Part shown: one piece after another, positions 1 to 61,064 of the stretch
Position numbering within the stretch: position 1 is the first letter of the stretch
How the letters are laid out: every line of letters starts with the position of its first letter
From: Burkholderiales bacterium
GTDB taxonomy: Bacteria; Pseudomonadota; Gammaproteobacteria; Burkholderiales; Burkholderiaceae_C
Reading direction: 5' to 3'
Length of the DNA: 61,064 nt
NCBI GenBank assembly: GCA_017307865.1
Contig: JAFKGE010000039.1
Coordinates: 1 to 61,064, forward strand
Position numbers and translations under genes: made by a program
Notes under the pieces: model-generated
Told to the model about the DNA's origin: nothing
The model's database searches: none
The model's input: the letters and a program-made list of their open reading frames with translations, nothing else

Positions 1-75
1 AAGAACAGCTCCGCACAGCAACCACCACAGACCACCAAGAAGGAGAAGGCGACCAAGAACTTATCCACAACGTGA
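1..75 (+). CDS. C-terminal tail of an IS-encoded protein (possibly IstB)
   Basis: Frame 1 is open from the window edge to a TGA at 73-75 and encodes a 24-residue Lys/Thr/Gln-rich tail (starts KNSSAQQPPQ, ends ATKNLSTT). In IS21-like elements istB is the last gene before the right end, so this could be its C-terminus. The tail itself carries no diagnostic motif. The assignment rests only on its position 20 bp before the terminal repeats. Confidence 0.3.
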   Translation, partial: KNSSAQQPPQTTKKEKATKNLSTT

Positions 76-95
76 GCGTGAAGTTCACGAACAAG

Positions 96-143
96 GGTGG
101 GTCAAGATTAGATGGAAATGGTGGGTCAGCTTTGCGTGGAAAT
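96..143 (+). repeat. Two adjacent 24-bp imperfect terminal repeats of the IS
   Basis: Bases 96-119 and 120-143 are head-to-tail copies sharing GGTGGGTCA at the start and TGGAAAT at the end, with a variable middle. Such repeats at IS21-type ends are transposase binding sites. Their presence marks this as a true element end. Confidence 0.7.
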
Positions 144-148
144 CAACA

Positions 149-640
149 CAAACGACGCCCGAGTTCTGGCAAAAGGTAATTCAGATCAACTATGTGGGGG
201 TCCTGAACTGCACCAAGACAGCACTTGAAGTGATGATCCCGCGCAACGCAGGGTCCATCGTCTCGATCAGCTCCGATGCCAGCCGTCAGGGCGAGCCGCG
301 CGAAGCGGTCTACGGCGGCGTCAAGGCGGCGATCAACAGCTTCATGAAAACAGTTGCCAAGGAAAACGGTCGGTACGGCATCCGCTGCAACGTGGTCTGT
401 CCCGGCGTGACGCTCCCAAGCACCACTGACGAAGTGGGCGGAAGCAGCATGTGGGTCGACGCCGACAGCATGTTCACCCCCGAGCAACTGGAAAAGGTCA
501 CCAAGTCACTGCCGCTGCGCAAGGTCGGCCGTCCGCAGGATATCGCCAATGCCGTTGCATTCCTTTCGTCAAGCAAGGTTGCCGGACACGTGACCGGGCA
601 AGTCCTCTCCGTCTCCGGCGGCTACAGCATGATCGGCTGA
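149..640 (+). pseudogene. badH: 5'-truncated short-chain dehydrogenase, BadH-like (2-hydroxycyclohexanecarboxyl-CoA dehydrogenase)
   Basis: The frame keeps about 163 C-terminal residues of an SDR whose family is usually about 255 aa. The Rossmann Gly-rich NAD site and the NNAG motif are gone, removed by the IS end at 1-148. What remains shows the INYVG segment, the catalytic Ser in VSISSDAS, the Tyr-Lys pair in YGGVK, the VVCPG loop and the C-terminal GQVLSVSGG. That ending and the badI gene 49 bp downstream match the badH-badI pair of Rhodopseudomonas palustris. BadH oxidises 2-hydroxycyclohexanecarboxyl-CoA to the 2-keto form. A GTG at 194 could give a shorter product without a cofactor site, so function is probably lost unless another SDR in the window substitutes. 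Confidence 0.7.
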
Positions 641-689
641 ACAGCTTGCAGCATCTGCCAACCGACAACTTATCTCATAAAAATCCAAG

Positions 690-1481
690 ATGATTTTCGA
701 AGACATCCTGTACGAAGAGCGTGATTCGACCGCTTACATCTCTATCAACCGGCCGCAGGTGATGAATGCATTTCGGGGTCGCACCATGGATGAGCTGCTC
801 CACGCCATCATGAAGGCTGGCTGGGACAAAAAAATTGCTTCCATCGTCCTCACAGGTACGGGTGACCGCGCATTTTGTACTGGCGGCGACCAGTCGGCGC
901 ACTCAGGTCAGTACGACGGACGCGGCACCGTCGGATTGCCGGTCGAAGAAGTGCACAGCGCGATCCGCGACGTGCCCAAGCCGGTGATCGCCCGCGTACA
1001 AGGCTACGCGATCGGGGGCGGCAACGTGCTGGCCACCCTGTGCGACATGACCATCGCATCCGAAAAAGCCGTGTTCGGTCAGGTCGGCCCGAAGGTTGGC
1101 TCGGTCGACCCCGGTTGGGGAACAGCGTATCTGGCACATGTCGTCGGCGAGAAGAAGGCGCGCGAAATCTGGTATCTGTGCCGACGCTACACAGCACAGG
1201 AAGCGTTGGCGATGGGTCTGTGCAACACCGTCGTACCGCACGACCAGCTCGATGCCGAAGTCGCACGCTGGTGCAAGGAGATCGTTGACAAGAGCCCGAC
1301 CGCACTGGCCATCGCCAAACGCTCATTCAACGCTTCCACCGAGCACATTCGGGGCATCGGCAGTCTCGGCCTCCAGGCGCTGAGCCTGTACTATGACACT
1401 GCGGAGTCCAAGGAAGGCGTCCGCGCCTTCCTGGAGAAACGCCTGCCAGACTTCCGGCAATGGACTGGTGACAGCAAATGA
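690..1481 (+). CDS. badI: 2-ketocyclohexanecarboxyl-CoA hydrolase (BadI), alicyclic ring opening
   Basis: 263 aa, crotonase fold of the MenB/BadI branch. Visible features are NRPQVMNAFRG near the N-terminus, the oxyanion-hole segment DRAFCTGGDQS (about 57-67), YAIGGGNVLATLCD, and FGQVGPKVGSVDPGWGTAY followed by KKAREIWYLC, all typical of this branch. BadI cleaves 2-ketocyclohexanecarboxyl-CoA hydrolytically to pimeloyl-CoA. MenB (naphthoate synthase) is the closest alternative. The badH-like gene directly upstream, the lack of any menaquinone gene and the pimC/pimD-like genes at 29.4-31.8 kb favour BadI. The ATG at 690 begins the conserved MIFEDILYE. Confidence 0.85.
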   Translation: MIFEDILYEERDSTAYISINRPQVMNAFRGRTMDELLHAIMKAGWDKKIASIVLTGTGDRAFCTGGDQSAHSGQYDGRGTVGLPVEEVHSAIRDVPKPVIARVQGYAIGGGNVLATLCDMTIASEKAVFGQVGPKVGSVDPGWGTAYLAHVVGEKKAREIWYLCRRYTAQEALAMGLCNTVVPHDQLDAEVARWCKEIVDKSPTALAIAKRSFNASTEHIRGIGSLGLQALSLYYDTAESKEGVRAFLEKRLPDFRQWTGDSK

Positions 1482-1572
1482 GCCAGAACAGACACCGCTA
1501 AGGTAGGCAGCGTGTAAGAGCGCGGGAACATGTCTGCTACGATCGGTCTGTTTAACCTAACTAACAACCGAA
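1482..1572 (+). promoter_or_regulatory. Upstream region of the TetR gene with TAAC repeats
   Basis: This 91-bp gap holds TAACCTAACTAAC at 1553-1565, three TAAC units just before the regulator start. A TAAC/GTTA dyad at 4730-4743 upstream of the transporter operon shares the CCTAACTA core. TetR proteins commonly bind near their own start, so this may be an autoregulatory site. No clear sigma70 promoter was picked out. Confidence 0.3.
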
Positions 1573-2205
1573 ATGACCATCAAGCCACGTTCTGATGCCA
1601 CCTCCATCAGCGCCGAAGCCATAGACACTCGCGAGCGCATCCTGCTCGAAGCCGCTCGACTGCTCCGGCACCATGGATATGCCGCTACCACCCTGCGAGA
1701 AATTGCCGACGCGGCCGGCGTCAAAGCCGGCAGCATCTATTACCACTTCGAATCAAAGGAGGAGATCCTCGGCGAAGTCTTGGACAAGGGTATCACAATC
1801 GTCGCCAATGCAGTTCGCGCCCGTATCGAGGCGCTGCCAGCGGACGCAAGCTGGCGTGACCGCATCGCGGCAGGCATCGAAGGCCACCTGTGGGGAATGC
1901 TCCACTATGGCGATTTCACGTCGGCCAACATTCGCGTCTATGGGCAAATACCTACCAGCGCAAAGAATCGCCACAAGATAGTCCGCCGGGCTTATGCGGA
2001 CTACTGGGACCGTCTGCTCGCGTCGGCACTGGCCAGCGGCGAGTTGCGTCAAGACACCGGCTTGGCCGTGATTCGACTTTTCGTGATCGGCGCGTTGAAC
2101 TGGACCGTCGAGTGGTACAACCCCCAGCGCGGTTCATTCCAGGACTTCGCACGCCAAATCACAGCCATCGTGTTCGATGGAATCCTCACGCATGACAAGG
2201 CATGA
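1573..2205 (+). CDS. TetR/AcrR family transcriptional regulator
   Basis: 210 aa. The N-terminal domain (about residues 18-65) has the classic TetR helix-turn-helix: TRERILLEAARLL, then TTLREIADAAGVKAGSIYYH and FESKEEIL. The remaining roughly 140 residues form the variable ligand-binding domain with no identifiable pocket. It sits between badI and a MaoC hydratase, so a local role as a repressor relieved by an acyl-CoA intermediate is likely. The ATG at 1573 follows a short leader with TAAC repeats. The ligand cannot be read from sequence. Confidence 0.9.
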   Translation: MTIKPRSDATSISAEAIDTRERILLEAARLLRHHGYAATTLREIADAAGVKAGSIYYHFESKEEILGEVLDKGITIVANAVRARIEALPADASWRDRIAAGIEGHLWGMLHYGDFTSANIRVYGQIPTSAKNRHKIVRRAYADYWDRLLASALASGELRQDTGLAVIRLFVIGALNWTVEWYNPQRGSFQDFARQITAIVFDGILTHDKA

Positions 2206-2236
2206 CATGACAAAACATCTCTGGGAGGCATTATCG

Positions 2237-2259
2237 GCCGCTTCGATAGATCGAGCGGC
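2237..2259 (+). terminator. Hairpin downstream of the TetR gene
   Basis: GCCGCTTCGAT and ATCGAGCGGC form a 10-bp stem with one bulged T and an AG loop. It lies 32 bp after the TetR stop codon. There is no T-tract, so it could be a weak terminator, an RNA-stabilising stem or an operator for the downstream MaoC gene. Confidence 0.4.
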
Positions 2260-2373
2260 ACATCTGACCCTGACAGCAACCGTCAGCGTGCCGCCCGCGG
2301 TGGTGCCTCGTGGCTTGTTGCTCCGTTGCGTCAAGGAACTCTCGGTCCGTGCCGCCAGCAACAGGGGTGGGGC

Positions 2374-2883
2374 ATGACGGTAAAGGAAGGCTGGCGCGGC
2401 CGGTTCTATGAAGACTTCGAAGTGGGCGACGAGTATCGACACGCTCTCGGGCGCACCCTCACCCAGCAGGACAACATCTGGTTCACGCTGCTGACGCAAA
2501 ACACGGCACCTCTGCACTTCGATGCCCACTACGCGGCCCAGACGGAGTTCGGTCACCCCCTCGTCAACTCCTGTCTCACGCTGGCCCTCGTGACCGGCCA
2601 AACAGTGAGCGATGTCTCGCAGAACGTCATGGCCAACCTCGGGTGGGATGAAGTCCGTCTGCCTCATCCGGTGTTCGAAGGTGACACGATCTACTCGCGC
2701 TCCACAGTGCTTGACAAGCGGGAGTCGCGGTCACGCACCAACGTCGGCGTGGTGACAGTGCGTACCGAGGGCTACAACCAGGACGGCATCATTGTCTGCA
2801 CGTTCAAGCGCACGGTATTGGTTTACAAGCGCGACGGCGCACCGCGCACCGCGCCGCCACTGCCGGTCGGCAGCGGCCCCTGA
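2374..2883 (+). CDS. MaoC-like (R)-specific enoyl-CoA hydratase
   Basis: 169 aa, single hotdog domain of the MaoC family. The segment NTAPLHFDAHYAAQTEFGHP corresponds to the family D-x4-H hydratase region, here with Asn for the usual Asp, followed by LVNSCLTLALVTG. The C-terminal half has the typical VFEGDTIYSRSTVLDKRESRSR. Such proteins hydrate 2-enoyl-CoA to (R)-3-hydroxyacyl-CoA. I chose the ATG at 2374, preceded by AGGGGTGGGG, over a TTG at 2326 because family similarity starts there. Related proteins include mesaconyl-CoA hydratase-like enzymes, so the substrate is open. Confidence 0.8.
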   Translation: MTVKEGWRGRFYEDFEVGDEYRHALGRTLTQQDNIWFTLLTQNTAPLHFDAHYAAQTEFGHPLVNSCLTLALVTGQTVSDVSQNVMANLGWDEVRLPHPVFEGDTIYSRSTVLDKRESRSRTNVGVVTVRTEGYNQDGIIVCTFKRTVLVYKRDGAPRTAPPLPVGSGP

Positions 2884-2942
2884 ATCGCAGTTTTCACTGA
2901 CTTGGGCCCCACAAGGCCCCCAACTTTTCAGATTCTTTCCAC

Positions 2943-4628
2943 ATGACGCCATCCTCCCTGCTTGAGCAATACGGCCCCCGTGAAACGATGGAATACGACG
3001 TGGTCGTGGTCGGCGGCGGCCCAGGCGGGCTGGCTACCGCCATCCGGCTGAAACAACTCGCCGCCGAAAAGGGCACGGAGCTCTCGGTGGTGGTACTCGA
3101 AAAAGGCTCTGAGCCCGGCGCCCACATTTTGAGCGGCGCGCTCATGGACCCGCGCGCGATCACCGAACTGTTTCCCAACTGGAAAGCGCTCGGCGCGCCG
3201 CTGAATCAACCCGTCACCGGCGACGAGATGCTGCTCCTGCGTCAGACCGGCAAAATCAGCACACCGCAATTCCTGATTCCGAAATGTCTGCACAACGAAG
3301 GCAATTTCGTCATCAGCCTGGGCAACATCGTGCGCTGGCTGGGTGAACAGGCCGAAGCCCTGGGCGTCGAGATATTCCCCGGCTTCCCGGCCGCTGAAGT
3401 GCTCTACAACGACGACGGGGCGGTCAAGGGTGTGGCCACCGGCAACCTCGGCGTCGGCAAGGATGGCCAGCCCACCGACCACTTCCAGCTCGGCATGGAA
3501 CTGCATGCCAAGTACACAATCTTTGCCGAAGGCTCCCGCGGCCACCTGGGCAAGCAGTTGATCGCCCAGTACAAGCTCGATGCCGGCAAAGCCCCCCAGA
3601 CCTACGCCCTCGGCATCAAGGAGCTGTGGGAGATTGACCCAGCCAAAGCCAAACCCGGCCATGTCGTGCACTCCCTCGGCTGGCCGATGGACAGCCAGAC
3701 CTATGGCGGTGGCTTTTTGTACCACTTGGAAGGCAACAAGGTCACGCTCGGCTTCATCACCGGGCTGGAGTACAGCAATCCGTGGTTGAGTCCGTTTGAG
3801 GAAATGCAGCGCTGGAAGACCCATCCCGCGATTCGCCACTACCTCGAAGGCGGCAAGCGCATCGGCTACGGCGCGCGCGCCATCACCTGCGGCGGCTTGA
3901 TGAGCCTGCCCAAAACCGTGTTCCCCGGCGGTGCATTGGTGGGCTGCGAAGCGGGCTTTCTCAACTTTGCGCGCATCAAGGGCAGCCACGCCGCCATGAA
4001 AACCGGCATGCTGGCGGCGGAAGCGGCGTATGCTGCGGTGACGGGTGGCCGCCAACACGATGAACTCACTGCCTACCCCGAAGCTTTTGAGAAGAGCTGG
4101 CTGTTTGAAGAACTGGATGCTTCGCGCAACACCAAGCAGTGGATGAAGAAAGGCCTGTACCTGTCATCCATCATGAACGGCATCGAGCTGTGGTTGCTGC
4201 CCAAACTCGGTTTCAAAGCGCCACCCTGGACTGTCCACAATCGCGTGCCCGACCACGCCAAGCTCAAGCCCGCCTCGGAGTCCCGGCAGATTGCTTACCC
4301 CAAGCCCGACAACAAGATCACCTTTGACCGCTTGAGTTCGGTGTTCGTGTCCAACACCAACCATGAAGAGCAACAGCCGACGCACCTGACGCTGAAAGAT
4401 GCCAGCTTACCAGTCAACTTCAACCTGGCCACCTATGCCGGGCCCGAATCGCGCTACTGCCCGGCTGGGGTCTATGAGTTCGTCAAGAACCCCGACAACA
4501 GCGACCGACTGCAGATCAATGCGCAGAACTGCGTGCATTGCAAGACCTGCGACATCAAGGACCCGACGCAAAACATCGTCTGGGTCACGCCAGAAGGCGG
4601 CGGCGGGCCGAATTACAGCGGCATGTAG
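2943..4628 (+). CDS. Electron-transfer flavoprotein-ubiquinone oxidoreductase
   Basis: 561 aa, full length for ETF-QO. The N-terminal FAD dinucleotide fold shows VVVVGGGPGGLATAIRLKQL (about 19-38), followed by GAHILSGALMDPRA. The C-terminal 4Fe-4S domain has Cys at about 506 (YCPAGVYEF) and 530, 533 and 536 (CVHCKTCDIKDP). The enzyme is membrane-associated and passes electrons from reduced ETF to ubiquinone. The six acyl-CoA dehydrogenases in this window would need it, but no etfA/etfB genes are seen, so ETF must be encoded elsewhere. A methionine at residue 16 is an alternative start. Confidence 0.95.
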   Translation: MTPSSLLEQYGPRETMEYDVVVVGGGPGGLATAIRLKQLAAEKGTELSVVVLEKGSEPGAHILSGALMDPRAITELFPNWKALGAPLNQPVTGDEMLLLRQTGKISTPQFLIPKCLHNEGNFVISLGNIVRWLGEQAEALGVEIFPGFPAAEVLYNDDGAVKGVATGNLGVGKDGQPTDHFQLGMELHAKYTIFAEGSRGHLGKQLIAQYKLDAGKAPQTYALGIKELWEIDPAKAKPGHVVHSLGWPMDSQTYGGGFLYHLEGNKVTLGFITGLEYSNPWLSPFEEMQRWKTHPAIRHYLEGGKRIGYGARAITCGGLMSLPKTVFPGGALVGCEAGFLNFARIKGSHAAMKTGMLAAEAAYAAVTGGRQHDELTAYPEAFEKSWLFEELDASRNTKQWMKKGLYLSSIMNGIELWLLPKLGFKAPPWTVHNRVPDHAKLKPASESRQIAYPKPDNKITFDRLSSVFVSNTNHEEQQPTHLTLKDASLPVNFNLATYAGPESRYCPAGVYEFVKNPDNSDRLQINAQNCVHCKTCDIKDPTQNIVWVTPEGGGGPNYSGM

Positions 4629-4956
4629 CCGGATCAATAACGAACCTCCGGCAGGGGTCCCGGGAAAGTTTTTGATCACAACCGAGGGGCTCGTTTCCAG
4701 TTCAGGGTTTTTCCTAATTGGCCACACACCTAACTATCGTTAGATTCGTGATGTTGGCGGGAGCGATGCGTGTTTTAACTGACAAGGAAAAACAAGACAG
4801 GCATCCTCCCTGCCCCGACACAGTCCACACTGGAGAATCCTTGCAAAGACTCACTTCGCATTCGACACATTCCCTAGACGCCAAAGGGAGTGACCGTGGA
4901 CCCGGCCGGGGGGTGCGGAAGGGCCGCTCGATACCCACACCCCCGCAGCGTGGCGC
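4629..4956 (+). promoter_or_regulatory. 328-bp upstream region of the first Liv operon with a TAAC/GTTA dyad
   Basis: No credible gene lies here. CTAAC-TATC-GTTAG at 4730-4743 is a perfect 5-bp dyad with a 4-bp spacer, a size that suits a TetR-family operator, and it shares CCTAACTA with the region before the TetR gene. The gap breaks the plus-strand gene run between ETF-QO and livF and is the most likely site of an operon promoter. I could not fix unambiguous -35/-10 boxes. Confidence 0.45.
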
Positions 4957-5763
4957 ATGGAGCAAACTGTCATGCTGAATCTCACGAATGTTCAGATCGT
5001 TTACGACAACACCATCGAAGCGGTAAGAGAAGCGTCGTTGTCGGTCAGCAAGGGAAGCATCGTCGCGCTGTTGGGTTCCAACGGGGCAGGCAAATCGACC
5101 ACGCTCAAAGGCATTTGCGGCGTCCTTTACCCGGAAGATGGCGAAATCAAGGGCGGCCAGATCATCTTCGAAGGTCGTCCACTTGCCGGGTTGCCGCCGG
5201 ACGAGATTGTGCGCACGGGTGTGGTGATGGTACCCGAGGGGCGCCGCCTTTTCGACCAGTTGACGGTTGAAGAGAATCTCGTGATGGGTGGCTACACGCG
5301 AAGCCGGGCCGACGCCAAACGCCGGATCGACATGGTGTACAGCCTGTTCCCGCGACTGGTGAACAAACGCACCACGGTGTCGGGCTATCTTTCGGGCGGC
5401 GAGCAGCAGATGGTAGCCATCGGTCGCGCCCTTATGTCGGCCCCGAAGCTACTGATGCTCGACGAGCCGACGCTCGGCCTTGCACCGCAAATCACCGAAG
5501 AGATATTCGAGATCGTCACCCGCCTCTGCCGTCAAGACGGCATGGGCATTCTCCTGGTGGAGCAGAACGCGCAGATGGCACTGGCCATCGCCGACTACGG
5601 TTACATCATGGAAAATGGCCGCGTAGTGCTTGATGGCCCGGCGGACAAGATGCTGCGCAATGAAGACGTGCGCGAGTTCTACCTTGGCTTCGGCGAGGGC
5701 GGATCGCGCAAGAACATGCGCGACGTAAAACACTACAAGCGGCGCAAGCGCTGGCTATCCTGA
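4957..5763 (+). CDS. livF: ABC transporter ATP-binding protein, LivF type (cassette 1)
   Basis: 268 aa. Walker A is GSNGAGKSTT, the ABC signature is LSGGEQQM and Walker B is LLMLDEPTLGL, followed by the switch-His region. The tail KHYKRRKRWLS is a basic extension shared with the LivF of the second cassette (46558-47394). LivF pairs with LivG at the cytoplasmic face of a LivHM permease. It is the first gene of a tightly packed set livF-livG-ligase-livH-livM-binding protein. ATG 4972 (MLNLTNVQ) is an alternative start. The ligand is probably an aromatic or alicyclic carboxylate rather than an amino acid, judging from the neighbours. Confidence 0.9.
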   Translation: MEQTVMLNLTNVQIVYDNTIEAVREASLSVSKGSIVALLGSNGAGKSTTLKGICGVLYPEDGEIKGGQIIFEGRPLAGLPPDEIVRTGVVMVPEGRRLFDQLTVEENLVMGGYTRSRADAKRRIDMVYSLFPRLVNKRTTVSGYLSGGEQQMVAIGRALMSAPKLLMLDEPTLGLAPQITEEIFEIVTRLCRQDGMGILLVEQNAQMALAIADYGYIMENGRVVLDGPADKMLRNEDVREFYLGFGEGGSRKNMRDVKHYKRRKRWLS

Positions 5764-5771
5764 GAAGCATC

Positions 5772-6554
5772 ATGAACGACGATTTGCTGAGGGTCGAAAC
5801 CCTGTCCAAGCGATTCGGCGGCGTCGAGGCCGTGGCCGGCGTCAGCTTTCACGTCAAGCGCGGCGAGATCTATTCTCTGATCGGCCCCAACGGGGCCGGC
5901 AAGACAACAACGTTCAACATGATCAGCAGTGTGGTCAAGCCCAGCAGCGGCACGGTGCATTTTGACGGTCGCGACATCACCGGCATACCCACGCATCGTC
6001 TGGCCGCCATCGGCATCGGTCGAACTTTCCAGAACCTGGCAGTATTCAAGCATGCCAGCGTGGTGGACAACCTCCTGGTAGGTCGCCATTGCCACATGGC
6101 GACGAATGTGCTGGATGCCTCTTGGTTCTTCGGGCGGGCGCGACGCGAAGAAATGGAGCACCGCCGCAAGGTCGAGGAGATCATCGATTTTCTGGAGATC
6201 GAGGAAGTCCGCAACATGCCGGTGGGCACCTTGTCCTACGGGCTTCAAAAGCGGGTCGAACTTGGGCGCGCACTGGCCACGCAACCCAAGCTGCTGCTGC
6301 TGGACGAAATGGTGTCGGGAATGAACAGCGAAGAAACCGAAGACATTGCCCGCTTCGTGCTCGACATCCGCGACGAATTAGGGATCTCGGTGCTTATGGT
6401 TGAGCATGACATGGGCATCGTGATGGACATCTCCGACCGCATCTGTGTGCTCAACTTCGGGCGCAAGATCGGCGAAGGCACGCCCGCCGAGATATCGGCA
6501 AACCCGGCGGTGATCGACGCCTACCTGGGCAGCAAAACAAAGGAGGCTGCGTGA
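5772..6554 (+). CDS. livG: ABC transporter ATP-binding protein, LivG type (cassette 1)
   Basis: 260 aa. Walker A is GPNGAGKTTTFN. The signature is the LivG variant LSYGLQKRVELG, and Walker B is LLLLDEMVSGMN, with Met where Pro is usual. The C-terminus has the LivG-specific MVEHDMGIVMDISDRI segment. It starts 8 bp after livF and its stop overlaps the next start (GTGA), so translation is probably coupled to the acyl-CoA synthetase. It would power uptake together with LivF. Confidence 0.92.
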   Translation: MNDDLLRVETLSKRFGGVEAVAGVSFHVKRGEIYSLIGPNGAGKTTTFNMISSVVKPSSGTVHFDGRDITGIPTHRLAAIGIGRTFQNLAVFKHASVVDNLLVGRHCHMATNVLDASWFFGRARREEMEHRRKVEEIIDFLEIEEVRNMPVGTLSYGLQKRVELGRALATQPKLLLLDEMVSGMNSEETEDIARFVLDIRDELGISVLMVEHDMGIVMDISDRICVLNFGRKIGEGTPAEISANPAVIDAYLGSKTKEAA

Positions 6555-8419
6555 TCGACTCCCTGGACACCAAGCTGCGCGACGGTAACGCCACCCTTCC
6601 CAAGCTGTTGCAGCATTGGGCGCAAAGCACCCCGGATTCGCTGGCCTTTCGGGAAAAGGACTACGGCATCTGGAACCGGATGACCTGGCAGCACTATTTT
6701 GAAACGGCGCGCCGCTTCGCCCTGGGACTGAAGTCCCTGGGCTTCAACAAGGGCGACCGGCTGGCCATCGCCAGCGAGGACAGCCCGGAGTGGATGTTCG
6801 CTGACCTAGCCACGCAGGCCATCGGCGGCGTGGTGGTGGGGATCTACCCCACCAATCCGTGGCCGGAACTACAGTACATCGTGCATCACTCGAACAGCAA
6901 GTTCGTGGTCTGCGGCGACCAGGAGCAGGTGGACAAGGTGCTCGATGCGATGGACAAGCACGCGACCGGTTTGCCCGATGTGGTAAAGATCATCTGCGCC
7001 GACATGAAAGGCATGCGCGGCTACAAGCTCGACAAGCTGATGTCGTTCGAGGATGTACTCGAACTCGGCGACCAGTACTTTGCATCGTCGCCCGAGAACG
7101 CGAGAGCATTTGACCGTGCCATTGAGCAAACCCAGCCCGACGACACATGCATGCTCGTCTACACCTCGGGAACCACCGGGCCCCCAAAGGGCGCAATGCT
7201 CTCACACCGCAACCTGATCGTCACGGTGGACAAGCTCAAGACCCATTTCAGGCTGGACCGTCACAACTACGAGGTGGTGTGCTACCTGCCACTGTGCCAC
7301 GTGGCGGAACGTGCCTTCTCGACCGTTTTGCACCTGCTCACTGGCGGCGTGGTCAACTACGCCGAATCGATCGACACCGTCGCCGTCAATTTGCGCGAAA
7401 TTGCGCCAAGGGTGTTTCTGGGCGTGCCGCGCATCTGGGAGAAGTTGCAACAAGGCATTCTGATTCGCATGCAGGATGCCTCGCGCTTTCAACGCTGGGC
7501 ATTCTCGCGCTGCATGGCGGCCGGACAGCGGCTGTTCGAGCGCGTCGAGGCACGAGAAGGACGACGCTCACTCACCGACCGGCTGCAGTTCTTCCTGCTC
7601 TGGCTGGTGATGTTTCGCAACCTGCAAAAGTTCATCGGTCTGGACCGCATGCGCTGCGGGTTCTGCGGCGGCGCCAGCGTCTCGCCCGAAGTGCTGAAGT
7701 TTTTCCGCGTCCTCGGTCTTCCGGTGTTCCAGGTATACGGCATGACCGAGTCCGGGGGGGTGGTCTTCTTCCAGCATGAAAAAGCGGCCAGGCTGGGCGC
7801 CACCGGACTGCCGATCGACGGCCTGAACTGGAAGATCGCCGACGACGGCGAGCTGATCATCAAGCACCCCGCCGTGTTCAAGGGGTATCTCCACGACGAT
7901 GGCGCCACCGCCAAGACCGTGGTCGATGGCTGGCTGCACACCGGCGACATCGTGGCACTCGCCGACAACGGCGAACTGATGATCGCCGACCGCAAGAAGG
8001 CCATTATCATCACCAGCGGGGGAAAGAACATCGCCCCGTCCGAAATCGAGAACGCACTCAAGGACAGCCTGTACGTGCGCGAGGCCATCATTCTGGGCGA
8101 CGGTCGCCATTACCTGTCCGCGCTCATCCAGATCGACTACGAAACGGTGGGCAAGTGGGCACAGGAGCGCAAACTGGCCTACACCACCTACAAGAGCCTG
8201 GCCTTGCTGCCCGAGGTGCGCGAGCTGATCGACGAAGACGTCAAGCGCGTCAACAAACTGTTTGCGCGAGTCGAAAATATCCGCAAGTTCCTGATCCTGG
8301 AAAAGGAACTCGACCACGATGACGGTGAACTCACCGCCACCCAGAAAGTGCGCCGCAACGTGATCGAAAAAACTTTTTCTCGCGAGATCGCGATCATTTA
8401 CGGCGGGGGAAATGCCTGA
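6551..8419 (+). CDS. Long-chain-type acyl-CoA synthetase embedded in the Liv transporter operon (cassette 1)
   Basis: 622 aa AMP-forming ligase. The ATP/AMP motif is YTSGTTGPPKGAMLSH (about residues 203-218), followed by VYGMTESGG, WLHTGDIV and DRKKAIIITSGGKNIAPSEI. It uses a GTG start overlapping the livG stop and ends with its TGA overlapping the livH ATG. Lying between ATPase and permease genes, it probably converts the imported acid to its CoA thioester on entry. The size and domain order match FadD-like synthetases. The substrate is not deducible; a cyclic or branched carboxylate fits the window. Confidence 0.88.
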   Translation: MIDSLDTKLRDGNATLPKLLQHWAQSTPDSLAFREKDYGIWNRMTWQHYFETARRFALGLKSLGFNKGDRLAIASEDSPEWMFADLATQAIGGVVVGIYPTNPWPELQYIVHHSNSKFVVCGDQEQVDKVLDAMDKHATGLPDVVKIICADMKGMRGYKLDKLMSFEDVLELGDQYFASSPENARAFDRAIEQTQPDDTCMLVYTSGTTGPPKGAMLSHRNLIVTVDKLKTHFRLDRHNYEVVCYLPLCHVAERAFSTVLHLLTGGVVNYAESIDTVAVNLREIAPRVFLGVPRIWEKLQQGILIRMQDASRFQRWAFSRCMAAGQRLFERVEAREGRRSLTDRLQFFLLWLVMFRNLQKFIGLDRMRCGFCGGASVSPEVLKFFRVLGLPVFQVYGMTESGGVVFFQHEKAARLGATGLPIDGLNWKIADDGELIIKHPAVFKGYLHDDGATAKTVVDGWLHTGDIVALADNGELMIADRKKAIIITSGGKNIAPSEIENALKDSLYVREAIILGDGRHYLSALIQIDYETVGKWAQERKLAYTTYKSLALLPEVRELIDEDVKRVNKLFARVENIRKFLILEKELDHDDGELTATQKVRRNVIEKTFSREIAIIYGGGNA

Positions 8420-9291
8420 TGGACTATTTTCTTCAGCTACTCATTTCCGGTATGGCCGTCGGTCTGATCTATGGCTTCATCGGCATGGGCTTTGCGATGA
8501 TCTACCGCGCCACCGGCGTGGTGAACTTCGCCCAGGGCGAGATGATGATGCTGGTGTCCTACATCGCATTCACCCTGGCAGATACATTGCACTTTGGCTT
8601 CTGGCCGATGCTCGCGGCAACAGTGGCGATCTCGGTACTGATCGGTCTGATGGTCGAGGTTTTGCTGATCCGGCCCATGCTCGGCCAGCCGGTCTTTTCG
8701 ACGGTGATGGTGACCATCGGGCTGGCCGTGATTCTGCGCTCGGTAGTCGTGCTCATCTGGGGTGCCGACCCGATGCCGCTGAATACAGGCCTGTCCACCG
8801 AAGTCATCAGGATCGGGCCCGCCGGTCTGTACCCGGCACAACTGTACGCCTTGGGACTCATGGCTGCGGTGCTGATCGGTCTTTGGGCCTTCTTCCGCTA
8901 TTCACGGGTCGGCATCGCGATGCGCGCGACCGCCAACCTGCAGACCGCGGCGCTGCTGATGGGTATCAATGTCAAGCGCATTTTCGCGCTGTCGTGGGCC
9001 CTGTCGGCCGGCCTCGCCGCCATAGCCGGAGTGCTGATCGGCGTGATCTACGACGTCAATCCCGGCATGTGGACAACGGGTCTGCGCAGCTTTCCGGCGG
9101 TGATTCTCGGCGGACTGGACTCGGTGTTCGGTGCCGCACTGGGTGGCGTTCTAATCGGCGTCGTCGAAAACCTGTCTGAAGGTTACATTGGCCGCGGCAT
9201 GAAAGAAATCGCCGGCTTTGTACTTATTCTGGTCGTCCTCATGGTCAGGCCCTATGGCCTGTTCGGCAAACCTGATATCGAGCGTGTCTGA
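8419..9291 (+). CDS. livH: ABC transporter permease, LivH type (cassette 1)
   Basis: 290 aa, strongly hydrophobic with about eight membrane segments. It carries the LivH hallmarks GMAVGLIYGFIGMGFAMIYR and VNFAQGEMMML near the N-terminus and GGLDSVFGAALGGVLIGVVE near the C-terminus. It overlaps the synthetase before and livM after by one base, so the genes are translationally coupled. With LivM it forms the inner-membrane channel. Confidence 0.93.
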   Translation: MDYFLQLLISGMAVGLIYGFIGMGFAMIYRATGVVNFAQGEMMMLVSYIAFTLADTLHFGFWPMLAATVAISVLIGLMVEVLLIRPMLGQPVFSTVMVTIGLAVILRSVVVLIWGADPMPLNTGLSTEVIRIGPAGLYPAQLYALGLMAAVLIGLWAFFRYSRVGIAMRATANLQTAALLMGINVKRIFALSWALSAGLAAIAGVLIGVIYDVNPGMWTTGLRSFPAVILGGLDSVFGAALGGVLIGVVENLSEGYIGRGMKEIAGFVLILVVLMVRPYGLFGKPDIERV

Positions 9292-10337
9292 TGCGTAGCG
9301 GGAATTTCAAACAAAACTATCGCGAACTGCTGGCACTGACCGACTCGGTCGCTGTCGTCTTCTGGTCATGTGTGCTGGTGGCGTTCCTGCTCGCTGCGCC
9401 GCTGGTGTTGCCCACGTACTACGTGTCCGTGCTGCTGCTGCTCCTGATCACGGCGGTGGGGGTGCTGGGCCTCAATCTGCTGACCGGCACCACCGGGCTG
9501 ATCTCGCTCGGGCACTCCGGGTTTCTGGCGGTCGGCGCCTACGCGACTGGCATCGTGGCCAGCAAGCTGGGTTGGTCAATGCTGCCGGCTATATTGGTCG
9601 GCGGCGTGAGCGCAGCCATCGCAGGCGTCATCGTGGGCATACCGTCGCTGCGGCTCAAGGGCCTGTATCTGGCCATTACGACAATGGCCTTCGCCGTGAT
9701 CATCAACCATCTGATTCTCAATGGCGGCACCCTCACGGGGGGGTCGGAAGGCCTGACGGTCCCGCAGCCCTCGTTGTTCGGCCACCCACTTGGCGCAGAG
9801 CGCGGTTACTACTACGTGGTTCTCGCATTGCTGGTGGTGTTCACCTTCATTACCCTGAACATCCTGCGCAGCCGCATCGGCCGGGCTTTCCTGGCCATTC
9901 GGGAGCATGACATCGCCGCCAAGGCGATGGGCGTCAACCTGATCCGCTACAAGTTGCTGGCGTTCATGATCAGCGCCTTCTACACGGGAATCGCCGGCGG
10001 ATTGCTGGCGTTTTACACACGTTACCTGAATGTCGACAGCTTCAGCCTGCTGATATCGATCGAGGCACTATCGATGCTCATCGTCGGTGGGCTCGGCACG
10101 GTGGCCGGAGCCTTGCTTGGTACTGCTTTCATCGTCTTGCTGAATGAAGGACTGGGCTTTTTGTTCGGCATGATCGGCGCCAGCTTCGGCGGGTCAGGCT
10201 CCACTGCCGCCTACGAAATCAAAGGCGTGATATACGGGCTCGCGATCGTGCTGTTCCTGCGCTTTGAACCCGACGGGTTGGTGGGACGCTGGCACGACAT
10301 CAAGCACTACTGGACCAACTGGCCCTTCCGTTTCTAA
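9291..10337 (+). CDS. livM: ABC transporter permease, LivM type (cassette 1)
   Basis: 348 aa integral membrane protein. The conserved LivM segments GLNLLTGTTGLISLGHSGFL and, later, SIEALSMLIVGGLGTVAGAL are present. The C-terminus ends in a charged WHDIKHYWTNWPFRF tail. It is partner to LivH, and the start ATG overlaps the livH stop. Confidence 0.93.
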   Translation: MRSGNFKQNYRELLALTDSVAVVFWSCVLVAFLLAAPLVLPTYYVSVLLLLLITAVGVLGLNLLTGTTGLISLGHSGFLAVGAYATGIVASKLGWSMLPAILVGGVSAAIAGVIVGIPSLRLKGLYLAITTMAFAVIINHLILNGGTLTGGSEGLTVPQPSLFGHPLGAERGYYYVVLALLVVFTFITLNILRSRIGRAFLAIREHDIAAKAMGVNLIRYKLLAFMISAFYTGIAGGLLAFYTRYLNVDSFSLLISIEALSMLIVGGLGTVAGALLGTAFIVLLNEGLGFLFGMIGASFGGSGSTAAYEIKGVIYGLAIVLFLRFEPDGLVGRWHDIKHYWTNWPFRF

Positions 10338-10389
10338 GCACCTCGGCGGGGAACGACCGCCGCTGCTGATGCTCAAAAGGAGACCTGAG

Positions 10390-10515
10390 ATGCGAAAGAT
10401 CCACAAGTTGACCATGCGCCATTACCTGGGCACCCTCGTCACAATGGCCCTGGGTAGCGCTCTTGCAGCAATGAGTTCCATCCCCGTTTCACCCATCAAT
10501 AGAGGAGTGTCTTTC
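10390..10515 (+). other. Possible upstream signal-like leader in frame with the binding protein
   Basis: ATG 10390 follows AGGAGACCTGAG and opens a hydrophobic, signal-like stretch (RHYLGTLVTMALGSALAAMS). It runs in frame, without a stop, into the next start at 10516, which has its own AGAGGAG ribosome site. Either the binding protein has two starts, the longer with two tandem signal-like segments, or this is a leftover of a duplicated or fused leader. Confidence 0.35.
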
Positions 10516-11721
10516 ATGATTCAAAAACTCAACCGACTCGCGGTTGCCAGCCTGATCGGCATGGCGGCCGCCATTGCCGCAACACCAGTGGCAGCGGAGC
10601 CTGGCGTGACCGACACCAAGATCGTTCTCGGCTCGGTGACACCCGTCAGCGGTCCGGCAAGCCTGCTCGGCAAGGCTCACATGCTCGCCCTGCGGGTGTG
10701 GGAACAAGACGTTAACGCTCGCGGAGGCATCAACGGCCGCAAGGTGGATATCCGCCAGGACGACGACGGCTACGTGCCACAGCGCGCCTTGCAGAGCGTC
10801 AAGAAACTGGTCGAGGTCGAGAACATCTTCGGACTCATCGGCACCTCAGGGTCGGCGATGCTGCAGGCGATGATCCCCTACATCAACGAGCAGCAGATTC
10901 CGACGATCAATGCCATGGCGGTGGCGGCCGCCCATTTCACGCCCCCCAACAAGACCGTGTTCGTGGTCGGGCCCACCTATTGCCAGGAGGTCAGCACCGC
11001 GATGAGGCACATGGTGACGAGCAGGAAACTGCAGAAGGAGAAGTTCGCGATCGTCTACCAAGACGACGAGTTCGGCAGCGACGTGCGTTGTGGCTACCAG
11101 AAGGCCGTCAAGGAACTCGGGCTCAACAGCGTGTCCGATATCTCCTTCAAACGCGGTACCAAGGATTTCTCGGCCGAGATGCTCAGCCTTAAGCAGGCCG
11201 GAGCGACCTTCCTCTTGTCGGGCGGTGTGGTAGCCGAGCACTCCATGCTAATGAAGGAAGCTGCCAAAAACCAGATGCCGCTGACCATTCTGACGGTGCA
11301 CTCGGCCCATCTGACACCGGTGCAGGCGCTCGCTGGCGCTGCGGGAGATGGCTATTTCGTCGCCGATTACGTGCCGCCTCTGACAGACCTGTCTGTTCCG
11401 GGGATGGCCAAGTTCATGGGACTGGCCCAGAAGTACCTTTCATCAGACGAGCTGAAATCGCTCAACCGCTACTCGATCACGGCCTACATTGGCGCGCTGT
11501 TGATGGAAGATGCCATCAAACGCTGTGGCAAAGCATTGACGCGTGCCTGTGTCGTCGACAAACTCGAAGCAACCAAAAACTTTGGCACCGACGGCTTGGC
11601 ATCGCCGATCAGCTTCGCAACCGGCGTACGTCACTCACCAAGCAGTATTCTGGTCTTGCGCTCAGATGCCAAGAATTCCCGGTTCGAGCGTGTGTCCGAG
11701 CCCCTGCCGGTGGTCGACTGA
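10516..11721 (+). CDS. Periplasmic substrate-binding protein of Liv-type ABC transporter (cassette 1)
   Basis: 401 aa from ATG 10516, which has an AGAGGAG site 8 bases upstream. A Sec signal peptide is visible (basic MIQKLNR, hydrophobic core, cleavage near PVAA-EPG). The mature protein starts VTDTKIVLGSVTPVSGPASL, typical of the LivJ/K-like peripla_BP_6 family, with GGINGRKVDIRQDDDGYVPQ and VGPTYCQEV following. It would capture the ligand for LivHMGF. Most Liv-type proteins with catabolic neighbours bind organic acids rather than leucine, so the ligand here is probably the island's substrate. Confidence 0.9.
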   Translation: MIQKLNRLAVASLIGMAAAIAATPVAAEPGVTDTKIVLGSVTPVSGPASLLGKAHMLALRVWEQDVNARGGINGRKVDIRQDDDGYVPQRALQSVKKLVEVENIFGLIGTSGSAMLQAMIPYINEQQIPTINAMAVAAAHFTPPNKTVFVVGPTYCQEVSTAMRHMVTSRKLQKEKFAIVYQDDEFGSDVRCGYQKAVKELGLNSVSDISFKRGTKDFSAEMLSLKQAGATFLLSGGVVAEHSMLMKEAAKNQMPLTILTVHSAHLTPVQALAGAAGDGYFVADYVPPLTDLSVPGMAKFMGLAQKYLSSDELKSLNRYSITAYIGALLMEDAIKRCGKALTRACVVDKLEATKNFGTDGLASPISFATGVRHSPSSILVLRSDAKNSRFERVSEPLPVVD

Positions 11722-11750
11722 TACCTGCGTCGCCATTGACCTGTCCTCAT

Positions 11751-13229
11751 ATGCCGGTATTCCAAAAAGTTCTGATCGCCAACCGGGGGGAAATCGCGCT
11801 GCGGATTCATCGCAGTCTGAAGGCCATGGGGCTTTCCACCGTGGTTGCTTACCATGCGGTGGATGCCGGTAGTCCGGCAGTGCTGGAGGCTGACCAGGCC
11901 GTCGAGCTGCACGGTGCGACGCCAGTGGCAGCCTACCTCGACATCGCCCAAGTCGTCGAAGCTTGCCGCAGCACGGGGGCGCAGGCGGTACACCCCGGCT
12001 ACGGCTTCTTGTCCGAGAACACGGCTTTTGCCCGTACTCTGATGCAGGCAGGCATTGTGTTCATCGGGCCCCGTGCCGACACCATTGAGCTGATGGGCGA
12101 TAAGGTGCGCGCCCGCAACTTTGTGGCCGAGCGCGGATTTCCAGTGGCACCCGGCGCGATTGAGGACGACGACCCGGAGACTTTTCTCGAACGCGCCCGC
12201 CAGGTGGGCTCGCCGCTGCTGATCAAGCCCTCGGCAGGTGGTGGCGGCAAGGGAATGCGCATCGTGCGAGACCTGGCCCATCTCGAGGCCGAGGTTGCCA
12301 CTGCGCGCCGTGAGGGCGAACGCTACTTTGGCGACGGCCGCCTGTTCGTCGAGCGCTACGTTGAGCGCCCGCGCCACCTCGAGGTGCAGGTGCTGGGCGA
12401 TGAATCCGGTCAGGTGGTCCACCTGTGGGAGCGCGAATGTTCGGTGCAGCGGCGCTTCCAGAAGATCATCGAAGAAACCCCCTCGCCCGCGCTGACCGGC
12501 AAGCAGCGGCGCGATATCTGCGAGGCTGCGGCGGGCATCGCCCGCGCATGCGGCTACCGCGGCGCCGGTACGGTTGAATTCATTTATGGCGCGGGCGGGG
12601 AGTTTTACTTTCTCGAGATGAACACACGGTTGCAGGTCGAGCACCCGGTGACCGAGATGGTCACGGGCATCGACCTGGTGCGCGAGCAGGTGCGGGTAGC
12701 GCGCGGCGAGCCGCTGGCCTTCGCCCAGTCCGATATTGCGCAGCAAGGCCATGCCATTGAATGCCGGCTCTATGCCGAGGACGCGGCGCATGACTTCCGC
12801 CCGGCCATCGGCAAAATCCTGCGCTGGCAAGCGCCTGCGGGGCCCGGCGTGCGCGTCGATTCAGGCGTGCGCGAAGGCCAGGCCGTGACCGCCGCCTTTG
12901 ACCCGATGATCGCCAAAATCATCTGCCACGGCGCCACGCGCGACGAGGCCATCGCGCGTTCAGTGCGTGCGCTGCAGGACACCGTGCTGTTGGGCCTGAC
13001 CACCAATGCGCGCTACCTGACCCGTGTTTTGCTCCATCCCGAATTCATGGAAGGCCGAGCCGACACCGGCATGCTGGCGCGCTGCGCCGACGAGCTGCGC
13101 GCCGCACCGCCAGGCGAGGCCGACACCGACATGGCCATCGCCGCGGCCGTGCTGTCTGATCGCGAGTTGCTGCGCGCGGTGCGCAGCGTGCCCGCGATGC
13201 ATGCCGCAATGGGCGCCTGGAGGAATTGA
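11751..13229 (+). CDS. Biotin carboxylase subunit of an acyl-CoA carboxylase
   Basis: 492 aa. It shows the AccC-type N-terminus (VLIANRGEIALRIHRSLKAM), the HPGYGFLSEN motif, the ATP-grasp loop KPSAGGGGKGMRIV and the C-terminal MNTRLQVEHPVTEMVTG. It carboxylates biotin using ATP and bicarbonate. It lacks the C-terminal biotinyl domain that methylcrotonyl- and geranyl-CoA carboxylase alpha subunits usually carry; that domain is the next gene, so this is a split alpha subunit. I start at ATG 11751 (MPVFQK) rather than TTG 11736. The carboxyltransferase downstream sets the substrate class. Confidence 0.92.
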   Translation: MPVFQKVLIANRGEIALRIHRSLKAMGLSTVVAYHAVDAGSPAVLEADQAVELHGATPVAAYLDIAQVVEACRSTGAQAVHPGYGFLSENTAFARTLMQAGIVFIGPRADTIELMGDKVRARNFVAERGFPVAPGAIEDDDPETFLERARQVGSPLLIKPSAGGGGKGMRIVRDLAHLEAEVATARREGERYFGDGRLFVERYVERPRHLEVQVLGDESGQVVHLWERECSVQRRFQKIIEETPSPALTGKQRRDICEAAAGIARACGYRGAGTVEFIYGAGGEFYFLEMNTRLQVEHPVTEMVTGIDLVREQVRVARGEPLAFAQSDIAQQGHAIECRLYAEDAAHDFRPAIGKILRWQAPAGPGVRVDSGVREGQAVTAAFDPMIAKIICHGATRDEAIARSVRALQDTVLLGLTTNARYLTRVLLHPEFMEGRADTGMLARCADELRAAPPGEADTDMAIAAAVLSDRELLRAVRSVPAMHAAMGAWRN

Positions 13230-13231
13230 CG

Positions 13232-13729
13232 ATGCGCCGACGCTACCTGATAGACGGACAAACCCATGACGTTGTGGTAACCCGCAGCGTCCATGGAGGA
13301 TTTTCCATTCTGCGCGATGGTCGCCGCATTGACGTGCACGCCGAAGCCCTGCCCGACGACCGCCAGCGCTTGCACATAGACGGACAGGCGCACGATGTCT
13401 GGGTCGCTTGCAGTGAGAAGTCGGTTTTCGTGCACAGCAACCTCAGCGGTGCCATCGAGATCGAGACGGTGGACGCCGCGGGTGGTGCCGGACAAGCCCG
13501 CGTTGGTGCGTCCGACACGCTGGTTGCACCGATGCCTGGCACCATCATCGCCGTTCACGTGTGCGAGGGCGACATGGTGAACGCCGGCCAGTCGCTGTTG
13601 GTGATCGAGAGCATGAAGCTCGAAACCACACTGGTCGCGCCCCGTGACGCGCGCATCCAGGCCGTGCATTTTGGCGTTGGAGCCACCTTCGGACTCAAGG
13701 CAATTTTGTTGACGCTGGCCGACGCCTGA
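13232..13729 (+). CDS. Biotin carboxyl carrier protein (stand-alone BCCP domain)
   Basis: 165 aa from ATG 13232, which has GGAGGAA 6 bases upstream. A TTG at 13226 overlapping the previous stop is a weaker alternative. The C-terminal biotinyl domain shows APMPGTIIAVHVCEGD and VIESMKLETT, so the biotinylated lysine is about Lys129. The N-terminal 85 residues resemble the linker region found in fused carboxylase alpha subunits. It shuttles carboxybiotin between the flanking carboxylase and carboxyltransferase. Confidence 0.93.
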   Translation: MRRRYLIDGQTHDVVVTRSVHGGFSILRDGRRIDVHAEALPDDRQRLHIDGQAHDVWVACSEKSVFVHSNLSGAIEIETVDAAGGAGQARVGASDTLVAPMPGTIIAVHVCEGDMVNAGQSLLVIESMKLETTLVAPRDARIQAVHFGVGATFGLKAILLTLADA

Positions 13730-13754
13730 GCCCCAAAAACTTTTGCCTCACGCC

Positions 13755-15353
13755 ATGAAACGCATCGAATCCCGCATTGACACTTCGTCCCCGGCGTACC
13801 GTGGCAACTACAAGGCAATGACAGCCATCGTCACGAAGTACCGTGAGCGCATGCAGATCACCCGCCACCAGCGCCCGGCGCACGAAATCAAGCGTGTACG
13901 CGATCAAGGCAAGCTGCTGGTGCGCGAGCGCCTGGATCTGCTGCTCGACCCCGGCACGCCCTTCCTCGAATTCTCGGCCCTGGCTGCCTGCGATGACTAC
14001 AACGGCGAGGTGCCAGGCGCCAACGTCGTCACCGGCCTGGGTGTGGTCAGTGGCCGTGAGGTGCTGATCCATGCCGACGACTCCAGCGTCAAGGGGGGCG
14101 TCTGGTACACTCTTACGCCACGCAAGCTAAGTCGCCTGCTCGACATCGCGCTGGAAAACCGCCTGCCGGTGATCCACCTGTGCGACAGTGGCGGCGCCTT
14201 TCTCGAAGAACTATCAGGCGTGTACATCGAGGGCGGCAAGGTTTTCCGCAACCAGTGCCTGCTGTCGAAGGCCAACGTGCCGCAGGTCGCCATCGTTTTC
14301 GGCCACTGTACGGCCGGCGGCGCCTACATTCCGGCGTTGTGCGACTACAGCATCATCGTGCGTGGCACCGGCGGGGTGTTCCTGGGCGGCCCGCCGCTGG
14401 TCAAGGCTGCTACCGGCGAGGAGCATACCGCAGACGAGATTGGCGGCTGCGACCTGCACACCCAGGTTTCTGGCACGGTGGACTATCCAGCCAACAGCGA
14501 GGCGCATGCGTTTGAAATCTGCCGCGACATCGTGGCCCAGTTCAAGCCGCCGACGCGCAGCTTCCTGCCCGAGCGCGAACCCGAGGCGCCCTACTACGAC
14601 CCGGACGAAATCCATGGAATCGTTTCGCCCGACCATAAGGTACAGTTCGATCAGCGCGAACTCATTGCCCGCATCGTCGATGGCAGCCGTTTCCACGAAT
14701 ACCAGCCAGCCTATGGCACGACGCTGATCTGCGGCTACGCGTACATCTGGGGCTACCGCGTGGGTATCCTGGCCAACAACGGCGTGCTGTTCAGCGACAG
14801 CTCCAAGAAAGCGGCGCACTTCATCTCGCTGTGTAACCAGAACCGCACGCCATTGCTGTTTCTCCAAAACACCACCGGCTACATGATAGGCCGCGGCTAC
14901 GAAATGGAAGGCATCACCAAGGACGGCGCAAAAATGCTGATGGCCCAGGCTGGCAGTGAGGTGCCCAAGTTCACGGTCATCACCAGCGCCGCCTTCGGCG
15001 CCGGCTACTACGGCATGTGCGGCCGCGCCTGGGACCCGCGCATGCTCTGGGCCTGGCCCAACGTGCATATGGGCGTGATGGGACCAGAGCAGGCAGCAAA
15101 CACCCTGGCCGACGTAAAAATCGCACAGTTGCGGCGCAAGGGGAACGAACCCGCCGCAGATGAAATCCAGGCGCTGCGGCAACGGGTCTATGAAAAGGCG
15201 GAGCGCGAGTCCAACGCCTACTTCGGCACATCGCGCCTGTGGGACGATGGACTGCTGGCACCCGTCGATACCCGCAATGCGCTCGGCATGGCCCTGTCAG
15301 CGGCCTCGCACGCTCCCATCGCCGATCCGCACTACGGCATCTTCCGTTTCTAA
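13755..15353 (+). CDS. Acyl-CoA carboxylase carboxyltransferase (beta) subunit, MCC/GCC type
   Basis: 532 aa, the usual length for methylcrotonyl-CoA carboxylase beta. It contains two crotonase-like halves. Oxyanion segments are GHCTAGGAYIPALCDYSIIV and, in the C half, SAAFGAGYYGMCGRAWDPR. The run FLGGPPLVKAATGEEHTADE corresponds to the FLAGPPLVKAATGE block of the methylcrotonyl/geranyl branch, whereas propionyl-CoA carboxylases have a different sequence there. This points to gamma-carboxylation of a 3-methyl-branched 2-enoyl-CoA. In an alicyclic island it could act on a branched intermediate after ring opening. I use ATG 13755. Confidence 0.88.
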   Translation: MKRIESRIDTSSPAYRGNYKAMTAIVTKYRERMQITRHQRPAHEIKRVRDQGKLLVRERLDLLLDPGTPFLEFSALAACDDYNGEVPGANVVTGLGVVSGREVLIHADDSSVKGGVWYTLTPRKLSRLLDIALENRLPVIHLCDSGGAFLEELSGVYIEGGKVFRNQCLLSKANVPQVAIVFGHCTAGGAYIPALCDYSIIVRGTGGVFLGGPPLVKAATGEEHTADEIGGCDLHTQVSGTVDYPANSEAHAFEICRDIVAQFKPPTRSFLPEREPEAPYYDPDEIHGIVSPDHKVQFDQRELIARIVDGSRFHEYQPAYGTTLICGYAYIWGYRVGILANNGVLFSDSSKKAAHFISLCNQNRTPLLFLQNTTGYMIGRGYEMEGITKDGAKMLMAQAGSEVPKFTVITSAAFGAGYYGMCGRAWDPRMLWAWPNVHMGVMGPEQAANTLADVKIAQLRRKGNEPAADEIQALRQRVYEKAERESNAYFGTSRLWDDGLLAPVDTRNALGMALSAASHAPIADPHYGIFRF

Positions 15354-15364
15354 AGGCACGCCCC

Positions 15365-16228
15365 ATGACCGAACCCACCCCCTTCGGATTCGACGACGAG
15401 GCCCTCGCCGCCCGTCCCACCGTCTACCAGCCAGGCCTCTTCGCCGGGCAGGTGGCCATCGTCAGCGGCGCTGGCAGCGGCATCGGCAAGGCCATTGCCT
15501 TCCTCTACGCACGGCTCGGTGCCCGGCTCGTGATCTGCGGTCGCGACCCGGCCAAACTCGAATCCTGCGCCGAGTGGTTGCGCCGGCTGGGCAGCCCCGA
15601 CGTTCTGGTGCAAGTCACCAACATTCGCGAACCCGAGCAGGTCGACCGGTTGATCGACGTTGCTTGGCTGCACTTTGGCCGCATTGACGTACTGGTCAAC
15701 AATGCGGGCGGGCAGTTTCCTCAGCGGGCGCTGGACTACAGCGTCAAGGGCTGGAAAGCGGTGATCGACACCAACCTCAACGGCACCTGGTACATGATGC
15801 ATGCCATTGCCCGCCGCTGGAGAGATACTTGCACCCAGGGCAACATCGTCAACATCGTCGCCACCTTCCAGCGCGGCATGCCGGGAGTGGCCCACACCTG
15901 CGCCGCGCGCGCTGCAGTCACCTACCTGTCCAAGACGGTCGCGGTGGAGTGGGCGCAATACGGCATCCGGGTCAACTGCATCGCACCAGGCGCAATTGCC
16001 AGCACGGGCTTCCGGCAGTACTCGCCAGAAGCGGTAAAAGCCTTCGCCGGAGCCAACCCGATGAAGCATGTCGGTGACGTGCAGGACGTCGCTGAAGCCG
16101 TGGTGTACCTCAGCGCGCCCAGCGGCAAGTTCATCACCGGCGAGCTGCTCACTGTGGATGGCGGCGGTGTGCTCTGGGGCGAGGCTTGGACCATCGCCAA
16201 ACCCGACTACTTCAAGGTGAACGCATGA
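15365..16228 (+). CDS. SDR oxidoreductase, 2,4-dienoyl-CoA-reductase-like, without YxxxK motif (copy 1)
   Basis: 287 aa. The Rossmann site is SGAGSGIGKAIAFL and the second motif is VNNAGG. Where classical SDRs have Tyr-x-x-x-Lys this protein reads TCAAR (in AHTCAARAAV), with Thr for Tyr and Arg for Lys. Peroxisomal-type 2,4-dienoyl-CoA reductases also depart from the canonical motif in this segment, so reduction of an unsaturated acyl-CoA is a reasonable guess. Its ATGA end overlaps the next gene, a clear paralogue. The start is ATG 15365, just after the carboxyltransferase. Confidence 0.8.
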   Translation: MTEPTPFGFDDEALAARPTVYQPGLFAGQVAIVSGAGSGIGKAIAFLYARLGARLVICGRDPAKLESCAEWLRRLGSPDVLVQVTNIREPEQVDRLIDVAWLHFGRIDVLVNNAGGQFPQRALDYSVKGWKAVIDTNLNGTWYMMHAIARRWRDTCTQGNIVNIVATFQRGMPGVAHTCAARAAVTYLSKTVAVEWAQYGIRVNCIAPGAIASTGFRQYSPEAVKAFAGANPMKHVGDVQDVAEAVVYLSAPSGKFITGELLTVDGGGVLWGEAWTIAKPDYFKVNA

Positions 16229-17103
16229 ATTCAGCCGCCACACCAAACCCCAAGTTCGGCCCGGGTGACCAAGCCCTGGCCGCGTTGCCCACGGTTTACC
16301 GTGACGACCTTTTCGCCGGCAAGGTGGTGCTGGTATCGGGTGCCGGTAGCGGCATCGGCAAGGCCATCGCCTTCCTGTTTGCGCGACTTGGCGCCACGCT
16401 CGCCCTGTGCGGGCGCAAGGCCGACAACCTGGAGGACTGCGCCGAAAAACTACGCGCGCTGTCGGGACGCGAGGTGTTTATCTACCCCATGACAATCCGC
16501 GACCCCGAGCAGGTGGACGCCCTGTTGGCTGCAGTCTGGGAGCGTTTTGGTGGCATCGACGTACTGGTCAACAATGCTGGCGGCCAGTTCGCCGCCCATG
16601 CGATGGACTTCACCGTCAAGGGCTGGAACGCTGTGATCGACACCAACCTCAACGGCACATGGTTCATGATGCAGGGCGCGGCCAAGCGTTGGGTGGAGCA
16701 GGGTCGGCCCGGCAACATCGTCAACATCACCGCCGCCATCGACCGTGGCCTCACGGGCATGGCGCACACCACCGCTTCGCGCGCCGGCGTGATCGCGCTG
16801 TCGCGCACGCTGGCCATCGAATGGGCCGAACACGGCATCCGCCTCAACTGCATCGGGGCCGGAGCCATCGAGAGCAATGGCTTCAACAATTACCGAGAAG
16901 AAAACGTTTCCACCTTTTATTCCTGCAACCCGATGAAACGCGCCGGCGACGTGCAAGATATCGCCGAAGCAGTGGTGTACCTGGCGGGGCCATCCGGCAA
17001 GTTCATCACCGGCGAGGTGCTCAACGTCGAGGGCGGAATGCTGCTGTGGGGCGAGTTCTGGCCTGCCGGCAAGCCAGACTATTTCATAGTGGAACCCACT
17101 TGA
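16225..17103 (+). CDS. SDR oxidoreductase, 2,4-dienoyl-CoA-reductase-like, without YxxxK motif (copy 2)
   Basis: 292 aa paralogue of the previous gene. Both share an unusual N-terminal lead (ALA-LPTVYRDDLFAGK here), SGAGSGIGKAIAFLFARLGA, VNNAGGQF, DTNLNGTW and a C-terminal W-GE-W-AKPDYF-type ending. Here too the catalytic pair is altered: TTASR at the YxxxK position. Two adjacent copies may act on different unsaturated CoA esters or form a heteromer. The TTGA overlap leads to the thioesterase reading frame. Confidence 0.8.
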   Translation: MNSAATPNPKFGPGDQALAALPTVYRDDLFAGKVVLVSGAGSGIGKAIAFLFARLGATLALCGRKADNLEDCAEKLRALSGREVFIYPMTIRDPEQVDALLAAVWERFGGIDVLVNNAGGQFAAHAMDFTVKGWNAVIDTNLNGTWFMMQGAAKRWVEQGRPGNIVNITAAIDRGLTGMAHTTASRAGVIALSRTLAIEWAEHGIRLNCIGAGAIESNGFNNYREENVSTFYSCNPMKRAGDVQDIAEAVVYLAGPSGKFITGEVLNVEGGMLLWGEFWPAGKPDYFIVEPT

Positions 17104-17543
17104 GCGCGCAGGACCCTTCTGCGTCGGCAAGCTACTTCCACGGGCCGTTTCAGCAGCTCGTGGGATACGATATCCTGAACAACGAGCGCGGCCTGTATTT
17201 CCGGCTGCCAATCCGGCGCGACCACCTCAACCCCCACGGCGTGCTGCACGGCGGCGTGCCCTTGACCTTGCTCGATGCGGTCGGGGGCAGATCGCTGATT
17301 GACCGACCCATCCCTGGCAGCGGCCAGCTTATCCAGTCGTCCGTGACGGTCACGCTCACCGTGGATTTCATGCGTGCGGTCAGCACGGGTATTCTATTTG
17401 CATCTGCAACGCCAGACCACATCGGCAAGACGCTGGCCTAAGTCTCTGTCAAAGTGACGCTCGACGCACTCGACGGCGACATCGTTTCGCGCGGCATCGG
17501 CACCTACCGCATCTATACCAAGCCGCTGGTTAATTGCGTCTAA
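17100..17543 (+). pseudogene. PaaI-like hotdog thioesterase gene with in-frame stop
   Basis: A TTG start overlapping the SDR stop opens a frame encoding a PaaI/YdiI-like thioesterase: NPHGVLHGGVPLTLLDAVGG is the family HGG motif. The frame meets TAA at 17439-17441 after LA. Reading through gives a further 33 sense codons (VSVKVTLDALDGDIV onward) to TAA 17541-17543, exactly the last strand such proteins need. A GAA or GAG to TAA change would explain it. The truncated 113-residue product lacks the final beta strands. A sequencing error is the other possibility. Confidence 0.75.
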
Positions 17544-17555
17544 TCGACACTGAAT

Positions 17556-17682
17556 CTAGAAACGGCAATTGACTGCATGCATCCCCGATGGACCCGGCAC
17601 GCGCATGAACCCAGACTTCCTGGGTGAGGGCGCTACGTACGCGATTGCGCCATCCTAGGGCGCGGCCAAATGCCGTTTCTAG
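17556..17682. repeat. 127-bp MITE-like stretch bounded by 16-bp inverted repeats
   Basis: CTAGAAACGGCAATTG (17556-17571) and CAAATGCCGTTTCTAG (17667-17682) are inverted repeats with one mismatch, 95 bp apart. The interior has no gene but a small ACCCAG/CTGGGT hairpin. It sits between two convergently transcribed operons. It could be a miniature transposable element; the loop is too long for a normal terminator. Confidence 0.5.
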
Positions 17683-17740
17683 GGTCATTCATGGCGGCTC
17701 GTAAATGATAGCCCTGCTGCGTTCCTGAAATCAGGTACAA

Positions 17741-18160
17741 TCAGGCCGCCCGGAATCGCGGAAGTACCATGCCGCCCCCGGCGGGCTCGCAGACCAACTC
17801 GACTGCCATGTCGAAACTCACAACTGATGGATCTGCACCGACAAAGGAGCTGATCATCCGCGGGCCTTCTTCGAGTTCGACCAGGATCACGGCATATGGC
17901 GTGTCCTGTTTGAAAGCCGGCCCGGGAGCCCGGTGAACGACGCTAAAGGAATGCACTTTGCCGCGGCCGCTGGCAGCACGGTGCTCCAGGCGCTCACTGC
18001 CGCACGCGCGGCAAATGGCCTGCTGGTAGTACTGCACGTGAGCGCACGCCTGGCAGTGCTGCAACAGCAACTTGCCCTCGTTGATGCCCTGCCAGAAAGC
18101 TTGCGAATCGGCATCTGGCATGGGCATCGGCTTGATGTGGGCATCTTTGGGGTTGATCAC
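17741..18160 (-). CDS. DUF35 OB-fold/zinc-ribbon protein, partner of the thiolase-like gene
   Basis: 139 aa from a GTG at 18160 that overlaps the stop of the upstream gene (GTGA). The rubredoxin-like zinc ribbon is CQAC...CRAC (about residues 29-48), followed by an OB-fold with GRGKVHSFSVVHRAPGP. DUF35 proteins form obligate complexes with thiolase-like enzymes, for example Ltp2 with the ChsH2 DUF35 domain in steroid side-chain cleavage. Its direct coupling to a Cys-less thiolase-like gene supports that role. Confidence 0.88.
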   Translation of the reverse strand: MINPKDAHIKPMPMPDADSQAFWQGINEGKLLLQHCQACAHVQYYQQAICRACGSERLEHRAASGRGKVHSFSVVHRAPGPAFKQDTPYAVILVELEEGPRMISSFVGADPSVVSFDMAVELVCEPAGGGMVLPRFRAA

Positions 18161-19362
18161 AGGGTCGCCTCCGTTCCCAAAATAGTCGTTGCGTTGGTTG
18201 CGAAGCCTGCCCCCAGGCTGTGTACCAGGCCAAGTTCGGCACCCACCACCTGGCGGTCGCCGCAACGTCCACGCAGCTGGTTGATAACCTCATAAAAGTG
18301 GAACAGGGAGCCCGGCATGCCCGAGTGCGCGAACGACAGCAGGCCGCCGTGCGTGTTGCATGGAATGACACCTCCGTAGGTGATCTGACCAGCGTCGACA
18401 AAAGGCCCGCCCTCACCTTTGGCACAGAAGCCAAGATCTTCCAGCATCATGATCACCGTGCCGGTGAAGCAATCGTAGACCCCGGCCACGTCAATATCCT
18501 TGGGGCCGTAGCCGGCCATGGCATAGGCTTTGGCACTCGACTGCACCGCGCCGGTGGTGGTGAGCGAGGGCATCAAAAAGATGTGCTCGTGCGTGTAGCA
18601 TTCGCCGCCACCCAGAATGTAGACCGGCTTGCCAATGCCCAAGGCCTTCGCGCGCTCGGCCGAAGTAACGACGAAAGCCGCGCCGCCATCCGAAATCAAA
18701 GAACAGTCCAGCTTGTGGTAGGGGCTTGTCACCATGCCCGAGTTGAGCACGTCGTCGACGGTGAGGGGGTCGGTCATCTGCGCCCCCGGCGTGCGGCGCG
18801 CGTGTTCACGGTGGATCACCGCCACCTTGGCCAATTGCTCTGGGGTGGTACCGAACTCCCTCATGTGCCGATGCGCGGTCATGGCGAAGGTGTTGGCCAC
18901 GGGAATGCCGAACGGCATCTCGTATTGCTGGTCACGGCTTTCGGTCATCGAACGCAAGGCGAGGTCGGGCGACAGGCCGGTCAGCAGGCTGTCTCCACCG
19001 ACCACCAGCACGGTTTCGGCCAGGCCACTGGCAATCGCGGCGGCGGCGCTATTGAACATCGTCGCCGCCGTGGCGCCCGAGACCTGCAGCGTGTTGGAGA
19101 ATGTGGGCTGGATGCCGAGGTACTCGCTGAAGGCGACGCTGAAGCGATGAAACGGCGAGGCGAAGGCGGCGCTTGAGAGCACACCATCCACCTCACGCTT
19201 GTCGATGCCTGCCTCGGCCAGCGCCTTTCCCGCAGCATCCGCTGCCAGCGCGAGTGCACTCTTGCCCGGCACGCGTCCGACTGCCGAAAGACCAGCACCG
19301 ATGATCGCTGTCTGCCCGCGAAGCGTCCGCCGTGATGACGAGGAAGATTTGAAACGTGTCAT
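18157..19362 (-). CDS. Thiolase-like protein (Ltp2-type), probable retro-aldolase
   Basis: 401 aa thiolase-fold protein of the lipid-transfer/SCP-x branch. The position of the nucleophilic Cys reads LQVSGATAATMF, with no Cys, and the C-terminal catalytic Cys is also absent (HSLGAGF). The segment VYDCFTGTVIMMLEDLGFCA closely resembles Ltp2-type aldolases, where Tyr residues act instead. Together with the DUF35 partner downstream, C-C cleavage of a beta-hydroxyacyl-CoA by retro-aldol reaction is more likely than thiolysis. The N-terminus has a Ser/Arg-rich lead of about 15 residues, so a later start near RGQTAIIGAG is possible. Confidence 0.8.
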   Translation of the reverse strand: MTRFKSSSSSRRTLRGQTAIIGAGLSAVGRVPGKSALALAADAAGKALAEAGIDKREVDGVLSSAAFASPFHRFSVAFSEYLGIQPTFSNTLQVSGATAATMFNSAAAAIASGLAETVLVVGGDSLLTGLSPDLALRSMTESRDQQYEMPFGIPVANTFAMTAHRHMREFGTTPEQLAKVAVIHREHARRTPGAQMTDPLTVDDVLNSGMVTSPYHKLDCSLISDGGAAFVVTSAERAKALGIGKPVYILGGGECYTHEHIFLMPSLTTTGAVQSSAKAYAMAGYGPKDIDVAGVYDCFTGTVIMMLEDLGFCAKGEGGPFVDAGQITYGGVIPCNTHGGLLSFAHSGMPGSLFHFYEVINQLRGRCGDRQVVGAELGLVHSLGAGFATNATTILGTEATL

Positions 19363-19385
19363 GGGAAGTCGGATCGGGAAGTAAT

Positions 19386-21023
19386 TCAGGTTGCGGGTGC
19401 GCGCAAATGCTGACGCAATTGCACCTTGAGGATTTTGCCCACCGGATTGCGCGGGATCACATCGATCAACTCCAGCCGCTCCGGCAGCTTGTAAGCTGCC
19501 ACGCCAATCTGCCGCAGGTGCGCGACGATATCTTCCAGCGTCGGCGGCTGCGCCTTGTCCTTGGGCACGACCATGATGCAGGTCTTCTCGCCCATGATGT
19601 CGTCGGGTACAGCCACCGCCGCCACCTCTTGCACGCCAGGGTGGGTCAACACCAGATTCTCCACCTCGGCAGCGCTGATATTGAAGCCGCCGCGGATGAT
19701 GATGTCTTTCTTGCGGTCAAAAAAACCAACATGGCGCTCGTCACGCACGATGAAGAAATCGCCGGTACGAAAGAAGCCGTCCGGCGTGAACGAGTTCTGC
19801 GCAAGGTCGGACCGCCGGTAGTAACCGGCAAATACGTTCGGCCCACGGAAAACCAATTCGCCTACCTGGCCCGGCTGCGTGCACTCCCGGTCTTGCTCGT
19901 CGAGCAGCTTGGCCTGCACGCCTTCCATATTGGACGGCCATTCAAGCCCTGGCTTGCCCCACCAGGGGAAATGGTCCGAGCGCATGGCGAAGTCCGGCAC
20001 ATCGACTGGCCCCCCCACCAAGCCTGTGCCCTCGGTCTGACCCCACAGGTTGCAGATTTCGATGTTCCAGCGCCGTTTGAACTCTTCCATGCTCCAACGC
20101 GACGGCGGTGCCGAACCGGTGGCGATCGAGCGGATCGACGAGAGGTCAAGCTGGTCGACGTTGGGCAGCTTCAGAATCATGTTCAGAATCGCCGGCACCA
20201 GAATCGTGAACTGAACCCGCTCCGTGAGTATCTGCTTGAGAAACAGCTCAACGTTGAGCGGATGGTGCAACAACAGCGTGCCACGTGCCGCCAACCAGCT
20301 CATCCATGCTACGGCGCCAGTCATGTTGACCATCGGTGCAGGTGCCAGCACACGGTCGCCCTCCTGGATGCCCGCTGTACTGGGCACAAGCCGCATCTGG
20401 TAAATCCAGTTGTTATGCGACATCGGGCAGCCCTTGGAATAAGATTCGGTCCCCGAGGACCAGCAGATGCTGAAGATATCGTTGGGACCGATACTGATCG
20501 CGTCCAGCAACGCCAGGTCCGGTGCCTGCGCGGACATGGCAGTGATGTCTTCGAGCACCAATGTATTGCAGCCCAGCTTGTCAGCCATGGCGATGTGATT
20601 GAAGCCCTTGAAGTCCTTCACGCCGATGTACAGCCGTGCCTGACTGGTATCAAAAACGTTGCGCAACTCGGTTTCGCGCCACTGCATCGCCACAGGCGAC
20701 AGCACGCCACCGGCACGGGAAACAGCAAAGTACAGCGCAATCAACTCCCAGACGTTGGGCAGCTGCGCGACCACAACATCATCCTTTTTTAACCCCCAGC
20801 GTATCAACCCAGTGGCGATAGCATCAACGGCCTGACCGAACTCGCGCCAGGTCACCGAGGTGGCGGGCGTGCCGATCAGCGCCTCGCGGTCTGGGGTGTC
20901 GACGATAGCCACCCGTTCAGGAACATGGGTCACGTGTGTTGCAACGACATCGAGCAACGTTCGGTCACCCCACAATCCGGCAGACGTGTAGCGTTCAATC
21001 GTGGCAGGGCTATGCAGAATCAT
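19386..21023 (-). CDS. Acyl-CoA ligase (AMP-forming), candidate cyclohexanecarboxylate-CoA ligase
   Basis: 545 aa from ATG 21023 (GGAG nine bases upstream). The domain is ANL superfamily, but the P-loop is a variant, SSGTESYSKGCPMSH rather than TSGTTGxPKG. Later motifs are regular: LWGQTEG, FFRTGDFF, DRKKDIIIRGGFNIS and the catalytic Lys in NPVGKILK. Size and class match AliA-type ligases that activate alicyclic or aromatic acids, which the BadHI route needs upstream. That role is inference. It lies 23 bp upstream of the thiolase-like gene in the same operon. Confidence 0.82.
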   Translation of the reverse strand: MILHSPATIERYTSAGLWGDRTLLDVVATHVTHVPERVAIVDTPDREALIGTPATSVTWREFGQAVDAIATGLIRWGLKKDDVVVAQLPNVWELIALYFAVSRAGGVLSPVAMQWRETELRNVFDTSQARLYIGVKDFKGFNHIAMADKLGCNTLVLEDITAMSAQAPDLALLDAISIGPNDIFSICWSSGTESYSKGCPMSHNNWIYQMRLVPSTAGIQEGDRVLAPAPMVNMTGAVAWMSWLAARGTLLLHHPLNVELFLKQILTERVQFTILVPAILNMILKLPNVDQLDLSSIRSIATGSAPPSRWSMEEFKRRWNIEICNLWGQTEGTGLVGGPVDVPDFAMRSDHFPWWGKPGLEWPSNMEGVQAKLLDEQDRECTQPGQVGELVFRGPNVFAGYYRRSDLAQNSFTPDGFFRTGDFFIVRDERHVGFFDRKKDIIIRGGFNISAAEVENLVLTHPGVQEVAAVAVPDDIMGEKTCIMVVPKDKAQPPTLEDIVAHLRQIGVAAYKLPERLELIDVIPRNPVGKILKVQLRQHLRAPAT

Positions 21024-21086
21024 GTTGCAGGTCTCCAAAAAAGCAAACAACTCAGGTCGCGATCCACTTTGATCACTCCCTGAGGA

Positions 21087-21758
21087 TCAAAAACCATGGA
21101 AGCTGGCGAAGGCATCCACCTCGGCACGTTCGGTAATGAAGGCGTTTTCCGGGGCCGACAGGTCTTCGTGACCCAAGGCAATACCGCAGGCCAGGATCTC
21201 GTGGTCGCCGATCGGCAGCTGGGTACGCGCCACTTTGTGGAACCAGGCAAACGCCGCCTGCGCACAGGTGTGCAGGCCTTGGGCACGCGCGGCGATCAGG
21301 ATGTTCTGGATGAACATCCCCAGGTCCATGAAGCTGCCGGTGTTCAGGCGACGGTCCAGCGTGACTATCAGCCCGACCGGCGCGTCAAAGAACAGGTAGT
21401 TGCGCAGCATCTGGTGCTCGCGCGCCGCCATATCGTCGCGGCCGATGCCCAGGCTGGCATACAGGCCGAAACCGCAGCGGCGCCGGCGCTCCAGATACGG
21501 CTCAACCCAGGTCGTGGGGTAATAGGCGTACTCGGGCAGGTGGCGGTCGGCTTCGTGGGTGGCCGCATGGATGATTGACTCGCACAAGCGCTGCCGGGCC
21601 TCGCCTGCCACCGCATAAACCCTCCACGGCTGCACATTGTTGCCACTCGGCGCCCGCGCCGCCACGTTCAAGATGTGATGAACGACCGAGGTGGGAATGG
21701 GCGTGGGCAGAAAACGCCTGACCGATTTTCGGCTGCGGATCGCTTCGTCGACATGCAT
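21087..21758 (-). CDS. Nitroreductase-family flavoprotein
   Basis: 223 aa from ATG 21758 (MHVDEAIRSRKSVRRF, the usual family N-terminus); a methionine at 21782 is an upstream alternative. FMN-contact motifs are RSRKSVRRF, APSGNNVQPWRVY and, later, GLHTCAQAAFAWFHK. Such enzymes reduce quinones, nitro compounds or enones with NAD(P)H. As first gene of the operon leading to the ligase and the retro-aldolase pair it may reduce a conjugated ring intermediate. It diverges from the plus-strand ligase at 21853, and the 94 bp between must hold both promoters. Confidence 0.85.
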   Translation of the reverse strand: MHVDEAIRSRKSVRRFLPTPIPTSVVHHILNVAARAPSGNNVQPWRVYAVAGEARQRLCESIIHAATHEADRHLPEYAYYPTTWVEPYLERRRRCGFGLYASLGIGRDDMAAREHQMLRNYLFFDAPVGLIVTLDRRLNTGSFMDLGMFIQNILIAARAQGLHTCAQAAFAWFHKVARTQLPIGDHEILACGIALGHEDLSAPENAFITERAEVDAFASFHGF

Positions 21759-21852
21759 GGGAATACACCGCCTTTCTGACATGCCAAATAAAGGAAAATT
21801 TATACGTGCACCCGCACTGGACTCCAGCACGACCTTCAGTGTATATTATGTC

Positions 21853-23820
21853 ATGATTTCTAACAAACAACCGTTCGACTGGGTGCCGACCCCGGACCTG
21901 ATGGCGCAATCGAACCTCACCGCCTTCCTGCGCAAGGTTGGCGAATCGAGCTTCGCGAGCTTGAGCGCTCGTGCCGATGCCGATCCGGCATGGCTTATGG
22001 AAGAGGTGCTCGACTTCTGCGACATGCGCTTCTACAAGCCCTACACCCAGATGCTCGACACCTCGCGCGGCATCGAATGGGCGCGCTGGTGTGTAGGCGG
22101 CACGACCAACATCGTCTTGAATTGTCTGGACCGGCACCGCGGTACGCCGGTGTGGGATCAGACCTTCCTGGTCTGGGAGGGAGAAGACCCGAAAGACCGC
22201 AGAAGCCTGAGCTATCGCGAGTTCGATGCCGAGGTTTGCCGTCTGGCAGGCGCGATGACGTCGCTTGGCATAGGGCGGGGCGACCGGGTCGGCCTGTTCA
22301 TGCCCAACCTGCCAGAGACCTTCATCGCGTTTTTTGCGGTGCTGAAAATAGGCGCGGTCCTGATGCCTCTGTTTTCCGGCTTCGGGCCGCAGCCGATCAT
22401 CTCGCGCCTGAACGATGGCGAAGCCAAAGCCGTGCTGACAGTCGATGGCACCTGGCGGCGCGGCAATCCAGGGGCCATGAAGCAAGTGCTCGACGAAGCG
22501 CTGGCCGAAGTGCCAAGCGTCCAGCATGTAATGGTACTAAGCCACCTCGGCGAAGCACTCGCCTGCCCGATGACACCCGGACGCGACCACGACTGGGCCA
22601 CGCTGGTGGCCAACCAACCCGCCGACCACCCGACTGCCGAAATGGAGGCCGAGGCACCCGCCGTGCTGCTCTACACCTCCGGCACCACCGGCAAGCCCAA
22701 GGGCTGTGTCTGGACGCATGTCAGCTTCCTTGGCTCGATGGTCACGCGCGACATGCATATCTGTGGCGACTTCAAGCCAACGGATCGATTCTTCTTCATG
22801 AGCGACATGGGCTGGATGGTGGGTGCCATGTGCGCCTGCATTCCAAGCTACTTCGGCGGCAGCCTGCTGGTGGCCGAAGGCACACCCGACTTTCCCGATA
22901 CCGGCCGCTTCTGGCGCTTGCTGCAGGACCACCAGGTCAGCTATGCCGGGGTGGCGCCGACGCTGATCCGGGGGCTAATGCGCTATGGGGATGAGGACGT
23001 CAAACGCTACGACCTGTCGTCGCTGCGCGTCACTTGCTCAGGCGGTGAGGCCTGGACCGAGGCACCGTGGCGCTGGTTCTTCAAGCATGTCTGCAAGTCG
23101 ACGCTTCCGTTCCTGAACATCGTGGGCGGCACCGAGGTCGGCGGCTGTAATTTCACCGGTACCCTGCACCATCCTCTGCGTCCTGGTTCGTTTGGCGCGC
23201 GCGGCCTCGGTGCAGGCGTTGACATCGTGAACGAAAGTGGCCAGCCGGTCGGCCCCGGGGAAGTCGGTGAACTGGTGCTGCGCAACCCCAACATCGGCTT
23301 TACCAAAAGCCTGTGGCGCGACGATGAGCGCTACCTCGACAGCTACTGGCGTACCCTCCCCGGCCTGTGGGTGCATGGCGATTTCGCCATGCGTGACGCA
23401 GACGGTCTGTTCTACATCCTCGGCCGCAGCGACGACACGATCAAGGTCTCGGGCAAGCGCACCGGCCCGTCGGAAATCGAAACGCTGCTCACCGGCACCG
23501 GCAAGGTGTCGGAGGCAGCCGTGATCGGCGTGCCCGACGAGGTCAAGGGCTCGGCCATCGTCTGCGTCTGCGTGCCGATGCCCGGCGTGGCTGCGGACGC
23601 GGTGCTGCAAGCCGAACTGTCGGGGGCCGTGGTTGCAGGCATGGGCACGTCTTACCGTCCTCGCCAGGTGCTGCTGGTCAGCGACCTGCCGAAGACACGC
23701 AACATGAAGATCATGCGTCGCGTCGTGCGTGCCGTGTACCGCGGCGAGAGCCCTGGCGACCTTTCCTCACTGGTCAACCCGGAGTCCGTGGCCGAACTGC
23801 AGGGAAAACTGGCAGGGTGA
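21853..23820 (+). CDS. AMP-dependent acyl-CoA synthetase, acetyl/propionyl-CoA-synthetase-like
   Basis: 655 aa from ATG 21853. The P-loop is LLYTSGTTGKPKG, then GGEAWTEAPW, VGGTEVGG, WVHGDFAMRDADG and GRSDDTIKVSGKRTGPSEIE, with Lys in KTRNMKIMRR. Size and motifs fit the acetyl-CoA-synthetase-like branch. ATG 21853 is just after an AT-rich stretch (TATATTATG), possibly a -10 element very close to the start. The gene stands alone on the plus strand between two minus-strand operons, and its stop is 27 bp from the convergent acyl-CoA dehydrogenase. The substrate is unknown. Confidence 0.85.
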   Translation: MISNKQPFDWVPTPDLMAQSNLTAFLRKVGESSFASLSARADADPAWLMEEVLDFCDMRFYKPYTQMLDTSRGIEWARWCVGGTTNIVLNCLDRHRGTPVWDQTFLVWEGEDPKDRRSLSYREFDAEVCRLAGAMTSLGIGRGDRVGLFMPNLPETFIAFFAVLKIGAVLMPLFSGFGPQPIISRLNDGEAKAVLTVDGTWRRGNPGAMKQVLDEALAEVPSVQHVMVLSHLGEALACPMTPGRDHDWATLVANQPADHPTAEMEAEAPAVLLYTSGTTGKPKGCVWTHVSFLGSMVTRDMHICGDFKPTDRFFFMSDMGWMVGAMCACIPSYFGGSLLVAEGTPDFPDTGRFWRLLQDHQVSYAGVAPTLIRGLMRYGDEDVKRYDLSSLRVTCSGGEAWTEAPWRWFFKHVCKSTLPFLNIVGGTEVGGCNFTGTLHHPLRPGSFGARGLGAGVDIVNESGQPVGPGEVGELVLRNPNIGFTKSLWRDDERYLDSYWRTLPGLWVHGDFAMRDADGLFYILGRSDDTIKVSGKRTGPSEIETLLTGTGKVSEAAVIGVPDEVKGSAIVCVCVPMPGVAADAVLQAELSGAVVAGMGTSYRPRQVLLVSDLPKTRNMKIMRRVVRAVYRGESPGDLSSLVNPESVAELQGKLAG

Positions 23821-23847
23821 GACTTCGATCGCTCCGTAGGCGAAAGC

Positions 23848-25017
23848 TCAGATTGGGTTCCGCTCCACCAGTTGGCGGGCAATGATCAGGCGCTGCAGTT
23901 CGTTGGTGCCCTCGCCGATGCACAGCAGCGGCGAGTCTCGGTAATAGCGTTCGACGTTCAGCTCTTTAGAGTAGCCGTAGGCACCGTGAATGCGCAGGGC
24001 CTCCATGGCGTTTTCAACCGCCGCCTCGCTGGCGAACAGCTTGGCCATACCGGCTTCCATGTCGCAGCGCTGGCCGGCGTCATAAGCACGCGCGGCCTGT
24101 TCAACCAGCAGCCGCGCCGCCTCGGTCCGGGTCGCCATGTCAGCCAACTTGAGCTGAATGGCCTGGTGATCGCAGATCGGCTTGCCAAATGTGCGCCGCA
24201 GTTGCGCATAGGCAACCGATTCCTCCAGGCAGGCGCGCGCCACACCCACGCCGCGTGCCGCCACATTGATGCGCCCAAGCTCGAGCCCGCCCATCACTTG
24301 CTTGAAGCCTTGCCCTTCCACACCGCCCACCAGATTTTCGGACGGCACGCGGAAGTTGTCGAACACCAGCTCGGCGCTGTCAATGCCCTTGTAGCCGAGC
24401 TTTTCCAGCTTGCGGGTGGAGGTGAAGCCCGGGCCTTTCTCGCAGATGAACAGGCTCATTCCAAGATGCCGTGGCTGCGCTTGGGGGTCGGTCTTGACCA
24501 GCACGGCAAAGGCCTGTCCATGGATGCCGTTGGAGATCCAGGTCTTGGTGCCGTTGATGACGTAGTGATCACCGTCGCGGCGCGCCACCGTGCGCACCGC
24601 CTGCAGATCGGTGCCGCAATCGGGCTCGGTCAGTGCCAGCCCGCCGCGCAGTTCGCCTCTGGCAAAGAGCGGCAGAAAACGCTGGCGCTGCGCCTCGGTG
24701 CCGTTGCGCTGCACGCAAGCTGCCATGATGAGGTGAGAATTGATGATGCCGGACACCGACATCCAGACCCGCGCGATGCGCTCCACAACCTTGGCATAGG
24801 TGCTGGCCGACAGGCCCAGGCCGCCGTATTCCTCTCGGATGATGCAGCCAAACAGGCCCATCTCGCGCATCCCGGCGACAATGCCGACCGGCCACTCGTC
24901 GGCATGTTCGAGCCGCTGCGCCACCGGCTTGATCTCCCTCTCTACGAAGCGCGCGACGGCATCGAGCACCAAACTTTCTTTTTCAGCATCAAAGGCCATG
25001 GGCTGGCTGGTGGTCAT
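23848..25017 (-). CDS. Acyl-CoA dehydrogenase with canonical catalytic Glu
   Basis: 389 aa. Flavin-contact motifs are LALTEPDCGTD and TKTWISNG. The C-terminal LLCIGEGTNELQRLII keeps the catalytic glutamate at the MCAD-like position. RRTFGKPICDHQAIQLKLADMA is the typical FAD/tetramer segment. The ATG overlaps the stop of the preceding MmgE/PrpD gene. It desaturates an acyl-CoA at C2-C3 and passes electrons to ETF. It is the last gene of the minus-strand operon starting at 34800. Confidence 0.92.
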   Translation of the reverse strand: MTTSQPMAFDAEKESLVLDAVARFVEREIKPVAQRLEHADEWPVGIVAGMREMGLFGCIIREEYGGLGLSASTYAKVVERIARVWMSVSGIINSHLIMAACVQRNGTEAQRQRFLPLFARGELRGGLALTEPDCGTDLQAVRTVARRDGDHYVINGTKTWISNGIHGQAFAVLVKTDPQAQPRHLGMSLFICEKGPGFTSTRKLEKLGYKGIDSAELVFDNFRVPSENLVGGVEGQGFKQVMGGLELGRINVAARGVGVARACLEESVAYAQLRRTFGKPICDHQAIQLKLADMATRTEAARLLVEQAARAYDAGQRCDMEAGMAKLFASEAAVENAMEALRIHGAYGYSKELNVERYYRDSPLLCIGEGTNELQRLIIARQLVERNPI

Positions 25018-26437
25018 CAGGGTGCTTCGGAGGTGTTGGACTGGGTCAGGGTGCGCGCCAAGGTGGCTGCGTCTTTGATCCGGTCAGCCGCCAGCACGGC
25101 GTCGCGCCAGCGCAGCGCTTGATCGCGTGGCAGCGCCAGCAGCGCATTGCGCATGAATTTGGTCTCGATGTCAGCGCCCGTGATGGGTTGACCCGGCGCG
25201 CCGCGGTGCATTGACTCACGCCAACGCAGTTTGCGCCCATCGTGCGTGCGCACGCGCAGTTCGCCCGAAAAGAAGGCCGTGTATCGGCCTCGGGGTCAGC
25301 CACGTGCGCTATGCGGTCAGCCAGCGCCTGCACCTGCGGGTCGCTCAGGTTGGCAGCATCCAGTTCGGTCAGCCCCAACTCCCCGCGCAGCAGGGCCAGC
25401 GCGACAAGGTGGTGAATGCTGAACTGCGACTCATAGACGTTGGCCGGGCGGCGCTTGGCCGCAACGGGTTCGCACACCACCGGGTGCACCCCTTGCGGCA
25501 GGAGCACTTGCACCGATGCCACCTCCTCGGCGCGCAAACCAGCGGCCCACAGCGCCAAGGCGGCGTCGATGCTGGCATGCGTGAAGTGGCACGTCGGATA
25601 CAGTTTGACGGCGACATCGAGCACTTCCCAGCGCTCGCCCAAGCCGCGCGTGCACTGCGACAGGTCGGCCTGCAGGCCGCGCGCAGCAAGGTGACTGGCG
25701 TACAGGCCAAAACGCCCCTCGTAAGGTTGCGAAGGGCCGCGAAAACCGGCTCCGGCCAGCGCCGGGGCTGTCAGTCCGCAGACACCGGCCCAGCCCGGGT
25801 GCATGCGCTTGGTCCAGGCACCGTCGCTCAGAAATTCCATGCTGCCGGAAGCCATGGACAACACCACGCCTTGCGCGTGTTCGAGTCCGGCTCGGTCCAG
25901 CCCCATCAACTTGCCCGCCGCCAGCGTGCAACCAAAAGCCCCCACCAATCCGGTCGGATGAAAGCCAACGTCGTGGAAGCCGCCCCGGGCCGCTGCACCC
26001 AGGCGGGCTGCGACCTCAATCGCCAGCACGTAGGCTGCAATCATCTCGGCACCCGTGGCATGCCGCTGTGCCGCCAGGCCCAGCGCCAGCGAAAAGGCGC
26101 TGGCGCCGGGGTGCGTGATCGCGCCGGGGTGGGTATCCTCAAAGTCCAATCCATGCACCAGAATGCCATTCATCAACACCGCATCACGCAACGGCAACGG
26201 CGCAAAGGTGCCCATAACGGCGCTATCGCCCGCGCCGCCCAAGGCCTGCAGACCGCGGTAGGCGCAGTGAGCGAAATCCTGCTGTGACGACGCTAATGCG
26301 ATGCCCAGTGCGTCGAGCATCAGCAGCTTGGCCCGTTCGACCACGGCCGCCGGCAGCATGCCGGGCTCGAGGTCATGCGCGAACGAAGCCAGCTGCGCGG
26401 CAATGCTGGGGGCGGCGTCAGGGGTGTTTGGAATCAT
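25017..26437 (-). pseudogene. MmgE/PrpD family protein, frameshifted by a GT duplication
   Basis: Family similarity runs from ATG 26437 (MIPNTPDAAPSIAAQLASFA) through LDALGIALASS, GLDFEDTHPGAITHPGAS and GSMEFLSDGAWTKRMHPGWA, all typical of 2-methylcitrate dehydratase/cis-aconitate-decarboxylase-like proteins. After HVADPEADT the frame is lost; the next frame resumes with AFFSGELRVRTHDGRKL and ends at 25017. On the plus strand GTGT at 25279-25282 fits one extra GT: the total length, 1421 bases, is 3x473+2. Removing it would give an intact 472-residue protein. It is either a recent knockout or an assembly error. Its reaction in this pathway is unknown. Confidence 0.8.
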
Positions 26438-26462
26438 TTTCAAGAACCTCGCTTGCGGCAAT

Positions 26463-27113
26463 TCACGGCAGACTGAGCGCAGCCAGTGACTGGACGTAAC
26501 GATCTTGTCCATCCTGCGCTCCGTTGACACTGAGACCCACCGGCCGCAACAAGCCATCGCGCAGGCCATAAACCAGCCCATGCACCTCGACTTGCTGCCC
26601 GCGCTCCCAAGCACGACGCAGGATGGTGGTGCGGCACACATTGCTGACCTGCTCGATCACGTTCATCTCACAAAGCCGGGCGGCGCGCTCGTCGGCACAG
26701 GAAATGCCGTCAAGCCGATCGGCGTGCTTGCGCGCCACGTCTTCCAGATGACGCAGCCAGTTGTCGGCCAGGCCGGTTCGGCGCTGTTCGACCACGGCCT
26801 GCACGCCGCCGCAACCGTAGTGCCCTACCACCAGCACATGCTCGACCTTGAGCACCTCGACCGCATATTGCAGCACCGTCAGGCAGTTCAGGTCAGAGTG
26901 CACCACCAGGTTGCCGACGTTGCGGTGCACGAACACCTCGCCCGGCTGCAAGCCCACGATTTCATTGGCTGGCACCCGGCTGTCGGAGCAGCCGATCCAC
27001 AGATAGCGTGGCATCTGCTGCCTCGCCAGCCGCTCGAAGTACTGCGGGTCCAGGGCCGCGCAGCGCGCCGACCAGGCACGGTTGTTCTCAAACAAAGGGT
27101 TCAGACTGGACAT
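26463..27113 (-). CDS. Beta-class carbonic anhydrase
   Basis: 216 aa from ATG 27113, with GGAG seven bases upstream. Zinc ligands and the Asp-Arg dyad are visible: CSDSRVPANEI, then GHYGCGGVQA with the second His and Cys. The RNVGNLVVHSDLN loop is also typical. It interconverts CO2 and bicarbonate. Being inside a catabolic operon it may supply bicarbonate to the biotin-dependent carboxylase at 11.7-15.4 kb. It is 25 bp downstream-facing from the MmgE/PrpD start. Confidence 0.93.
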   Translation of the reverse strand: MSSLNPLFENNRAWSARCAALDPQYFERLARQQMPRYLWIGCSDSRVPANEIVGLQPGEVFVHRNVGNLVVHSDLNCLTVLQYAVEVLKVEHVLVVGHYGCGGVQAVVEQRRTGLADNWLRHLEDVARKHADRLDGISCADERAARLCEMNVIEQVSNVCRTTILRRAWERGQQVEVHGLVYGLRDGLLRPVGLSVNGAQDGQDRYVQSLAALSLP

Positions 27114-27298
27114 GGCTTTTCTCCAGTGCGCCATCAGCGGCGCTGCACATTGGCTTTCCGTTCCCGGCAAAGGCGGGCGGGCTGCCGCGCCCGGCGACGT
27201 GCAAATCTGGGTTCACGCGCTGCATCCGGCCGTTGGCAATCAGGTGAAGTGCCGAGCCTATGACCACAAGGTCTGCGATCAGGGTTTTATGGAACATG

Positions 27299-28099
27299 TC
27301 AGCCCCCGCGCCAGCGCGGTGGGCGCTTTTCGTTGAAGGCCTTGACGCCTTCGAGTCGATCGGCCGACGACACCAGCACGTTGTAGGCCGCAATGTCGAG
27401 CATGTAACCGCTGTGAAAGTCGATTTCGCCGCCGCGCGAGGCGGTCAGTTTGGCGTAGCGGGTGGCCATCGGTGCAGCCCGCACGATTTCGCGCGCGTCG
27501 GCCACTGCGGCGGCCAGCGCCGTGCCCGGCTCGGCCAAGTCAGTTACCATGCCCCATTCGGCGGCTTCTTCGGCTGAAAACCTTTGTGCGGTGAGCAGCA
27601 GCTTCTTGGCCCGCCGTACGCCGACCGCGCGCACCAGGTTCTGGATGCCACCGCCGCCAGGCATGATGCCGCGCCGCAGTTCGGGCAGCGAAAACACCGC
27701 CGCGCGCGAGGCGATGATGTAGTCGCACATCAGCGCCAGTTCGCAGCCACCGCCATGCGCGTGGCCTTCGACGGCGGCGATCACCGGTTGCGGAAAATCC
27801 TTGACTGCCAGAAAGACCTCTTCGGCGAGCTGGTGCTGGCGCCGCCACTGGCCGTCGGTCATCCCGTCGCGCTGCTTGAGGTCGCCGCCGGCCGAGAACG
27901 CGCGGCTGCCGGCACCGGTGAAGATCAGCACGCGCAAGGCGTCGTCAAAAGCCAGTTCATGCAAGGCCTCGCGCAACTCGACGAACATCTGCGTGTTCAT
28001 CGCATTCATCACCTCGGGCCGGTTCAGCACCAGAGTGCGAATGCCGTCAGTGGGATCAGTGTTGGGCGCGGCTTCGACGCGCAGGGTAGTGTAGTCCAT
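27299..28099 (-). CDS. Enoyl-CoA hydratase/isomerase (crotonase family)
   Basis: 266 aa from ATG 28099 (MDYTTLRVE). It shows NRPEVMNAMN, the oxyanion segment RAFSAGGDLK, VEGHAHGGGCELALMCDYI with the first catalytic Glu, and PELRRGIMPGGGGIQ with the second. Both acid/base glutamates of hydratases are kept, so hydration of a 2-enoyl-CoA is likely. A BadK-like role (cyclohex-1-enecarboxyl-CoA hydratase) is possible but not shown. The 185 bp to the carbonic anhydrase start contain no gene I can support. Confidence 0.88.
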   Translation of the reverse strand: MDYTTLRVEAAPNTDPTDGIRTLVLNRPEVMNAMNTQMFVELREALHELAFDDALRVLIFTGAGSRAFSAGGDLKQRDGMTDGQWRRQHQLAEEVFLAVKDFPQPVIAAVEGHAHGGGCELALMCDYIIASRAAVFSLPELRRGIMPGGGGIQNLVRAVGVRRAKKLLLTAQRFSAEEAAEWGMVTDLAEPGTALAAAVADAREIVRAAPMATRYAKLTASRGGEIDFHSGYMLDIAAYNVLVSSADRLEGVKAFNEKRPPRWRGG

Positions 28100-28125
28100 G
28101 GTCGGGAATGGCGGCTTTAAAGCGG

Positions 28126-29286
28126 TCAATAGGATCGGGGCATGCCCAGCAGGTGCTCGGCCACCTGCGCCAGCACCAGGTTGTTGGAAATCGGCGCGGT
28201 CCGAAACAGCCGTGACTCCTTCCACTTGCGCTCGATGTCAAACTCGCAGGCTATGCCGTAGCCGCCAAAGGTGCTCATCGCCGCCTCGGCCGCCTCCCAG
28301 GCGGCTTCGCTGGCCAGGTACTTGACCATAGTCGCTTCGCGGCCGCAGGGCAAACCTGCGTCGAACAGCGTGACGGCCTTGTTGCGCATCAGTTCGGCGG
28401 CTTCGATGTTGATATGCGCGCGAGCGATGGGAAACTGCACCCCCTGGTTGGCACCGATCGGACGGTCGAAGACGACACGCTCGCTGGCATAACGCGAGGC
28501 CTTTTCGACAAACCACTTGCCGTCGCCGATCGCCTCGCTGGCCACTAGCAGGCGCTCGGAATGCAGCGAGTCGAGCAGGTAATAAAAGCCCTTGCCTTCT
28601 TCGCCGATGCGGTCGTCGTCGCTGACCTCAAGGTTGTCAATGAAGACCTCGAACGTGTGGTGGTTGATCATGGTGCGGATCGGCTTGGCCTTGAGCGAGG
28701 AGCCAGCCTTGGCGATATCGACCAGAAACAGGCTCAGGCCGTCGGTCTTCTTGGCCGATTCCTCGAACGGCGTGGTGCGCGCGATCAGCAGGTACATGTG
28801 CGAGTGGCTGTAACGCGACGTCCATATCTTCTGGCCGTTGATGACATAACCGCCGGCCACCTTGCGCGCGAAGGTCTTGATGCGCAGCGTGTTGGAGCCT
28901 GCATCGGGCTCGGTCACGCCGAAAGCCTGCAGGCGCAGGCTGCCGTCGGCAATGCGCGGCAGCGTCTTGCGCTTTTGCGCCTCGCTGCCATGCCGCAGGA
29001 TTGAGGCCATGGTGTACATCTGCGCATGGCACGAAGCGCTGTTGCCACCGTTGCGATTGACCTCTTCCAGGATGGTGCAGGCATCCATCAGCGACAGCCC
29101 GGAACCGCCGTATGCCTCAGGGATCAGCGCGGCCAGCCAGCCTGCCTCGATCATGGCATCGACAAATGCCTCCGGATAGGCGCCGTCCTGCGCGCACTGG
29201 CGCCAGTAATCGGGGCCAAAGCCGTCGCACAGGGCTTTCACGGCGGAACGAATCTGCGTCTGTGTTTCCGTGTAGCTGAAGTCCAT
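28126..29286 (-). CDS. Acyl-CoA dehydrogenase with displaced catalytic base
   Basis: 386 aa from ATG 29286 (MDFSYTETQTQIR). It has FGVTEPDAGSNT, GQKIWTSRYSHSHMY and SERVVFDRPIGANQGVQFPI. The C-terminus reads LFRTAPISNNLVLAQVAEHLL, so there is no Glu at the MCAD position; a Glu in LHSERLLVA could serve as the alternative base, as in isovaleryl-type enzymes. The gene ends 26 bp before the enoyl-CoA hydratase start. The substrate is undefined. Confidence 0.88.
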   Translation of the reverse strand: MDFSYTETQTQIRSAVKALCDGFGPDYWRQCAQDGAYPEAFVDAMIEAGWLAALIPEAYGGSGLSLMDACTILEEVNRNGGNSASCHAQMYTMASILRHGSEAQKRKTLPRIADGSLRLQAFGVTEPDAGSNTLRIKTFARKVAGGYVINGQKIWTSRYSHSHMYLLIARTTPFEESAKKTDGLSLFLVDIAKAGSSLKAKPIRTMINHHTFEVFIDNLEVSDDDRIGEEGKGFYYLLDSLHSERLLVASEAIGDGKWFVEKASRYASERVVFDRPIGANQGVQFPIARAHINIEAAELMRNKAVTLFDAGLPCGREATMVKYLASEAAWEAAEAAMSTFGGYGIACEFDIERKWKESRLFRTAPISNNLVLAQVAEHLLGMPRSY

Positions 29287-29303
29287 GGGTATCCCCTGAG
29301 GGC

Positions 29304-29426
29304 TCACCTTCTGAACACGCCGAATTGCGTGTCGCGCTGGGGCACGCGTATCGGCTGCTTGAAGCGCTCCCGGTCTTCATCGATCCAGCTGGCACCCGCG
29401 CACCGGTGGATGGTCCCGCGCACCAT
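29304..29426 (-). CDS. Small ORF between acyl-CoA dehydrogenase genes
   Basis: A 40-codon frame (ATG 29426, TGA 29304) begins 2 bp after the PimD-like stop and ends 17 bp before the next start. The product contains SWIDEDRERFKQPIRV and is charged, with no known motif. There is no Shine-Dalgarno sequence. It may be a real small protein or chance. Confidence 0.2.
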   Translation of the reverse strand: MVRGTIHRCAGASWIDEDRERFKQPIRVPQRDTQFGVFRR

Positions 29427-29428
29427 GG

Positions 29429-30592
29429 TCAGCGTGGCGGCGGGCTGTTCGGGGCTACCGCAGCCAGCGCCGCAAAACGCTGCAGGTGGTGGTCGGCGCT
29501 GCCGAACAGGTTGCAAAAGAGGGTGAGACGGCGGAAGTAGTGGCCAATGTCCAGCTCCTCGGTCATGCCCACCCCGCCGTGCAACTGCACCGCCTGCTGG
29601 GCGACGAAGCGAGCTCGCTCGCCAATGGCCGCCTTGGCGGCCGACACGGCGCGCGAACGAGTCACCGCATCAAGATGCTCGGCATGCAAGGCCGCCATCA
29701 ACACCAGGGAGCGAGTGGCTTCGACGGCGGCAAACATATCGACCAGACGGTGCTGGATAACCTGGAAGCTGGCAATCGGCACGTCAAATTGTTTGCGCGT
29801 ACTGACGTATTCGCCAGTCTTTCGCAGCAGCGCGCCCATCGCGCCCAGGGCATCGGCGCAGGCGGCCACAATGCCCAGATCGATCAAGTGCTCCAGCAGC
29901 GCAAGGCCTTCGCCTTCGGTGCCGAGCAGCGCGCCCTCGCCGAGCACGACATCGTCGAGCCGGAGATCGCCGGCCCGGCTGCCGTCATAGACCTTGTACC
30001 CCGTCACCTGCACCCCCGGCGTGCTGGCCCCGACCAGAAACAAGCTGATCCCCTGGCGCTCATTGACCGCGCCCGACGTCCTGGTCACGACGACAAAGCC
30101 GTCCGCCCAGGGCGCGCCCAGCACGCCGCTCTTGCGACCCGACAGCACCCAGCCACCGCCCTTGGCCGTGGCGCGGGTCTGCACATGGGCGAGGTCGTGA
30201 CGCGCATCGACCTCGGTGTGCGCCAAGCTGAGAATGAGTTCGCCCGAAGCCAGTCCTGGCAGCCACGTCGAGCGCTGCGCCGGGCTGCCTGCGCGCGCCA
30301 CCGCCTGCGCACCGAGCACCGTGCTGGCAAGGTAGGGTTCTACCGCCAGCGCCGCACCCAAGGCCTCGGCGACCTGGATCGTCTCGACAATGCCTCCGCC
30401 GAAACCGCCATCCGCTTCGGGCAGGGCCACGCCCAGCCAGCCGAACTCGCCGAATCGCCGCCAGTGCTCGCGGCTCATGCCAGGCTCGGAGGCGACGATT
30501 TTGTTGCGGGCATCGAAACCGTACTCGGCGCGCAAAAATTTCTGCGCCGCGTCACGCAGCATCGTTTGTTCTTCAGACAAATCAAAGTTCAT
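29429..30592 (-). CDS. pimD: Acyl-CoA dehydrogenase small subunit, PimD-like (pimeloyl-CoA dehydrogenase)
   Basis: 387 aa from ATG 30592 (MNFDLSEEQTMLRDAAQKFL). The segments YGFDARNKI, DGGFGGGIVETI and FRRLTLFCNLFGSADHHL match PimD of R. palustris as I recall it. The usual catalytic Glu motif is replaced by FGSADHH, so this subunit is likely non-catalytic or shares a site with its neighbour. PimC and PimD together dehydrogenate pimeloyl-CoA, the product of BadI. The upstream pimC-like gene ends 10 bp away. An isolated odd-family acyl-CoA dehydrogenase is the alternative. Confidence 0.78.
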   Translation of the reverse strand: MNFDLSEEQTMLRDAAQKFLRAEYGFDARNKIVASEPGMSREHWRRFGEFGWLGVALPEADGGFGGGIVETIQVAEALGAALAVEPYLASTVLGAQAVARAGSPAQRSTWLPGLASGELILSLAHTEVDARHDLAHVQTRATAKGGGWVLSGRKSGVLGAPWADGFVVVTRTSGAVNERQGISLFLVGASTPGVQVTGYKVYDGSRAGDLRLDDVVLGEGALLGTEGEGLALLEHLIDLGIVAACADALGAMGALLRKTGEYVSTRKQFDVPIASFQVIQHRLVDMFAAVEATRSLVLMAALHAEHLDAVTRSRAVSAAKAAIGERARFVAQQAVQLHGGVGMTEELDIGHYFRRLTLFCNLFGSADHHLQRFAALAAVAPNSPPPR

Positions 30593-30602
30593 GCGGTTTC
30601 CT

Positions 30603-31784
30603 TTAGCGTGCGCCGCCGGCCAGAAGCATCTTGGCCAGTACGTTCTTCTGCACCTCGTCGCTGCCACCGTAGATGGTGGCAGCGCGTGAGAAGCAGTAGC
30701 GCGGCATCGCATGCGCGTAGCGCCCGTGGCCCAACTCGCCGCCCTCGTGCCAGGGCCACGCCATCTCGGCGGCGATTTCCACGTCCAGCTCGGACAAGGT
30801 CTGCTGCACCGCCGTGCCCATGGTCTTGAGCAGTGAGGATTCCGGCCCCGGTGCCTTGCCTGCGGCGGTGGCCGCGAGCACACGGAAATTGGTGTATTCA
30901 AGCGCCATCAGTTCAATCTCGGCACGCGCCAGCTTGAGGCGCATCGCGCCATCCTCGGCCAGCGGTCGGCCGCCCGAGCGGCGCTCATCCGCTGCGGCAT
31001 ACAGGTTGGCCAGATGCGCCTTGCAGTCGGCCACGCCGGCGATGCTGGTGCGCTCGTGCGTCAGCAGGTACTTGGCGATATCCCAGCCCTGGCCCTCACG
31101 GCCGACCAGGTTTTTCCGGGGCACGCGAACGTCGGTGAAGAACACCTGATTGAGGTGATGCTCGCCGTCGATCGAGACGATGGGCTTGACCTCTATGCCA
31201 GCACGGTCCATCTCGATCAGCAGGAAGGAAATCCCTTCCTGCTTTTTCCCGGTGCTGGATGTGCGCACCAGGCAGAACATGTGGGTGGCCCAGTGAGCGT
31301 AGGTGGTCCAGATTTTTGAGCCGTTGACGATGTAGTCGTCGCCATCGGCCACGGCCGTGGTCTTCAAGCTGGCCAAATCCGAGCCTGCGCCCGGCTCGGA
31401 ATAGCCCTGGCACCACCAGTCGTCACAGCGACGGATACGCGGCAGGTACTGCGCTTTTTGCTCAGGCGTTCCAAAGGCGATCAGCACCGGCCCGAGCATG
31501 ATTACCCCCATCGACAGGCCCACCGGCGCGCTGGCCGCCGCGCGTTCAAGGTCAAAGATGTAGCGCTGCGTTGGCGTCCAGCCCGGCCCACCGTGCTCCT
31601 TGGGCCATCCGGTGACCAGCCAGCCTTGCGTGTCGAGTCGGCGCTGCCATTGAACGATGTCGTCCTTTTGCAGCATTTCTCCGGTGACGGTCTTGCGCTT
31701 GAGATCGGCTGGCGTGTGGGTCTTGAACCATGCGCGAACCTCTTGCTGGAACGCTCTGTCTTGCGGGCTGAAATCGATGTCCAT
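30603..31784 (-). CDS. pimC: Acyl-CoA dehydrogenase large subunit, PimC-like (pimeloyl-CoA dehydrogenase)
   Basis: 393 aa. GWPKEHGGPGWTPTQRYIF, DDWWCQGYSEPGAGSDLAS, KIWTTYAHWATHMFCLVRT and KKQEGISFLLIEM are diagnostic of the PimC/FadE-type large subunit. The C-terminal motif is IYGGSDEVQKN, with Gly where MCAD has Glu, as expected for this branch; the base may be the Glu in LLTHERTSI. It lies directly upstream of the pimD-like gene and would catalyse the first oxidation of pimeloyl-CoA or a substituted pimeloyl-CoA. Confidence 0.82.
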   Translation of the reverse strand: MDIDFSPQDRAFQQEVRAWFKTHTPADLKRKTVTGEMLQKDDIVQWQRRLDTQGWLVTGWPKEHGGPGWTPTQRYIFDLERAAASAPVGLSMGVIMLGPVLIAFGTPEQKAQYLPRIRRCDDWWCQGYSEPGAGSDLASLKTTAVADGDDYIVNGSKIWTTYAHWATHMFCLVRTSSTGKKQEGISFLLIEMDRAGIEVKPIVSIDGEHHLNQVFFTDVRVPRKNLVGREGQGWDIAKYLLTHERTSIAGVADCKAHLANLYAAADERRSGGRPLAEDGAMRLKLARAEIELMALEYTNFRVLAATAAGKAPGPESSLLKTMGTAVQQTLSELDVEIAAEMAWPWHEGGELGHGRYAHAMPRYCFSRAATIYGGSDEVQKNVLAKMLLAGGAR

Positions 31785-31815
31785 CGTGTGCCTCTGTGCG
31801 CTGGTGATGTGCGTT

Positions 31816-32643
31816 TCAGATCGAGATGCCGCCGCCGCAGATCAGGGTCTGGCCGCTGACGTAGTTCGATTCGGGAATGCACAGCAGATAAACCGAACCA
31901 GCCGCCTCCTCGGGCGTTCCGCCGCGACCCAGCGGAATGGTGCGCTCCATCATTTCCAGCAGATCAGGATTGACACCAACCTTGATCTTGTGGCCTTCAA
32001 CATCAATCGAGGCATCGCCTGCGGCCGAAGCTTCGGTCAGCCGCGTCTTGATCATGCCGAAAGCGACAGCATTGACGTTGACCTTGTAGCGCCCCCACTC
32101 CTTGGACAGCGCCTTGGTCAGACCGATGATGCCGGCCTTGCCGGCCGAGTAATTGGCCTGGCCGGCATTGCCGCCGGTGCCGGCGATGGACGAGATGTTG
32201 ACCACCTTGCGGAACACTTCCTGCCCTGCTTCGGCTTCCTTGCGCGAAGAGGCACGAATGAACTCCGCGGCCGCGCGCAGAATCTTGAACGGCGCGGTCA
32301 GGTGCACATCAATGATCGCATTCCATTGCTCGTCGGTCATCTTCTGGACCACGTTATCCCAGGTGTAGCCGGCGTTGTTGATGATGATGTCCAGGCCGCC
32401 GAAGTTGTCGATCGCGGTCTTGACGAAGCGATCAGCGAAGCCGTCGGCGGTGACGCTGCCTACGCAGGCCACGGCGGTGCCGCCGGAGGCCTTGATATCG
32501 GCCAGCGTCTGCTCGGCCGGCGCGGCATCGAGGTCATTGACCACGACCTTGGCTCCTTCACTGGCGAGCTTCATGGCGATGGCGCGCCCAATGCCGCGAC
32601 CCGATCCGGAGACGATCGCGACTTTGCCTTCGAGTTTCTTCAT
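31816..32643 (-). CDS. SDR, 3-hydroxyacyl-CoA dehydrogenase / FabG-like
   Basis: 275 aa classical SDR. The cofactor site is SGSGRGIGRAIAMKL, with VVVNDLD (Asp after beta-2, favouring NAD), NNAGYTWDN, catalytic Ser in ISSIAG and the pair in YSAGK. It resembles the dehydrogenase part of multifunctional enzyme 2 (HSD17B4). With the MaoC pair and SCP-x thiolase upstream it would complete an (R)-specific beta-oxidation turn. Confidence 0.85.
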   Translation of the reverse strand: MKKLEGKVAIVSGSGRGIGRAIAMKLASEGAKVVVNDLDAAPAEQTLADIKASGGTAVACVGSVTADGFADRFVKTAIDNFGGLDIIINNAGYTWDNVVQKMTDEQWNAIIDVHLTAPFKILRAAAEFIRASSRKEAEAGQEVFRKVVNISSIAGTGGNAGQANYSAGKAGIIGLTKALSKEWGRYKVNVNAVAFGMIKTRLTEASAAGDASIDVEGHKIKVGVNPDLLEMMERTIPLGRGGTPEEAAGSVYLLCIPESNYVSGQTLICGGGISI

Positions 32644-32710
32644 GGTGTGTGTCCTTGCTTGTGAATGAATCGAAAAGAGATAGAGCTCTCGACCGCCCTT
32701 CGGTGGTCCG

Positions 32711-33127
32711 TCAGTTCAGGGCCACCAGAGCCTCGCCCGCCAGCGTGATTTCACCCGTGGCCTTGGCCGCGCTGATTTGAACGCGCACGCAGGGGCGACC
32801 GGCGTGGTTGAGCTTCTCGACCACCTTGCCGCTGCAGCGCACGCGGTCACCCAGGTGGGTCATGGCTGCAAAGCGAACGCCATAGCTGAGAATCTGGCGC
32901 TGCGGCACCCATTCGGTGAGTGCATGCCCCAGATACGCCATCGACAACATGCCTTGAGCAAACACGTCCTTCATGCCCGCGCCACGGGCGAAGTCGATAT
33001 CGATGTGGATCGGATTGTGGTCTCCCGATGCACCGGCGAACAGGGCCAGAGTGGTGCGGGTGATGGGTGGCAACTCCAGCACGGGCATGTCATCACCGAC
33101 CTGGATCATCTTTATTGGAGAGTTCAT
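32711..33127 (-). CDS. MaoC-like hydratase subunit with intact D-x4-H motif
   Basis: 138 aa from ATG 33127 (MNSPIKMIQVGDD). The catalytic segment is FAGASGDHNPIHID, the Asp/His of (R)-enoyl-CoA hydratases. It starts 12 bp after the stop of the second MaoC-type gene, which lacks this motif. In mycobacterial and steroid systems such pairs form heteromers (HadAB, ChsH1/ChsH2), so this is probably the catalytic half. Confidence 0.88.
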   Translation of the reverse strand: MNSPIKMIQVGDDMPVLELPPITRTTLALFAGASGDHNPIHIDIDFARGAGMKDVFAQGMLSMAYLGHALTEWVPQRQILSYGVRFAAMTHLGDRVRCSGKVVEKLNHAGRPCVRVQISAAKATGEITLAGEALVALN

Positions 33128-33138
33128 GGATATTTCCT

Positions 33139-33582
33139 TCAGGCGTGGCGCACGACGATCACCGCGTGCAAGTCGGCGACATGCTCGCCGAACTGATTGG
33201 TGACTTTCGTGTCGTTGACGACAAACTCGAGCGCGCCATCCTTCTTGTCGTAGATGTCGGCAACCCGGGTCTGAAAGCGTAGCGTGTCGCCAGCGCACAC
33301 CGGGGCGTGATAGTCGAAGCGTTGCTCACCGTGCAAAACCTCGCGCAGATCGATCTTGAGCGTGTCGAGCAACTTCATCAACACGCCCGAATCGCTCTCG
33401 GCACCAAAGATAAAGGTCGGTGGCGCAACAACGCTGCGGTAACCGGCGGCCTTGGCGGCGGCCTCGTCGAAGTAAATCGGGGCGGCGGCACCGATCACCT
33501 CGGCAAAGAAACGGATGCGCCCCTTCTCCACCTCCCACAGCGTCGGCGGCACCTCGTACCCGATGAATTTTTTGTCAATCAT
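33139..33582 (-). CDS. MaoC-like N-terminal (FAS1-type) dehydratase subunit
   Basis: 147 aa from ATG 33582 (MIDKKFIGYEVPP). It shows the N-terminal hotdog form GRIRFFAEVIGAAAPIYFDE and VVAPPTFIFG, and lacks the D-x4-H pair. The later HGEQRFDYHAPVCAGDTL is typical. This is the substrate-binding partner expected for the adjacent catalytic MaoC subunit. Confidence 0.86.
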   Translation of the reverse strand: MIDKKFIGYEVPPTLWEVEKGRIRFFAEVIGAAAPIYFDEAAAKAAGYRSVVAPPTFIFGAESDSGVLMKLLDTLKIDLREVLHGEQRFDYHAPVCAGDTLRFQTRVADIYDKKDGALEFVVNDTKVTNQFGEHVADLHAVIVVRHA

Positions 33583-33615
33583 GGCATTCAAGCTCCGGCT
33601 TTCCTGTGGTGACGC

Positions 33616-34800
33616 TCAAGCGGCCTGGTAGAGCGTGACGACGCAAGCGCCGCCCAGCCCAAGGTTGTGCTGCAAGGCCACGCGCGCGCCCGCCACCTGG
33701 CGTTGATCCGCCGTGCCACGCAGTTGATGGGTCAGCTCAAAACATTGCGCCAGGCCCGTTGCACCCAGCGGATGACCCTTGGATAACAGGCCACCCGACG
33801 GGTTGGTGACGACCTTGCCGCCATAGGTGTTGTCGCCGTCCAGCACGAACTTCTCTGCGCCACCCAGGGGACACAGGCCCAGAGCCTCGTAAGTCAGCAG
33901 TTCATTCTGTGCAAAGCAGTCGTGCAACTCGACCACATCCACGTCGTCCGGCCCGATGCCGGCTTGCGAATAGACTTTTTGCGCCGCATCGCGTGCCATG
34001 TCGAAGCCGACCAGACGCATCATGTCGCGCGATTCGAAGGTGCTGGGGAAGTCTGTGCTCATCGACTGGGCGCGGATGGAGACGCGGGTGTCTAGCCCAT
34101 GCTTCTTGGCAAAGGCTTCAGAGCAGATAACCGCGGCGGCGGCACCACAGGTCGGCGGGCACGCCATCAAGCGCGTCATCACACCGGGCCAGACGACAGG
34201 TGCGTTCATCACGTCGTCAACACTGACCTCCTTGCGAAACAGCGCGAGCGGGTTGTTGGCGGCATGGCGGCTGGCCTTGGCACGAATGCGGGCGAAGGTG
34301 TCCAGGCGGGTGCCGTATTTGTCCATGTGCGCCTTGCCCGCACCGCCAAAGTAACGAATCGCCAGCGGGATTTCCGGGTGGCCCACCAGTTCGGCGGTGG
34401 TGCGATCGAATTCTTCAAAGGGCGTGGGCCTATCCTCGAACTGAGCCTTGATGGCACCTGCGGCCATCTGCTCAAACCCCAAGGCCAAAACGCAATCGAC
34501 CGCCCCGCTTTCCACCGCCTGGCGCGCCAGAAACAGCGCGCTCGAACCGGTGGAGCAGTTGTTGTTGACATTGACAATCGGTATGCCACTCATGCCCACT
34601 GGATACAGTGCGCGCTGACCGCAGGTGGAATCACCATACACGTAGCCGACGTAGGCCTGCTGAATCATGGGGTACTCGATGCGCGCGTCGGCCAGCGCCT
34701 GGCGCACAGCCTTCTCCCCCATCACGTGATAAGGCTCGCTGGCACCCGGCTTGGTGAAAGGAACCATGCCGACGCCGGCGACGATGACTTTATGACTCAT
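33616..34800 (-). CDS. Thiolase, SCP-x/lipid-transfer branch
   Basis: 394 aa. The nucleophile Cys is present (VNVNNNCSTGSSAL), as are GHPLGATGLAQ and the C-terminal HNLGLGGACVV. DVVELHDCFAQNELLTYEAL marks the SCP-x type. Unlike the gene at 18157-19362, all thiolase residues are kept, so it should cleave 3-ketoacyl-CoA. It is first in the long minus-strand operon and diverges from the acyl-CoA dehydrogenase at 35056. Confidence 0.9.
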   Translation of the reverse strand: MSHKVIVAGVGMVPFTKPGASEPYHVMGEKAVRQALADARIEYPMIQQAYVGYVYGDSTCGQRALYPVGMSGIPIVNVNNNCSTGSSALFLARQAVESGAVDCVLALGFEQMAAGAIKAQFEDRPTPFEEFDRTTAELVGHPEIPLAIRYFGGAGKAHMDKYGTRLDTFARIRAKASRHAANNPLALFRKEVSVDDVMNAPVVWPGVMTRLMACPPTCGAAAAVICSEAFAKKHGLDTRVSIRAQSMSTDFPSTFESRDMMRLVGFDMARDAAQKVYSQAGIGPDDVDVVELHDCFAQNELLTYEALGLCPLGGAEKFVLDGDNTYGGKVVTNPSGGLLSKGHPLGATGLAQCFELTHQLRGTADQRQVAGARVALQHNLGLGGACVVTLYQAA

Positions 34801-34929
34801 GACTCTCTAACTCCTCAAATTAAGCGTCGGCTGACGCGGATGAATGGCCGGGTTGCAGGCGGCGCGACCGGATGGTTGCCAACGCGGCAGCGCCAAGTGA
34901 ACGTGTACGCAATGAAGTCTACCTAACGC

Positions 34930-34958
34930 TTGACAGTTTTGCAATGCCCCAGTAAATT
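34930..34958 (+). promoter_or_regulatory. Sigma70-like promoter in the 34801-35055 divergent gap
   Basis: TTGACA (34930-34935), a 17-bp spacer and TAAATT (34953-34958) form a near-consensus sigma70 promoter. It faces the acyl-CoA dehydrogenase at 35056, leaving a leader of about 90 bases. The 255-bp divergent gap must also carry the promoter of the minus-strand operon starting at 34800; no equally good match was found for it. Confidence 0.6.
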
Positions 34959-35055
34959 CACACTGAGCTAAAGATTTGCATCGACGCCGGTGGATCGATC
35001 TGGCGGGTGTCGTAACTCTTTGATCCACAACCCAAACACTGATTGACACCCCGAC

Positions 35056-36234
35056 ATGGTCGCTCCTCGCAGTTTCGCCCTCTCCGCCGATGACCGCGCC
35101 GTACTCGACGCTGCGGACAAGTTCGCCCGCAAGGAATTTGTACCGCTCGCGCGCCGCATGGACGACGAGGAATGGTGGCCTTCGGATATTTTTCAGAAAA
35201 TCGGCGCGGCCGGCTTCATGGGCGTCACAGTACCCACGGAGCATGGCGGCGCAGGCATGGACTTGTTCAGTTCGGGCCTGATCTGCCAGACCTTCGCGCG
35301 TTGGAACCCTGCCATCGCGCTGTCGTGGGCGGCGCACGACAACCTGTGTGTCAACAACATTCATCGCAACGCCAGTGAAGCGCAGCGCCGCCAATACCTG
35401 CCCGGCCTATGCGACGGCAGCAAGATTGGCGCGCTCGGCCTGACCGAACCCGGCGCCGGCTCGGATGCACTAGGTGCCATGCGCACCAGCGCACGCCGTG
35501 AGGGCGACCACTACATCCTCAACGGCACCAAAATCTACATCACCAACGGTCCGGTGGCCGATGTGCTGCTGGTCTACGCCAAGACCGCCCCGGAACTCGG
35601 TGCCAAGGGCATCTCGGCCTTCATCGTCGAAAAGGACTTCCCCGGCTTCAAAGTGGCGCAAAAACTGGTCAAGATGGGCTTTCGCGGCAGCCAGACCGGA
35701 GAGCTGGTGTTTGACAACTGCCGCGTGCCGGCGACCAACCTGGTGGGCAAGGAAAATGAGGGCGTCAAAATCGTCATGAGCGGGCTCGACCTGGAGCGCG
35801 CGCTGGTGGCCGCGCTGTGCGTCGGTATATGCGAGCGCGCGCTCGAATTAGGCGTCGAATACGCCAGGACACGCGTGCAGTTCGGTAAACCTATCGGCAG
35901 CTTTCAGATGGTGCAGGCCATGCTGGCCGAGATGTATACCGAAACCGAGGCAATGAAGACCCTCGTCTGGCGCACGCTGGCCGAGGTCAACGATCTCGAG
36001 GTCGGCAGCGGCGGGCGCGGCGCTGCGCACAAGATCACCGCGGCGTCCATCCTGTACGCGGGTGAGGCCTGCAACCGCATCCTCAACCATGCCGTACAAA
36101 TTCACGGCGGCAGCGGCTACATCTGGGAGTCCGAAATCAACCGGCTGTTCCGCTGCATCAAAATCCTCGAAATCGGTGCGGGCACCTCCGAGGTGCGCAA
36201 AATGATCATCGCAGAGGAACTGCTGCGCAACTGA
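35056..36234 (+). CDS. Acyl-CoA dehydrogenase, isovaleryl-CoA-dehydrogenase-like
   Basis: 392 aa. It has LGLTEPGAGSDA, GTKIYITNGPVAD and GFRGSQTGELVFDNCRVP. The C-terminus is ILEIGAGTSEVRKMI, the isovaleryl-CoA-dehydrogenase signature in which Ala replaces the MCAD-type Glu; the Glu in SGLDLERALV is the expected base. This branch prefers branched or 2-substituted acyl-CoAs, which suits the carboxylase and racemase in the window. A good promoter lies upstream. Confidence 0.9.
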   Translation: MVAPRSFALSADDRAVLDAADKFARKEFVPLARRMDDEEWWPSDIFQKIGAAGFMGVTVPTEHGGAGMDLFSSGLICQTFARWNPAIALSWAAHDNLCVNNIHRNASEAQRRQYLPGLCDGSKIGALGLTEPGAGSDALGAMRTSARREGDHYILNGTKIYITNGPVADVLLVYAKTAPELGAKGISAFIVEKDFPGFKVAQKLVKMGFRGSQTGELVFDNCRVPATNLVGKENEGVKIVMSGLDLERALVAALCVGICERALELGVEYARTRVQFGKPIGSFQMVQAMLAEMYTETEAMKTLVWRTLAEVNDLEVGSGGRGAAHKITAASILYAGEACNRILNHAVQIHGGSGYIWESEINRLFRCIKILEIGAGTSEVRKMIIAEELLRN

Positions 36235-36323
36235 TTCCCTACTGCATTGCCAACAACCGTGCCCGCGCCTTGCCTGAGGCAGGACGCACAACGATTCCAT
36301 AAGGACATAAGGAGACAACGAAC

Positions 36324-37124
36324 ATGGCAACCCCCTCCACCATCCTGTTCGAACAGCGCGGCGCCACGGCCTGGATCACGCTGAACCGGCCCGAGGCCAT
36401 GAACGCGCTCTCCGACGCCATGTGCGCCGAACTGCTCGAGGCCACCGAGCGCTGCGAGCGCGATACCTCGATCCGCGTGATCGTGCTCACCGGCGCCGGA
36501 CGCGCGTTCTGCGCGGGCGCCGACCTCAAGGGCGTATTCGAAAACAAGCAAAGCAGCCCAGGCCCGCGCGACCCCATGGGCGAGTTCCTCGACCTGGTCA
36601 ACCGCATGATGGACAAACTGCGCTTTTGTCCCAAACCGACCATTGCAGCACTCAACGGTCTGACCATTGCCGGCGGGCTCGAGTTGGCCATGGCCTGCGA
36701 CCTGATGCTGGCCACCGAGAGTACGCGCATCGGCGACGCGCACGCCAATTTCGGCGTCTTTCCCGGTGCCGGCGGCGCGGCCATCCTGCCGCGGCGCATA
36801 GGGCCGACGGCGGCCAAGTACCTGCTCTTCACGGGCGACACCATGCCCGCACGCGACCTGGTGCCGCTGGGCCTCGTGAACCGTGTCGTGCCCGACGCCG
36901 AGTTCGTACCCGAGGTCGAGAAGCTCGCCGCACGTATCGCCAGCAAGAGCCCGCTGGTGCTGCGCCGCATGAAGCAGACCGTGGCCGACGGGCTCGAGCA
37001 GCCGCAAGCTGCAGCGCTGCGCCTGGAGCGCCTGGTGCTCGAGGCGCACAGCCATTCGCACGACATCCAGGAAGGCCTCGCAGCCTTCGTCGGCAAGCGC
37101 ACGCCCGACTTCAAGGGCTATTGA
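36324..37124 (+). CDS. Enoyl-CoA hydratase/isomerase (crotonase family)
   Basis: 266 aa preceded by AAGGAGACAACGAAC. It shows NRPEAMNAL, RAFCAGADLKG, LTIAGGLELAMACDLM with the first catalytic Glu, and NFGVFPGAGGAA; the second Glu position is changed (HANFG rather than PExxLG). It may be an isomerase, or a hydratase with one acid. It follows the isovaleryl-type dehydrogenase by 89 bp. Confidence 0.88.
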   Translation: MATPSTILFEQRGATAWITLNRPEAMNALSDAMCAELLEATERCERDTSIRVIVLTGAGRAFCAGADLKGVFENKQSSPGPRDPMGEFLDLVNRMMDKLRFCPKPTIAALNGLTIAGGLELAMACDLMLATESTRIGDAHANFGVFPGAGGAAILPRRIGPTAAKYLLFTGDTMPARDLVPLGLVNRVVPDAEFVPEVEKLAARIASKSPLVLRRMKQTVADGLEQPQAAALRLERLVLEAHSHSHDIQEGLAAFVGKRTPDFKGY

Positions 37125-37291
37125 ACCCCGGCTGCGGCGCGAGCGCCCAAAGTGGATCGCGCCGGCCACGGCAAAGTATTTTTTGAGAAATCAATCCCGA
37201 AAAGATAGCTGCTTACGCTTTATTCACAAGCATCGAATGCCTATTTTTATCATCCATTATTGCTATTGTTTTTGAAACTCAGGAGCCCTCC
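37125..37291 (+). promoter_or_regulatory. AT-rich gap before the second thiolase operon
   Basis: This 167-bp stretch is clearly richer in A and T than its surroundings (TATTTTTTGAGAAAT, CTATTTTTATCATCC, TTGCTATTGTTTTTG) and ends with CAGGAG before the ATG. TTCACA, 17 bases and TTTATC is a possible weak sigma70 promoter. No gene is present. Confidence 0.35.
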
Positions 37292-38539
37292 ATGAGCCAC
37301 ACCCAGCCTCCCGTTTACATCGCCGGCATCGGCATGACACCCACCGGCAAGTTCCTTGACAAGAGCATCAAACAGCTCACGGCCGACGCTGTGCATGCGG
37401 CGCTCGCGGACGCGGGCCTTTCGGTAGCCGACATCGAATCGGCCTTTTTCTCCAACGCCACACAAGGCGCGCTCGAGGGGCAGACCATGGTGCGCGGCCA
37501 GATCGCGCTGCGCACCATGGGCTTCGAGGCCATTCCCATCTTCAACGTCGAGAACGCCTGCGCGAGCGCAAGCTCGGCGTTTCACCTCGCAGTGCAGTAC
37601 GTGCGCTCGGGCGCGGGCGAGATCGCGCTTGCCGTGGGCGCCGAAAAAATGTTCTGCGCCGACAAGGCCAAGATGTTCAGCGTGTTCGACGGTGCCTGGG
37701 ACGTCTCCACCGTCGAGCAAAACAAAAGCACGCTGCTGCAAATGGGCCACGGCGTCGTGCCGCCCGAGGGCAGTACGTCCAAGGCGCCGTACAGCCTGTT
37801 CATGGACATCTACGCGGCCTTCGGGCGTTTTCACATGCGCGAGTTCGGCACCACGCAGCGCCAGATCGCCGCGGTCTCGGCCAAGAACCACGGCCACTCG
37901 GTACACAACCCGCTCGCGCAGTACCGCAACGCCTACACCATCGACGAAGTGCTGGCTGCGCCGCCCATCACCTACCCGCTCACGCTGCCCATGTGCGCGC
38001 CCGTGAGCGACGGCGCTGCGGCGGCCATCGTCTGCTCCGAAGCCGCGCTCGCCAAGCTCGCGCAGCGCCAGCGCGCAATCCGCGTGCTCGCCTCGGTGAT
38101 CGCCACGGGCACCAACCGCCGCCCCGAAGACGTGGGGCAGCACCTCACCGTGCGCGCCGCCAAAAAAGCGTATGAAATGGCCGGCGTCGGTCCCAAGGAC
38201 ATCTCCGTGGCCGAGGTGCACGACGCCACCGCGATCGGCGAGATCATCCAGAGCGAAAACCTCGGCTTTTGCGCCTTCGGTGAGGGTGGCCCGCTCGCCG
38301 AGCGCGGCGAAACCACGCTCGGCGGACGCATCCCCATCAACACCTCGGGCGGCCTCGAATCCAAGGGCCACCCCATAGGCGCGACCGGCATAGGCCAGCT
38401 GCACGAACTCGTGCAACAGCTGCGCGGCGAGGCCGGCGCGCGCCAGGTGCAGGGCGCGCGCCTGGCGATTGCCGAAAACGGCGGCGGCCTCTACGGCTTG
38501 GAAGAAGCCGTGGCCGCGATCACCATCCTGGGCCGCTGA
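37292..38539 (+). CDS. Thiolase, acetyl-CoA acetyltransferase-like
   Basis: 415 aa. The nucleophilic Cys is in FNVENACASASSAF, the His in ESKGHPIGATGIGQ, and AENGGGLYGLEEA lies near the C-terminus. The ISVAEVHDATAIGEI segment places it in the SCP-x-like branch. It would release acetyl- or propionyl-CoA. An ATG with CAGGAG upstream is clear. It precedes an SDR by 13 bp. Confidence 0.9.
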   Translation: MSHTQPPVYIAGIGMTPTGKFLDKSIKQLTADAVHAALADAGLSVADIESAFFSNATQGALEGQTMVRGQIALRTMGFEAIPIFNVENACASASSAFHLAVQYVRSGAGEIALAVGAEKMFCADKAKMFSVFDGAWDVSTVEQNKSTLLQMGHGVVPPEGSTSKAPYSLFMDIYAAFGRFHMREFGTTQRQIAAVSAKNHGHSVHNPLAQYRNAYTIDEVLAAPPITYPLTLPMCAPVSDGAAAAIVCSEAALAKLAQRQRAIRVLASVIATGTNRRPEDVGQHLTVRAAKKAYEMAGVGPKDISVAEVHDATAIGEIIQSENLGFCAFGEGGPLAERGETTLGGRIPINTSGGLESKGHPIGATGIGQLHELVQQLRGEAGARQVQGARLAIAENGGGLYGLEEAVAAITILGR

Positions 38540-38552
38540 AGCGGGGCGCGTC

Positions 38553-39320
38553 ATGAATCCACGAGACAAAGTCGCCATCGTCACGGGCGGAGCCTCCGGG
38601 CTGGGCCGCGCAGTCGCGCAGGCCTTGCACGATGCGGGCGCAAGCGTGGTCTTGTTCGACCGCAATGCCGAACTTGGGACGCAGGCCGCCGCCGAGCTTG
38701 GGCAGCGCGCGCTGTTCGCGCAAGTCGATGTCACGAGCGAAGAGCAGGTGCAGGCAGGTCTGGACGCTGCCATGGCGCGGTTTGGCGCCGTGCATATCTG
38801 CGTCAACTGCGCCGGGGTTCCTGACGCCGCCAAAACCGTGTCTGATGGCAAACCCTTTCCGCTCGCGGTCTGGCAGAAGGTGATCGCGATCAACCTCACG
38901 GGCACCTTCAATGTACTGCGGCTGGCCGCCGTGCTCATGGCGCGCAACACCCCCGAGGGCGAAGAGCGTGGCGTGATCGTGAATCTTTCCTCCGGCGCCG
39001 CACACGACGGCCAGATGGGCCAGGCAGCCTATGCCGCCAGCAAGGCCGGCGTGATCGGACTCACCTTGCCCGTGGCGCGCGACCTGGCAGAGCACGGCAT
39101 ACGCTGCGTAGCCGTGGCTCCAGGGCTGTTCGACACGCCCATGGTCGCGGGGCTGCCGAAAAAAGTGGCGCAGGCCATCGTCGATCGCATGGTGCTGTTC
39201 CCGCCACGCATGGGGCGCCCTGCGGAGCTCGCCCACCTGGTGCGCAGCGTCGTGGAAAACCCCTACATCAATGCCACCTGTCTGCACATAGACGCCGGTG
39301 CACGCATGAGCGCCCGCTGA
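38553..39320 (+). CDS. SDR, 3-hydroxyacyl-CoA dehydrogenase type II-like
   Basis: 255 aa from ATG 38553. The site VTGGASGLGRAVAQAL, then VLFDRN (Asp, NAD-type), NCAGV, YAASK and the VAPGLFDTPM loop are seen. The AALxARN-PEGEERGVIVN segment is typical of HSD17B10-like hydroxyacyl-CoA dehydrogenases. It oxidises 3-hydroxyacyl-CoA for the thiolase just upstream. Confidence 0.88.
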   Translation: MNPRDKVAIVTGGASGLGRAVAQALHDAGASVVLFDRNAELGTQAAAELGQRALFAQVDVTSEEQVQAGLDAAMARFGAVHICVNCAGVPDAAKTVSDGKPFPLAVWQKVIAINLTGTFNVLRLAAVLMARNTPEGEERGVIVNLSSGAAHDGQMGQAAYAASKAGVIGLTLPVARDLAEHGIRCVAVAPGLFDTPMVAGLPKKVAQAIVDRMVLFPPRMGRPAELAHLVRSVVENPYINATCLHIDAGARMSAR

Positions 39321-39380
39321 GCGTTCCATGCTCACATCGCCCTCTCCTTCCTCCATCCCACCCCTGTCCCGGAGCCCATC

Positions 39381-40541
39381 ATGAACTTTCTGCCCACCGA
39401 AGAACAACGCATGGCCGTCGAAGGCTTCACCCGCTTTCTCGAAGACAAACTGCGCCCCATCGTGCAGCGCTACCAGCCCGACAAGCTCATCGAAAAAGAG
39501 CGCATGCTCGAGATTTTCCAGATGATGCTGCCCTACGGCATGGGCGGCAACGGCCTGATCTCGGAAGAAAACGGCGGCATGGGGCTCTCCTGGCTGACCT
39601 ACGCGCTGATGTACGAGCAGCTCGCGCGCATCTCGGGCGACGTGGCCATTTCGCTCTTGATCCAGCAACTCGGCGCGTATTCGCTCGAAGTCTGCTCGAA
39701 CGACGCCATGCGCCAAAAATACCTGCCACGCATGGTGCGCGCCGAGATCATCGCGTGCAGCGGCATCAGCGAGCCGGGCGTGGGCTCGAACGTGGCCGAA
39801 GTCACCTGCCGCGCACAGCGCGACGGCGACCACTACATCGTCACGGGCGAAAAAACCTGGATCTCGAACGGCCACTACTCCGACTTTTGCATGGTCATCG
39901 TGCGCACCTCGAGCGAAGGCTCGGGCAACCTCTCGATGATCCTCGTGGACCGCGCCGAGCACGGCTACGAAAGCCGCAACATCGACAAGCTCGGCCTCAA
40001 CAGCACCTCGACCGCGCAGCTCTTTTTCGACCACGTGCGCGTACCCGCCGAAAACATGATGCTCACGCCGGGCGCAGGCCTCAAAAACACCATGGTGCTG
40101 TTCGAAAAAGCCCGCCCCATGGTGGGCCTGACCTCGATCGGCATCGCGCAGGCCGCGCTCGACAAGGCCGTGGCCTACGCCAAGGAACGGCGCCAGCACG
40201 GCAAGCCCATCGGCGGCCACCAGTTGATCCAGGGCATGCTGGCCGAGGCCGCCACCGAGCTCGACGCCGCGCGCCTGCTCGTGTACCGCGCGTTTAACCT
40301 GATTGACCACGGCGTGCGCAGCGAAATACAAAGCGCCATGGCCAAATGGTATGCCACCGAGATGGCGGTGGAGGTAGCCTCCAAAGCCCTGCAGGTGCAC
40401 GGCGGCAACGGAATCACCAAGGAGTTCGGAGTGGAATTGCTGTTCAGAAACGCCCGCATGATGCCCATCCCCGATGGCACGACGGAGATTCAAAAACTCA
40501 TCATCGGCCGCGCGCTGACCGGCATCAATGCCTTCTCCTGA
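39381..40541 (+). CDS. Acyl-CoA dehydrogenase with Asp at the catalytic position
   Basis: 386 aa. CSGISEPGVGSNV, GEKTWISNGHYSDF and NSTSTAQLFFDHVRVP are present. The usual EGTNEIQ motif reads DGTTEIQKLI, so Asp replaces Glu at the MCAD catalytic position. Asp in this role is known in some dehydrogenases acting on cyclic substrates, so this is the best candidate here for a cyclohexane(ene)carboxyl-CoA dehydrogenase; that link is inference. It ends 13 bp before the second livG. Confidence 0.85.
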   Translation: MNFLPTEEQRMAVEGFTRFLEDKLRPIVQRYQPDKLIEKERMLEIFQMMLPYGMGGNGLISEENGGMGLSWLTYALMYEQLARISGDVAISLLIQQLGAYSLEVCSNDAMRQKYLPRMVRAEIIACSGISEPGVGSNVAEVTCRAQRDGDHYIVTGEKTWISNGHYSDFCMVIVRTSSEGSGNLSMILVDRAEHGYESRNIDKLGLNSTSTAQLFFDHVRVPAENMMLTPGAGLKNTMVLFEKARPMVGLTSIGIAQAALDKAVAYAKERRQHGKPIGGHQLIQGMLAEAATELDAARLLVYRAFNLIDHGVRSEIQSAMAKWYATEMAVEVASKALQVHGGNGITKEFGVELLFRNARMMPIPDGTTEIQKLIIGRALTGINAFS

Positions 40542-40554
40542 TCATTCCTGCTCC

Positions 40555-41352
40555 ATGGACAAACACACCTCTGCGGGAGCCGGCAAGGCCACCGTGCTGC
40601 AAGCACAAAACGTCACCCTGCGCTTCGGCGGTGTCACCGCGCTGTCCGAAGTGTCGGTGGATGTGCGCGACGACGAACTGCTCGCCATCATCGGCCCCAA
40701 CGGCGCCGGCAAGAGTTCGCTCATGAACGTGCTCAGCGGTTTTTACCTGCCGCAGGATGGCACGGTGCATTACCGCGGCAAAAGCATCAAGGGCCGTGCG
40801 GTGCACCAGATTGCGCGTGACGGCATCGTGCGCACCTTCCAGGGCACGCACCTGTTTTCGAACATGAGCGTGATCGACAACATCCTCGTGGGCCGCTACA
40901 GCCTCATGCGCTCGGGCCTGCTGCAGTCCTTCCTCTACTTTCCGTGGACGCAGCGCGAAGAGTCGCAGCACCGCGAGGTGGTCGAGGACATCATCGACTT
41001 CCTTGAAATCGAAAGCATCCGCCACCAGCCCGTGGGCACGCTGGGCTACGGGCTGCGCAAGCGCGTCGACCTGGGCCGCGCACTCGCGATGGAGCCCCAG
41101 GTCTTGCTGATGGACGAACCCATGGCCGGCATGAACACTGAAGAAAAAGAAGACCTTGCGCGCTTCATCATCGACGTGCGCGAAGCCAAGCACATCCCCG
41201 TGGTGCTCGTGGAGCACGACATGGGCGTGGTCATGGACTTGGCCGACCGCGTGGCTGTGCTCGACTTCGGCCGCAAGATCGCCGACGGCACGCCCGCGCA
41301 GGTGCAGGCCGACCTGGCCGTGGTCAAAGCCTATCTGGGAGCCGCGGCATGA
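40555..41352 (+). CDS. livG: ABC transporter ATP-binding protein, LivG type (cassette 2)
   Basis: 265 aa from ATG 40555. Walker A is GPNGAGKSSLMN, the signature LGYGLRKRVDLG, and Walker B VLLMDEPMAGMN, with LVEHDMGVVMDLADRV near the end. It is a diverged homologue of the LivG at 5772-6554. It overlaps the ligase start by ATGA, as its counterpart does in cassette 1. Confidence 0.92.
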   Translation: MDKHTSAGAGKATVLQAQNVTLRFGGVTALSEVSVDVRDDELLAIIGPNGAGKSSLMNVLSGFYLPQDGTVHYRGKSIKGRAVHQIARDGIVRTFQGTHLFSNMSVIDNILVGRYSLMRSGLLQSFLYFPWTQREESQHREVVEDIIDFLEIESIRHQPVGTLGYGLRKRVDLGRALAMEPQVLLMDEPMAGMNTEEKEDLARFIIDVREAKHIPVVLVEHDMGVVMDLADRVAVLDFGRKIADGTPAQVQADLAVVKAYLGAAA

Positions 41353-43337
41353 GTGTTCGCCCCTCCACCCCCGCGGCCGTGCACGCCATTCCCACGCTGC
41401 CGCAAACCCTGTTAGCACACGCACAAAACCACCCGCAGCGCCTGGCTCAGCGTGTCAAACGCAAGGGCATCTGGCGCACCTACACCTGGGGCGACGTGTT
41501 CGAGCGCGTGCGCAACATCTCGCTGGGCGCGGCGGCGCAGGGCCTGCTGCGTGGCGAGACCGTCGTCATCATCGGTGAAAACGAACCCGAACACTTCTGG
41601 GCACTGTTCGCCGCGCAGTCGCTCGGCGCCAAGACCGTCTCTGTGTATCCCGACGCCACGCCCGACGAGCTCCACTACCTCAGCGAAGACTCCGAGGCGC
41701 GCTTCATCTTCGCGCAAGACCAGGAGCAGGTGGACAAGGCGCTCGCGGTGCTCGACCGTCTGCCCGACATCCGCGGCATCGCGTATTGGGACGACGCGGG
41801 CATGTGGTCGTACCGGCACCCTCTGCTGCACTCGCTGGACGCCTTGAGCGCCGAAGGTGCGCGCCAGCATGAGCGCCAGCCCCAGCGCTTTGCGCGCGAA
41901 ATCGCCGACGGCCAGGCCGACGACCTGGCGCTGCTGACCTACACCTCGGGCACCACGAGCAAGCCCAAGGGCGTGATGATCAGCCACCGCTGGCTGAGAG
42001 ACAACGCCCTGCGCATGAAGAGCGCGCTGCCGCTGCAAGAGGGCATGGAATACCTCTCGTACACGCCGCTGGCCTGGGTGACCGAGCAGTTGCTGGGCGT
42101 GACGCTGGGCCTGATCACGCCCCTGGTGGTGAACTTCCCCGAGGCGCCCGACCAGGTCTTGCCCAACCTGCGCGAGCTCGCACCGCACATCGTGCTCTTC
42201 GGCCCGCGCCAGTGGGAAAACATCGCCGCGACCATCGAAGCACGCATGCTGGACGCAGGCTGGCTCGCACGCCGCATCTATCGCTGGGGCTTGCGCGTGG
42301 GCCACGACGTGCACGTGGCGCGGCTCGAAGGGCGCGCGGCGCCGCTTACCTCGCGCCTGCTGCTGCCGCTGGCCGAAGCGCTGGTGCTGCACCCTCTGCG
42401 CGACCAGTTCGGCTTCATCCACAGCAAGATAGCCGTCTCGGGCGGCACGGCCATGGCGCCCGATGTGTTCCGCCTGTTTCACGCCATGGGCGTGGGCCTG
42501 CGCAACATCTATGGCTGCTCGGAATTCGGCCTGATCGCCGGCCACCGTGGCCAAAGCTACGACCTCGAGACCGTGGGCCCGCTGCTCGACGTCGATCCCA
42601 CCTTCGGCGAACCGCTGCAGGCGCGCATCGCCGACAACGGCGAGCTGCAGCTGCGCGGCGGCACGGGGTTTCTGGGCTACTGGCACAAGCCCGACAAGAC
42701 GGCCGCCATCCTGCGCGACGGCTGGTACCTCAGCGGCGACGCGGTGCGCCAGACCGAGCGCGGCGAGCTCGTCTACCTCGACCGCGTCGAACACCTCGTC
42801 AAACTCGCGAGCGGCCACCTGTACCCGCCGCAGTTCATCGAGACGCGGTTGCGCTTTTCGCCCTACATCAAGGACGTGATGGTGCTCGGCGACGCTACCC
42901 GCCCCTGGGTCGGCGCGCTGATCAACATCGACATGGCCGTCACGAGCCGCTGGGCCGAGGAGCGGCGCATCGCGTTCTCGACCTTCACCGACCTGTCGCA
43001 ACGCCCCGAGGTGCGCGAACTGGTGCGCGAGGAGATCCGCCGCATCAACCAGTTCCTGCCCGAGGGCTCGCGCGTGGTGCGCTTTGCCAACTTCCCCAAG
43101 GAGCTCGACCCCGACGAAGGCGAACTCACGCGCACGCGCAAGCTGCGCCGTGAGTTCCTCGAGGTGCGCTACCGCGCGCTCATCGAGGGCCTGTATGCGG
43201 GTGCTGCTGACATTCCCTGCGAGATCGCCGTGACCTACCAGGACGGCCGCCAGGGCGTGCTGCGCGCCACCGTCGTCGCCACCGATATCGCCCCCCCAAC
43301 CGCACAGGAGCGCAACACCCGGAGTGCCCAAGCATGA
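41349..43337 (+). CDS. Long-chain-type acyl-CoA synthetase embedded in the Liv operon (cassette 2)
   Basis: 662 aa. The P-loop is LTYTSGTTSKPKGVMISH, with later IYGCSEFGLIAG, WYLSGDAVRQ and RVEHLVKLASGHLYPPQFIE. It has a C-terminal extension of about 40 residues (after ALIEGLYAG) compared with the cassette-1 enzyme. Its position between LivG and LivH and the overlaps at both ends (ATGA) repeat the cassette-1 layout, so import and CoA activation are again linked. The substrate is unknown. Confidence 0.88.
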   Translation: MSVRPSTPAAVHAIPTLPQTLLAHAQNHPQRLAQRVKRKGIWRTYTWGDVFERVRNISLGAAAQGLLRGETVVIIGENEPEHFWALFAAQSLGAKTVSVYPDATPDELHYLSEDSEARFIFAQDQEQVDKALAVLDRLPDIRGIAYWDDAGMWSYRHPLLHSLDALSAEGARQHERQPQRFAREIADGQADDLALLTYTSGTTSKPKGVMISHRWLRDNALRMKSALPLQEGMEYLSYTPLAWVTEQLLGVTLGLITPLVVNFPEAPDQVLPNLRELAPHIVLFGPRQWENIAATIEARMLDAGWLARRIYRWGLRVGHDVHVARLEGRAAPLTSRLLLPLAEALVLHPLRDQFGFIHSKIAVSGGTAMAPDVFRLFHAMGVGLRNIYGCSEFGLIAGHRGQSYDLETVGPLLDVDPTFGEPLQARIADNGELQLRGGTGFLGYWHKPDKTAAILRDGWYLSGDAVRQTERGELVYLDRVEHLVKLASGHLYPPQFIETRLRFSPYIKDVMVLGDATRPWVGALINIDMAVTSRWAEERRIAFSTFTDLSQRPEVRELVREEIRRINQFLPEGSRVVRFANFPKELDPDEGELTRTRKLRREFLEVRYRALIEGLYAGAADIPCEIAVTYQDGRQGVLRATVVATDIAPPTAQERNTRSAQA

Positions 43338-44221
43338 TGACCGAATTCTTCAACTACGCTCTCAATGGCGCCCTGCTCGGAATGCTGTACGCGCTCGTCG
43401 CCATGGGCTTCGTCGTGATCTACCGCGCGAGCAAGGTCTTCAACATGGCCGTGGGCGAAATGATCGTGCTCGGCGCGTTTTTGCTCTGGTGGGCGATCCA
43501 GTCGCGCGGCCTGCATCCGGCGCTGGGCATAGGCGTTGCGCTGCTGATCGCGGTCGTGGTCGGGTTGCTCATCGAGCGCTTGCTGTTCAGACGCCTGATC
43601 GGCGAGTCGGTGTTCTCCATGATCATGGTCACGATCGGGCTCTTGATCCTCATGCGCGGCCTGGTGCTCGTGATCTGGGGCCCGCAAGAGCGCCAGTTCC
43701 CGGCGATCTTTCCGCTCGCGCCGCTGATCGTGTTCGACATGATCGTGCCGCGCGCGCTCGCCGCGGGCGGCGTCATCGCGGTGCTTGCTGCGCTGGGGTT
43801 GCACTGGTTTTTCAACCACAGCCGCAACGGCCTGGCCATGTCCGCGGTGGCCGAAGACCACCAGATTGCCCTCTCCATGGGCATCAGCGTGCGCCGCTCG
43901 ATCGCCTTTGCCTGGGCGCTCGGTGGCGTACTCTCGGTCGTCACCGCCATGGTCTATCTGAGCGGCAAGTCGCTCACCTTCCTGTCCTCGGAAATCGGCT
44001 TTGCCGCGCTGCCCGTGGCCTTGCTCGCGGGCCTCGAGTCGATCGCCGGCCTGCTGCTCGCCGGTCTCATCGTCGGTATCGTGCAGGGGCTCACTGCAGC
44101 CTACATTGACCCACTGATCGGCGGCAACGCCGCTGCGGTGGTGCCCTACATCTTCATGCTGGTGGTGCTGGTGGTGCGTCCTACCGGCATGTTCGGCTGG
44201 AAACGCATCGAAAGAGTCTAA
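43334..44221 (+). CDS. livH: ABC transporter permease, LivH type (cassette 2)
   Basis: 295 aa, about eight membrane segments. LivH motifs: GMLYALVAMGFVVIYRASKV, FNMAVGEMIVLGAF, and near the C-terminus AGLESIAGLLLAGLIVGIVQ. It overlaps the synthetase stop by ATGA and is followed by livM after 4 bp. Confidence 0.92.
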   Translation: MMTEFFNYALNGALLGMLYALVAMGFVVIYRASKVFNMAVGEMIVLGAFLLWWAIQSRGLHPALGIGVALLIAVVVGLLIERLLFRRLIGESVFSMIMVTIGLLILMRGLVLVIWGPQERQFPAIFPLAPLIVFDMIVPRALAAGGVIAVLAALGLHWFFNHSRNGLAMSAVAEDHQIALSMGISVRRSIAFAWALGGVLSVVTAMVYLSGKSLTFLSSEIGFAALPVALLAGLESIAGLLLAGLIVGIVQGLTAAYIDPLIGGNAAAVVPYIFMLVVLVVRPTGMFGWKRIERV

Positions 44222-44225
44222 AAAC

Positions 44226-45278
44226 ATGGATCCCTCTGGCATCTTTCCCACGAGCTACGCGCAAGACCGCGCGCTGATACGCACGCGCCCGCAATGGGTG
44301 ATTTTCTGGCTGTTCGTCGCTTTGCTCTTTTTGTACCCCTGGCTGGCATCGGCACGCCTGGTGGCCGTGGCCAACCTCATGCTGGTGACCTCCATCGTCG
44401 TCATTGGACTGCAGATCACCACGGGCTACGCCGGGCAGATCAACCTTGGCCAAGCGGCCTTCATGGGCGTGGGCGCCTACGCTGCGAGCGTGATTGCCAC
44501 CAAGACGGTGCTGCCCTTTTGGATCGCGGTTCCCGTGGGCGGGCTGGTAGCAGGGTTCGCAGGCTGGCTGTTCGGCCTCACGGCGGCGCGCATCAAGGGC
44601 TTTTACCTGGCTTTGACCACCATTGCGGCGCAGTTCATCTTCCACTTTTTGGTGCTGAACCTGCCCTCGGCCTGGCTCGGCGGCGTGACCGGCTTTAGCC
44701 TGGAGCCCGCGCGCCTGGGCAGCATAGTGTTCGACACCGACCGCTCGCTCTACTACCTGTTCCTCGTCGTCACTATGGTCATGGTGTTCGGTGCCTTCGG
44801 CATCCTGCGCAGCCGCCACGGCCGCGCCTTCGTGGCCGTGCGCGACGACGACGTCGCTGCGGGCATGATGGGCATCGACGTGGCTGGTGCCAAGTCGCGC
44901 GCCTTCGTGCTCGGCGCGTTCTATGCAGGCATAGGCGGCGCTCTGTGGGCCTACCAGGTGCGCTACGTCTCGGTCGATCAGTTCACGCTGTTCCACTCGA
45001 TTTGGTTCATCGCGATGATGATCGTGGGCGGCCTGAGCTCCATCGTCGGCGCTGTGCTAGGTACGGTGCTGATCCGCGGCGTGCAGGAGACCATCACCAG
45101 CCTCGGACCCGATCTGGTCGAGCGCATTCCCAGCCTCAGCAGCGACCTGATCTTTGCCAGCATGAACGTGTTCCTCGGCCTCATCATCACGCTGTTCCTG
45201 CTGCTCGAGCCCAAGGGTCTGATGCACCGCTGGAACATCCTCAAACTTAACTACCGGCTCTGGCCGTTCCATCACTGA
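44226..45278 (+). CDS. livM: ABC transporter permease, LivM type (cassette 2)
   Basis: 350 aa membrane protein with LQITTGYAGQINLGQAAFMG, SRHGRAFVAVRDDDVAAGMM and IVGGLSSIVGAVLGTVLIRG, all LivM hallmarks. The C-terminal WNILKLNYRLWPFHH resembles the cassette-1 LivM tail. It pairs with the LivH at 43334-44221. Confidence 0.92.
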   Translation: MDPSGIFPTSYAQDRALIRTRPQWVIFWLFVALLFLYPWLASARLVAVANLMLVTSIVVIGLQITTGYAGQINLGQAAFMGVGAYAASVIATKTVLPFWIAVPVGGLVAGFAGWLFGLTAARIKGFYLALTTIAAQFIFHFLVLNLPSAWLGGVTGFSLEPARLGSIVFDTDRSLYYLFLVVTMVMVFGAFGILRSRHGRAFVAVRDDDVAAGMMGIDVAGAKSRAFVLGAFYAGIGGALWAYQVRYVSVDQFTLFHSIWFIAMMIVGGLSSIVGAVLGTVLIRGVQETITSLGPDLVERIPSLSSDLIFASMNVFLGLIITLFLLLEPKGLMHRWNILKLNYRLWPFHH

Positions 45279-45325
45279 CTTGTTGAAATCCACGCTTTCC
45301 CCACTGCAACTACCAGGAGACATTT

Positions 45326-46558
45326 ATGCAACGCCACACATTCCTCAAAGTCTCGGCGGCACTGGCCGCAGGCTTGGCTCTGAACGCCCCGGCGCTGGCC
45401 CAGACCAAGACCATCAACATCGCAGGCTTGGCCGATTTCGCCGGTCCTTATGCCAACGTCATGCCCGAAATGGCGGGCGGACGGGCCGCAGTGTTCGAGT
45501 GGTGGAACAAAGAAGTTGGCAGCAAGCTTAATGTGCAGATCGCCGTCAAAACATTCGACACCCGCTACGACGTCGCGCAGACAGCGAGCCTGTGGCCTGG
45601 CATCAAGGCCGAGCTCAAGCCCGTGGTCGTGCTCGGCCTGGGCGGCCCCGACGCTGCGGCGCTGCAGCAACGCCTGCCCGAAGACAAAATTCCCATGCTG
45701 TTGGCCACTGCCACCTACGGCTTCGGCTGGAAACCCAACCAGTGGGCTTTGAACCTGCGCCCCACCTACGCGCACGAGTCGGGCGGCTTCATCGAGTGGT
45801 ATCGCAGCACCAAACTGGAAGGCAAGCGCCCAGTCAGGGTCGGCATCATCACGTCGGAAGCCACGCCTGCCTACGCCGACATGGCCAAGGGTCTGCAAAG
45901 CTTTACAAAAGCGCACCCTGACAAAGCCACCTTCGTCGAGGCCATCTGGACCGAGGTGCAGCCCACCGACGTCACGCTGCCCGTGCGTCGTCTGGCCAAC
46001 GCCGGAACCGACCTAATCGTGATCCAGACCAACACAGCGCAAGCCGTGGCCACCAAACGTGCGCTACAGGCGCTGGGCAAGAACATCCCCATCGTGCTTT
46101 CTCTGCACAATGGTCTCGCTGCCTCGGCCAAAGCACTGGGCAGCCCAAACGGCTTTGTCGGCGACTACGAAGTTGGCGCCATCGCCGACGCGAGCGAGAG
46201 TGACACGCCAGCGCGCAACTTCTACCGCATGCTGCAAGAAAAATACGGTCTCAAGTCGGGCTGGAACGCTATGACCATCATGGGCATGGCACAAAGCATC
46301 GCCGCCGCGCGCGCCATCGAGCACACGATCAAGAGCAAAGGTTTCGACCAAGTGACCGGCCAGGCAGTGCATGACACCCTCATGAAATCCCAGTTCACCA
46401 GCGCCGATCTCATGGGCATCCTGCCGGGCATGGATTTCAGCCCCGAAAACCCCTTCCCCACAGGCAGCTCCAAGCTCAACATTGTGACCATGGAAAAAGA
46501 CGGCAAGGCCGTCCGTGCCGCTGGCGACGTGTCAATCCCGACGGTGCCCAAGTGGTAA
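45326..46558 (+). CDS. Periplasmic substrate-binding protein of Liv-type transporter (cassette 2)
   Basis: 410 aa with CAGGAGACATTT before the ATG. A Sec signal peptide is clear (MQRHTFLKVSAALAAGLALN, cleavage near ALAQ-TK). The mature part shows AGLADFAGPYANVMPEMAGG and GLGGPDAAALQQRL, peripla_BP_6 type. It is only distantly like the cassette-1 binding protein, so the ligand probably differs. Its TAA overlaps the livF ATG (TAATG). Confidence 0.9.
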   Translation: MQRHTFLKVSAALAAGLALNAPALAQTKTINIAGLADFAGPYANVMPEMAGGRAAVFEWWNKEVGSKLNVQIAVKTFDTRYDVAQTASLWPGIKAELKPVVVLGLGGPDAAALQQRLPEDKIPMLLATATYGFGWKPNQWALNLRPTYAHESGGFIEWYRSTKLEGKRPVRVGIITSEATPAYADMAKGLQSFTKAHPDKATFVEAIWTEVQPTDVTLPVRRLANAGTDLIVIQTNTAQAVATKRALQALGKNIPIVLSLHNGLAASAKALGSPNGFVGDYEVGAIADASESDTPARNFYRMLQEKYGLKSGWNAMTIMGMAQSIAAARAIEHTIKSKGFDQVTGQAVHDTLMKSQFTSADLMGILPGMDFSPENPFPTGSSKLNIVTMEKDGKAVRAAGDVSIPTVPKW

Positions 46559-47394
46559 TGTCGCAGGTTCAAACAGGGGCCGGGGCCGCTGCCCCGGTCG
46601 CACTGCTCACGCTCTCCAACGTCGAGGTACTTTATTCAGAGGTCATCCTCGCGCTCAAGGGCGTGTCGCTGCAGATTCCTGCGGGCGGCTGCGTCGCGCT
46701 GCTGGGCGCCAACGGTGCGGGCAAGAGCACCTCGCTCAAAGCCATCTCGGGAGTGATCGACTCGGAAGACGGACGCGTTTCGGGTGGTTCCGTCACCTTC
46801 GAAGGCCGGCCCATTCACGGGCTGGATCCGGCGACCGTGGTGCGCAGCGGGCTCGTGCACGTGATGGAAGGCCGGCGCGTGCTGCAGCACATGACGGTGG
46901 AGCAGAACCTCATCATCGGCGGGCACATGTTCCCGTCTGCAGGCGCGATGCGCCAGGCGCTGGAACGTGTCTATGAAGCCATCCCGCGCCTGGCCGACCT
47001 GCGCAAGCGCACCTCGGGCTATCTTTCGGGTGGCGAGCAGCAAATGCTCGTGATCGGCCGCGCCATCATGGCCCAGCCCAGGCTCATGCTGATCGACGAG
47101 CCCTCGCTGGGCCTTGCGCCACGCATGACCGAAGAGGTCTTTGCCGTGCTGCACACACTGCGCACGCAAGGGCTCGCACTGCTGATCGTCGAGCAGAACA
47201 CGCGCGTGGCGCTCGAAATCGCCGACTATGGCTACGTCATGGAAAGCGGGCGCATCGTGCTCGAAGGCCAGGCGCAGGAGCTCCGAGACAATGAGGATGT
47301 GCGCGAGTTTTACCTCGGCCTGGACCGCGAAGGCGCACGCAAGAGCTTCCGCGACATCAAACACTACAAGCGCCGCAAACGCTGGCTCGGCTGA
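46558..47394 (+). CDS. livF: ABC transporter ATP-binding protein, LivF type (cassette 2)
   Basis: 278 aa from ATG 46558. Walker A is GANGAGKSTSLK, the signature YLSGGEQQML and Walker B LMLIDEPSLGL. The tail KHYKRRKRWLG is the same basic extension as in cassette-1 LivF. Here livF is last in the cassette rather than first, so the gene order is permuted between the two systems. Confidence 0.92.
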   Translation: MSQVQTGAGAAAPVALLTLSNVEVLYSEVILALKGVSLQIPAGGCVALLGANGAGKSTSLKAISGVIDSEDGRVSGGSVTFEGRPIHGLDPATVVRSGLVHVMEGRRVLQHMTVEQNLIIGGHMFPSAGAMRQALERVYEAIPRLADLRKRTSGYLSGGEQQMLVIGRAIMAQPRLMLIDEPSLGLAPRMTEEVFAVLHTLRTQGLALLIVEQNTRVALEIADYGYVMESGRIVLEGQAQELRDNEDVREFYLGLDREGARKSFRDIKHYKRRKRWLG

Positions 47395-47439
47395 GACTGA
47401 AATGCTGCCGCAGCGCCATCGAACCCAAGGAGAATCTTC

Positions 47440-48552
47440 ATGAGTGGCCCTCTCAAAGGCTTGAAAGTCATCGAATTCGGCGGCATCGGCCCAGGCCCTT
47501 TTTGCGCCATGATGCTGTCGGACATGGGCGCAGACATAATTCGCCTCGACCGCAAGGCCGACAAAGGCAAGGACCGCGGCCAGGGCACCTTTCTGGCAAG
47601 CGGCCGCCGCGGCGTCCTGCACCGCGGCCGGCGCTCAGTTGCGGTCGACCTCAAAGACCCGCAGGACAAAGAAAAAGTGTTGCAGCTGATCGATGGCGCA
47701 GACGCCATCATCGAAGGCTATCGCCCCGGCGTGATGGAGCGCCTGGGCTTTGGGCCCAAAGTGCTGCTCGCGCGCAACCCGCGTCTGGTGTATGGGCGCA
47801 TGACTGGCTGGGGCCAGGACGGGCCACTCGCACAGACTGCGGGACATGACATCAACTACATCGCCTTGTCGGGAGCGCTCAGCATGATCGGGCGCGCCGA
47901 AGGCGGACCGGTGGCACCGCCGGCCATGGTTGGCGACCTCGGCGGTGGCGGCATGATGCTCGCGTTCGGCATCGTTTGCGCCTTGCTCGAAGCGCGCACG
48001 TCTGGCCAAGGCCAGGTGGTCGATGCCGCGATCACCGACGGAGCAGCCCTGCTCACCTCCATCGTCTGCGACCTCAAAGCCATAGGACTTTGGAAAAACG
48101 AACGGCAAGCCAACCTTCTGGACGGTGGCGCACACTTCTACGACACCTACGAGTGTGCAGACGGAAAGTGGATTTCAATTGCCGCGCTGGAGCCACAGTT
48201 CTATACGTTATTCTTGGACAAGCTCGGCATCAGCGCCCCCGAATTCGAAAAGCAACGCGATCCAGCAGCTTGGCCGGCACTCAAACGCCAGGTCACCGAC
48301 ATCTTCCGCAGCCAACCGAGCGCGCACTGGTGTGCCTTGCTAGAGGGTACCGACGTCTGCTTTGCACCGGTGCTGACGCTGGAAGAGGCAGCCCGCCATC
48401 CGCACAACGCGGCTCGCAAGACGTTCTTTGAGCGAGACGGCGTCCTGCAGCCTTCGCCGGCCCCGCGATTTAGCCGAACGGCTCCGGATCGGCCGGCACC
48501 CGCGCCGTTTATCGGGGAGCACGACGACACAGAGGTCACAGGCGCGACCTGA
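47440..48552 (+). CDS. Alpha-methylacyl-CoA racemase-like CaiB/BaiF family protein
   Basis: 370 aa. It shows LKVIEFGGIGPGPFCAMMLS at the N-terminus, RLVYGRMTGWGQDGPLA, and AGHDINYIALSGALSMIG, the catalytic-His segment of AMACR-type racemases; formyl/succinyl-CoA transferases differ there. It interconverts (R)- and (S)-2-methylacyl-CoA so that stereospecific dehydrogenases can act. This points to a methyl-branched intermediate. It has an AAGGAG site and follows livF by 45 bp, the last catabolic gene before the mobile region. Confidence 0.88.
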   Translation: MSGPLKGLKVIEFGGIGPGPFCAMMLSDMGADIIRLDRKADKGKDRGQGTFLASGRRGVLHRGRRSVAVDLKDPQDKEKVLQLIDGADAIIEGYRPGVMERLGFGPKVLLARNPRLVYGRMTGWGQDGPLAQTAGHDINYIALSGALSMIGRAEGGPVAPPAMVGDLGGGGMMLAFGIVCALLEARTSGQGQVVDAAITDGAALLTSIVCDLKAIGLWKNERQANLLDGGAHFYDTYECADGKWISIAALEPQFYTLFLDKLGISAPEFEKQRDPAAWPALKRQVTDIFRSQPSAHWCALLEGTDVCFAPVLTLEEAARHPHNAARKTFFERDGVLQPSPAPRFSRTAPDRPAPAPFIGEHDDTEVTGAT

Positions 48553-49114
48553 TGCAATTGACGATCTCGATCCAGGCCTGAGGTGCTTCTCTTCGCTGAC
48601 GCTGCTGCATAAGTGCAGCCACAAAGGTTGGTGCCGGCAGCTGTTCGTCATAAGGCCGAACTTCACATCGCGCCCCGACGAAGTAGGCAGCCGCTTTTTC
48701 AGCGGGCCGCGTCCATCCAGAGCTTGGCTGAGCTAACTGGACACAATACAGACGCTGCTACCCCGCAATGCGCTCATCGCCTGCCATCGCGGGCTGACGG
48801 TGCCAACACAGTTTGTCTGGTCGGACTTGTTTCGGACCGTAAAACGGCGTACTGTCATGATCGACCCGAGTTCGAACCTGCTGTGCTTGGTTCAACGGCA
48901 GTAACCAAGCCCACAGGCCACATAGAACACAACTTCTCTTGTGTGAACGGCGCGCGTTCGCGCAAGACATTTTGACCCTACATCTGGGGTCAAATAGCCG
49001 CTGAATCCCATCCGTTCGCGCCTGATCCACGGGCCTCTCTGCAAGAGAAACTGGCCCCTGATGGCGATTTCAAGTAAATCTCGCCCGTGCTTGCCTTCAG
49101 TGCTGGAGTCAGCA
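48553..49114. other. 562-bp gene-free stretch at the catabolic/mobile boundary
   Basis: No credible gene is seen. Two hairpins are present: ACACAA/TTGTGT (48927-48944) and TTTGACCC/GGGTCAAA with an 8-bp loop (48971-48994). The latter may be a terminator-like stem or part of a transposon end ahead of the transposase at 49115. Base composition is less GC-rich than the catabolic genes to the left. Confidence 0.5.
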
Positions 49115-50918
49115 ATGACAAAACGGCAACGGGTCGGAGCGCGCACGGCCGCCAGTGACTTCACTGCGCCACAGGTCGACATCATCCAATGGGTCGCGGT
49201 CGATGAGGCGGCGTTGTCTCCAGCAAGGCAGCGGCAGTTTCGAAACCGCAAGCGTGCCATCGTCCTGTACCTGAACGGGGCCAACGAGGCCCAACTGCTC
49301 CAGGAAACCGGTCTGAAGCGGCGCAACGTCTACCGCATCATCGTCGAGCGGTGCCTCCAGCAGCAGGAGGACGGAACGCTGCTGGGCTGGCGAGGTGCAT
49401 TGCCGTTTCTGCGGATCAAAGCCTACACCCGCGAGACACCTCCAGTGATCAGTCCATGGGGCGGCGGCGCTGCCGGCGCCCTCCAGTGGATCTTCTCTTC
49501 ACCAGGCGGCCAAGACCTTGAGACCCGCTTTCGCCGTCACATCCTCATCAAAGGGCCCGCCCTGGCAACAGTCAAGCAACCCAGGCAGGTGCTTTTTCGG
49601 TGGTTCATTGAGGAGCTGCGCAAGCTCGGCTATGAAGAGCGTGGGGAGTGGCCGTTCAACGTGGATCGACTGGGCTACGTCACGATCAACACCTTCATTT
49701 CCAAGGTGCTTGCGCAGATCCCCAACGCCAGCGCGAGATCCTGGGAGGGAAGGACGCCGTTCGCAAGGCCCGCGCAGGTGACGGTGTCGAACGCCCAAGG
49801 CTTCAGGTGTTCGGGAGAGTCGAGTGTGACGCCCACAAGCTGGATACGCGCATGGTGGTGATGGTCCCATCTCCTCACGGCGGTACCGAGCCGCGCAAGA
49901 TTCATCGGCTTTGGGTGGTCGTCATCATGGAGGTGGCGTCCCGCGTGGTGCTGGGCTACCACCTGAGCCTGCGCCGGGAGTGCGCGGCCGAGGACGTCCT
50001 GCGCGCCGTCAAACACGCGCTCTCGCAATGGACCCCGCGCGACCTGCAGTTCAGCGACAACGCTTACGTCGACAAGGCGGGCTTTGCCTCCTATCGGTCT
50101 CATCGTTTTGTGGGGGCATGCTGGGATGAATTCAGTGTCGATGGCGCCTTGGCCAACATCTGCACCCGCGTCGAACAGCCCATGCACGATGTGGTCGGCG
50201 CCCGGGTTCTGAAACCACAAGACACCACAGCGTTCGCCAGCCGGCGCAGCCTGGACGACCGCCCGTCTATCGAGTCATTTTTTCGGCGACTGGCCGACGG
50301 TGGATTCCACCGGCTGTCGCCAACCACGGGTGGCTCACCCAAAGATGTCCGGCGCGCCGACCCGGATGCGGCAGCCAAAGCAACTCAGTTCCAACTCGAA
50401 TACGCCGCTGAGTTGCTCGACACCATCATCGCCAACTACAACGCGACACCCCACAGCGGCCTGGGCACCGCAGTCCACTCGACCAGCTGGAATGGTTGAC
50501 CGCAAAAGGAGCGACACCCCTGCGCCTGGCCGACCCCGGTGCAGTCCGCAGAATGGTGGGCGTTCGCAAGTTGTGCACCCTGCTCGGCGGTGTTGCGACC
50601 GGACGGCGCCCCCATTTCAACTTTGCCAACGCCCGGTATTCGGCCGAATGGCTGTGCCTGCGCACCGACCTCATCGGCAAGAACCTCTGGCTCCACATTG
50701 AGGATGAAGACGACGCCCGCTACGCCAGCGTCTCAACCGCCCACGGCCTGTACCTGGGCACCGTGCGTGCGGCCCCACCGTGGCATCAATCGCCTCACAC
50801 GCTGTACATCCGCCAAGCGATACGTGCACTGCACAAGCGGCGCTTGCTGCACCTGTCTACCCACTGCGACGCCATCGAAGAACTGGTGTGGGTCCGATCG
50901 TTGCTGGCGACAAGGTGA
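49115..50918 (+). pseudogene. Mu/TnsB-like DDE transposase with two frameshifts
   Basis: Three successive frames read as one protein of about 600 aa. Frame one (ATG 49115) has a helix-turn-helix N-terminus (LLQETGLKRRNVYRIIVER). Frame two, from about 49735, has the catalytic core: ECDAHKLD with the first Asp, LQFSDNAY with the second, and RPSIESFFRRLAD with the Glu. Frame three, from about 50467, has the Mu-type C-terminal beta-barrel (RRMVGVRKLCTLLGG, AEWLCLRTDLIGKNLW). Restoring one C near 50467 would give LGHRSPLDQLEWL, the expected linker. Both shifts look like single-base losses, so it is inactive or mis-assembled. No TniB-like ATPase accompanies it. Confidence 0.75.
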
Positions 50919-50995
50919 CGATCGCGATCGAGCAGGTGGGTGAGATGACGTTGTCGGTTGTCGAGGCGGACGAGGTCGCGCCGCGTCCGTACTGA
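50882..50995 (+). pseudogene. 3' remnant of a fumarylacetoacetate-hydrolase-family gene
   Basis: In a third frame, TGVGPIVAGDKVTIAIEQVG and MTLSVVEADEVAPRPY end at TGA 50993. G-GVGP...AGD-V-I-IE-VG is the C-terminal signature of FAH-family hydrolases. The rest of that gene is missing; the transposase frame runs into it. It implies that the insertion removed a hydrolase gene that once preceded the Bug binding-protein gene. Confidence 0.6.
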
Positions 50996-51015
50996 GAAGC
51001 AGCAAGGAGACAAAT

Positions 51016-52002
51016 GTGAACAAGATGTCCTCCCCTCTCAAGATCATGCTCGGCGTGGTGGCACTGGTCGCCATGGGTGTGGCTGGTGCGCAGGCGGTTC
51101 CCTACCCGAGCAAGCCCGTGCGCGTCATCGTGCCTTTCCCTGCCGGAGGCGGCATTGACGTGCTGGTACGGGCGCTCGGTAACGAGCTCTCCCAGAAATG
51201 GGGGCAACCCTTTGTCGTCGAGAACAAGCCGGGCGCCTCGACCTTCATCGGCGCAGAGCTCGCTGCCCGCTCGCCGGCGGACGGATATACGTTGCTGGCA
51301 ACGACAGATCCGACATTCACGTCGAACCGGCACCTGTTCAAGGCGCTTCCCTATGACCCGGATGGCGGATTTGAACCAGTGATCCAGATGGTCAAGGGCG
51401 ACAACCTCGTCTTCGCGCATCCGAACGTACCCTTCACGGATCTCCAGGAGATGGTGGCTGCGGCGAAGAAGGGGCGGCAGCATTTCTCCTTCGGCTCATA
51501 CGGGAACGGCACGCAGCCACAGTTGGTGTTTGGCTACCTCAACAAGCGCGAAGGTGTTGACCTGTTGCATGTGCCCTACAAGGGTATCGCTCCGGTCATG
51601 ATGGGTGTGGCCTCTCGGGAGGTCGACTTGAGTGTCGCGAGTCCAGGCGTTGCCGGTGAGATGATCAAAAGTGGTCGCGTGCGTCCGCTGGCGGTGGCCG
51701 GGGACAAACGACTGCCTCAGTTCCCGAACGTAAAGACGACGGCGGAGCAAGGCTTCCCGTACCTGAAGTCGTTCATCTGGTACGGCTTGTTCGCGCCAAA
51801 GGGGACGCCACCGGAGATTGTCAACAAGCTGAACGCTGAAATCGCGTCGATCTTACGCAGTTCGGCCTTTGCCGAGCAGCAGGTGAATTCCAAGGGTATG
51901 ACTGTGATGGCGGGGTCTCCGCGGGAATTCGCCGCGGTGATCAAGCAGGACACGGCCTTCGTCGGCGAAATGGTTAAGGCGGCCAACGTCAAACCTGAAT
52001 AG
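51016..52002 (+). CDS. Tripartite tricarboxylate transporter binding protein, Bug/TctC family
   Basis: 328 aa from GTG 51016 (AAGGAG upstream); ATG 51014 is out of frame. A signal peptide ends near VAGAQA. The mature N-terminus YPSKPVRVIVPFPAGGGIDV is the Bug signature, followed by VVENKPGAS and DGYTLLATTDPTF. These periplasmic proteins bind organic acids. No TctA/TctB membrane genes are nearby, as is common in Burkholderiales, where bug genes are abundant orphans. It now lies stranded between the transposase and the ICE. Confidence 0.93.
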   Translation: MNKMSSPLKIMLGVVALVAMGVAGAQAVPYPSKPVRVIVPFPAGGGIDVLVRALGNELSQKWGQPFVVENKPGASTFIGAELAARSPADGYTLLATTDPTFTSNRHLFKALPYDPDGGFEPVIQMVKGDNLVFAHPNVPFTDLQEMVAAAKKGRQHFSFGSYGNGTQPQLVFGYLNKREGVDLLHVPYKGIAPVMMGVASREVDLSVASPGVAGEMIKSGRVRPLAVAGDKRLPQFPNVKTTAEQGFPYLKSFIWYGLFAPKGTPPEIVNKLNAEIASILRSSAFAEQQVNSKGMTVMAGSPREFAAVIKQDTAFVGEMVKAANVKPE

Positions 52003-52017
52003 GTGCTTGAAGCCTTG

Positions 52018-53874
52018 TTACTTCTCTTGCGCCAGTAGCAAATAGGGATTGTTTGGCGGCGTCTCGGCAAACAGCAACCGGGCATTGCCCAGCAGGTAAC
52101 CGTGGAGGCCGCGAGACTTCCTGGGACCAGTGACCTCGCAGGTCCAGATGTTCAGGCCGTTGGGATGCTTGCGGTGGTATTGCAGCCGTTCGAAGCGCTT
52201 TTGCACCCACTGCCAATCCTGCTGGCTTTCCTGTTTCGCCAGCGTGCCCACTTGCGGGTGCTCCTGCGCATATCGCTGGAAGACGCCGGGGCTGACGAGG
52301 TAGGCGGTGTCGCCCACGGTGTGTACGAGCGCCTTGGCGTCGTTGATGATGAGCCGCCGCGAAGCGACACCTTGTTGCAGCCATGCCATGAAGTGCTCAC
52401 CGGATGGCTGCGCGGCAGTGGACGCGGGCGCTGGTGACGGAAGCAGGGGGTTCGCCAGGGGCGGCGCAGGCGTTTCGGGGCCTACGGCAGGCGCTTCGAC
52501 CGAGACGGCTTCTGCATCCTGCCGGGCGGCGGGCAAATCACCCATTCCCACCATCGCCAGCATGTCTTCCATGACGTCGGGCACGGCTTGGGCGGCAGGC
52601 GGATGAGCCACGGCAGCGGCGCCGCTGGCTTCCTCCCAGGGAGCGGGCTGCTGATCTTCGGCGGGCGGCACCGCCGCGATCGCTGGTGCTGGCACTGAAG
52701 CATCGGCATCTTTGTCTGCTGGTGTCGTGTCGATCGCCACCGTCCCGGCGAACGGCGTCGGCCGCTCGCCAGGCTCCCAAATCAGCGCAGGTGCCAGCCG
52801 CAACAGGGTGAACGAGTGGGACCAGCCGGTCGAACTGGTCACGGTCGCGCGCCAGATCGCCTTGCCATCGGACGTCGGCTGCAACATGCCGTGGTCCTGG
52901 AGCACGTTGAACACCGCGGTGTTGTTCGCGGGGATGCCATCGACCCCCTGGGACAGCAGGTGCGCGCGCAGCTTGTCCGATACCGTCTTGCTCACCAGCC
53001 ACAGCGCGTCCTCGGTGAGCCAGCCATCGGAGGCTTCGGGCTGGTTCAGTTTCAGCTCTTCCTTGAGCAGGTAGCGCAGCCCGTTGACCAGCTTGCGTTG
53101 GAGCGAGTGCTTGGGCGCGGCCATGGCGCGCGCGGGGTCGCCGCCCAGCTCCTGGGCGACGGAGGCGCGGTCGGCCTGCACGACCAGCTCGCCCAGCACC
53201 CCGGCGTGCTCGTACTGCCCGGCCAGGACGTAGAGCAGCGGCGCCCACAGGGACGGATAGCCGCTGAGCCAGTCCAGCAGATCGCGGTCGAGCAGTTGCC
53301 GGTAGAGCAAGCCTGTCGCGGCGCTATGGAGCCGGTACTCGCGGTCGGGGTTGTAGCGGAAGCGGTACGGCTGACGCAGCGGCCCGTGCCACGGGTGCCA
53401 GGTGCTGCCGTCGGCCAGTTCGACGTGCAGATCGACCGCCACCTTGCCGATGTCATGGAGCAGCGCGGCATAGGCGACGGCCGCAGTCCAGGCTTCGGCC
53501 TGCGCCGCCTGGTCTTCGGGGCTGGCGCCGATGGGCAGCAGATGGGACTGCCGCAGTTTCAGGCTGTAGGCGACGATTTCGAGGCCATGGTCGAGCATGC
53601 CGCCCGGGTAGGCGTGGTGGTGCGCTTCGGAGGCCGGGAAAGCCTGGACCAGCTCGGCGTAGCGCTCCAGCGGGGCGCGGTAGAGGGTGGCGAACTGCCG
53701 GCGCGAGAGCGACGTGCGCTGCCAGATGTGTTCCAGCAGCTTCTGCCGGCGCGGGGTGGCCAGCAGCGATGCGGCCGACTCCGGCCGCACCCACCCTTTC
53801 GGGAGGTCGGTGTCGGGTACTGGCGACGGCGCGGCAGCGACCGGGGGTCGTTTTCGCTGGAACAGGGAGAGCAT
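52018..53874 (-). CDS. traI: ICE relaxase, MobH/TraI_2 type (PFGI-1 class)
   Basis: 618 aa. The N-terminal half carries the TraI_2 region with an HD-like motif: HHHAYPGGMLDHGLEIVAYS and AALLHDIGKVAVDLHVEL. A proline/alanine-rich linker (about 385-475) leads to a C-terminal domain with TAYLVSPGVFQRYAQEHP and GYLLGNARLLF. This is the relaxase of ICEclc/PFGI-1-type elements, nicking oriT to start transfer. It usually lies toward one end of the conserved ICE backbone, so the catabolic DNA to the left is in the cargo position. The start is ATG 53874. Confidence 0.9.
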   Translation of the reverse strand: MLSLFQRKRPPVAAAPSPVPDTDLPKGWVRPESAASLLATPRRQKLLEHIWQRTSLSRRQFATLYRAPLERYAELVQAFPASEAHHHAYPGGMLDHGLEIVAYSLKLRQSHLLPIGASPEDQAAQAEAWTAAVAYAALLHDIGKVAVDLHVELADGSTWHPWHGPLRQPYRFRYNPDREYRLHSAATGLLYRQLLDRDLLDWLSGYPSLWAPLLYVLAGQYEHAGVLGELVVQADRASVAQELGGDPARAMAAPKHSLQRKLVNGLRYLLKEELKLNQPEASDGWLTEDALWLVSKTVSDKLRAHLLSQGVDGIPANNTAVFNVLQDHGMLQPTSDGKAIWRATVTSSTGWSHSFTLLRLAPALIWEPGERPTPFAGTVAIDTTPADKDADASVPAPAIAAVPPAEDQQPAPWEEASGAAAVAHPPAAQAVPDVMEDMLAMVGMGDLPAARQDAEAVSVEAPAVGPETPAPPLANPLLPSPAPASTAAQPSGEHFMAWLQQGVASRRLIINDAKALVHTVGDTAYLVSPGVFQRYAQEHPQVGTLAKQESQQDWQWVQKRFERLQYHRKHPNGLNIWTCEVTGPRKSRGLHGYLLGNARLLFAETPPNNPYLLLAQEK

Positions 53875-53904
53875 GTCGGTGTCCTGATGGCGGGCCGGGC
53901 GGGA

Positions 53905-53979
53905 GGCCTTTTGGCCTTTTCGAGGTAGGGCCTTTCCCCTTGCACCCCATTCCCTTGCCGTTTCGACCCTTTGGCCTTT
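53905..53979. repeat. Four GGCCTTT repeats upstream of the relaxase gene
   Basis: GGCCTTT occurs at 53905, 53913, 53929 and 53973, with CCGTTTCG motifs interspersed (53959 on, and within ACCGTTTCGGT near 53981). The 309-bp gap 53875-54183 separates divergent relaxase and antitoxin genes. Repeats next to a MobH relaxase could be part of an oriT or a relaxase binding region. No nick site can be assigned. Confidence 0.4.
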
Positions 53980-54127
53980 AACCGTTTCGGTATAGCGGGG
54001 CCTGGGCTACGGCTCCAGCGTCAATGTGGAACCCGCACGAATGGATTGGACGGCGACCTGGCGCTGGCCCGGGCCCATGCTCCCAAGACGCTGCCCCGCC
54101 AGGTAGGCTTCCAATAAGGCGACAAAG

Positions 54128-54156
54128 TTGACAAGAGAGACAAAGGCGACTAGAGT
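54128..54156 (+). promoter_or_regulatory. Sigma70-like promoter of the Xre-RES module
   Basis: TTGACA (54128-54133), a 17-bp spacer and TAGAGT (54151-54156) lie 28 bp before the antitoxin start. GACAAAG occurs twice around the -35 box (54121 and 54139), a possible operator for the Xre-type antitoxin. Confidence 0.55.
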
Positions 54157-54183
54157 GAATCCTGTCTCAAACCTACCTGGGAA

Positions 54184-54816
54184 ATGACCATGCCCACTGC
54201 CATCGAATTCATTGCCGATCGTCTGCCGCGCGTCACGGTGGAGGATGTGCGCCGATTCGCGGATACCGTCGAAATCCGGGATGCCCCGGCGTTCGCGGCC
54301 GAGTTGCAGGCGTTCATCCACGAGCGCGTGGAGGCGGTGAAGCTGCCCGCCAACCTGGAAGGTGAAACGGTGGCGCAGGCCTTGCAGCGCAAGGCGGCCG
54401 CGCTGCGCGCCGACACGCGCTGGGCACCGACTGAAACCGACGTCCAGAGAGGCCGCGCCGTGCTGCTGGAAGCCTTCAACCAGCCGGACAACCTGCCGCC
54501 TGCCGAGTTCGCCAAGCTGGCGGACAAGTCGCGCCAGCAAATCTACAAGGACATCCTGGCCCGTCGTCTGCTGGCGCTGAACGTGGGGCCGCGCGGCCAG
54601 AAGCTGCCCGACTGGCAGCTCGACCCGGTGAAGCAGCAGTTGACCCAAGCCGTGCTTCAGGAGGTCGAGGGCATCGACCACTGGACGATCTACCGCGCGC
54701 TGTCCGAACCACTCGAAGGCTTGGGCGGTCGCTCGCCGGTGGATGCGGTGACGCATGGCACGATCGATGACGTGGCCGAGGCCGTGTTCAACGTGCTGGG
54801 CGTCCAGGTGCATTGA
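54184..54816 (+). CDS. Xre/MbcA/ParS-type antitoxin of a RES toxin
   Basis: 210 aa. The central part KLADKSRQQIYKDILARRLL is a helix-turn-helix. The C-terminal part QLTQAVLQEVEGIDHWTIYR and GRSPVDAVTHGTIDDVAEAV resembles the toxin-neutralising Xre/MbcA/ParS domain (DUF2384-like). It starts at ATG 54184 (54190 possible) and lies 12 bp before the RES gene, the standard antitoxin-first order. It probably represses its own promoter. Confidence 0.82.
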   Translation: MTMPTAIEFIADRLPRVTVEDVRRFADTVEIRDAPAFAAELQAFIHERVEAVKLPANLEGETVAQALQRKAAALRADTRWAPTETDVQRGRAVLLEAFNQPDNLPPAEFAKLADKSRQQIYKDILARRLLALNVGPRGQKLPDWQLDPVKQQLTQAVLQEVEGIDHWTIYRALSEPLEGLGGRSPVDAVTHGTIDDVAEAVFNVLGVQVH

Positions 54817-54828
54817 CGCGAGATCGCC

Positions 54829-55461
54829 ATGAGCCACGAGCTGCCTTCGTTCCTGATCGATGCCGGTGAACTGCTCCAGCATGTGAGCCGCGTCGTCTAT
54901 CGGGGCAGTCCGCTGTACTTTGGCCGCAGCAGCACGAATCGCTACGATGACCCGGCGGGGGCCTATGGCGTGCTCTACCTGGGGCGCGACCTGCCCACGG
55001 CGCTGATGGAGTCGGTGTTTCACAAGCACCAGTGGCTTGAAGACACGAAGCGCTCCATCGCCCTGAAGGAAGTCCAGGTCCGGATGGTGCGCGCAGTAGG
55101 CGTGCTGGACGATGTGCTCCTGGCCGACCTCACGGCGCCGGGCGTCATGGCGGGCTACTTCGGTCTGAACCTGGAGCAGTTGGCCAGCCGCGACTACACG
55201 CACACGCAGCAGGTGTCCGCCCAGGTGCATGCGATGCGCGGAAACGACGGCCAGCCCCTGTTCGACGGGGTGCTCTACCCGTCGCGCAACAACTATCCCG
55301 CCAAGAGCATTGCCCTGTTCGAGCGTGCGGGAGCCAAGGTCAGCGTTGTCGAGGACATCGAGCTGGTTGACCATGTGGACTGGCCGCAGTTCGTTGCCAC
55401 CTACCGCATCGGCGTGGAACCCGATCCCGGCCCGGTGGAGCCGGAGGACGAAGCGTCCTGA
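54829..55461 (+). CDS. RES-domain toxin (probable NAD-degrading)
   Basis: 210 aa RES domain. The conserved Arg is in VVYRGSPLYFGR, the Glu in TALMESVFHKH and the Ser in YPAKSIALFE. RES toxins degrade NAD+ in the cytoplasm and arrest growth unless bound by the Xre antitoxin encoded upstream. As ICE cargo it would stabilise the element. An RES protein of other function is unlikely given the pairing. Confidence 0.88.
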   Translation: MSHELPSFLIDAGELLQHVSRVVYRGSPLYFGRSSTNRYDDPAGAYGVLYLGRDLPTALMESVFHKHQWLEDTKRSIALKEVQVRMVRAVGVLDDVLLADLTAPGVMAGYFGLNLEQLASRDYTHTQQVSAQVHAMRGNDGQPLFDGVLYPSRNNYPAKSIALFERAGAKVSVVEDIELVDHVDWPQFVATYRIGVEPDPGPVEPEDEAS

Positions 55462-55545
55462 AGCAGCAAGAAAGCGCATTGAAGCCTCAAACCGAATGAA
55501 TTGGAGCAAACTGGAATAGGCATTCCTCAACAGCAGGAGACGACC

Positions 55546-55905
55546 ATGAACACGACGACCCGCACCAGCACCGCAGAACGCCTCGGCCGCGCCTTTGGCC
55601 GTGGATGGCGTGCCTATGCGCGCGGCGAACGGCGGGCGTCGAACTGGCTGGCCTCCAAGGGAGTGCCGCTGGCCGGTGCCGCTGCGCTGCTGTGGGCGAT
55701 CAAGTTGGTCGTGCTCGGTGTGCTGCTGTACAGCACGGCTTGGCTGGCGCTGCTGCTGGTGTTTGCGATGGTGGCCGCCTGGGTGGCGCGCAATGCTGGG
55801 CTGGACGAAGACTTGCCCGAGCCAGAATGGCGCAATGGACCTGCAGGATTCGGCCTGTACACCTACGACGGTTTTCGCATTGATCCGCACGTCGAGGACG
55901 ACTAG
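55546..55905 (+). CDS. DUF3742-family ICE protein
   Basis: 119 aa from ATG 55546. An N-terminal RLGRAFGRGWRAYARGERRA stretch is followed by two hydrophobic segments (about 42-58 and 60-78) and the C-terminal YTYDGFRIDPH. This matches the small DUF3742 membrane proteins found beside traG in ICEclc-like elements. It is convergent with the TraG-N gene. Function unknown. Confidence 0.75.
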   Translation: MNTTTRTSTAERLGRAFGRGWRAYARGERRASNWLASKGVPLAGAAALLWAIKLVVLGVLLYSTAWLALLLVFAMVAAWVARNAGLDEDLPEPEWRNGPAGFGLYTYDGFRIDPHVEDD

Positions 55906-55911
55906 CTGCGC

Positions 55912-57435
55912 CTACTTCTTCGACACGGCATTGATCGCGATGCCGCCACCCCTCCCGCCAGCAGCCTTGGCATCTCCCGTCGCGCCGGCGAGGCCTTGCA
56001 GGACGTTGCCGGCGCGGATACCTGCCCAAGCCAGCGCCATGATCCAGAACGTGGGTAGCACGATGAACATCGTCCCCATGACGAAGTTCAGCAGCATGTC
56101 GCCAAAGGCATTGTTCAGCCCCACCAGTGGATCGAAATTGCTGTGCGGCCGGTTCCAGCCCCAGCCCCATCCATAGAGCGCATCGAGGATGGTGCTGTCG
56201 ATCCAGCGGGCCAACTGGAACCAGAAATCCACGAAGAACAGCGCGAACTGCACGACGCTCACGGTGACGACCGTCTTCAGGTCATAGGTGCCTACGACTA
56301 GCACCAATGGGATGCAGATCACGAGCGCCATCTTGAGGAGCGCAAGCACCATCGGCAGCGCTTGGCGCACCACGTCCATTGCCGGGAACGCCGCGATACC
56401 CCCGACGGCCATCCCCACGTCGCCGGCAGCGCGCGTGATGATGTTCGGCAAGGTCTTGTCGATCTGGCCGCCGTAGTCCGTATAGACGCTGCCCTGGTTC
56501 AGCTTCTGCTGCCGCGGTGACGCGATCGCGCGGATCACCGAATCGTCCACTTGGGCACGGCCCAAAAAACCCGCCCAGCCCGCCAGCCGCGTGAGCAGGC
56601 TCGGGTCCACCTGGCCCAGCAACCGCGCCCGCAGGCCGTTGCTGCCATCGGCCCACCATTGCCTGCAGGTCGGATAGCCGCCGCCACTGGCGACCTGCGC
56701 CAGCCCGGCGTCGCGGGTACTGTCGTAGGGCCAGTTGTCGCGCGGTGTGGCGGACCGATACGTGTCGTAGTAGCCAGCGGTGTCCGTGAAGAAGCGCGAG
56801 CCGATCCAGGTGACATCGTGCATCTGCGCCTCATCGAGATCCGGGCGCTGCATGAAAAGTTTGGCGCGCGCCGGCCCGTAGCAGTTGTGCGTGAAATCCG
56901 CCACCTCCTGAGCCAGTACCGGATCGTCGATGCGCGTGGCATCGATCTCCATCCTCATCTGCCGAAGGTCTGTTCCGCACGGGATGGCCGCCACCGAGGC
57001 GCCCGTGACGGCACGTGATAGCGCGTGCATGAAACCCCACCAGACCGGCACCTTGGCGCTCTGGTTGTTGAGCGTGCTGAAAGACTGCGACCAGCCTGTA
57101 TCCGTGGGTTGAGGCACGCTGACCTGGCACTGGGCGGAGCGCGAGCTGTCGTACTGGATGGTGTTGAGGTCCACGTCGATGAACGGGATGCCGGCGAACA
57201 TCACGACGACGATGGCGACGAACACCCGGTTCTCGATGCGCGCAGCCGAGAGCACGCCCTTGTTGCCTTCGTCGGCGCCTTCCGCACGGGCCTTCAGCCA
57301 CTCCTGCACGATGATCGCCACGAAGGGCAGCGCGGACACCCCGCTGGACACCAGCACCGCCCAGATGCCGTTGTTGATGATCCAGGACACGAGGGTCAGG
57401 TAGTACTCCAGGTAGTCGGTCGTGAAAAGAGTCAT
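55912..57435 (-). CDS. Conjugal transfer protein, TraG N-terminal domain family
   Basis: 507 aa inner-membrane protein. Hydrophobic segments lie at about 18-45, 70-88, 365-415 and 445-470, around a soluble central part with paired Cys. WIINNGIWAVLVSSGVSALP near the start and FDPLVGLNNAFGDMLLNFVM near the end are characteristic of ICE TraG-N proteins. In F-like systems TraG helps mating-pair stabilisation. It is encoded downstream of the TIGR03755-type gene in the same direction. Confidence 0.88.
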   Translation of the reverse strand: MTLFTTDYLEYYLTLVSWIINNGIWAVLVSSGVSALPFVAIIVQEWLKARAEGADEGNKGVLSAARIENRVFVAIVVVMFAGIPFIDVDLNTIQYDSSRSAQCQVSVPQPTDTGWSQSFSTLNNQSAKVPVWWGFMHALSRAVTGASVAAIPCGTDLRQMRMEIDATRIDDPVLAQEVADFTHNCYGPARAKLFMQRPDLDEAQMHDVTWIGSRFFTDTAGYYDTYRSATPRDNWPYDSTRDAGLAQVASGGGYPTCRQWWADGSNGLRARLLGQVDPSLLTRLAGWAGFLGRAQVDDSVIRAIASPRQQKLNQGSVYTDYGGQIDKTLPNIITRAAGDVGMAVGGIAAFPAMDVVRQALPMVLALLKMALVICIPLVLVVGTYDLKTVVTVSVVQFALFFVDFWFQLARWIDSTILDALYGWGWGWNRPHSNFDPLVGLNNAFGDMLLNFVMGTMFIVLPTFWIMALAWAGIRAGNVLQGLAGATGDAKAAGGRGGGIAINAVSKK

Positions 57436-57450
57436 GGCCTGAATCTCCCC

Positions 57451-57798
57451 TCAGCCCCGCATCAACAGGCTGGCTTCCAGCGCCACGATGGCAACGACGC
57501 CAGCGATCTCGCTGCGCATCAGGCGCCGCCGCGCCTGCTCGTCGTCTTCGCGCGCCAGCAGCCGGCGGCGCATCCACACCCATCCATAGGCCGTTGCCCC
57601 ATACAGGCACAGCCGCCACACCAGGAAGTAGCCTGAAGCTGCCGCCAGCCACTGCTCCCAGCCGGCAACGCTGCCCAGCAGGTAGATGCCCACGATGTTT
57701 GCGCCCACGGCAGCGGCGACGAGCGCCACCGCCCACAGCAGCGCCTTTGCCGCGCGCCGGCTGAACAGCCAGCGCGGGTGCAGCCAGGTCGTGTTCAT
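57451..57798 (-). CDS. Small ICE membrane protein
   Basis: 115 aa, with three hydrophobic segments (about 17-42, 48-66 and 95-112) and a basic WMRRRLLAREDDEQARRRLM stretch between. Its ATG overlaps the stop of the upstream TIGR03755-like gene (ATGA). It keeps this position in ICEclc-type elements. Function unknown. Confidence 0.75.
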   Translation of the reverse strand: MNTTWLHPRWLFSRRAAKALLWAVALVAAAVGANIVGIYLLGSVAGWEQWLAAASGYFLVWRLCLYGATAYGWVWMRRRLLAREDDEQARRRLMRSEIAGVVAIVALEASLLMRG

Positions 57799-59189
57799 GG
57801 CCTGCCCCCGGGATTGCCCTTCTGCAACCGATCGAGGCGGTCGGGCACCGGATCGCCTTCGTAGATGCCGCGCGAGCCAGCCGCCCGCGTGCTGTGGCGC
57901 TGGATGATGGCCATGGGCGAGTTGTTCGCCAGTTCGCGGCGCAGTTCCAATTCGGTCTTGAGGTTGCGGATGTCCTGGTCGAGCGTGTCGCTCTCGTGGT
58001 TCACGGTCTCGACCGCCAACTGGTTCGCCGCCACGTTGGGCTCCTTCTTGCCGGTCAACAAAGTCCGCTGAAGCAGCAATGCCTTCTCCAACACGGACGA
58101 CAGCGCAACTTCGGAGGCAAGGCGCCGCGCCAGCAGGTCCTGGTCCGGCTCGTCACGCAGTGCCTCGATGACGCCGCGCGTGATCGGCAGCGAGGTGCTG
58201 CCGGCAGCGCGCAGGTTCTCGAACGTCGTGTTGCGCGCCCCCGAGACCAGTTCCTGCAAGGCTTCCAGCTTCGCCTCGTATTCCTCTTGGATCAGCGGCG
58301 TCAGCCCAACGCCGGGTACGGTCTCGGTCTTGGTGCAGGAATCGCACGTGCGCTGCACCTGTTCCCCGAGGACCCGCGTGGCCCATTCGGTTGCTTGCTG
58401 TGGCGAGGTCCAGGTCTGGCAGGACAGGCTGGCGCAACTGACGGGCGCAATGGAGGACGTGTCGGTCACGCCGCGGCCATTGACCAGGTTGTAGCCCGCC
58501 CGGGTGACGTCGCCGACCACGCGGATGGCGGTCTGGCCTGCGCCGCCGGCATTGTTGCCGCCTACCCAGGGCACGCCGTCGTTGCCCCGGCGCGTCTCGG
58601 CCTGCTCGACGGCCGACACGGCGTCGTTGCTCCCCATCGCGTCACGCAGCGCCATGCCTTCCGCCATCTGGCTCCAGCCAAGCTGGCCCCCCGCCGTCTC
58701 GGCCATCTTTTCCGCCATCGCGCGGCACGTCAGCTTGGAACGGTCGAAATCCAGCCGCGCCTGCAGCACGCCGTTGGTGAGCAGGTTGTACAGGCCAGGA
58801 TCAGCGCGCTGGATGATCAGCGCAGGCAGGGACGCCACGGCACTCGTGGCGCTCTGGATCACGTTGCTCATGATCTGCTGAAAGCCGTTCGTGATGCCGT
58901 TGAGCTGGTTGCGCAGCGTGGTCTGGATGCTCATGTCACCGCAAATGAGGTTGCTGTTCCAGCCCACGCCGACCCCGATCGAGCTCATGCCGGCCGCACG
59001 GCCCATGGACACCGCGCTGCCGCCACCGATGGAGTACATGACCTCATCGCCGATCACCGGGCCGCTGGTCTGGAATCCCGTCTGTGCCCACGCCAGGCCG
59101 CAGCCCAGCGCGAGCGCGCCGGCCAGGATCGCCGGACGCAGAAGGCGACCCGTCTTGGTGGAGAGGTTCGTCAGTTCAGGACGCTTCAT
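57795..59189 (-). CDS. Integrating conjugative element protein, TIGR03755-like
   Basis: 464 aa from ATG 59189, with a signal peptide (basic start, AILAGALALGCGLAWA-QT). The mature part has NSNLICGDMSIQTTLRNQLN, ARLDFDRSKLTCRAMAEKM and a Cys cluster CASLSCQTW plus CDSCTK, suggesting a disulfide-stabilised periplasmic protein. It fits the TIGR03755 family of ICE type IV secretion clusters, related to F TraH-like assembly factors by context. The neighbours confirm it. Confidence 0.82.
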   Translation of the reverse strand: MKRPELTNLSTKTGRLLRPAILAGALALGCGLAWAQTGFQTSGPVIGDEVMYSIGGGSAVSMGRAAGMSSIGVGVGWNSNLICGDMSIQTTLRNQLNGITNGFQQIMSNVIQSATSAVASLPALIIQRADPGLYNLLTNGVLQARLDFDRSKLTCRAMAEKMAETAGGQLGWSQMAEGMALRDAMGSNDAVSAVEQAETRRGNDGVPWVGGNNAGGAGQTAIRVVGDVTRAGYNLVNGRGVTDTSSIAPVSCASLSCQTWTSPQQATEWATRVLGEQVQRTCDSCTKTETVPGVGLTPLIQEEYEAKLEALQELVSGARNTTFENLRAAGSTSLPITRGVIEALRDEPDQDLLARRLASEVALSSVLEKALLLQRTLLTGKKEPNVAANQLAVETVNHESDTLDQDIRNLKTELELRRELANNSPMAIIQRHSTRAAGSRGIYEGDPVPDRLDRLQKGNPGGRP

Positions 59190-59199
59190 CGCCGTACCC

Positions 59200-60147
59200 T
59201 CAATAGAAATCGACGCTGCCGAGGAACACCTGGCCCCTGCGTTCGCAGCACGCATAGGGCCGCCACAGCGCCCAGGCGTAGTCGCCCTGTTGGGCCTGGG
59301 TCAGGAAGCCGCTGCGAGGGAAAACCGTGCAGGACGAGGACAGGACGGGCGTGAGTTCCTGCCACTTGCCGGTCGAGGCGTCGCCCTCCATCAGCGCGCC
59401 GGCAGGCCAGTAGCCGTCGCGGGAGCTGGCGAGCAGCGGCTGATAGACGTGGATCTGCCCGCGGCGCGTGACGACATCGCCAGCGCGTTGTGCGACTACT
59501 GCGCCAGCCTTATGGTCGTCGCTCTGGTGCAAGAAACCGCCGCGGGGATACACGTTGCCCCAGAGGTTCATCGTGGCGCGCGCACCGACCTCGCGCCGGC
59601 CCGGAATCAGCGCTTCCGGATAGGCCATCTCGGGCACGTTGTAGCGCCAGGCCAGCGTGTCCAAGGTGCTGAGCAAGTACGGCATGAATGCCGTGCCCGC
59701 GCCCTCGCAGAAATAGCCCGAGGACGAGATGAATTGGTTGAAAACCTCGACGCCAGGGTGGCCGATCACGTCGGCGTTCTTGAACTTCGCGAGGTTGTTT
59801 TCGTGATCCTCGTTCGTGGTTCCATCGCCGCCTGCCTGGGCGGACGGGTTGGGCGTGCTCATTGCCCGGACTTCGACCCAGGGGTTCTCGCCGGTGTTGC
59901 TGTAGCTGGAGACGACTGCATCGGGAACGTAGTGGCGAACCTTGGTGGACGTGCGCACCGTGCAGCCCGTCCAGGTGCAGTAGAGCCAGTAGCAGATGCC
60001 GACGACGCGGTATTCGAGGCAATCGGGCGAAGCCACCGAGCCGACGATGGTGGCGGTGTTGAGGGCGTAGCTGCCGGTGGCACTGAGCAGCAGCACGGAC
60101 GCCACGCCAGCGTGCAGGCGGCGCATCAGGTCGAATGCTCGGGTCAC
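59200..60147 (-). CDS. Integrating conjugative element protein, TIGR03756-like (TraU family)
   Basis: 315 aa from GTG 60147, overlapping the stop of the upstream gene (GTGA). A signal peptide is followed by the Cys-rich CLEYRVVGICYWLYCTWTGC, typical of TraU proteins, then SSGYFCEGAGTAFMPYL and near the end RPYACCERRG. It is periplasmic and would act in mating-pair formation. Confidence 0.88.
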   Translation of the reverse strand: MTRAFDLMRRLHAGVASVLLLSATGSYALNTATIVGSVASPDCLEYRVVGICYWLYCTWTGCTVRTSTKVRHYVPDAVVSSYSNTGENPWVEVRAMSTPNPSAQAGGDGTTNEDHENNLAKFKNADVIGHPGVEVFNQFISSSGYFCEGAGTAFMPYLLSTLDTLAWRYNVPEMAYPEALIPGRREVGARATMNLWGNVYPRGGFLHQSDDHKAGAVVAQRAGDVVTRRGQIHVYQPLLASSRDGYWPAGALMEGDASTGKWQELTPVLSSSCTVFPRSGFLTQAQQGDYAWALWRPYACCERRGQVFLGSVDFY

Positions 60148-60590
60148 GGCTGGGTCCTCCGGTGCTGCTCGATGCGCGCAATGGCGCGAGCCACGTCCGG
60201 CTCGCCATAGGCCACGTAACGCTGGTCCACCACGACTGCTGGGAGGCTGGTGACGCCCAGGCTCCATGCGTCGGTGACGCCCTGATATGCGGAGGCGATG
60301 CGGCGCTGGAGGTCGGCGCCGCCGCTTGAGAGCCGGCGCTTGACGATGGCCGTCGCCTGTTCGGGATCGGTGGGCAGTTCCGCTGAAAGCTCCGCTTCAA
60401 TCCTGTGAGCTTCGTCCAGCTCGATCAGCCGCTCGCCGCCCATGGTCTTGACCGGGTGGCGGCTGTCGGTGACGACCACCACGTCGGCGGCGAAGGTGGC
60501 CGGGCTGAAAACGGCCAGGGCTGCCGGCAGCGCCACGGCCAGGCCGAGGGTTCGCCAGCCCGGCGCGAACCTGGAAAGAGATGCTGGCAT
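60144..60590 (-). CDS. Integrating conjugative element protein, TIGR03757-like
   Basis: 148 aa with a signal peptide (GLAVALPAALAVFSPATFAA). The mature part contains VVVVTDSRHPVKT, AYQGVTDAWSLGVTSLPAVV and DQRYVAYGEPDVARAIARI, the family pattern of a thioredoxin-like TrbC/TraW-type protein. It leads the TIGR03757-03756-03755 series. Confidence 0.88.
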   Translation of the reverse strand: MPASLSRFAPGWRTLGLAVALPAALAVFSPATFAADVVVVTDSRHPVKTMGGERLIELDEAHRIEAELSAELPTDPEQATAIVKRRLSSGGADLQRRIASAYQGVTDAWSLGVTSLPAVVVDQRYVAYGEPDVARAIARIEQHRRTQP

Positions 60591-60702
60591 GTCGCGTGCC
60601 CTTGAAGTTGATCAGAGCAGTAGTCAATCGCGAAGCCGACGCGGCCCCAACAAACAATGCGCATCGCGCACTGCCCGCATACCTGCTTGTCTCGCGCCCA
60701 TG

Positions 60703-60727
60703 AAAAAGCGGAGGCCGAAGCCTCCGC
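60703..60727 (-). terminator. Rho-independent terminator after the radC remnant
   Basis: GCGGAGGC-CGAA-GCCTCCGC is a perfect 8-bp stem with a four-base loop. On the minus strand it is followed by five T residues (A-tract at 60703-60707). It lies 26 bp after the radC stop and 113 bp before the TIGR03757-like start. Confidence 0.85.
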
Positions 60728-60752
60728 GTGGATTAGCAAGCCGATGCCGTCG

Positions 60753-60914
60753 CTACAGCAGGCCGGATTCCGCGAACGAGTACGGCGTGCCCTGGCCGAC
60801 GATGAGGTGATCCAGCACCCTCACATCGATCAGCGCCAGCGCGGTCTTCAGCGTCTGGGTCATCGCGCGGTCCGCGCTTGACGGCTCCGTGCAGCCCGAA
60901 GGGTGCTGGTGCGA
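60753..60914 (-). pseudogene. radC: 3' fragment of radC (JAB/MPN domain)
   Basis: The frame reads [18 protein letters not shown], then [18 protein letters not shown] and SFAESGLL before TAG at 60753. That is the zinc-binding H-x-HPSG and C-terminal part of RadC/YkfG proteins, which are common next to this ICE block. Upstream of the first His the similarity stops at about 60914 and a stop occurs at 60933-60935, so the N-terminal two thirds are missing. The break coincides with an inverted repeat starting at 60916. Confidence 0.8.
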
Positions 60915-60915
60915 A

Positions 60916-60998
60916 TTTTGTGCCCTGTTTTCTTATGTGCCATCGAGGATTGATCTCGGCGCACGTGAGCGGTTTCCGACGGGCGGATGGGCACAAAA
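60916..60998. repeat. 10-bp inverted repeat at the radC break
   Basis: TTTTGTGCCC (60916-60925) and GGGCACAAAA (60989-60998) are perfect inverted repeats, and a related TTATGTGCC lies at 60933-60941. The set starts exactly where radC similarity ends, suggesting the end of an inserted element that extends past the right edge. Bases 60999-61064 contain nothing I can assign. Confidence 0.5.
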
Positions 60999-61064
60999 CG
61001 GTAGACAAGCGGAATCGTTGCATACCAGAGGTCTTGGCGGATGGGTGATTGTCTTGAAGCTGGA

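Follow-up and report, generated by a model that had tools for sequence, protein, structure and literature searches.

Among the described systems closest to the locus studied here is the bad-ali pathway for cyclohexanecarboxylate of R. palustris and Aromatoleum sp. CIB, with which it has in common BadI, a BadH-like gene, an AliB-like dehydrogenase and a lower pathway of the pimeloyl-CoA type. It differs from bad-ali in that no AliA or AliB scores above cut-off and the badH-like gene is interrupted, and it additionally holds carboxylases, aldolases, a racemase-type protein and Liv transporters. The mrc cluster of Castellaniella defragrans and the lrc operon of Syntrophobacteraceae LiM6, which act in perillyl-CoA ring cleavage, share by description the BadH/BadI-type opening of a substituted ring, and cleavage of a tertiary alcohol has been proposed for LiM6 (PMC12583861). 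As far as the available parts of their descriptions go, the proposed mrc and lrc routes contain no gamma-carboxylase, in contrast to our locus. Gamma-carboxylation followed by hydration and a lyase is the logic of the atu/liu pathway (geranyl- and methylcrotonyl-CoA carboxylases, GCC and MCC, and the lyase AtuA), whereas the carboxylase described here has separate biotin carboxylase (BC) and carrier (BCCP) proteins, a clade of its own and linkage to BadI. The thn operon for anaerobic naphthalene degradation (ThnO, ThnP and the AtuA-like lyases ThnQ/S) would share a 2-carboxycyclohexylideneacetyl-CoA intermediate and its AtuA-like opening to 3-oxoazeloyl-CoA, but there the carboxyl group derives from the first ring and not from a biotin carboxylase. 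Finally, the Sal/Ltp2 aldolases of steroid side chains, which have DUF35 partners, share a Cys-less thiolase-like protein, a YDCF motif and an adjoining OB-fold partner gene; our protein, however, scores 180 bits to Ltp2 (6ok1), and scans of the window found no steroid genes.

The window (the whole stretch of 61,064 nucleotides analysed) is the right half of an island of ~92 kb, the remainder of which lies on a second contig, C32. There the island extends leftward for at least 43 kb and contributes two extra carboxylases, an AliB-like dehydrogenase and an HMG-CoA-lyase-like protein; further left on this neighbouring contig lies a terpene cluster with a geranyl-CoA carboxylase and AtuA. Gene order in the module is collinear across other Burkholderiales, more than would be expected by chance. 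The relaxase and the TIGR03755/TIGR03756 proteins, with all scores above cut-off (368.2/200, 298.7/161.4, 583.5/270.45 and 434.2/188.35 bits, score/cut-off), point by gene content to the PFGI-1/ICEclc class of ICEs. We favour, at a probability of roughly 0.4, the reading that this is a mobile island for the catabolism of alicyclic acids bearing a side chain or branch, such as alkylcyclohexyl-alkanoic, naphthenic-type and cyclic terpenoid acids.

Features of the window, with the evidence for each assignment (scores in bits)
Position	Strand	Feature	Evidence or remark
134..148	.	Inverted end of IS-like element	27/35 end positions identical to inverted end at C32:84079
149..640	+	badH-like SDR gene, 3' part, interrupted	BadH model positions 96-250
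690..1481	+	BadI, 2-ketocyclohexanecarboxyl-CoA hydrolase type	TIGR03210, 472.3, cut-off 467.6
1573..2205	+	TetR-type regulator	Conserved beside badI in relatives
2326..2883	+	MaoC-type hydratase	PF01575, 82.3
2943..4628	+	ETF:ubiquinone oxidoreductase	PF05187, PF21162
4957..11721	+	LivFGHM-type ABC transporter, substrate-binding protein, FadD11-like acyl-CoA ligase (6551-8419)	
11736..13229	+	BC, own chain, 497 aa	
13226..13729	+	BCCP, 167 aa	ESMKLE motif
13743..15353	+	Carboxyltransferase CT3, MCC/GCC lineage	Gly, and 3-residue insertion absent, at MCC Phe191 pocket position
15350..17441	+	Two SDR dehydrogenases, 4HBT thioesterase	Conserved on JS666 plasmid 2
17741..18265	-	OB-fold/zinc-ribbon (ChsH2-type) partner protein	PF01796, 71.1; PF12172, 41.4
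18157..19362	-	Cys-less thiolase-like protein, predicted retro-aldolase	YDCF motif
19386..21050	-	Acyl-CoA ligase, distantly AliA-like	267.6, cut-off 792.3
21087..21830	-	Nitroreductase-family protein	PF00881; kept near carboxylase in G547, G012, G409
21691..23820	+	Acetyl/acetoacetyl-CoA synthetase-like ligase	Putative start; overlaps nitroreductase gene
23848..25017	-	Acyl-CoA dehydrogenase	
25046..26641	-	MmgE/PrpD-family protein	PF03972, 187.4
26463..27170	-	Carbonic anhydrase	NF007756, 276.2, cut-off 251
27299..29307	-	Enoyl-CoA hydratase, acyl-CoA dehydrogenase	
29429..31784	-	PimD-like and PimC-like dehydrogenase pair (dicarboxylyl-CoA type)	373.3/652.7 and 419.8/623.85
31816..33591	-	SDR dehydrogenase, two hydratase subunits (MaoC, FAS1_DH type)	
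33616..34800	-	SCP2-type thiolase with Cys (NNNCSTG)	NF006102, 695.9, cut-off 436
35056..36234	+	Isovaleryl-type acyl-CoA dehydrogenase	GLDLER, IGAGTSEVRK
36324..40541	+	Enoyl-CoA hydratase, Cys-type thiolase (37292), SDR, acyl-CoA dehydrogenase	
40528..47394	+	Second LivFGHM-type transporter, FadD11-like ligase (41349-43337)	
47440..48552	+	Alpha-methylacyl-CoA racemase-type family III protein	PF02515; GHDINYIALSG
52018..60267	-	Conjugation genes of integrative element: MobH/TraI relaxase, TraG_N, TIGR03755, TIGR03756	

BadI is the genome's sole match above the TIGR03210 cut-off; a second BadI/MenB-like gene is located on C32. The sequence-only reading had assumed BadHI-like steps, and this holds for BadI, whereas the window has just a 3' fragment of a badH-like gene. 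Its 5' part lies at C32:83765-84078 and covers BadH model positions 1-100, and the two halves correspond to adjoining parts of a single gene in the relatives G001, G004 and JS666. In the assembly the gene is split at the junction of window and C32 by an IS-like element, which we take to be IS21-like, and an 8-bp duplication (CAAACGAC) at 149-156, directly after the element's end, recurs identically on the C32 side. This interruption counts against the favoured side-chain reading; the best intact BadH-like protein of the genome, on C89, reaches 349 bits against a cut-off of 431.2. Throughout the genome, no AliB exceeds its cut-off (the nearest, on C32 outside the window, scores 538 against 575.35 bits), and neither does any AliA (at best 292.1 against 792.3 bits).

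The three-part carboxylase confirms the MCC/GCC-type enzyme that had been proposed, and position 13755 of that proposal falls within the CT3 gene. CT3 resembles MCC chains (553 and 534 bits) and GCC (441 bits) more than true propionyl-CoA carboxylase (PCC) chains, 1vrg and 3ib9 among them (at most 271.5 bits), which suggests kinship with the gamma-carboxylating lineage. Its top PDB match, 9tps (559 bits), is named a propionyl-CoA carboxylase and counts against the favoured reading, but despite this name 9tps itself bears the MCC-type Phe and insertion. In a comparison of the N-terminal helix, which MCC and GCC have in common and PCC lacks, alignments of CT3 start at residue 6-10 (9tps, 8j4z, 5ikl) or 50 (3u9r), and those with PCC chains at 12-56.

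Phe191 of MCC is the residue that blocks geranyl-CoA (PMC4673880) and supplies the criterion for the pocket. The corresponding stretch of CT3, IE---GGKVF, has Gly at this position and lacks the insertion, as in GCC; CT1 and CT2 of the same genome and of JS666 have Phe. CT3 is thus predicted to have an enlarged, open pocket of the geranyl type. In the tree it belongs to a clade of 15 rows with support 100/100, long branches and GCC outside, in which Gly without the insertion (8/15) and Ala with it (7/15) both occur; this would be a third gamma-carboxylase clade, some of whose members share the pocket change of GCC. By sequence, CT3 does not group with GCC, and its identity to the genome's own GCC is 46%. 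Nor is there a GCC-type fused BC-BCCP alpha chain here, BC and BCCP being separate frames. Because the genome has that separate GCC as well as an MCC-like chain with the MCC signature at C71, CT3 is not required for geranyl- or methylcrotonyl-CoA. Enzymes resembling CT3 act on 3-branched enoyl-CoAs, a substrate class that likeness suggests for CT3 too; its substrate could also be an acyclic branched acid.

The other enzymes expected from the sequence alone were likewise found. The protein at 18157 reads SGATAATM where the thiolase Cys would be and has YDCF at 296; YDCY/F or YDHF is the catalytic motif of Sal/Ltp2-type aldolases (PMC12329534). With its adjoining partner it combines the Cys-less site, the YDCF motif and the DUF35/OB protein of that type, and the pair is a predicted retro-aldolase. 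The window also holds an alpha-methylacyl-CoA racemase-type protein, in which we take the GHDINYIALSG motif as the racemase marker, and an isovaleryl-type dehydrogenase, presumably identified as such by GLDLER and IGAGTSEVRK.

Searching by CT3 alone yielded 8 genomes from 6 genera. Nearly all (7/8) have a BadI-model match of at least 431 bits, above cut-off in three, and AtuA is present in 6/8, lying within 11 kb of CT3 in 3/8; in G1012 the order is hydratase-AtuA-BC-BCCP-CT. In a control set of distant genomes only, 0/14 scored above cut-off for BadI and 0/14 for AtuA. G547, found via the carboxylase alone, has BadI, the carboxylase, the aldolase pair, the isovaleryl-type dehydrogenase (an orthologue at 81%, near badI), the acs-like ligase and the nitroreductase inside 20 kb in a different order, with 2 kb between BadI and CT3. 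Several observations count against the favoured reading: a CT3 orthologue is absent from 8 of the 15 BadI genomes examined (best identity at most 52%); Noviherbaspirillum (L016) combines BadI with the aldolase pair but lacks a CT3 orthologue; BadI and CT3 are both missing from the JS666 island; and within the window AtuA does not adjoin CT3.

These absences bear on the alternative that genes for plain cyclohexanecarboxylate and unrelated cassettes (leucine/isoprenoid carboxylases, aldolases) share one mobile element with no joint pathway. It would explain both BadI without CT3 and a JS666 locus that retains much of the island, and the adjoining conjugation genes belong to elements that gather cassettes. 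We nevertheless consider it distinctly unlikely, as order is kept over tens of kb in G001, many genes are re-clustered in G547, and the genome has no AliA or AliB above cut-off. The claim that the gene set exceeds the needs of plain cyclohexanecarboxylate is upheld by a carboxylase like those for 3-branched enoyl-CoAs, its predicted enlarged pocket and the nearby terpene cluster. For a branched alicyclic substrate, the carboxylase likeness, the pocket and the nearby AtuA and GCC lend partial support, but nothing singles out perillate. A pathway of the mrc/lrc kind for perillate or 4-isopropyl(en)ylcyclohexanecarboxylate, with the carboxylases serving other substrates, seems to us rather unlikely. 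Here BadHI would give a 5-branched pimeloyl-CoA and one round of beta-oxidation a 3-branched glutaryl-CoA, and the HMGL-like protein of C32 would cleave the 3-hydroxy-3-alkylglutaryl-CoA. The same logic is published for Castellaniella (PMC4109377) and LiM6 (PMC12583861), the HMGL-like protein is divergent, with altered residues (GPRE, IQV), and conserved in JS666, G001 and G004, and the window has an acetoacetyl-CoA-synthetase-like ligase, as does the Castellaniella table (PMC4109377). Yet this route needs no carboxylase, while one stands in the BadI gene run and again with BadI in G547; Castellaniella, moreover, is without atuC/atuF homologues according to its authors (PMC4109377). The same chemistry speaks against the 3-branched pimeloyl-CoA first proposed from a 4-substituted ring, and also the need to carboxylate its branch: 3-branched glutaryl-CoA would already bear a carboxyl group, and therefore no carboxylase would be needed. 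A side-chain and ring pathway for polycyclic compounds (steroid, resin-acid or decalin-type) is very improbable: steroid side chains are typically degraded with a Sal/Ltp2-like aldolase, OB partners and SCP2 thiolases like those encoded here, and C32 has its second BadI/MenB-like gene, but ring-A/B steroid enzymes are absent from the window proteins scanned, and BadI with PimCD-like enzymes indicates single six-membered rings.

For an island degrading side-chain-bearing alicyclic acids, we infer the following substrates and order of steps. FadD11-like and other ligases would convert the acids to CoA esters, and shortening of the chain to a ring carboxylate would lead, via dehydrogenation by the AliB-like enzyme of C32, hydration, BadH-type oxidation and BadI, to pimeloyl-CoA, possibly branched. 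Beta-oxidation stalls on branched naphthenic acids and on those of the cyclohexaneacetate type; it would halt where a ring or branch carbon occupies the beta position, for example at cyclohexylideneacetyl-CoA formed from cyclohexylacetyl-CoA. CT3 might then put CO2 on the gamma-carbon of the beta-blocked enoyl-CoA, and a hydratase would convert the product into a tertiary alcohol, which an AtuA-like or HMG-CoA-lyase-like enzyme would cleave. In the ring case the product, 3-oxoazeloyl-CoA, would yield pimeloyl-CoA and converge with the BadI route. PimCD-like dehydrogenases, the MaoC/FAS1_DH hydratase, an SDR and the SCP2 thiolase would serve the lower steps; beta-hydroxy and alpha-methyl side chains would fall to the aldolase pair with the YDCF motif and to the racemase.

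That the carboxylase adds CO2 to cyclohexylideneacetyl-CoA, or to an alkylated form of it, at the ring carbon, with the lyase opening or shortening the product, is by itself doubtful. Were it so, even- and odd-chain cyclohexyl acids would both reach pimeloyl-CoA, the odd ones via BadI; there would be a second way to open a saturated ring, and the gamma-carboxylation known from leucine and geraniol would be carried on a mobile island, from which the clean-up of naphthenic acids and terpenoids would gain a marker and an enzyme amenable to assay. Of the novelty suggested for the route, ring opening of perillyl-CoA and retro-aldol removal of the branch are published, the route for 4-substituted rings including tertiary-alcohol cleavage having been proposed (PMC4109377; PMC12583861); we found no description of BadI combined with a gamma-carboxylase among the literature matches listed. 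Also in line with the favoured side-chain reading, G012 and G409 have a carbonic anhydrase ~6 kb away from CT3, and the JS666 version of the island is next to a CYP153-type P450.

Scans of the window (50 frames against NCBIfam and 20 against Pfam) recovered all the key genes that the sequence-only reading had named: BadI, the carboxylase, a racemase-type protein, an isovaleryl-type dehydrogenase, and the pair of a thiolase-like protein and its OB-fold partner. The racemase and isovaleryl labels come from motifs in the window proteins that we take to mark these families.

Features of the island and of related loci
Feature	Contig or locus	Coordinates	Remarks
IS-like end, 8-bp duplication	window	134-156	inside badH-like gene
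IS-like end, 8-bp duplication	C32	84071-84200	inside badH-like gene
BadI	window	690-1481	
BC	window	11736-13229	
BCCP	window	13226-13729	
CT3, carboxyltransferase	window	13743-15353	
OB-fold partner	window	17741-18265	aldolase pair
Thiolase-like protein	window	18157-19362	aldolase pair
Nitroreductase-family gene	window	21087-21830	kept near carboxylase in G547, G012 and G409
MmgE/PrpD-family gene	window	25046-26641	amid acyl-CoA gene run
ICEclc/PFGI-1-type conjugation genes	window	52018-60267	adjoin catabolic island
Second, more distant BadI/MenB-like gene	C32 (L092), own genome (G000)	7851-8612	257 bits
AAA (MoxR-like) ATPase and VWA/CoxE-like genes	C32 (L093)	31571-33950	immediately before AtuA
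GC-based frame	C32	66553-68610 (minus)	
CYP153-type P450, 2Fe-2S ferredoxin-type and FAD-dependent oxidoreductase genes	L089	27539-30436	adjoin JS666 island version

The carboxyltransferase of the window, CT3, matched MCC chains in the PDB at 553 and 534 bits, GCC at 441 bits and PCC at no more than 271.5 bits; its top match, 9tps, is named a propionyl-CoA carboxylase, yet has the MCC-type insertion and Phe. By the pocket criterion in the excerpted text of Jurado et al. (PMC4673880), MCC is marked by Phe191 with a preceding 3-residue insertion and GCC by Gly without the insertion. CT3 has Gly and lacks the insertion. Within its 15-row clade (support 100/100, with long branches), 8 rows show Gly and no insertion and the other 7 show Ala plus the insertion, in an alignment without the orthologues of G003, G005 and G006 and without three of the own carboxylases (C66, C14 and the second at C71; frames not recovered or unused). 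The pocket residue of CT1 and CT2, carboxyltransferases on the adjoining contig C32, is Phe. We rejected an ordinary leucine MCC as the identity of CT3, since C71 of the same genome encodes an MCC-like chain with the MCC signature, and GCC proper on clade and identity, not on the pocket. BC and BCCP of the window are separate chains, and the alpha chains on C32 are of fused length (664-671 aa). Loci L129 and L130 (G956 and G1066) hold tandem carboxyltransferase genes, one with a Gly pocket without the insertion and one with Ala and the insertion.

CT3 is rare: at E<=1e-200 it was found in 2/399 genomes of the family, 2/399 of the order and 7/369 of the class, with the own genome counted each time, the three sets overlapping and at most three first-look candidates scored per genome. 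The eight other CT3 genomes belong to six genera. Seven have BadI-model matches of at least 431 bits, three of them over the cut-off, the miss being G838, which is 81% complete; AtuA is present in six, and three of the eight have it no more than 11 kb from CT3 (controls for both co-occurrences were 14 distant genomes, not a matched background). Among 15 genomes picked for BadI, seven have CT3 at 84% or more and eight lack it; in six of those seven the two genes share a contig at a distance of 10-15 kb, and in G002 they are on different contigs. These counts indicate that CT3 tends to accompany BadI, while BadI is no predictor of CT3. In G547 only 2 kb separate the two, and the same 20 kb also contain the aldolase pair, dehydrogenase 35056, an acs-like ligase and a nitroreductase. 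Locus L016 has BadI and the aldolase pair with no CT3 orthologue anywhere in its genome. The carbonic anhydrase of the window scores 276.2 bits against NF007756 (cut-off 251), and in G012 and G409 a carbonic anhydrase gene is located some 6 kb from CT3.

The thiolase-like protein of the aldolase pair (18157) lacks the nucleophilic Cys and carries YDCF, which nearly matches the YDCY of Sal and is the motif given for TbSLP in PMC12329534. YDCF also occurs in loci L100, L125, L016 and L137. On C32, YDSF and YDAF stand in two further proteins of aldolase type, and the Cys is kept in window thiolases 33616 and 37292.

The catabolic island is larger than the window, which is contig C53 (bases 1-61064) of a genome of 3.92 Mb in 91 contigs. 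At its left end the window contains no more than the 3' portion of a badH-like gene, and the 5' part lies at the end of C32; G001, G004 and JS666 each have one gene whose neighbouring stretches match both parts. Inverted repeats (27/35 positions) and eight identical bases at the two ends imply that an IS-like element most likely separates C32 from the window. C32 from 40.8 to 84.2 kb and the window to about 48.5 kb are collinear, with gaps, with contig C181 of a Rhodoferax MAG (G001; locus L009), the proteins being mostly 72-96% identical; the stretch compared ends before the racemase and holds no close counterpart of hydratase 27299 or dehydrogenase 28126. Polaromonas AET17H-212 (G004), a cultured relative, has the first half of the island in common; its island includes CT3 and badI, and no orthologue of the 18157 protein turned up in the stretch compared. 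The core also lies on plasmid 2 of Polaromonas JS666, which has neither BadI nor CT3. On C32, the minus-strand frame is probably on the wrong strand, since JS666 has two dehydrogenases on the opposite strand there. Searches of plasmid DNA gave partial matches only (68 and 56 records), with no single place covering 80% of the query, and among the best 12 of 106 literature matches for JS666 no paper could be tied to this island; literature on p-cymene gave no lead either. The P450 after the JS666 copy best matched 7ant (full-length cytochrome P450, 965 bits) and CYP153A7 (610 bits) in the PDB; a CYP153-like start was rejected for the own genome, whose just two P450 matches lie on C23 and C84 and none on C32 or C53.

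Ten carboxyltransferase matches were found in the genome. C32 holds a GCC beta chain (716 bits to 5ikl, 529 bits to MCC) with AtuA (C32:34554, 506 bits), and the MCC-like CT1 and CT2 (579 and 618 bits to 3u9r) flank an HMG-CoA-lyase-like protein (C32:57279, 254 bits, subfamily cut-off 246) that reaches only 187 bits against the 2ftp enzyme. Its altered residues, common to JS666, G001 and G004, fall at positions that we take to be catalytic. A dehydrogenase resembling AliB (538 bits, cut-off 575) belongs to the same gene run.

The sequence-only reading had proposed a pathway, perhaps previously undescribed, for a perillate- or naphthenic-acid-like substrate, in which the branch of a 3-branched pimeloyl-CoA would require carboxylation or retro-aldol removal. 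We rejected the need for carboxylation, because the molecule already has a free carboxyl. The perillate idea is also not new in its main steps and requires no carboxylase. In the proposal of Petasch et al. 2014 (PMC4109377), perillyl-CoA is opened by MrcF, MrcD and MrcE in the manner of BadK, BadH and BadI, and the LiM6 paper of 2025 (PMC12583861) extends this by 3-isopropenylglutaryl-CoA and a cleavage step at the tertiary alcohol. With no pointer to limonene activation within the window, perillate as the specific substrate was rejected as unproven. Published work also covers the plain cyclohexanecarboxylate pathway (PMC9795900) and naphthenic acids (PMC4547698, PMC5906575, PMC13188881), and among the matches listed from the open-licence literature we found no description of BadI paired with a gamma-carboxylase.

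We give a probability of 0.4 to an island for the use of alicyclic acids with side chains, in which the carboxylase provides a rescue step. A particular form of this, which we consider rather unlikely, is that odd-chain cyclohexyl acids would reach pimeloyl-CoA through BadI and even-chain acids through carboxylation. Gamma-carboxylation of cyclohexylideneacetyl-CoA would yield exactly 2-carboxycyclohexylideneacetyl-CoA, the same compound that is hydrated in anaerobic naphthalene degradation according to PMC11659651 and PMC12016498, where the AtuA-like ThnQ/ThnS are given ring cleavage to 3-oxoazeloyl-CoA, the lyase result being cited as unpublished. In PMC9973270, AtuA itself is described as a speculated acetate lyase of the geraniol route. 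Such a step would join the open-pocket carboxylase, AtuA, BadI, the pimeloyl-type lower pathway and the carbonic anhydrase in one scheme.

The second BadI/MenB-like gene of the own genome clusters with family III CoA-transferase-like, PimCD-like and ligase genes, and matches of 253-264 bits also occur in G001, G002, G004, G005, G006, G012, G956 and G1066.
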